From: Terramyces sp. JEL0728
Taxonomy: Eukaryota > Chytridiomycota > Chytridiomycetes > Rhizophydiales > Terramycetaceae
Assembly: GCA_027603945.1 (NCBI GenBank)
Contig: JADIIU010000169.1
Coordinates: 1 to 24,662, forward strand
Length of the DNA stretch: 24,662 nt
Reading direction: 5' to 3'
Shown here one piece after another: positions 1 to 24,662 of the stretch (its first letter is position 1; every line of letters begins with the position of its first letter). Under the pieces are notes generated by a model, which worked only from the letters and a program-made list of their open reading frames with translations, was not told the origin of the DNA and did no database searches. A program made the translations under genes and the position numbers.

Positions 1-2516
1 TTAAATGCAACAGTCAGGGAAAATATCACTTTTGGCCATGAATACGATCCAGTTCGTTATGAAAAAGTCGTTCGTGCTTGTGCGTTGGCCAAGGATTTTG
101 AAAACTTGGATGGAGGTGATTTGACGGAAATTGGAGAAAAGGGGATCAACCTAAGCGGGGGACAGAAACAACGTATCTCCCTTGCTCGTGCGTGCTACTC
201 TCCGGCCTCGATTGTGTTGCTGGATGATCCTCTCTCTGCTGTGGATGCGCCAACAGCCAGATTCCTGCTACACAAGTGTATTCTCGGAGTATTGAAAGGA
301 AGAACCGTCATTCTCGTTTCCCATGCAACCCATTTGGTAGTTCCGTTCGCAGACTACATTGTATCAATGAAGAATGGAGAAATTGTCAACCAAGGTGCAC
401 CAATTCAACTTGTTCAAAACCCAGAAGATGAATCGCTCTTTGGACTTGATTTAACCCGCGATGAGTTTGAAGACATTGAAGAAAGTGAGGTTTCTGTTAT
501 CACTGCAGCTGGCAACGGAACAACCTTGGTCGAAGATGAAGAAAAGGCTACTGGTGCTGTCGAATTCGAAGTTTACTTGGCTTACTTTAGAGCCACTGGC
601 GGGATCTACATGTTCATGATCTTTATGGTTGCGTTCTTGTTCTACGTATCTCTCAAAATCTTCAATGATTGGTGGTTGAAAAATTGGACTGATAACAATG
701 CTAGCGCAGCTGAAGTGTATCAGTTACAGGGTCTTTCAGTTCCATCAACAGTTTTGGATTTCAGCAGCCCTTCATTGAGTATCAGTCAAGTTGGTGCACT
801 GAATAATACCAGCGACAGCGTATATTTTATTTCGATTTATGCATTGATTGGATTTTGTATTGTCTTGGCCAGTGACCTAGAATCTGCTGTAACCTATGTT
901 GGTGCTTACTGGGCTTCTCAGAAACTTCATACTAAACTCCTCAATACTATTTTGAATGCTCCAATGCGATTCTTTGAAACGACACCGATCGGGAGAATAT
1001 TGAACAGATTTTCAAAAGACTTGGACTATATTGATTCAGCAGTAATGGATATGTTGCACTACTTTCTCGATCGTGTATTCAACACTATCATCATCATTAT
1101 TGTAGTGGGTACAATTGCACCAGTTTTCTTACTAGCCATTCCTCCTATTTCAGTAGCTTTTATCTATGTCGCACAAAAATATTTAAAGACTTCGAGAGAG
1201 CTGAAACGATTAGAATCAACCACGATCAGCCCAACTTATGCACAGTTCTCTGAAACATTGACTGGCACCTGTACAATTCGTGCGTATGGGGCAGAGGAGC
1301 GCTTTTCAGAAATGATTAGAAAGAAAGTTGATGATAACCACAAACCATATTATTTTGTTTGGGCAGCGAATCGTTGGCTGTGTCTTCGAACCGATTTAAT
1401 GTCTGCAGTAATTATTTTTGCTGCAGGATTGGCTGTGGTATTCAGTGATATTCCAGCAGGATGGGCTGCATTGTGTATCACTTATGCACTTGATTTCTCT
1501 CGATCATTACTTTTGGTTGTAAGATTACAAGCTGAAGTAGAAATGAAATGAACTCTGGTAATTTCGAATTAACGATAGTCGAACGTGTTGAAGAGTATTG
1601 CAAGATTGAACAAGAGGCTGCTGCGATTGTGGAATCCAACAGACCAAATCCAAGCTGGCCAAACAAAGGGTCGATTGAAGTCAAAAATCTTTCAGTCAAA
1701 TATGCACCAAATCTTCCAAATGTGCTGAATCGAGTCTCATTCAACATCAACCCAAAGGAAAAAGTAGCAGTTGTAGGTAGAACTGGGGCTGGAAAGTCCA
1801 CTCTCTCACTGGCTTTCTTTAGAATCATCCCTCTCTCCGAAGGCAAAATCACGATTGATGGAGTGGATATCAGCGAAATAGGACTGTTTGATCTTCGTTC
1901 AAGACTCACGATAATTCCACAAGATCCTGTTTTGTTCACTGGAACTCTCAGATCAAATTTGGATCCATTGGAGCAAAATGACGATGAAACTCTATGGGAA
2001 GCTCTCAAGAGAGTTCACTTTTTGGAGTCTTTGCAAAATTCGCCAACAGAAGCTTCCTTCTCCTGTGAAGACTCGATGCAGACCCAAGTCATGGATTCAT
2101 CAATTACTCTTGATTATGCTGTGACTGAAAACGGTGGAAACTTTTCCCAAGGACAGCGTCAACTCTTGTGTCTTGCACGGTCATTGATTCAACGCAACAA
2201 AGTAATCTTATTGGACGAAGCTACTGCTTCGGTTGATAACGAGACAGATGCAAAGATCCAAGGTACTATCCGTGCAGAGTTTGCTGACAGCACCATTATT
2301 TGCATTGCCCATCGTTTGCGCACAGTTATCGATTACGACAAAATCCTGGTCTTGGACAAAGGACAGGTTCTTGAATATGGCTCGCCATTGGAATTGATCG
2401 AAAGGAGCACGGTTGGGGTATTCCGTTCAATGTGTGAAGAAACTGGAGAGTTTGAGGAATTGTTGGAGATGGCCAAACTCGCACCTTCAGCTCACAGACC
2501 TCTGATTGACTTGTAA
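1..2516 (+). CDS. ABCC/MRP-type ABC transporter, 3' part (5' end outside window, apparent frameshift)
   Basis: Multidrug-resistance-protein-type full transporter; exports conjugates or drugs across the plasma or vacuolar membrane. The window opens inside the first nucleotide-binding domain: signature LSGGQKQR, Walker B IVLLDDP with the Asp-for-Glu change usual in ABCC NBD1, H-loop SHATH. A second transmembrane domain follows (about 560-1530). NBD2 has Walker A GRTGAGKST, Q-loop PQDPVLF, signature FSQGQRQ, Walker B VILLDEATASVD and H-loop IAHRLRTV, all intact. Frame 1 runs to a TGA at 1549-1551. NBD2 is in frame 3 and its family-conserved MNSVERV motif starts at 1548, so one base is missing around 1543-1550. 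A 21-nt intron (1558-1578) interrupts MNS|VERV. The stop is at 2514-2516 with AATAAA 19 nt further on. The frameshift may be an assembly error in an A-run or a real lesion. Confidence 0.93.
1558..1578 (+). other. spliceosomal intron, 21 nt (ABCC gene)
   Basis: GTAATT...TTAAC-GATAG. Removal joins AAC TCT G to TC GAA CGT and gives the conserved MNSVERV. Length is a multiple of three and it holds no in-frame stop, so its retention would only add seven residues. Confidence 0.8.
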
Positions 2517-2834
2517 TTTGAGTTCATGGACCTAAATAAAGACTGTTCTTTAATTTATATTGCCAGACACGTTGCCTATTTTCAGTTTCCTGACACAATC
2601 AAATCTTCTGCCGGACATATGCAGAGGAATATAAAGCTGATCATTGTTGGAAATTTAAGCAAGCAATTGCAACGCGTGTCGTTGGGAACTGCAATGTGAA
2701 TTTAAATAGCTCGCAGCAGTGAAATGCCAAAAATGAAATATAAACCCACAATTGTTTTGCTTATGGTATTTGGATATTTTAGAACATGTTTTTTAACATT
2801 TTAGAAACGTCATCCTCAGTTTTCACCATCTACC
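2517..2834. other. intergenic region between ABCC and kinase genes
   Basis: 318 nt. It has the ABCC poly(A) signal near its start. The only open frame of note is a 26-codon ORF at 2724-2804 (+), starting MPKMKYKP and mostly hydrophobic after that. It has no recognisable family and could be an upstream ORF of the kinase mRNA. No RNA gene or repeat is seen. Confidence 0.5.
2535..2540 (+). terminator. poly(A) signal AATAAA (ABCC)
   Basis: AATAAA 18 nt after the ABCC stop codon. Confidence 0.55.
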
Positions 2835-5800
2835 ATGTCAAATCTTTCATTGATTGATGATTGCATATCTCTATCTACGAAAATATCGGAAGGAATTGCA
2901 GGAGTTAAAATCAATTGTTATCAGTGTAAACGGTTGGCGGATAGGATTAACATTCTGATGTACAACCTCAAAGAAAGTAAACTAAATGAAAATATTCCAA
3001 ATTATATTCCGCCATTAATCGAATTCCAGAGCTGTTTGGTGGAAATTCTTGGGCTTACAGAAGAACTCACTCGAAATACATGGGTAGTTAGGGCATTTAA
3101 CCGTAATATTGATATGGAAACCTTTTCCGAGTTAAATTCGAGATTATCGGGTTGCAGTCAGCAATTAAATCTCCCTTCCTCGCAGACAATATTTAGCAGA
3201 GATGATGACCTGGATGACCTTCAACAAGATATTATGCTAATAGAAAAAGAAATTGACCAAATCGCTAAAGACGAGTCAACAGATACAGAATCTCGTCCAT
3301 ATAAGCGAGAATTCATCCTCAGAAAGCTAGCTGCAAGGCGGAACCAACTGCTTAACCTTGAAAAGCCCCAATTGCATATCCAGGTTCCAAAGATACCTTT
3401 AAATGCTTTAAATATGAAGGAAATGATCGGCGAAGGGGGGTTTGGGCAAGTATACCTTGCTGAATGGGAAACACAGACAGTAGCTGTTAAAAAGTTGAAT
3501 ATGAAATCAATGACGAAAACACAGCTGGGAGATTTTTATCGAGAATGCAACATAATGTGTAACCTGAGAAATTCAAACACTGTGCTATTACAGGGTATTG
3601 TGGAGGAAAAAGATACTTACATGCTTGTAATGGAATATATGGAAGGGGGATCACTATTTGACTTGCTGCACAGTTCCAAAGAGATAACTTGGGGAGATAG
3701 GGGATTATTTGCTTATGATATCGCATGCGGTATGGCTTATTTACACAAAAGCGGGGTTGTTCACTGCGATTTGAAGAGCCTGAACATATTATTAGATATT
3801 AGAGATACGTGTAAAATTTGTGATTTCGGACTCTCAAAAGTAAAGGTTAATGCAGATTCTGGAATCAAAACAGAAAAAATCGACGATGCATGTGGGAGTC
3901 TTCGATGGAAAGCACCAGAGCTGTTTAAGCCAAACGCCAAATTCACCAAAGAAACAGATGTATTTGCTTTTGCAATTGTATTATGGGAAATTGCAGAAAG
4001 AGAAATCCCCTATGGAGAAAATTTTACCGATAGCCAAGTGGTTAATTATGTGGTAGAAAGAGGGAAACGATTAGAATTGTCCCCAAGCTGTCCAAAAGAA
4101 ATTGAATCTATTATTCAAGAATGCTGGAAGCCCGACCCCAAAATTAGACCGCTGTTTAGCACTATTAGCATTGCTCTGAGTAGCTATAAACCCTCCAAAG
4201 CTGGACCGCTCAGCAATAGAGAAAAGGCGCGAGAAAGAAATCAATCGGTAGTAAGTTTGAAACCAAATCATTCAAAGAAAATATCCCAAAGAACTATAAA
4301 CTCGGAGGCGTTGGAAGAGGTCTCCAACTCTGCAGAATTACTGGGCACACGAGGTATAATTGTAAGGGGAGAAGCTCCTCCAGCCTACGATAGTATAAGT
4401 ACAGCCGATAGAAGAATACAAAACGTCAAAGCAAAGGAGTTCTGGATTGGCAATTTTGGGGGAAACACCCTTCAAGTAGGCTGGGAAGATTTTTATGACT
4501 GGTAACCACAGCTTATTATAGTATGATAAATGCTTTCAATAATGGGAAAGCAGTGAATGAAGACTGTTTAAAAAAACTATTGGCGGATGAAAAAGAAATG
4601 GTGAGACTGAATGCATTTAATCGATTAACGCACAAGTTGGAAGTTTTCGACTCATTATTTGTACCAAAGGAGAACCCCAGTGAAAATGTGCTCTCAAAAG
4701 ATACTTTGACAGCCTCAAGCAACCATTTGTCGCTTTTACCACAAGAAAAGAAGCCTGAACATGAACAAACTATCAAGAGAGGCGGTTCTCATATGTCTCT
4801 TGAAAGTGTAAAGTCTAATTTTTCTGGATCAGTATTCAAGTACTTTCAAAATCCTGTAAAGAAGCCAGAAGAGCAGTCACAGACAAATATCTCCGACACA
4901 AAGAACTCTTTTGTGAAAGGCTTCACTTCAAACGCACTAGAAAAAGTGAGCACAATATCATCCGCTGCCTACAACAAAGCAAACAGCGCCTATGACAAAG
5001 CTGTGCAGAAAGCAGATGTTCTTGCCGCAAATGTCTATCACCAAGGTGTAAATGTGGTGACGAATCCAAAAGACACTGTAGTAAAAGTTGGTACCAATCT
5101 CATTTCCAAAATCAAATTTTTGGGCGATACCCACAAGGATGCATTGGAGCTACCGGATTCTGCTATTTCAACCGAACCACCAAAACTAGCTGAAAAGGTT
5201 CCAAAGCAGAACTGGCAACTAAAGTTCAAAAAAGAAACGGCAAATGTAACTATGCAAATCAATACTTCAATTGGTAACTTTAAAGAAGAAGTCGATTCGG
5301 CCATTGCCCGGCTGTCAGGACGTGAGGACTTTGGCAGCATACCAAATTTTGAAGCCAACGAAAAGCCAGAGAACCCCCCAAGAAGACCTAGTATCAGTAG
5401 ACGATAGTAACTAGTGATAACTTTAGCAGTATAGGAGAAGGTCGACTAGACGAATCGCGAGAAGACAGCAGCCTTCCACAAAGAAATAGTTGCATATACC
5501 CAAAAAAGTAATATCAATTAACTCCAGGGCTGGTATTTTTTCTCAATCACAGTTAGTGTTTCTTAATCTATAGAAAGTACACGCTATTAACTTTAGAGGA
5601 AATATTGAGAATGAGCATACAGAGTACATTATTCTTATTCTAGGATTTTGTAATTAAGCTTTAACTTAGCCATAGTACTGAAGATTTTGAAACACCTCAG
5701 TATACTGATACTAATCTAGAAACTGTACCATCGCTCCTCCTCCACCACCAATGTATATTATTTTGATTGTAGGCCATCGTAATTCTTTGTAACTTTAGAA

Positions 5801-6660
5801 GCAATAAGACAGTCCGGAAACGAAGAAATAGCTTATTTGAGATTAAAACAAAAGTAGAAGTCGTTGATAAGTTTGTTTCCAATCAGATCAAGGAAACAAG
5901 AAAAACTTTGCAAAAAGCATTAACCAATGTGCCCGAAGCCCCCGCTCAGAAACCTATTTCGAATCTGCAACGATATACAGAGTTTTTGATGGGCAAAAAA
6001 TACTATGATGCTCACAATTATAAAAAGAGTTCAGAAATTTTCATTGTTGGCATAAGGAATGGAAGTCCAGAATGTTATTTATACTTGGGCATGATGTTTG
6101 AAGATGGCTTGGGTGTGAAAAACTCGCCAGAATTAGCAATTCAGCTTTACCAAAGAGCAGTAGAATTGGGAAACATCGAAGGATTGTATAAAGCTGGAAT
6201 GATGTATGCAGGTGGCAAAGGTGTAAAGAAAGACTTGAAAGAAGCAGCCAGATTATTGGAGCTCTGTTCCAAATCGGGCCATCCTGCCAGTATAACTATG
6301 CTCGGAAATATGTATTTGGATGGCAATGGGGTGAGACGCGATTGTGTGAAAGCTTTGGAGTTGTTTAAACTAACCCGTGGAACAACGGTGGGGGAATACA
6401 ATATGGGCATTGCCTACTTGAAAATCAGAGACTATACCAATGCACTGGACTGTTTTACAAATACGGCATATGAGGGATTTGCACCTTCCCAGTTTCAGCT
6501 AGCACGAATGTACGAATTGGGTAGGGGAGTAGACAGTAACCTGAAAGAAGCAATGTATTGGTACGAGAAAGCCGCGGCTCTGGGCGACCAAGAAGCAACC
6601 ATGAATTTCAACAACTTGGCTCGGATAGAAAGAAAAGGTAAGAAATTTGCAAGAATATGA
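2835..6660 (+). CDS. MLKL-like four-helix / TKL protein kinase / Sel1-repeat protein (one gene, about 10 mini-introns)
   Basis: Signalling kinase, about 1207 aa. Residues 1-150 form a helical bundle of the type before MLKL and related TKL kinases (QCKRLADR, FSELNSRL). The kinase domain (about 195-455) has glycine loop GEGGFG, VAVKK lysine, catalytic HCDLKSLN (HCD instead of HRD), DFG and APE, so it looks active. A Trp/Phe-containing helical segment follows the kinase (WEDFYD|CMINAF), then a low-complexity amphipathic linker. The C-terminus has five to six Sel1-like repeats (5960-6640; e.g. LGMMFEDGLGV, AGMMYAGGKGV, LGNMYLDGNGV). Exons: 2835-4501, 4522-5406, 5427-5507, 5528-5551, 5574-5576?, 5597-5623, 5644-5649, 5670-5699, 5720-5752, 5773-5778, 5799-6660. 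They sum to 1208 codons in one frame. TKL-Sel1 kinases are known from fungi such as Rhizophagus. The linker exons rest on intron pattern and frame, not on homology. The start is the first ATG of the open frame. Confidence 0.82.
4502..4521 (+). other. spliceosomal intron, 20 nt (kinase gene)
   Basis: GTAACC...TTATAG with a CTTAT branch-like site. Splicing TG|T removes the TAA at 4503 and continues the same protein frame (WEDFYD-C-MINAF). Confidence 0.8.
5407..5426 (+). other. spliceosomal intron, 20 nt (kinase gene)
   Basis: GTAACT...GATAACTTTAG. Removal turns the in-frame TAG at 5405 into TA|C and opens the next 27 codons. Confidence 0.75.
5508..5527 (+). other. spliceosomal intron, 20 nt (kinase gene)
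   Basis: GTAATA...TTAACTCCAG. Splicing AA|G replaces the TAA at 5509 and keeps the frame open. Confidence 0.75.
5552..5573 (+). other. probable intron, 22 nt (kinase gene; alternatives exist)
   Basis: GTTAGT...CTTAATCTATAG. Used with the next intron it leaves a 3-nt exon (AAA, 5574-5576). Alternatives that also keep the frame: one 45-nt intron at 5552-5596, or only an 18-nt intron at 5556-5573. Confidence 0.45.
5577..5596 (+). other. probable intron, 20 nt (kinase gene)
   Basis: GTACAC...ATTAACTTTAG, a perfect match to the local intron pattern. The next codons, with AA|A, read KGNIENEH. Confidence 0.55.
5624..5643 (+). other. spliceosomal intron, 20 nt (kinase gene)
   Basis: GTACAT...CTTATTCTAG. 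Followed by a 6-nt exon (GATTTT). 5624-5669 as a single 46-nt intron would also keep frame. Confidence 0.62.
5650..5669 (+). other. spliceosomal intron, 20 nt (kinase gene)
   Basis: GTAATT...TTTAACTTAG. Removes two in-frame stops and joins TT|C before HSTEDFETP. Confidence 0.68.
5700..5719 (+). other. spliceosomal intron, 20 nt (kinase gene)
   Basis: GTATAC...ATACTAATCTAG, with a near-consensus TACTAAT branch site. Joins CA|A into QNCTIAPPPPP. Confidence 0.72.
5753..5772 (+). other. spliceosomal intron, 20 nt (kinase gene)
   Basis: GTATAT...TTGATTGTAG. Joins AT|G after the proline run. Followed by a 6-nt exon (GCCATC). Confidence 0.62.
5779..5798 (+). other. spliceosomal intron, 20 nt (kinase gene)
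   Basis: GTAATT...TGTAACTTTAG. Joins TC|A to the long Sel1-containing exon. Confidence 0.7.
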
Positions 6661-6665
6661 ATAAA
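6660..6665 (+). terminator. poly(A) signal AATAAA overlapping kinase stop
   Basis: AATAAA shares its first base with the TGA at 6658-6660, which supports this stop as the true gene end. Confidence 0.6.
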
Positions 6666-6729
6666 CAATAGACAGCAACGCTATCTAATTCTAAATTGCA
6701 TAATCTAAAATAATTTTGTTTTCCGTTTC

Positions 6730-7593
6730 ATGAAAAAGTATATGCAGTTAAGCCAGCGAGTTCATTCGATTCTAGGGTTAAATCCAGGAAAATTCACTCT
6801 AGATGGAACCAACTGCTACTTGGTTGGCCAAGGAGCTCATCGAATTTTGATTGACACTGGAGAAGGCGTTCCTGAATTTACAGAGCATTTTAGAAAGAGC
6901 ATCAAGGAAGCCGGTGCAGAGGGAATATCGCTAATACTGTGCACCCACAGTCACAAGGATCACATTGGAGGTATCGATCAAGTTCAGTCCCTCTCAAATA
7001 CAAAAATTCCAGTTTACCTGTTTGGATCAGAAGGCAAGTACTTGAATTCAACCCACGCTTTCAATTCACTAACAGATGGGCAGATATTTGAAACGGATGG
7101 AGCAACACTAAAAGTTATTCATACTCCTGGGCACACATCCGACCATGTCTGCTTTCAGCTGCTGGAAGAGGATGCAATATTCGCCGGCGATTTAATCTTA
7201 GGTAGAGGAACTACTATATTCGATAATCTGTCTGAATACATGAAATCATTGCATAAGGTAAAGAAAATGGATCCAAAAATAATATATCCTGCTCATGGGG
7301 AGATGATTAAGGATGGGCCGGCAAAAATTCAAGAGTATATTTCCCATAGGCAACAGAGAGAAGATGAAATCATAGCTCACTTGTCAGATGGAGGCCAAAC
7401 TAGCTTTGAATTGGTTGAAAAGATTTATGTTGGATATCCTCAAAACATTCTGCAAGCGGCTGAACACTCTGTAATCCTTCATCTTCGCAAGCTAATTGCG
7501 GATGGTAAAGTCACTGAAATCGGCAATAAATACCACATTCAAAGTTACCCTAGTTTTGCGTTTCTTTCAATTAAGGACAGCTGTTATTGCTGA
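6730..7593 (+). CDS. LACTB2-like metallo-beta-lactamase-fold endoribonuclease
   Basis: 287 aa, almost the length of animal LACTB2 (288), a metal-dependent single-strand endoribonuclease of mitochondria. The order of features matches: N-terminal VHSILGLNPGKFTLDGTN (LACTB2-type NPG..L.GTN), LIDTGEG, metal motif THSHKDHIGG near residues 72-81, HTPGHTSDH with the next metal histidine, FAGDLILG with the bridging Asp, and YPAHGE. The C-terminal winged-helix-like segment is present (ILHLRKLIADGKV). It has a single exon, unlike most neighbours. The ATG at 6730 places LSQRVHSILG where homologues begin. No transit peptide is obvious. It lies 69 nt after the kinase stop. The exact substrate is inferred from the family only. 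Confidence 0.88.
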   Translation: MKKYMQLSQRVHSILGLNPGKFTLDGTNCYLVGQGAHRILIDTGEGVPEFTEHFRKSIKEAGAEGISLILCTHSHKDHIGGIDQVQSLSNTKIPVYLFGSEGKYLNSTHAFNSLTDGQIFETDGATLKVIHTPGHTSDHVCFQLLEEDAIFAGDLILGRGTTIFDNLSEYMKSLHKVKKMDPKIIYPAHGEMIKDGPAKIQEYISHRQQREDEIIAHLSDGGQTSFELVEKIYVGYPQNILQAAEHSVILHLRKLIADGKVTEIGNKYHIQSYPSFAFLSIKDSCYC

Positions 7594-7682
7594 CTTTTTG
7601 ATCTGTCCTGTCAGCATACACCTTGTGACTGATTCCTAAAATGGAAACCATAAATCAATGAGTCAAGACAAATTTTTGTAAA

Positions 7683-8586
7683 ATGTTTGGAGAAGCAAAA
7701 CTTGTGTTTGGAACTTGGAGATTAGCGGACAACTATTCTGGAAACCCAGAGGATGTGCTCAATAGAATCAAAGCATGCTTGGCTCATGGCATTACTTGCT
7801 TTGATTTGGCTGATATTTGTAATTCATCCTAATATAGATGGTGGATACACCTATGAAGAGATGTTTGGAAATGCATTGGCTTTGGAGCCTTCAATTCGTT
7901 CCAAAATCAAGATTATTACAAAGTGCAACATTGTCATCAACTGCCCGGAAAGACCTGATGTTCCAAACAAGTACTACGATTCCAGTGCTCAGTACATCAA
8001 ATGGAGTGTTGAAAACTCGCTGAAAAAGATTCAAACCCCGTATCTCGATTGCCTGTTAATCCACCGGCCAGATCCATTGATGAATGTTGATGAAATGGCA
8101 GAAGCATTCAGAGAACTGAAAGCAGCAGGAAAAGTACAGAGTTTTGGGGTCTCCAACTTTACTACCCATCAATTTGAATTGTTGCAATCAAGATTAGATT
8201 TTTCTTTGGTCGCTAATCAAATAGAATTATCAGTGCTGCACACTCCCCCTCTGTACGACGGAACTTTGGATCAAATGCAGCGATTAAGAGTGCGTCCAAT
8301 GATTTGGAGTCCTTTGGCTGGAGGTAGACTTTTTACAGAGAAATCAGAAAGAGCCCTCTGTGTTGTTGAAGCTCTAAAGAAAGTCGCTGGCGAAATCGGG
8401 ACTGGTATCACTATTGACCAGGTCGCGTTCGCATGGATCCTCAAGCATCCCTCTAATCCTGTTATAGTTGTTGGAACTAATGACTTGAAGCGTCTAGAAC
8501 TTAATGTGAAATCCCAATCCCTTGAACTTAGCCGTCCTCAATGGTTTGCTATCCTTGAAGCAAGCGAAGGCAAAGAATGTCCTTGA
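7683..8586 (+). CDS. aldo/keto reductase (YdhF-like), two exons
   Basis: 294 aa NADPH-dependent oxidoreductase of the aldo/keto reductase superfamily, closest in layout to the bacterial YdhF group. Exon 1 at 7683-7818 reads MFGEAKLVFGTWRL..CFDLADI and exon 2 at 7838-8586 begins YGGYTYEE. A 19-nt intron lies between them. The catalytic tetrad is visible: Asp of CFDLAD, Tyr of ADIYGGY, Lys of IITKCNI and His of CLLIHRPD. The cofactor-side strands include VSNFTTHQF, WSPLAGGRL and VVGTNDLKRL. Without splicing the N-terminus would be a false hydrophobic start at 7753. The ATG at 7683 gives family length (YdhF about 298). The TGA is followed at once by AATAAA, and the next gene ends 12 nt away on the other strand. 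The physiological substrate is unknown. Confidence 0.92.
7819..7837 (+). other. spliceosomal intron, 19 nt (aldo/keto reductase)
   Basis: GTAATTC...CCTAATATAG. Joining T|AT makes the catalytic Tyr codon in ADIYGGY, so the position is fixed by homology. Confidence 0.93.
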
Positions 8587-8592
8587 AATAAA
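8587..8592 (+). terminator. poly(A) signal AATAAA (aldo/keto reductase)
   Basis: Directly abuts the TGA at 8584-8586. Confidence 0.6.
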
Positions 8593-8597
8593 CTCGT

Positions 8598-8603
8598 TTT
8601 ATT
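8598..8603 (-). terminator. poly(A) signal AATAAA overlapping NF-YC stop
   Basis: On the minus strand AATAAA contains the TAA stop (8601-8599). It lies 5 nt from the signal of the convergent gene. Confidence 0.6.
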
Positions 8604-9136
8604 GACCACTTGATTCTCCGTTTCCTTCCCTATCTTGTGAAAAGAATCTTTGATTTTCAAATTGCATCTGCTGGTAAGCTAATAGAGCTTCAGGAGTAAC
8701 CCCAAACCCAGCCGGTGGGAAAAATGGAAACGCTGTTGCTTGATCTTTCTTTGTTTCCTCTCTTGGCACAATATCAATCAAAAAATCGTATTGGTCACTC
8801 TTGGATATTGCTGTAGAGACATCGCTCTTTTGTAGAGTCCGTCTCTTATTTTCTTCAGTGTGTATCCAGGATCGTAACGTTAGTTCCAATATAAACATCT
8901 CGCACGCTTTGGAAAATAATATTGGTGATTCTGCGCTTATCATCATGCTCTTTACATCTTCGTCTGACTTCATTACTTTCTTTATTCGAGCTAAAGGCAG
9001 CTGATGGAATTTAAAGTCTGGTTAGGAAAAGGATACCTATTGGCTCTGACTGCACCTTTTCGTATTGAGAGTGCCAAAACGCTTGCATTAATTCTTGTAC
9101 ATTTGGTGTTTCTTGTTCGTCTTCGTTGAGAGACAT
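8599..9136 (-). CDS. HAP5: NF-YC/HAP5 subunit of the CCAAT-binding factor, two exons
   Basis: 172 aa histone-fold subunit of the trimeric CCAAT-binding transcription factor (NF-Y/HAP complex); pairs with NF-YB and recruits NF-YA. Exon 1 at 9136-9037 carries the leader [15 protein letters not shown] 19-nt intron separates it from exon 2 (9017-8599), which starts [20 protein letters not shown]. The core is nearly invariant: [45 protein letters not shown]. One oddity is that DVKMISAE of the family reads [10 protein letters not shown], two residues longer, between helix 1 and helix 2. A short C-terminal tail is rich in Gln and Phe. Only the spliced form has the conserved [13 protein letters not shown] block. 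The start is the first ATG upstream in frame. The gene sits behind a promoter with three CCAAT boxes. Confidence 0.95.
9018..9036 (-). other. spliceosomal intron, 19 nt (NF-YC)
   Basis: GTATCC...CCTAACCAG on the minus strand. Joins ATA G|AC TTT AAA into [12 protein letters not shown]. Confidence 0.93.
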
Positions 9137-9148
9137 TCTACTGGTTGA

Positions 9149-9153
9149 CCAAT
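9149..9153 (+). promoter_or_regulatory. CCAAT box 1
   Basis: CCAAT within GACCAATCG, 13 nt upstream of the NF-YC ATG. Confidence 0.5.
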
Positions 9154-9179
9154 CGTTTTTTCAAACTGAGGAATTTGAG

Positions 9180-9184
9180 CCAAT
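9180..9184 (+). promoter_or_regulatory. CCAAT box 2
   Basis: CCAAT within AGCCAATAA, 31 nt from box 1 and in the same orientation. Confidence 0.5.
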
Positions 9185-9201
9185 AATGACAAGGCAATAG
9201 T

Positions 9202-9207
9202 CACGTG
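9202..9207. promoter_or_regulatory. E-box CACGTG
   Basis: Palindromic TCACGTGA core between CCAAT boxes 2 and 3; the bHLH (CBF1/USF-type) consensus. Confidence 0.45.
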
Positions 9208-9211
9208 ATTT

Positions 9212-9216
9212 CCAAT
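9212..9216 (+). promoter_or_regulatory. CCAAT box 3
   Basis: CCAAT within TTCCAATGA, 32 nt from box 2 and in the same orientation. Confidence 0.5.
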
Positions 9217-9342
9217 GAATTTGGCGGTATAATTCCAGTTTAAACAAGCATATGATGGTCGATATGTCATCTTGTACTTTTTCCAAGACTTTAATTTGAA
9301 TTTTCATTGTCCGAAAATTAATTGTTCTAAAACTTTCCAGAA

Positions 9343-12300
9343 ATGATCACCGACGAACCAGACCCGGAATTGCTGTATCAACATAAAGTAAATACAGATT
9401 TCGTAGAACGAGATGCATTCCTTCGACGGCTCCAGTTGCTGTTGAACAATCAAAAACTTCAAGATATGGAGCTCTATAAATTCTTGTACATCCTGGATGG
9501 ATATCAAGAGCGTCCGCAGTTGTTGGATAGTAGCCTGGAAGAAATTGTGTCGCCAATTGTTGAAAAGTGCTTGAGCACAGTAATGAAGTTTGAAAGCAAC
9601 ATTAAAGTCAATGACCAAATAGATCAGGAAATCCGATATTTGTTGCCTCTTTACCGCACAATGAACCACCTATCAAAAGTTAGAGGGCATAAAACTATTG
9701 GTACTTTGTAGATAATATAGTTAAATTCCTGTCCCACCAGGTTTCCCAGCTGGAGCCAAGTTTAGATTTTTTGAATTACATCTCAACAAAGAAAGAGTTT
9801 ACTAGGATCTGGGAAATGACTTTTGTCACCTTATTGTGGGTGTCATTGATTTGTAGGATTCCGTTTGATTTGAAAAAGATTGATTCTGGGTACACTGAGG
9901 ATGGTGTACACGTTCCACTAGTTGAAAGGGTGGTTGGCGTGGTTAAAAAGTACCTAGTGGTGCCGGGCAAAGAGTATGAAGGAGCATATATTCTGGCCAT
10001 GAGATTGCTGACCAGAAAAGATGTGTCAGTAACCCACCTGGCAGACTTTGTACGATGGCAGACGGACCAAATTTCCATCTCTTCAAGCGTGTTTGAACTT
10101 CGTGGACATCTTCGGTGCTTATCCGCCCTATTTAAACATGGCCCAAGAGACATTCTTAGAAGCTGCATTCCAGACATCATGCCAAAATTAGGGCTGAACT
10201 CTTCGATTATCAAACAAAATGGGCTATTGCGAAAGTACGCTGCCAAATTACTCCAGCGTATTGCACTTTGCTCGTTGAATGTCAAGATCGCGGTTTGGAG
10301 ATATCAAAGAGGTCCAAGAATTCTCGCCCAAAATTTGACCAATGTCGTGGTCGAAACAGATGACAAAGAAAGTGATGAACAGGATTTCGAAATTACTGAT
10401 GAGGTCGAAGAAATCCTCGGAACTTTGATCTCGAACTTGAGGGATACCGATACAATAGTCCGATGGACCGCCGCAAAAGGCATAGGTAGAATTTGTAACA
10501 GAATCCCAAAAGACATGGCCGATGAAGTGATTTCTTCTATTTTGGAAATGATGCAAGAAGATGTATACGTTGAAGATGGTGATATCAAAAGATCAAACGT
10601 TTCTTCAGCAAATGATGCAGTTTGGCAAGGCTGCTGTCTTTCGCTGGCTGAATTGTCTCGGAGAGGTCTGTTACTTCCCGAACGGCTGTTGGAAGTAGTT
10701 CCTTGGATCCTGCGCGCATTGATGTTTGAACAAAGAAAGGGTAACCACTCTCTTGGGTCAAATGTCCGTGATTCTGCGTGCTATGTGTGTTGGTCCTTTG
10801 CTCGTGCATATGAGCAGTCAGTGATTACGCCGTTCGCCATTGAGCTAGCACAAACACTTTTGGTAGTATCCCTTACTGATCGTGAAATTTCAGTTCGAAG
10901 AGCTTCATCTGCAGCATTCCAAGAAAACGTTGGAAGACATGTAATTCTTACTAACCAAAGGGACTTTTTCCTCATGGCATTGATATTATTCAAAAGGCAG
11001 ATTATTTTGCCCTTGGCAACAGAAACAATTGCTACCAAGAACTTATCCCTGAATTGGCAGTGTATCCTGAATACCGATGGTCAATCATTGAATTTTTAGT
11101 ATTGCATTGTATTGGGCATTGGGACAAGACTATTAGAGAAGCTGCCAGCGCATCTTTAGGCGAACTTGCAAAGCTATTCCCAGAAGAGTACTTTATTTCT
11201 GCAATTATTCCAGAGCTCATGAGCAACCTCGAATCGGATGATTTGTCAAATATTCATGGCAGTCTGCTGGCGTTAGGTGAAGTCTATTGCGGCACAAGAA
11301 TCAGTCAAAAAGCGAATATCTCACCAGAACTTGAAATCCAAATTGCAACATGCTTGTCCAAGCTAAAGCCAGAATCTTTGGAAACATTTGGCTCCGAGAC
11401 TGTTCGCGAAGCTGCCTGTAAATTTGTATGTTCAATCTCAAGCACAAAGCTCTTCAAGGAGATTCAAACCACCGAATACCACCGTGGGATTTGGCATTTG
11501 TTGACTTCTAGCTTAACCAGAATTGAAGAAATGTTGCACGATGCCGCATCAACTGCAATTGAACAGTTCATGGAGAATGTTGAAATGGACAACGAGATGT
11601 TGAAAGAGTTCTTTGAAAATGCAAGTGTTTCAAAAGATAAGAATGTACGTAGAGGTTATTGCATGGCATTGGGCTGTTTCCCTGCTAAATCTCTGATCAA
11701 AGATATTGATTCGATTGTCACAGTATTAGCTGATGCAGTTGTAAAGCCAATAACGGATACAAACCTGATGAACGATGCTGAGACTAGGAGAAATGCTGTA
11801 AATTCTCTTATCAGCGTGCTGCAAAAAATCCAGCCTTGGTTGCAGGAAGAGAAACCTCAAGGGGTTTTCAAAAGAATCTACACCACCTTCGTCGTTGGCA
11901 TGGAAGATTATACTATTGATTCGCGCGGTGATGTAGGATCTTGGATTAGAGACGGGTCCATGAAAGGTATCGAAATCGTCTTTTCATTTGCAAAGCACCC
12001 GTCATTTGAAGTATCAGAAGAAGAAAGGCTTCAAATGACTCAGCTGCTTGTGCTCTCGTGTCTCGAAAAGATAGACCGTATAAGAGAAACCGCGGGGAAT
12101 GTGTTGATTAATCTATTGGATGATCAACAAATTGAAATTCCATATCGCAAGCTTTTAGTTTCCGCTCTGTATCGGAAATCTGGAACTTGTCCTGTAAACT
12201 GGTTGTATTCCAAAGAAGCATATCCAGCAATGTGTAAATGCTTGCATATTCCAGCCTTCCGAAACTTTGTGGTTACTGGGATTGTGAATAACGTTGGCGG

Positions 12301-12944
12301 GCTTACTGAAACACTTGTAAAAGCGTCTACCAGCAGTTTTTCAGATTTCTTGAATGACTTGCCTAAAAAACTCTGTCGAGATTTGCCAGAAACCACTGCG
12401 CAGGATATCATTGTTTCTATAGACGAGGTGTTTGCCAAGTACCTTGATGATTCACGCATTGCCATCCCATTGCTCGATACTCTGGATCTGTATCTTTCAT
12501 CTGGATTTCATTTTTCAATTAGCGAACCTACGCCTTTGAAAAACATCTTCAACAATCTTAAAAAGGTGGTTTTCAAATCAAAGAACATCAAAAAGCTCAC
12601 TGGTGGAATCAAAGTGTAATTTATTGTAATTTTAGATTTGCTTCCTTTGCTTCCTTGAACGAACCTGATCAACCAGAAATTTACAATTCCATCCAGCGAT
12701 TGGCTCTTGAAAAACTGGTATTGTACCTTGCGCATCCATTCCCAATTGTATTAGTTATTAATTATAGGTTCGCACTGCTTCTTCTGAATCTCTTTATATG
12801 GTATTATCGACCAGTTTGATCATGACCATTGATCCTGAAAAATATACTGAGGCTGAGGAAGTATTGACTACAACTCAATGGGATGCATCAGCTGAAACTT
12901 GCAAAAAGGCAAGAGGGTCCATTTCGAAATTTTTATTGGAATAA
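9343..12944 (+). CDS. TBCD: tubulin-specific chaperone D (TBCD), five exons
   Basis: 1173 aa HEAT-repeat cofactor that captures beta-tubulin and assembles or disassembles the tubulin heterodimer with cofactors C and E and the GTPase ARL2 in the cytosol. Human TBCD is about 1192 aa. Exons: 9343-9700, 9721-10940, 10961-12615, 12636-12747, 12768-12944. Family landmarks across the junctions: VRGHKTI|VKF, LLWVSLICRIPFDLKKID, AASAAFQENVGRH|GLFPHGIDI, ADYFALGNRNNCY and SHWD-like GHWDKTIREAA. The C-terminal exon reads LEKLVLYLAHPFPI|VRTASSESLYM and ends W-x(6)-CKKARGSI. All four introns are exactly 20 nt. The 521-codon frame from 11054 and the stop at 12619 are artefacts of ignoring splicing. The TAA at 12942-12944 lies inside AATAAA, and the next gene ends 9 nt away. 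Confidence 0.96.
9701..9720 (+). other. spliceosomal intron, 20 nt (TBCD intron 1)
   Basis: GTACTT...GATAATATAG. Joins ATT G|TT AAA to give KTIVKF, the family sequence. Confidence 0.93.
10941..10960 (+). other. spliceosomal intron, 20 nt (TBCD intron 2)
   Basis: GTAATTC-TTACTAAC-CAAAG, with the yeast-type TACTAAC branch site. Joins VGRH to GLFPHGIDI. Confidence 0.96.
12616..12635 (+). other. spliceosomal intron, 20 nt (TBCD intron 3)
   Basis: GTAATT...GTAATTTTAG. Joins GT|A after GGIK and opens the conserved C-terminal exon. Confidence 0.88.
12748..12767 (+). other. spliceosomal intron, 20 nt (TBCD intron 4)
   Basis: GTATTA...ATTAATTATAG. Joins HPFPI to VRTASSE as in TBCD homologues. Confidence 0.92.
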
Positions 12945-12945
12945 A
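12940..12945 (+). terminator. poly(A) signal AATAAA containing TBCD stop
   Basis: The TAA stop at 12942-12944 is part of AATAAA. Confidence 0.6.
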
Positions 12946-12953
12946 ATGTATTG

Positions 12954-14466
12954 TTAAATGTGTTCATTGTGGGATTTTAGCCAGTCAATTGCTTCCTCTT
13001 TGCTAGGCTCGCCCTTTGCAAGCTGCCATTCGATTAAGCTGTGTAATAACATCCCTACGCGAGGACCTCTTTTGATTTTTAACAGCTCGCCTATTTCGTG
13101 TCCATCAAGTAAAGGCTTCATTTCATATGCGTTGGATAAGCGTTGAGATATAACAGTTTTCATAAAGTTTTGATACTCTTGAACTATTTTAGCTTCCAAT
13201 TCTGGAGTTTCCGTCAACTCAAAGACCAGCGATATCAATATTGCAAGATCCCAGTTGTGTGCTAGTGGCTTTTGTCCTAGTTCACGCACCAACATCCCAA
13301 TCGCTGTTCTATCCGGGTTGTCCAAAGATCGATTAACTTGTTTAACCATTTTTGAAATTTGTTTGGATTTTGATAGCAATTTATGGCAATAATCTCCTTG
13401 TAATGTGCTCAGCTTCAATGAGTGGCAAATGATAAATTTGTCTACTGGATGATCTTTACCCTTTGCTTTGTACGCTAGATTCTTGTATGGTGACACAATT
13501 GCAGCGATATATAGATGTTGGTAATGCTCTGAAAGTCTGAACTTGGTCATCCATGGAACATTGTCCACTGACTCTTTTTTAATCAGTTTTGTTAAAGTTC
13601 TGCATACGCTCAATGCATGCTGGATTTTTGAATGGTCAACAGACACATTTTCTGGAGGAGTAAACACCAGATGATGGAATCCAAAGTCGTACAGTAAGTC
13701 TACTGATCTTGATGGATCTGGACCAGCAAACATTTTTTCTATTTCTTTACCAACCCTTTCTCTGCTCAACTTTTTCGCAAAAGCTAATTGAATTTCGGTA
13801 TTTTGTACTGATTCTGCAATATTGCCTGAGAGCTGAAATCCAAATCGTGTCGCGAACCTAATTACACGCAATATTCTAAGTGGGTCGTCAAGAAAGGTTT
13901 GGTATGGCGATAGTGGAGTTCTGATTAGAATTAGGGTACCTGATCAATGAATTTCTTAAATCGTCGATTCCTTTTCCTGTATAATCTTCCACTTTGTTGG
14001 AATGTAAATTGTAAAACAGTGAATTGATTGTAATATCTCTACGCAGGGCATCTTCCAATGGAGTCCCGAATGTAATTTCTGGATTTCTGGAATCTTCATG
14101 ATAAGTTTCACTTCGTAGATTGACAAAATCAATATCTACCCCTAATATATTTGCAGTTGCAGTTTCTAAATGTTTAGATTTATCAGGGTTGACTTTAATT
14201 TTGCTGATGTTGGACATTAGGTGTCCTTGATTGTGCATCCACTCTTTAACATACTGCGCAAACGGCTCCCCGTTCATTGTATCAATAGCGACATCGATAT
14301 CATTAGATTCGTGGCCCATCAACTTATCTCTAACCCAACCTCCAGCGATTCGCAAATGAATTTTTTCAAGGTGTGGTTTGTTTCGATGGATGGAATCAAC
14401 GACTTGAAGTAGCACACTCTGGATTTTTAGTTCCAAATCAGTTAGTTTTATGTGTGGGACTGTCAT
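12954..14466 (-). CDS. CCA1: CCA tRNA nucleotidyltransferase, two exons
   Basis: 497 aa class II CCA-adding enzyme; adds or repairs the 3' CCA of tRNAs in nucleus, cytosol and mitochondria. Exon 1 at 14466-13940 has the nucleotide-binding motif IAGGWVRD, the metal-binding pair in SNDIDVAID and the RRDITINSLFYN motif, then VEDYTGKGIDDL. Exon 2 at 13920-12954 has TPLSPYQTFLDDPLRILRVIRFATRFGF, split here as TPLSPY, DDPLRILR and RFATRFGF. It then has the helical neck, body and tail region. A 19-nt intron lies inside IR|TPLS. Length fits yeast Cca1 (about 546) and human TRNT1 (434). No strong mitochondrial presequence is seen at the chosen ATG. It is convergent with TBCD (9 nt between stops). Confidence 0.95.
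13921..13939 (-). other. spliceosomal intron, 19 nt (CCA enzyme)
   Basis: GTACCC...TCTAATCAG on the minus strand. Joins ATC AG|A ACT into LIRTPLSPY, the family sequence. Confidence 0.95.
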
Positions 14467-14697
14467 TTGGCTAAAAGCTCTTTGGATTGAATTTTTAAAT
14501 ATTTTAAAGTGAAAAATGAGTCAGCTTATAATTGTGATATCAATAATTCGAGGCAGAGATTACAGCATCGACTCAATTCTAGATATTCCCGATGTGATTT
14601 GAATGAAATTACTAATTCCGATTGTTTCCAAGCTGCCATTGTTGCGGATTGTGATGCACAACACCCCCATTTTAACTTTTCAGTTTTTAACTTTCGA

Positions 14698-15300
14698 ATG
14701 GCGACAGCAGAACATGCATTTTACTGTTTCGATTCAATAATAGAAAAGCTCCAAGGAAAAGTAGCAAAAGGGCCTTTGTTTGAAAATGAAAGCTATCCTC
14801 TCTTTGTAACCTGGAAAAAGGTTGAAGGGAACGACGAAGAATTGCGGGGATGCATTGGAAATTTCTCTCCATTAAAAGTACACGGCGGCCTAAAGGATTA
14901 CGCTCTAATTAGGTAGGTGATTCTAATGATAGTGCATTTAGAGATTCAAGATTCAACCCAATTACTATCAAAGAAGTCTCAAAATTGAAATGCTATGTTT
15001 CCTTGCTGACTGATTTTGAACCAGCAGATAGTTGGAAGGATTGGCAAGTAGGAGTACATGGAATAAGAATAGAGCTGGTGCAAGATGGGAAAAGGTACTC
15101 ATCTACCTTTCTTCCAGAAGTTGCCTCCTCCCAAAGTACTATTTATTAATATAGATTGGACCCACAAAGAGACTGTGAAATCCCTGTTGAGGAAAGCTGG
15201 GTACATTGGGAATGTGGATCTAGTGTTGGACAGTCTAACTGTCGTACGATACCAGAGCTCCAAAGCTCATGCTACGTATCAAGAATACATTGATCGCTAA
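14698..15300 (+). CDS. AMMECR1-domain protein, three exons
   Basis: 187 aa AMMECR1 family protein; conserved from archaea to man, molecular role still poorly known. Exons 14698-14912, 14933-15135 and 15155-15300. Family landmarks: MATAEHAFYCFD, YPLFVTWKKV, the signature LRGCIGNFSPL, GLKDYALI|SAFRDSRF (joined across intron 1), CYVSLLTDFEP, WQVGVHGIRIE, STFLPEVA and Q|NWTHKETVKSLLRKAGY (across intron 2). The ATG at 14698 is the first real ATG in frame and matches the usual family start. The frame is open further upstream to a GTG at 14509, but that stretch shows no conservation I recognise. It is convergent with the IQ protein gene, with 13 nt between stops. Confidence 0.94.
14913..14932 (+). 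other. spliceosomal intron, 20 nt (AMMECR1 intron 1)
   Basis: GTAGGT...TCTAATGATAG. Joins ATT AG|T GCA TTT into the conserved ISAFRDSRF. Confidence 0.95.
15136..15154 (+). other. spliceosomal intron, 19 nt (AMMECR1 intron 2)
   Basis: GTACTA...TTAATATAG. Joins CAA A|AT TGG into SSQNWTHKET. Confidence 0.92.
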
Positions 15301-15309
15301 TATATTCAA

Positions 15310-15315
15310 TTTATT
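15310..15315 (-). terminator. poly(A) signal AATAAA overlapping IQ-protein stop
   Basis: Minus-strand AATAAA overlaps the TAA stop (15316-15314). Confidence 0.55.
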
Positions 15316-15535
15316 ATATACGTTGGAACTGCTGGTAAATCCAAACATTCTCCAGTTTCAGTCGATCAATCTCTAATCTAATATACAGCTCATCATCTTT
15401 GTGCTTCAGCTCCTGACAAAGAAATTCGAAATCTTGTTGAATCTGTTTAATTCTCTTTCTACACAGATATCCTCTTGCCAGTGCCTGGATTTTAGTAATT
15501 GTCTGTAACTGCAATCTTGTTGATTCGAAATTCAT
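15314..15535 (-). CDS. small IQ-motif (calmodulin-binding) protein
   Basis: 73 aa, single exon. An IQ motif, KIQALARGYLCRKRI (residues about 15-29), fits IQxxxRGxxxR and predicts calmodulin or light-chain binding. It is followed by a charged helix (IQQDFEFLCQELKHKDDELY, then RLEIDRLKLE). The order resembles the N-terminal part of IQ domain-containing protein C, where an IQ motif is followed by a YE-rich helix, but the match is short and the function unknown. No signal peptide or membrane segment. Stop and poly(A) signal overlap. The start lies 14 nt from the stop of the first six-cysteine protein gene, which is on the same strand. Confidence 0.72.
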   Translation of the reverse strand: MNFESTRLQLQTITKIQALARGYLCRKRIKQIQQDFEFLCQELKHKDDELYIRLEIDRLKLENVWIYQQFQRI

Positions 15536-15545
15536 TCAGGAAAAA

Positions 15546-15551
15546 TTTATT
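15546..15551 (-). terminator. poly(A) signal AATAAA overlapping stop of six-Cys gene 1
   Basis: Minus-strand AATAAA starts inside the TAA stop (15552-15550). Confidence 0.55.
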
Positions 15552-16065
15552 AAAAGAATACTGAGATTAAAAGGAGAATAGGGAGAGGTCTGCTTGCACC
15601 AGCCATTGTAGGATACTGCGCAACTGGTCTATAAACAGTTGTAGCTATTGGCTGAGTAGAGTTTCCTGAATTAGTTGTTGTAGTAATGGTAGGTTGCGGT
15701 GGAGTCGTCTTTACGGGGACCGTAGTAGTTGGCAGCGGTCTAGTAGATATTACTATAGCACATTGCTGTACCTGGTACACGATTAAGTAGATTACATTCA
15801 ACTCTACTGAGCTACCAGCGCAGATCCCAACAATAGCACTATTGACAAAAGCTCTGAGTACGGATACGCACTGTGTTTGGCAAGTATTCTTATTTCCGAC
15901 TGGATTCACTACGTTTACTCCAGGACATGCATCAGCGTTTCCCTGCATTTGACTTTGAAATAGAGCTTGACACTGAGCATCGTTAGGAATAATAGATCCA
16001 GTAATACTTCCGGGAGATCCTATTTGTCCAAGTACGCCTGCTATTAGGATTATTGATAACTTCAT
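15550..16065 (-). CDS. secreted six-cysteine protein 1, predicted GPI-anchored
   Basis: 171 aa, first of five tandem paralogues by position; no known family recognised. A hydrophobic leader MKLSIILIAGVLG precedes a six-cysteine module with spacing C-x14-C-x14-C-x3-C-x15-C-x19-C (C32, 47, 62, 66, 82, 102). The second Cys is followed by PGVNV. A Thr/Pro-rich stalk (about 108-145), likely O-glycosylated, follows, then QYPTMAGAS and a hydrophobic tail PILLLISVFF typical of a GPI-anchor signal. The spacing is identical to that of gene 2. No intron is needed. Likely a cell-wall or surface protein (adhesin, coat or host-interaction protein); the role is inference. Confidence 0.85.
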   Translation of the reverse strand: MKLSIILIAGVLGQIGSPGSITGSIIPNDAQCQALFQSQMQGNADACPGVNVVNPVGNKNTCQTQCVSVLRAFVNSAIVGICAGSSVELNVIYLIVYQVQQCAIVISTRPLPTTTVPVKTTPPQPTITTTTNSGNSTQPIATTVYRPVAQYPTMAGASRPLPILLLISVFF

Positions 16066-16441
16066 AGCTTAATTTTTGTGCGACAAACTCTTTGCGTGCA
16101 CGATCTAAGAACGCTTCCAAATCGGATGTCACGAATTACTAATTTTTAATGGTAAAAGAGCAGGAAAGACTTTCAGGATCATTGCCGATTCAGTTTGGAT
16201 CATTTCCGCTGGTTTCCAAAGTTATTTTCCAGACTTACTATCTTGTAATAACGAACAGTAGGCACTGTGAATCGTGCTATACTAGTGTACATCCACTCAT
16301 CCTGCTTCATTTTGAAATTGGAAAATTCCGCCCAGGATTTTAGTTCCCAAATATTGGCACAGATTAGTAAATAGGTTACTCTCTCCATGAAAAGCATCTT
16401 GCAGAGACAGCTATAACATAAAAACAATATTTATTGATAAG
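16066..16441. other. intergenic region between six-Cys genes 1 and 2
   Basis: 376 nt, longer than other gaps in the array. Overlapping frames are open on both strands (plus 16149-16343, minus 16427-16200). Neither has recognisable homology, a strong start context or the local intron pattern. The poly(A) signal of gene 2 is at its right end. I see no RNA gene or repeat. Confidence 0.4.
16430..16435 (-). terminator. poly(A) signal AATAAA (six-Cys gene 2)
   Basis: Minus-strand AATAAA 6 nt after the stop of gene 2. Confidence 0.55.
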
Positions 16442-16978
16442 TTAGAGGAGGAACACTAAAGACAATAATCCAGCAATTGCAGAAGCACGGTCTGCACTCC
16501 CCATAGTTGGATACTGAGCTGCTGGGCCATTAGTAGTAGCTGCTGACTGACCAGTTGTAGCCTGAGCTTGGCCAGAAACAGTGGCAGTGGCAGCAGCAGT
16601 TCTAGACGCGCCGGCAGTGGTAGTCACTCCAGGTGCGTTAGTCTTTGTTTGTGCAACAGAAGCAGAAGTATTAATTACAAATGGACAATTGCCAACTTGC
16701 TGGGTAATCCTTTGGATTGCACCTAAAGCAACACTGTTGGATCCACAAACTTGAGCAAGGTTCCCTCCTGCAATTCCTTGTAATATGAACAGACATCCTG
16801 ATTGGCATGCATTATTGTTGTTGACCGGTGATTGAACGTCTACACCTGGACAAGCAGAAGAAGCTTGAGAAATAGCAGAAGCAAACAAAGTGTTGCAATC
16901 GCCCGAGCCTGTGCTTCCAGTTGTGGAACCTGTTTGAGCAAATGCTAAAGCTGATAAGAATAACACTTGGAACTTCAT
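16442..16978 (-). CDS. secreted six-cysteine protein 2, predicted GPI-anchored
   Basis: 178 aa paralogue. Leader MKFQVLFLSALAFAQ with cleavage likely after AFA. A Gly/Ser/Thr spacer precedes the module C-x14-C-x14-C-x3-C-x15-C-x19-C (C28, 43, 58, 62, 78, 98), exactly the spacing of protein 1, with CPGVDV after the second Cys. The stalk (about 104-155) is Ala/Thr-rich. QYPTMGSADRAS then precedes the hydrophobic C-terminus IAGLLSLVFLL (GPI signal). The shared AQYPTM motif and identical spacing make this the closest relative of protein 1 in the window. No intron. No homology to named families is claimed. Confidence 0.86.
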   Translation of the reverse strand: MKFQVLFLSALAFAQTGSTTGSTGSGDCNTLFASAISQASSACPGVDVQSPVNNNNACQSGCLFILQGIAGGNLAQVCGSNSVALGAIQRITQQVGNCPFVINTSASVAQTKTNAPGVTTTAGASRTAAATATVSGQAQATTGQSAATTNGPAAQYPTMGSADRASAIAGLLSLVFLL

Positions 16979-17033
16979 TTTTTTGTAAACAAAAAATCTG
17001 TTTTTATTTTTCTTGTCTGAGCCTCACATGTGT

Positions 17034-17441
17034 TTACCAAACGGTTATAAATACAAACAAGAAAGGGTGCATGGATGGTGCAGAATTTGCTACGATTGAC
17101 GGATACAAATCTGGCAATGGGTTGGTTGTAGCCGCCGGCGTTGAAGAAACTGTGGTGGTAACATTGCTTACATTTGGGATTTGCCTGGTGCAAGCAACCA
17201 GACTGTTCCCCAAATTCATAAAGTTTGACTGGGCAGCACTATTGCCTTTGCATATAGGAATTGCTATATTTATAAATTTGGCAATTGCTGCCTCACAGCT
17301 GGATGTGCAAAGTGCACTGGTGTTTTGTGATGGTTTAGTGAAATCAACGTATTTGCAATCTTTGTATAACGAGGCTGTATCGAGTTGAGAGCATGCATCC
17401 GCCAAGCAGCTGTAGATGAACACAAGAATAATTGATTTCAT
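17034..17441 (-). CDS. secreted six-cysteine protein 3, predicted GPI-anchored
   Basis: 135 aa when started at the ATG at 17441, which gives the signal peptide MKSIILVFIYSCLADA; the frame is open further upstream to 17477 but that would put charged residues ahead of the leader. Module C-x11-C-x15-C-x3-C-x14-C-x19-C (C17, 29, 45, 49, 64, 84); the first spacing is short and the CPG motif is replaced by CKYVD, so this is the most diverged copy. There is a short Ser/Thr stalk, then LYPSIVANSAP and a hydrophobic tail HPFLFVFITVW. LYPSI corresponds to QYPTM of proteins 1 and 2. No intron. A long plus-strand ORF covers it but is a shadow. Confidence 0.78.
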   Translation of the reverse strand: MKSIILVFIYSCLADACSQLDTASLYKDCKYVDFTKPSQNTSALCTSSCEAAIAKFINIAIPICKGNSAAQSNFMNLGNSLVACTRQIPNVSNVTTTVSSTPAATTNPLPDLYPSIVANSAPSMHPFLFVFITVW

Positions 17442-17771
17442 TAGCTGATCTTTTCTGACTGTCCTTTTATCAATCAAAAAGCACAGACATTAATATTAAT
17501 TTAATAGAAACCCGTCGATAAAAGATTTATTTACAAAAAGAGATTTACTACAAGTGGAATTAATAACCAAGTATGCATGACTTGGATTAAGGATTTTACA
17601 ACCCATATCGATATGGCTCAACAATGATGAAATACCCAAACTAAGAAGCGGGGAATTATATATCAGCTGCGAAATGATTGAACATTAGCACTTTATCTTG
17701 ACATTTCCCACTTATTGGAAAAAGCAGACTATAATCCAGCATTAAAAATATTACCACATCTTTTTATTTAA
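17442..17771. other. intergenic region between six-Cys genes 3 and 4
   Basis: 330 nt, AT-rich. Beyond the poly(A) signal of gene 4 at its right end I see no gene, RNA or repeat. It must contain the promoter of gene 3. Confidence 0.4.
17763..17768 (-). terminator. poly(A) signal AATAAA (six-Cys gene 4)
   Basis: Minus-strand AATAAA 3 nt after the stop at 17772. Confidence 0.55.
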
Positions 17772-18191
17772 TTACAATACCATTGCCATTGCTCCAACCA
17801 ACACAGCTCCAATACCGACTCCAGCATTCAAAGCGCTCGCTTTTGGAGTACTAGTAGCGGTAGGAGCAGCTGTTGTAGCAGATGTACTTCCACATGCACC
17901 ACCAGAATATTGCTGGACCAAGCTCAGTTTAGCTACGTTAATAGGATCGTTTTGACAAGCAGATTTTCCATTGGTTACAAACGGTCCAATAAATGCTTGA
18001 CAACTGGCTGTACAAATAACTTGTGCAGATGGAGCACTTGATCCTGACAAATCTAATCCTGGACATGCAACTACCGCTTGTGGCAGTTGGGCAGTGATGA
18101 ATGCTTGACAGGTTGGGTCAGTGGAAGAAATCGCGGTAGATTGTGGTGCTGCTGCAACGATTGAGATGAGAGAAATGATAACTGCTTGCAT
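17772..18191 (-). CDS. secreted six-cysteine protein 4, predicted GPI-anchored
   Basis: 139 aa paralogue. Leader MQAVIISLISIVAAA, then module C-x14-C-x16-C-x3-C-x14-C-x20-C (C28, 43, 60, 64, 79, 100) with DPTCQAF, ACPGLDL, CTASCQAFIGPF and SACQNDP. These blocks are much closer to protein 5 than to proteins 1-3. A short Ala/Thr stalk with TPKAS leads to the C-terminal hydrophobic segment VGIGAVLVGAMAMVL (GPI signal). No intron. The gene starts 172 nt from the stop of gene 5, same strand. Confidence 0.86.
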   Translation of the reverse strand: MQAVIISLISIVAAAPQSTAISSTDPTCQAFITAQLPQAVVACPGLDLSGSSAPSAQVICTASCQAFIGPFVTNGKSACQNDPINVAKLSLVQQYSGGACGSTSATTAAPTATSTPKASALNAGVGIGAVLVGAMAMVL

Positions 18192-18363
18192 TTTACTCTG
18201 TTTCGATTTTCATTCAATTTATGGGTGTCGCCGAAACCGTGGCTTGTATCCTTGACAAAGCCCACGCAAATAGGGGATGTTATGTTTGTAAACAAATAAA
18301 TCAAATCTATAATTTTACTAGTGTATCGCAACGCAATCGTGGTTTATCAATCCATATCTTTGA

Positions 18364-19032
18364 TTATACAAACAAGGAAGCGCAGATCAAGAAAATAGAT
18401 GCACTAGCAGTGGCCCGGAATGAATTTCCCTTTGGTGTATTTGTCGCACTTTGGGCAGTAGTAGTAGCGGTCGCATTAGCATTTCCAGGGCATGCTGCGA
18501 TTGCCGTTGATAATAGTGCCAATTTTTGAGCGGTTGATGGACTGTTTTGACACTGAGATTGCCCATTCTTTGCAAACGGACCTAGAAATGCCGAACAGGT
18601 TGGCTGACAGATTTTACTATAATCCGGGCTGGATGAAGATGGGTCGAATCCTGGACATGCTGCTTGACCTTGTAACGCATTTGCAGCTAAATATGCTTGG
18701 CATTGTGGATCGGCTGCAGAACCAGAAGTACTTGCTGCATCACACGCAGTTAATGCAGTACCAAGCAGCGACAGTTTTTGTTCTGTTGGCGCATCATTCT
18801 TGCAAGCTGACTGAGCTTTTGGGATAAATGGTACGAGGAATGCTTTGCACGATGGAGTGCACAATACAGCTGTGTTTGGTGAACTGGAGTATAAATTCAA
18901 GTTTGGACATGCTTGATTCATTGGGAATGATTCCCACGCCAAGAATCCTGCACATACTGGGTCAGTAGGGCCCGTTGCAGCTGTCTGTGGTAGTGCTGAT
19001 GACAATCCAAAGAATGCAGAGCTGAAAATCAT
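18364..19032 (-). CDS. secreted protein 5 with two six-cysteine modules, predicted GPI-anchored
   Basis: 222 aa. Leader MIFSSAFFGLSSALP. Module 1 (C27, 42, 58, 62, 77, 97) has spacing 14-15-3-14-19 and module 2 (C111, 126, 142, 146, 161, 181) has the same spacing exactly. Repeated blocks are DPVC/DPQC, ACPNL/ACPGF, CTPSCKAFLVPF/CQPTCSAFLGPF, SACKND/SQCQNS and EQKLSLLGTA/AQKLALLSTA. This is a clear internal tandem duplication. An Ala/Thr stalk with NTPKG precedes the hydrophobic tail SIFLICASLFV. It groups with protein 4. No intron. Its ATG lies 110 nt from the stop of the BCAS3-like gene. Confidence 0.87.
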   Translation of the reverse strand: MIFSSAFFGLSSALPQTAATGPTDPVCAGFLAWESFPMNQACPNLNLYSSSPNTAVLCTPSCKAFLVPFIPKAQSACKNDAPTEQKLSLLGTALTACDAASTSGSAADPQCQAYLAANALQGQAACPGFDPSSSSPDYSKICQPTCSAFLGPFAKNGQSQCQNSPSTAQKLALLSTAIAACPGNANATATTTAQSATNTPKGNSFRATASASIFLICASLFV

Positions 19033-19128
19033 TGGAAATTTCCGTCCTTTAGTGCTTTAAATCACCGAGAGCCTGAGCTTCCGCGTAAAAGAGAAGCACT
19101 TTTGAAAGCAGAGTGGATTTACATGCTA

Positions 19129-19134
19129 TTTATT
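19129..19134 (-). terminator. poly(A) signal AATAAA (BCAS3-like gene)
   Basis: Minus-strand AATAAA 8 nt after the stop at 19143, in an ATTTATTTATTTA run that offers two overlapping copies. Confidence 0.5.
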
Positions 19135-19142
19135 TATTTACA

Positions 19143-21421
19143 CTATGAATCTTCACCATTTAAATCAACAACCTCTGGCTTTTCTTGTACTGGAACTTTG
19201 GTCTTTTCTTTTTTCCATTTTGTTGTCAGGGTGGAAATTCGTTTGGCAGAATCCAAAAATCCAGTTAGCAGTGAGGGAGATGGGGGAGAGGGAATGGATT
19301 TTGAAGATACAATCAGGTGAAATCCTTCTTCAGTTTGGTAAAATGATTCATGGCCTTGTGGGGGAGGAAGTTCAGAATCCATAGCTGATTGCATTCCCTC
19401 GGTAATGTCAATTTTCGCATCCAATATACTAGGTTAGCAGCATTTTACCTATGTGGAGCCAGAACAGGATTTTTCAAAACTATATTTTTCGCTATTGGTA
19501 ATTGCAACTCATCCCTTTCAGGTTCCTCCTCAAATACCTGCAAAGTGCACAGCGGTTTTGACCATATATACGGTAAAGCCAAGTTGCAAGTATTGATTTC
19601 TATTTTCGATGGCCAGATTGCTTCTGGTTTTACTGCAGCAATTGCGTCGTCTTTGATGAACTATTGTTAAATGGGATTAAACCTTTACTCCACATTCTTG
19701 CCAGCTTGGATTTCTACAAACAGTCCACTCTGAGATTTTTGTGACAGACATTTTCATTTTCTTTGTAATTGCGCTGGTGACAATAGCAGGAACTGAAGGA
19801 TTACTTGGCAATTCTGGCTGCACGTACATATCGACATGTATTAGTGTAATTTTTCCGTACGGATCCCACGATAGTAAAGGAATCCTTTTCTGCAGAGTTG
19901 GATCCATGGATTTCACTTTGTTTCCGCATTGCCTGATAAAAGTAGTCATTGGTATATTTTTATATGCATCAACAAAAGCGTCATCATAGCCCATATCACT
20001 TGTTGCGTTGTCGACGCTTGACGATAACCTTATGTTTACAGGGGAAGATCCAAGTGTCTCCTGTGAATTTTCTACTTGGAACAACGATTTTACAACTTGA
20101 AGAGAGTTCCTAGAATTTACTTTTACGCTGGAAGTTTGGTTAGCATTCGACAAGTTATCCATGTGGTATAAATGGTTCGTTCCTCGAGAGGTGGAGCATG
20201 ACAGCCAATGGCCGTCATTACTTATTTCCAAATGAGTAATGACGGCAAAAGTGAATCCTCGTCCAAATTTCATCACACACGTTGGAGGTTGCTTTACACG
20301 AGAAAAGCAATTCATAATTGACCAACAATAAATATTGGTTCCTATAGAAGAAGCTGTAAATATCATTGTTTCTGCAGGGTTGAATTTAATCTGTGATATT
20401 GGATGCTTGTGTGGCCTAAACAGTGAAAGAACTGGAAAGTCTTTGGAATTTCTAGAAATCTTGCGAATCATCACCACTCCATCATGCTCACTGACACGCT
20501 CCACTTCTGCATTGATTATATCCTTTTTATCGCCATTGAAATAGTTTTGAATAGCATTGTATCCCATCCCACCAACAAGGGTAACGCCATCTACAAGTTC
20601 TTTTGCAGCTTTCACAGCGAGTTCGCCGGCTACTTCTCCAGCAGTCTTGTTTTTATAATCATCCATATGAAACATATCTTGATCGTCCTGCGTTTGCTGA
20701 GGTTGTACCGCAGCCGTACATGTATAACAAATTGAGCGCAATGCAAGATCAAATTCGGGTATCCCGGCAGTCGGCGAAGGCCATAAATCATCAAATGATT
20801 TCAATAATGAAAAATCTAGCGTTAATTGGCATCAACCAGCTGGAGAGTATATCTGCAGTGTTTCAGGACCAGAAATACAGATGGCGATCTTTGTAGATTT
20901 AACAACTTCAATTTCAACATTGCCAAAATCCAGTGTATTCACAAAACTTAATGTCACCAACGAAAATAGGTGAACCTTATACTGAGGCACCGTTTCCGTC
21001 TCGTCCAAACAAGATTCGATCATCATTACCAGGGGTCTTTGCAAAGCAAATTTATCATCTTTTACTTCCGGATCCTTTAGCAAATCTATTGCGATAATTT
21101 TCGACAGGTTGCTCTTGATGGATACCATTTCATTTACTTTATCTCCAAGTGCATCAACGTGCCATATTTGAAAGCCATGTTGATATCCAAGTAACAGCAG
21201 TAATCTATGTCAATAACGAAATACTTTTGATCCAAGTGTGCAAACCTAGCACAGATTATCTCTTCCGACTCTGACTTTACTGATTTCTTTGGTTTTTGAT
21301 TAAGCATATTCGAGAGAGCATTCCCTATATTGGCAAGGCCGGAAGGCGATGACGAAGGCACCATGACTGATTTCCTACCTTCATGTTGTATATTGACTGG
21401 GATTTTTGATTGTTTTAACAT
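19143..21421 (-). CDS. BCAS3-like WD40/PROPPIN-related beta-propeller protein, five exons
   Basis: 731 aa. Animal BCAS3 binds phosphoinositides with PHAF1 on phagophores and affects the cytoskeleton; plant homologues are ATG18g/h-like. Exons: 21421-21225, 21204-20837, 20815-19683, 19660-19449, 19428-19143. Landmarks: CARFAHLDQK|LLLLGYQHGFQIWHVD, FSLVTLSFVNTL, AICISGPETLQIYSPA, LFRPHKHPISQIKFNP (family PH..PIS.L.F.P), TASSIGTNIYCWSIM, RGFTFAVITHLEISNDGHWLS with TSRGTNHLY. The C-terminal exons include APH|SILDAKIDITEGM and end KPEVVDLNGEDS. The N-terminal ATG at 21421 is the first ATG in the open frame; a further 5' exon cannot be excluded. The intron at 19661-19682 could instead use a GTAAAG donor 6 nt upstream (28 nt, also in frame). 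Confidence 0.82.
19429..19448 (-). other. spliceosomal intron, 20 nt (BCAS3-like, last)
   Basis: GTAAAA...GCTAACCTAG. Joins AG|T after LAPH and opens the C-terminal frame. Confidence 0.85.
19661..19682 (-). other. spliceosomal intron, 22 nt (BCAS3-like)
   Basis: GTTTAA...TTTAACAATAG. Joins GVK to FIKDDAIAAV. An upstream GTAAAG donor would make it 28 nt and also stay in frame. Confidence 0.72.
20816..20836 (-). other. spliceosomal intron, 21 nt (BCAS3-like)
   Basis: GTTGAT...ATTAACGCTAG. Joins GCT G|AT into SPADFSLLKSF and removes an in-frame TGA. Confidence 0.85.
21205..21224 (-). other. spliceosomal intron, 20 nt (BCAS3-like, first)
   Basis: GTATTT...TTGACATAG. Joins AA|A into DQKLLLLGYQHGFQIW, the conserved first propeller blade. 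Confidence 0.92.
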
Positions 21422-21678
21422 TCCAACTTTTGAGGGGGCGTAGCAAAGATGCAAGTCAAGGCAACAAGATGCAGAATGTATGGCAAATCACTGTATAACA
21501 ACTGCGTTGCGCTATCTACTCTTGCTCAAGATCTGTCTTGACGGTGGGGTTTCAGATGTAATTCCAAGGAACCAACTCACCAAAGGATTCATGTAAATTC
21601 AAATTGCGGAATGTCTGGTATATCCCCACCTGGTATCAAGTTACCAAAAGGTAGCACGTAATTGTATGTATTTAGGTT

Positions 21679-23354
21679 TTAAATTTTTGAAATATCTCTT
21701 CCAAAGACAAAAGTCTTTGTCCAGTCCCAAGCCAACAGTACTCTGGTTCTAAGAGAAACTTGGCGGGAAAGATAAGCACTTCTCCATAAAAAGAATGCGC
21801 TGAAACCGCCAAATCCTTTGCCTTTACCCAAATCCAAAACAGCCGCTTCTTATATTAATTATTAGTACCTCCTCCAACGTACGAAAAATTTCCTAAATGC
21901 TGATACTTGAAATTCCTGAACCTTTCTTCCACGATATCCCAATCTCGGGAATCGTACTTGCCGATCTTGTTGAGTTTGTTTGCCAAATACTTTCCTTGCT
22001 GTGATGCGACTTGAGCTGTTGCTGGTAACGTGGTGGTCTTTGCTGCAGTCTTTTCAAACCACGTTTTTAATTCTTGTAATTTAACTGGTGCATCACCAAT
22101 ATACTGCTTTAATCCTTCCAAGAATGAATGGGACTGCGGGTGTTTTTCTGTAACCTGGTTGATAATGGAGTTTAATTTATCAACAGACATGTCTTCGTTG
22201 CATTGTGATAGAATCAGATCACCAATATTTGGCAGGACAATAGTTGCACAATCGCCTAATGCGTACGCATCCTTTGCGCCAATCAAACGTAATCCTGAAT
22301 CGACATTTAACGCACGTTTGTGGGTTTGGTCTGTGAGTTTATCAGAGAGCTTTTGAGTGGTTTCGTGCATGGCGATACCTGTGCTCCAAACACACAATCC
22401 ATAGTCTGTAACATTTGTTTCCAGAGATCCATCTGTCTTCTTTACCTTATACGTAATTGAGGTCTTGTCAACAGACTGGACAAATGCCTGAGTAATGACT
22501 TTGATGTTTTGTCTCTTGAATCTTTCCTCGGTGTATTCAGAAATCTTTTCATCAAAAGTGTTTAAAATGTGAGCAGACCCTTGGATCAATATTACTTTGA
22601 CATGTCGTTTAACAAGATCTGGGTAATAGTAAACCATATCTCTGTTCAAGTAATCGTAGAGCTCTATGTGTTAATTCAATTAACCAGCTGAAAATTCCTA
22701 TTCTTAACAATAAACTACCACTCCCGTAGGGCCACCGCCAACCACGACAAAGGTAAGTAATCGCTGTCTTTCTTGCTCGCTGACGATTGGGTTGCTGGCT
22801 TTTTCAAAAATTGTCGTTAATCTATCGCGAATGTTACGAGCATCTCTTATAGTCTTGCAAAAATAGACGTTTTCCTTGACTCCAGGTATCCCATAAGTTT
22901 CATTTCTTGCACCTAAAGCAACTACCAATTTGTCATATGGAATTTCAACCTTGTTGTTATCCGTATCAACTGCCAGTACTGTCTTTTTATCAAAATCTAC
23001 ATCCTCTCCAGATGCAGCATAATAATGAGCTCCAGAATGCCGACATATTTTCCGTGTGCTTTCCAGCAACGATCGATATTCAACAGTGCCCTATTTTAAT
23101 AGTCAGATACGGTAGTTGCCTATATTAGTGATAATTACTCCTGGTAATAGTGGAGTGAACAGAAAATAGTTGGTAGGTGAAATTACTATCGTTTCAAATT
23201 GATTCTTCTTTAAATTCTTCAAGATGGTTGTTGCTGCCCATCCAGTGCCAAGGATTAATAGCCGAGGTTTCTTTTTTGTTTCCCATGAAGACCACGGGAA
23301 CTGATTTACTATTGGGATGGTTGAATATCGTGTACGAGATACGATTTTTTGCAT
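21679..23354 (-). CDS. type II NADH:ubiquinone oxidoreductase (NDH2), six exons
   Basis: 524 aa single-subunit rotenone-insensitive NADH dehydrogenase; passes electrons from NADH to ubiquinone at the mitochondrial inner membrane without pumping protons. Exons: 23354-23139, 23119-23111 (9 nt), 23090-22719, 22697-22685 (13 nt), 22663-21869, 21848-21679. Landmarks: Arg-rich start MQKIVSRTRYS (possible mitochondrial presequence), FAD motif LLILGTGWAATTI, NYFLFTPLLPG|ATT|GTVEYRS, VVALGARNETYGIPGV, NADH motif VVVGGGPTGV|EFSA|ELYDYLNRD, YALGDCA, and the C-terminal membrane-anchor region YVGG|EAAVLDL...GGFSAFFLWRSAYLS ending FGRDISKI. No EF-hand insertion. The ATG at 23354 is the only ATG ahead of the FAD motif in an open frame. 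Confidence 0.95.
21849..21868 (-). other. spliceosomal intron, 20 nt (NDH2, last)
   Basis: GTACTA...TTAATATAAG. Joins GGA G|AA GCG and restores the conserved NDH2 C-terminus. Confidence 0.94.
22664..22684 (-). other. spliceosomal intron, 21 nt (NDH2)
   Basis: GTTAAT...ATTAACACATAG. Joins GCT G|AG CTC into FSAELYDYL. Confidence 0.95.
22698..22718 (-). other. spliceosomal intron, 21 nt (NDH2)
   Basis: GTAGTT...TTAAGAATAG. Joins GGGPTGV to EFSA; unspliced it gives a stop after four codons. Confidence 0.95.
23091..23110 (-). other. spliceosomal intron, 20 nt (NDH2)
   Basis: GTATCT...TTAAAATAG. 3' flank of the 9-nt exon; joins ATT to GTVEYRS. Confidence 0.93.
23120..23138 (-). other. spliceosomal intron, 19 nt (NDH2, first)
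   Basis: GTAATT...CACTAATATAG. 5' flank of the 9-nt exon; joins FTPLLPG to ATT. Confidence 0.93.
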
Positions 23355-23531
23355 GGGTAAGAAGTGAGTCAACGCTTTGAAAGTCTAGAGCGATTTGAAG
23401 CATGAAAATTGAACCTTTTAACGGTATTTTCATAATTCAAGAGGGCAAAGAGAGATACGTGGGTTGAACGCAAAACAGGATTATTTGGACTCGACCATCT
23501 ATATTGATTCACGGATCTGAAACAGAGCAGT

Positions 23532-23614
23532 TCTCCCGTGGCTAAGTGGTTTAAGGCGTCGTACTTATATTTGAAGATATGCGAATATCGCGGGTTCGAA
23601 CCCCGCCGGGAGAA
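23532..23614 (+). tRNA. tRNA-Ile(UAU) with 9-nt intron
   Basis: Acceptor stem TCTCCCG (23532-23538) pairs with CGGGAGA (23607-23613), discriminator A at 23614. D arm from 23541 with a GG loop. Anticodon stem TCGTA (23559-23563) pairs with TGCGA (23580-23584). The loop reads C-T-TAT-A before and A after a 9-nt insertion (23570-23578), so the anticodon is TAT at 23566-23568 and the insertion sits after position 37, the canonical place for nuclear tRNA introns. Variable loop ATATC. T stem GCGGG/CCCGC with loop TTCGAAC. A box around 23539-23549 and B box 23593-23603 fit pol III promoters. Eukaryotic tRNA-Ile(UAU) genes commonly carry introns. Mature length 74 nt without CCA. Confidence 0.93.
23570..23578 (+). 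other. tRNA intron, 9 nt
   Basis: TTTGAAGAT between tRNA positions 37 and 38; removal leaves the 7-nt loop CTTATAA. It would be cut by the tRNA splicing endonuclease, not the spliceosome. Confidence 0.85.
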
Positions 23615-23616
23615 TG

Positions 23617-23622
23617 TTTTTT
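23617..23622 (+). terminator. RNA polymerase III terminator
   Basis: Run of six T two bases after the tRNA discriminator. Confidence 0.8.
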
Positions 23623-23847
23623 CGACTTTTTTTGATTTGGCTGCCGGTGCTCTCATTTGATATCCAGTATTGTGCACAGTTCTTTTTCCAATAATGGCAA
23701 TCGATTGCGGTAATATAATTCTCTTTTTAAATTGACGCCGAATACACTAAAGTGCGGCCCATAAACCGAGATCGGGCCAGACACACTAAAGATCTATCGC
23801 CACCAACTTGACGATTACTAGAGTGCAATTCTTTGTTGGCGTGCGTT

Positions 23848-23871
23848 ATTCTTTGGTGGTAATCAAAGAAT
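23848..23871. repeat. inverted repeat ATTCTTTG/CAAAGAAT
   Basis: Perfect 8-bp arms (23848-23855, 23864-23871) around an 8-nt spacer. A third direct copy of ATTCTTTG lies at 23828-23835. Could be a protein-binding site; chance is possible in this composition. Confidence 0.4.
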
Positions 23872-24072
23872 TTTTTGACAGCCCTCAAATGAATTTCTAC
23901 TGTATAAAATTGAATTATCGCCGTTTTACTGTGATCTCACTCGGCATTGATGTTTGACAGCGGATCTGGAAATGTGCCTCCTCGCATTCTCTATGTACCT
24001 AATTTGCATTCGGGCCGCTTGACCGTAATTATCCCAAAATAAAAAGAAAGAAATGCCCTCCTGCGCAAGCGA

Positions 24073-24662
24073 ATGAGTTCAGCAACTCCAACTACGTTGA
24101 CAGCCCCAGCCAGTGTTCCGACAATACTACAGAACCAGACGCTTCCAGTAAATCAGACAGGTGTACCAGAGCAATCTGGATTACCTTTCAACGCTACTTG
24201 GGCTTGTTATTCTGCACCAAATACCAACGGGCAACCAATTACAAAAGAGTTGTCACTTACATGCCCAACTGGATTTTATTGCCCAAACACAACATCCAGC
24301 GATCCAGGTTCATTTCCCAGAATTTGTCCCCCAAGTGTTGAATGCAGTATTCTCAGACTTGCCGGTAAAGAATGTGAGCCTCAAGGACCACTAGAGCCAA
24401 CTGTTTGCGACCACGGGTATTATTGTCCGAATGAAAATACCAAACTAGTTTGCCCAGAGCACCATTATTGCCCAACAGGTACTGTGCAGCCATTATCATG
24501 CGGTGCTCTAAGCATCTGCAAAGAAGGTTCAAGAACTGAGTTTGTTTTGGATGGTGTTGTAACCATTGGTATCATTGACTTGCTATTGGTTGCATTCTAT
24601 TTCATAGTTACATGGAAGAAAAAAGCGGATTCGCCAGAAATGAAGCCGTTAATAGAAAAAAG
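24073..24662 (+). CDS. ABCG-type ABC transporter, N-terminal cysteine-rich region (3' end outside window)
   Basis: First 196 codons of a gene running off the window. After a Thr/Pro/Asn-rich N-terminus come repeated Cys motifs: CPTGFYCPN, RICPPSVEC, GKECEPQG, CDHGYYCPN, CPEHHYCPTGT and CKEGSRTEF. A transmembrane segment (VVTIGIIDLLLVAFYFIVTW) and a basic cytosolic stretch (KKKADSPEMKP) follow. This order (extracytoplasmic Cys-rich CP-repeat domain, one TM, then the nucleotide-binding domain) is that of the long ABCG half-transporters of plants and fungi (Arabidopsis ABCG24/28 type). The ATP-binding domain lies beyond the window. No clear signal peptide follows the ATG at 24073, so an upstream exon is possible. 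Confidence 0.82.
   Translation, partial: MSSATPTTLTAPASVPTILQNQTLPVNQTGVPEQSGLPFNATWACYSAPNTNGQPITKELSLTCPTGFYCPNTTSSDPGSFPRICPPSVECSILRLAGKECEPQGPLEPTVCDHGYYCPNENTKLVCPEHHYCPTGTVQPLSCGALSICKEGSRTEFVLDGVVTIGIIDLLLVAFYFIVTWKKKADSPEMKPLIEK

Follow-up and report, generated by a model that had tools for sequence, protein, structure and literature searches.

Chlorarachniophyte nucleomorphs have introns of 18-21 nt according to the excerpts of one account (PMC10245619) and mostly of 18-20 nt according to those of another (PMC5014332), which also describe poorer splicing of nucleomorph introns of 21-27 bp. The first of these excerpts also gives 15-16 nt for heterotrich ciliates and 16-17 nt for the mikrocytids Mikrocytos mackini and Paramikrocytos canceri (PMC10245619), a case omitted from the original prediction for the DNA analysed here, which had named nucleomorphs and Stentor as known precedents of ultrashort introns. 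The introns of Paramecium and Nyctotherus are given as approximately 25 nt in the excerpts of PMC5014332, and those of the fungus Cryptococcus neoformans as 63 bp on average in the excerpts of PMC8476143. Within the excerpted literature on ultrashort introns, a search found no fungal case near 20 nt.

The introns of 19-22 nt predicted in the chytrid Terramyces sp. JEL0728 approach the shortest on record for any organism. Nucleomorph introns are nearly equal to them in length, with a narrow range in both, but sit in the relict nucleus of an alga, which has more than 800 of them, whereas the Terramyces introns, an estimated ~14,000, lie in the 15.0-Mb nuclear genome of a fungus. Mikrocytid introns are likewise ultrashort, uniform in length and alike in sequence; however, M. 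mackini has 224 predicted introns, none of them in metabolic enzymes, whereas metabolic genes such as NDH2 are affected in Terramyces, and the spliceosome of these parasites comprises 17-19 identified proteins, whereas Terramyces possesses SF1, U2AF-like, U1C and LUC7 genes. Heterotrich ciliates resemble Terramyces, which we take to be free-living, in combining that way of life with ultrashort introns, but their introns are shorter still and their cells and genomes very large. Paramecium and Nyctotherus, also ciliates, share with it an abundance of introns of a single ultrashort class, about 5 nt longer than in Terramyces, and Cryptococcus neoformans is a fungus with many short introns, but these are three times longer.

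The window, an entire contig of 24,662 nt, contains 29 predicted introns (Table 1), which were re-derived with the same tally as before and the same division into 5, 18, 4 and 2 introns of 19, 20, 21 and 22 nt, respectively. All 29 have GT-AG termini. The expected layout of GTA, branch site and AG stood with respect to a branch-like A at fixed spacing in every intron (13 nt from the first G in 16, 14 nt in 12 and 15 nt in one, and 4-7 nt from the last G in all), but not entirely with respect to the donor, which is GTA in 25 introns and GTT in four. The branch site matches at least five of the seven letters of TACTAAC in 19 of the 29, and the pattern GTAN7YTAAYN3AG occurs six times in the window versus 0.16 times in shuffled sequence.

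Removal of the introns leaves no internal stops in eight of nine gene models, which contain 28 of the 29. Half of the 28 junctions in these stop-free models are covered by Pfam matches (TBCD, 2 of 4; CCA-adding enzyme, 1; AMMECR1, 2; NDH2, 5; aldo/keto reductase, 1; NF-YC, 1; BCAS3, 2 of 4), in a scan that took in the window gene models other than SEL1-kinase and ABC; two of these 14 junctions (CCA-adding enzyme and the first of BCAS3) lie at the extreme edge of the match. Three more junctions have ortholog sequence on both sides (SEL1-kinase 4502 and 5407 by alignment, BCAS3 19661 by eye), and all four BCAS3 joins are present in a public protein from the same contig (P0121). Homology and frame back the predicted introns. 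An open frame together with the motif is the support for 11 window introns (one in ABC, two in TBCD and eight in SEL1-kinase).

Table 1. Predicted introns of the Terramyces sp. JEL0728 window, with the evidence at each junction.
Gene	Position	Strand	Length (nt)	Evidence and remarks
ABC transporter	1558..1578	+	21	MNS/VERV restored, by eye; frame break upstream unmended
SEL1-kinase	4502..4521	+	20	Ortholog P0127 DCFITAFNN vs DCMINAFNN
SEL1-kinase	5407..5426	+	20	P0127 SRRTSISEAR vs SRRYSIGEGR
SEL1-kinase	5508..5527	+	20	Open frame and motif
SEL1-kinase	5552..5573	+	22	GTT donor; open frame and motif; weakest parse, 3-nt exon next
SEL1-kinase	5577..5596	+	20	Open frame and motif
SEL1-kinase	5624..5643	+	20	Open frame and motif
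SEL1-kinase	5650..5669	+	20	Open frame and motif; preceded by 6-nt exon
SEL1-kinase	5700..5719	+	20	Open frame and motif
SEL1-kinase	5753..5772	+	20	Open frame and motif
SEL1-kinase	5779..5798	+	20	Open frame and motif; preceded by 6-nt exon; P0127 matches downstream KRRNSLFEIKTK
Aldo/keto reductase	7819..7837	+	19	Within PF00248 match
NF-YC-like gene	9018..9036	-	19	Within PF00125 match
TBCD	9701..9720	+	20	Within PF23579 match
TBCD	10941..10960	+	20	Within PF25767 match
TBCD	12616..12635	+	20	Open frame and motif
TBCD	12748..12767	+	20	Open frame and motif
CCA-adding enzyme	13921..13939	-	19	PF01743 match edge; removal joins DDPLRILR, which we take to be a conserved motif
AMMECR1	14913..14932	+	20	Within PF01871 match
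AMMECR1	15136..15154	+	19	Within PF01871 match
BCAS3	19429..19448	-	20	Public protein P0121
BCAS3	19661..19682	-	22	GTT donor; P0121 VKFIKDD; P0122 EKFVEE, by eye
BCAS3	20816..20836	-	21	GTT donor; within PF21034 match; P0122 DFSLLYSF
BCAS3	21205..21224	-	20	PF21034 match edge; P0122 LFLLLGYQHGFQVW
NDH2	21849..21868	-	20	Within PF22366 match
NDH2	22664..22684	-	21	GTT donor; EFSAE-LYDY within PF07992 match
NDH2	22698..22718	-	21	13-nt exon next; GGGPTGV-EFSAE within PF07992 match
NDH2	23091..23110	-	20	Within PF07992 match
NDH2	23120..23138	-	19	9-nt exon next; TPLLPG-ATT-GTVEYRS within PF07992 match

Across the genome, GTAN8YTAAYN3AG occurs 1730 times, versus 210 for the reversed pattern. Intron length was analysed in one contiguous stretch of 200 kb (1.3% of the genome), where GTA-YTAAY-AG segments number 58, 74, 33, 18 and 16 at 19, 20, 21, 22 and 23 nt, respectively, and about 10 (5-16) at other lengths. 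Motif-free decoders of coding potential gave a small, weak peak at 20 nt on a signal of 0.23 nats per codon, and being too weak they were replaced by a frame-bridging test that relies on the reading frame alone, with no motif and no length preference. Its first setting, which was too strict, returned 20 pairs with none at 19-22 nt; as finally applied, the test returned, for lengths of 19-22 nt, 85 GT-AG segments that bridge the frame, versus 9.8 (sd 3.4) in controls. The bins near the peak are also raised (8-16 nt, 24 versus 12.0; 17-18 nt, 15 versus 5.4), as is that of 31-45 nt (126 versus 97.7, sd 13.0). When loci that can be solved with a 19-22 nt segment are excluded, most of this excess disappears and lengths up to 200 nt fall within about 2 sd of the control; a few introns longer than 19-22 nt may exist, because the 23-30 nt bin remains slightly high (30 versus 19.3, sd 5.2).

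With all lengths given equal prior weight, a decoder whose splice-site matrix was trained on 19-22 nt segments from the same 200 kb placed 200 of 416 introns at 19-22 nt (38, 94, 50 and 18 at 19, 20, 21 and 22 nt) versus about 3.4 at each other length, and 74 of its 109 gene models have an intron of this class. An 18-nt in-frame intron in its C1 model at 115337 was set aside as probably a decoder error. Outside the window, the part of the Prp8 gene that was read has four introns of 22, 21, 21 and 21 nt, across whose joins the sequence agrees with the Boothiomyces protein, and LUC7 has three of 20, 21 and 19 nt. The 19-22 nt peak whose absence would have refuted the original prediction is present in the 200 kb, and 19-22 nt is the only clear intron length class detectable. 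We consider it very likely that the predicted introns are U2-type spliceosomal introns of a chytrid nuclear genome that have contracted to a minimum of 19-22 nt, its sole clear length class.

That no longer intron is needed, as originally claimed, is true of the re-derived parse but ambiguous at two places. At 5552-5573 in SEL1-kinase, adjacent to an odd 3-nt exon (5574-5576), a single intron of 45 nt (5552-5596) likewise preserves the frame, and the splice decoder took a different path across 5322-5556 that does not include 5552-5573. At 19661-19682 in BCAS3, a GTAAAG located 6 nt upstream of the donor allows a parse of 28 nt, which would disrupt the KF that ortholog P0122 retains by eye; the ortholog thus favours 22 nt. 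The public protein P0126 passes directly from RRY to LFEIK, implying an intron of about 420 nt from 5407, but P0127 matches both the exon skipped in that model and the KRRNS exon end. A misreading of this kind, with fewer true introns of which some are longer, is unlikely overall, and no longer intron class stands out in the 200 kb. P0126 also fuses three genes of this contig and omits the multi-intron stretch, an example of how gene finders may fuse or truncate genes with such tiny introns.

Eight introns proposed by the decoder in the window (1408, 1519, 5322, 5429, 5533, 7471, 12234 and 20688) were not kept among the 29. The frame is open when those at 7471, 12234 and 20688 (21 nt each) are retained; 12234 falls within the TFCD_C match, and the 20688 segment is retained in P0121. 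Those at 5322, 5429 and 5533 form a path through the SEL1-kinase stretch that scores lower, and 5552-5573 was chosen instead. An intron at 9082-9100 in the first NF-YC models was dropped, as the frame is open without it, starting with a stretch of 27 residues, and an N-terminal intron of BCAS3 seemed unneeded by eye from P0122. In the ABC gene the frame is separately broken by one base a short way upstream of the listed intron, with no convincing intron to account for it; those at 1408 (score 8.8) and 1519 jointly would bridge this break and are an alternative to leaving it unmended, but their removal would, in our judgement, cut conserved-looking ABC sequence.

The U2 RNA of Terramyces was found at 140 bits with its branch-binding stretch intact, as were genes for Prp8, U1C, LUC7 and SF1 and a U2AF-large-like gene with a match below the family cut-off. 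The U2 RNA and Prp8 both look conventional. Besides Prp8, four of six protein families were matched (LUC7, U1C, U2AF-like and SF1); U1 RNA, the U1-70K N-terminal domain and RED had no match anywhere in the genome search, all weak negatives. For U6 RNA there are two near-identical matches of 27 bits, versus a cut-off of 44, which look coding by eye, and six sites with one mismatch, two of which were read; Rfam sees U6 in none of the six loci. The choice of 9r8v as a chytrid-like Prp8 by bit score was abandoned, that score being a sum over two stretches. The Prp8 sequence pointed to a chytrid, in place of the rhizarian first suspected. Given the U2 RNA and the Prp8, U1C, LUC7, SF1 and U2AF-large-like genes, splicing here appears to be of the usual U2 type but with an extreme limit on length.

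Human splicing requires about 50 nt between the 5' splice site and the branch site, according to the excerpts of PMC6692369, and the 13-15 nt found here, far under that limit, make a spliceosome with changed length limits, as originally proposed, a fair inference. The same shortfall speaks for removal by other means, whether by endonuclease and ligase as for tRNA introns, by self-splicing or by elimination at the DNA level; this is very improbable in view of the GT-AG ends, the branch-site motif at constant spacing, and the presence in this genome of a canonical U2 RNA and of spliceosomal genes. We know of no self-splicing introns of 20 nt. Least credible of all are false frame breaks from assembly indels or pseudogenes, for which the ABC break could be cited, since throughout the genome the breaks coincide with a single motif and a single length class, and four of them lie in Prp8, which is essential in other organisms.

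Each intron begins with GT(A) and ends in (T)AG, and between these lies a YTRAY-like branch site whose A is 13-15 nt past the first G and 4-7 nt ahead of the last; excision is presumably by the ordinary two-step lariat reaction. U1 and U2 would hardly fit together on 14 nt, and therefore the 5' site and then the branch site may be recognised by sequential hand-over, or shortened U6 and U2 helices may be used. It is an even question whether this free-living, gene-rich fungus, with an otherwise well-equipped spliceosome and ~14,000 introns at a fixed spacing of 13-15 nt, makes simultaneous occupancy by U1 and U2 and the extended U6/U2 helices of the human B complex impossible, with recognition either sequential or remodelled, and whether the condition evolved in fungi separately from its origins in ciliates, rhizarians and nucleomorphs.

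These results suggest that tiny introns of about 19-22 nt also arise in fungi. The lower limit of intron size, and the question of why some lineages reach it, have so far been approached through ciliates, one relict nucleus and parasites that live inside cells. A chytrid related to well-studied fungi, which retains SF1, a U2AF-like gene and factors associated with U1, and whose JEL number presumably denotes a cultured strain, would make this limit accessible to biochemistry and cryo-EM.

The 29 introns of 19-22 nt counted in the original prediction are recovered with the same tally from nine gene models of the window (five of 19 nt, 18 of 20 nt, four of 21 nt and two of 22 nt). All have GT-AG ends, beginning with GTA (25) or GTT (4) and finishing with TAG (24), CAG (3) or AAG (2). 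By a scoring rule that returns a best site for every intron, the branch-like A lies 13 nt from the first G in 16 introns, 14 nt in 12 and 15 nt in one, and 4-7 nt from the last G in all 29. Eight of the nine spliced models, together holding 28 introns, have no internal stops. The four GTT donors (introns starting at 5552, 19682, 20836 and 22684) all belong to introns of 21-22 nt, and possibly represent a minor donor class linked to longer introns. Five very short exons (see table) are each flanked by two ultrashort introns.

Fourteen of 28 junctions lie within a Pfam match in a scan of the models other than SEL1-kinase and ABC: all five of NDH2, both of AMMECR1, two of four in TBCD, two of four in BCAS3 (one at the extreme edge), and the single junctions of the aldo/keto reductase, NF-YC and the CCA enzyme (the last at the extreme edge). 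SEL1-kinase junctions 4502 and 5407 are bracketed in an alignment with the ortholog P0127 of Boothiomyces JEL0838, and BCAS3 junction 19661 is bracketed, by eye, by the Globomyces ortholog P0122; P0121, the public BCAS3 protein from the window contig, has all four joins, including the fourth. The 11 remaining junctions (SEL1-kinase 8, TBCD 2, ABC 1) are backed by an open frame and the motif. The weakest parse is the pair of adjoining SEL1-kinase introns that leaves over a 3-nt exon; a single 45-nt intron in place of the pair would likewise preserve the frame. The two-intron parse is the one tallied here. P0126, the public SEL1-kinase model (1611 residues), merges the SEL1-kinase gene with the metallo-beta-lactamase-fold and aldo/keto reductase genes downstream of it and omits a multi-intron stretch, at each end of which P0127 speaks against it. 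The ABC gene, the ninth model, has a separate one-base frame break shortly 5' of its intron, left unmended, which looks like an assembly slip; a possible alternative is a path with two other introns, proposed by the decoder, a gene-prediction program built in this analysis.

Positions of short exons, weak parses and other features in the window
Feature	Position	Remarks
ABC frame break	about 1541-1549	one base
P0126 model	2835-8586	
Stretch omitted by P0126	5407 to about 5828	
SEL1-kinase intron, weakest parse	5552-5573	
3-nt exon	5574-5576	
SEL1-kinase intron, adjoining	5577-5596	
6-nt exon	5644-5649	
6-nt exon	5773-5778	
Row of about five similar-looking small open frames	15550-19056	minus strand; Cys/Ser/Thr-rich, repeated C-spacing; look secreted (by eye)
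Open frame in this row	18364-19056	appears internally duplicated
13-nt exon	22685-22697	
9-nt exon	23111-23119	
tRNA gene	23531-23615	52 bits in Rfam; anticodon not named by ARAGORN; may carry a small intron of its own
Cysteine-rich open frame	24043-24660	membrane-like C-terminal segment; runs past contig end

Beyond the window, a single contiguous piece of 200 kb (1-200,000 of contig C1 of the same assembly, 1.3% of the genome) shows the 19-22 nt length peak that the original prediction called for, whether by motif count, frame bridging or the decoder. The motif count (GTA start, YTAAY 1-6 nt before AG, lengths 12-90) gives 58 segments of 19 nt, 74 of 20, 33 of 21, 18 of 22 and 16 of 23, versus 5-16 for every other length from 12 to 60. 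Frame bridging, which is motif- and length-free and blind to introns lying between short exons, takes GT-AG segments linking two frames that each stay open for at least 60 codons and are both closed within the segment; against a control of other dinucleotide pairs it yields 34 versus 2.2 at 20 nt and 35 versus 6.0 at 21 nt, and, normalised, 85 versus 9.8 (sd 3.4) at 19-22 nt. Adjacent bins are also high (17-18 nt, 15 versus 5.4; 31-45 nt, 126 versus 97.7, sd 13.0), as expected if these loci offer other GT or AG choices as well. With loci that have a 19-22 nt solution taken out, no bin up to 200 nt departs from control by more than about 2 sd, and the excess that remains is largest for lengths of 23-30 nt (30 versus 19.3, sd 5.2) and 8-16 nt (15 versus 8.2, sd 3.6); given this residual excess, a minority of somewhat longer introns is possible. 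The decoder, with a length prior flat from 15 to 80 nt and a splice-site matrix built from 79 bridging segments of 19-22 nt, and hence not independent of them, predicts 416 introns, 200 of them at 19-22 nt and about 3.4 per other length; introns of whatever length occur in 91 of its 109 gene models, and introns of 19-22 nt in 74. Genome-wide, the single 21-nt form GTAN8YTAAYN3AG occurs 1730 times versus 210 for the reversed pattern. Introns of 19-22 nt in the genome are estimated to number about 13,995 by area scaling and about 14,166 by scaling with this form (23 versus 3 in the 200 kb); for each kb of predicted CDS, the estimate is about 1.29.

Prp8 has four introns of 22, 21, 21 and 21 nt (in the sequence minus about the first 150 codons), and the joins read the same in the Boothiomyces protein, with I for V nearby; when the first three joins are searched as strict patterns, the Boothiomyces protein matches 3/3, that of a bird 2/3 and that of Backusella 1/3, the three misses being, by eye, substitutions without a gap. 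LUC7 has three introns (20, 21 and 19 nt) and a frame open all through. Four C1 models recognised by eye, from 20 of 46 multi-intron models, were scanned for domains: an alpha/beta hydrolase has all three introns, each of 20 nt, in the domain match; an eIF3g-like gene has one of two (22 nt); a cytidylyltransferase has introns of 21 and 20 nt plus a dubious one of 18 nt; and a kinase has introns of 20, 21 and 23 nt, to which the decoder adds others, 39-70 nt long and probably wrong.

The window makes up all of contig C169, and the assembly to which this contig belongs comprises 15,016,339 bases in 231 contigs. A Prp8 stretch of 1358 residues from it is 98% identical to that of Boothiomyces sp. 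JEL0866, two public Terramyces sp. JEL0728 proteins are 100% identical to window genes (over 93% and 71% of the queries), and taxonomy lookup places Terramyces in the Terramycetaceae (Rhizophydiales, Chytridiomycota); thus, the window DNA is fungal nuclear genome.

U2 RNA is present (140 bits across the full model) with its branch-binding stretch GUGUAGUA intact, as are genes for Prp8, LUC7, a U1C-type zinc finger and SF1. A U2AF-large-like gene scores 251.7 bits over model positions 68-471, under the curated cut-off of 310.3, and this piece has in-frame stops, as an intron-bearing gene would. U1 RNA, the U1-70K N-terminal domain and RED were not found in the assembly, each a weak negative (no signal anywhere in the search); nor was U6 RNA, for which two sub-threshold matches look coding and pattern sites have no Rfam match.

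The ultrashort introns would be excised by the major spliceosome in ordinary two-step splicing. According to the available part of one study (PMC6692369), human extracts require about 50 nt from the 5' splice site to the branch site, whereas in Terramyces just 13-15 nt lead from the first G to the branch A; in the human B complex, the U6 helix measures 17 nt and the U2 helix 14 nt, and the space between them accommodates about 21 nt. Set against these helix sizes, the Terramyces spacing suggests that the U6 and U2 helices would have to be shorter, with U1 and U2 probably acting in succession. Past GTA the 5' site is weak in the decoder matrix (+4 A 60%, +5 T 50%, +6 T 64%), which would fit low reliance on extended U1 pairing. 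The same part of that study reports that short introns in humans rely on Smu1 and RED (PMC6692369), though, as RED was not detected, there are weak grounds for regarding this route as unsupported in Terramyces.

In the available parts of earlier reports, introns measure 16-17 nt in mikrocytids, 18-21 nt in nucleomorphs and 15-16 nt in heterotrich ciliates (PMC10245619), and about 25 nt in Paramecium and Nyctotherus (PMC5014332). No fungal case appears in the accessible portions of an Ascetosporea comparison (PMC11069148) or a Rhizophydium genome paper (PMC13391722), the short example named in the corresponding portion of a survey covering 644 fungal genomes averages 63 bp (PMC8476143), and a literature search that covered few subscription papers turned up no paper describing introns of this kind in a chytrid. 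Some of these introns are already present in public gene models of the window contig (P0121). The Terramyces genome is intron-rich, with no clear loss of splicing factors among those tested; ultrashort introns are known elsewhere, and what would be new here is such a genome in fungi.
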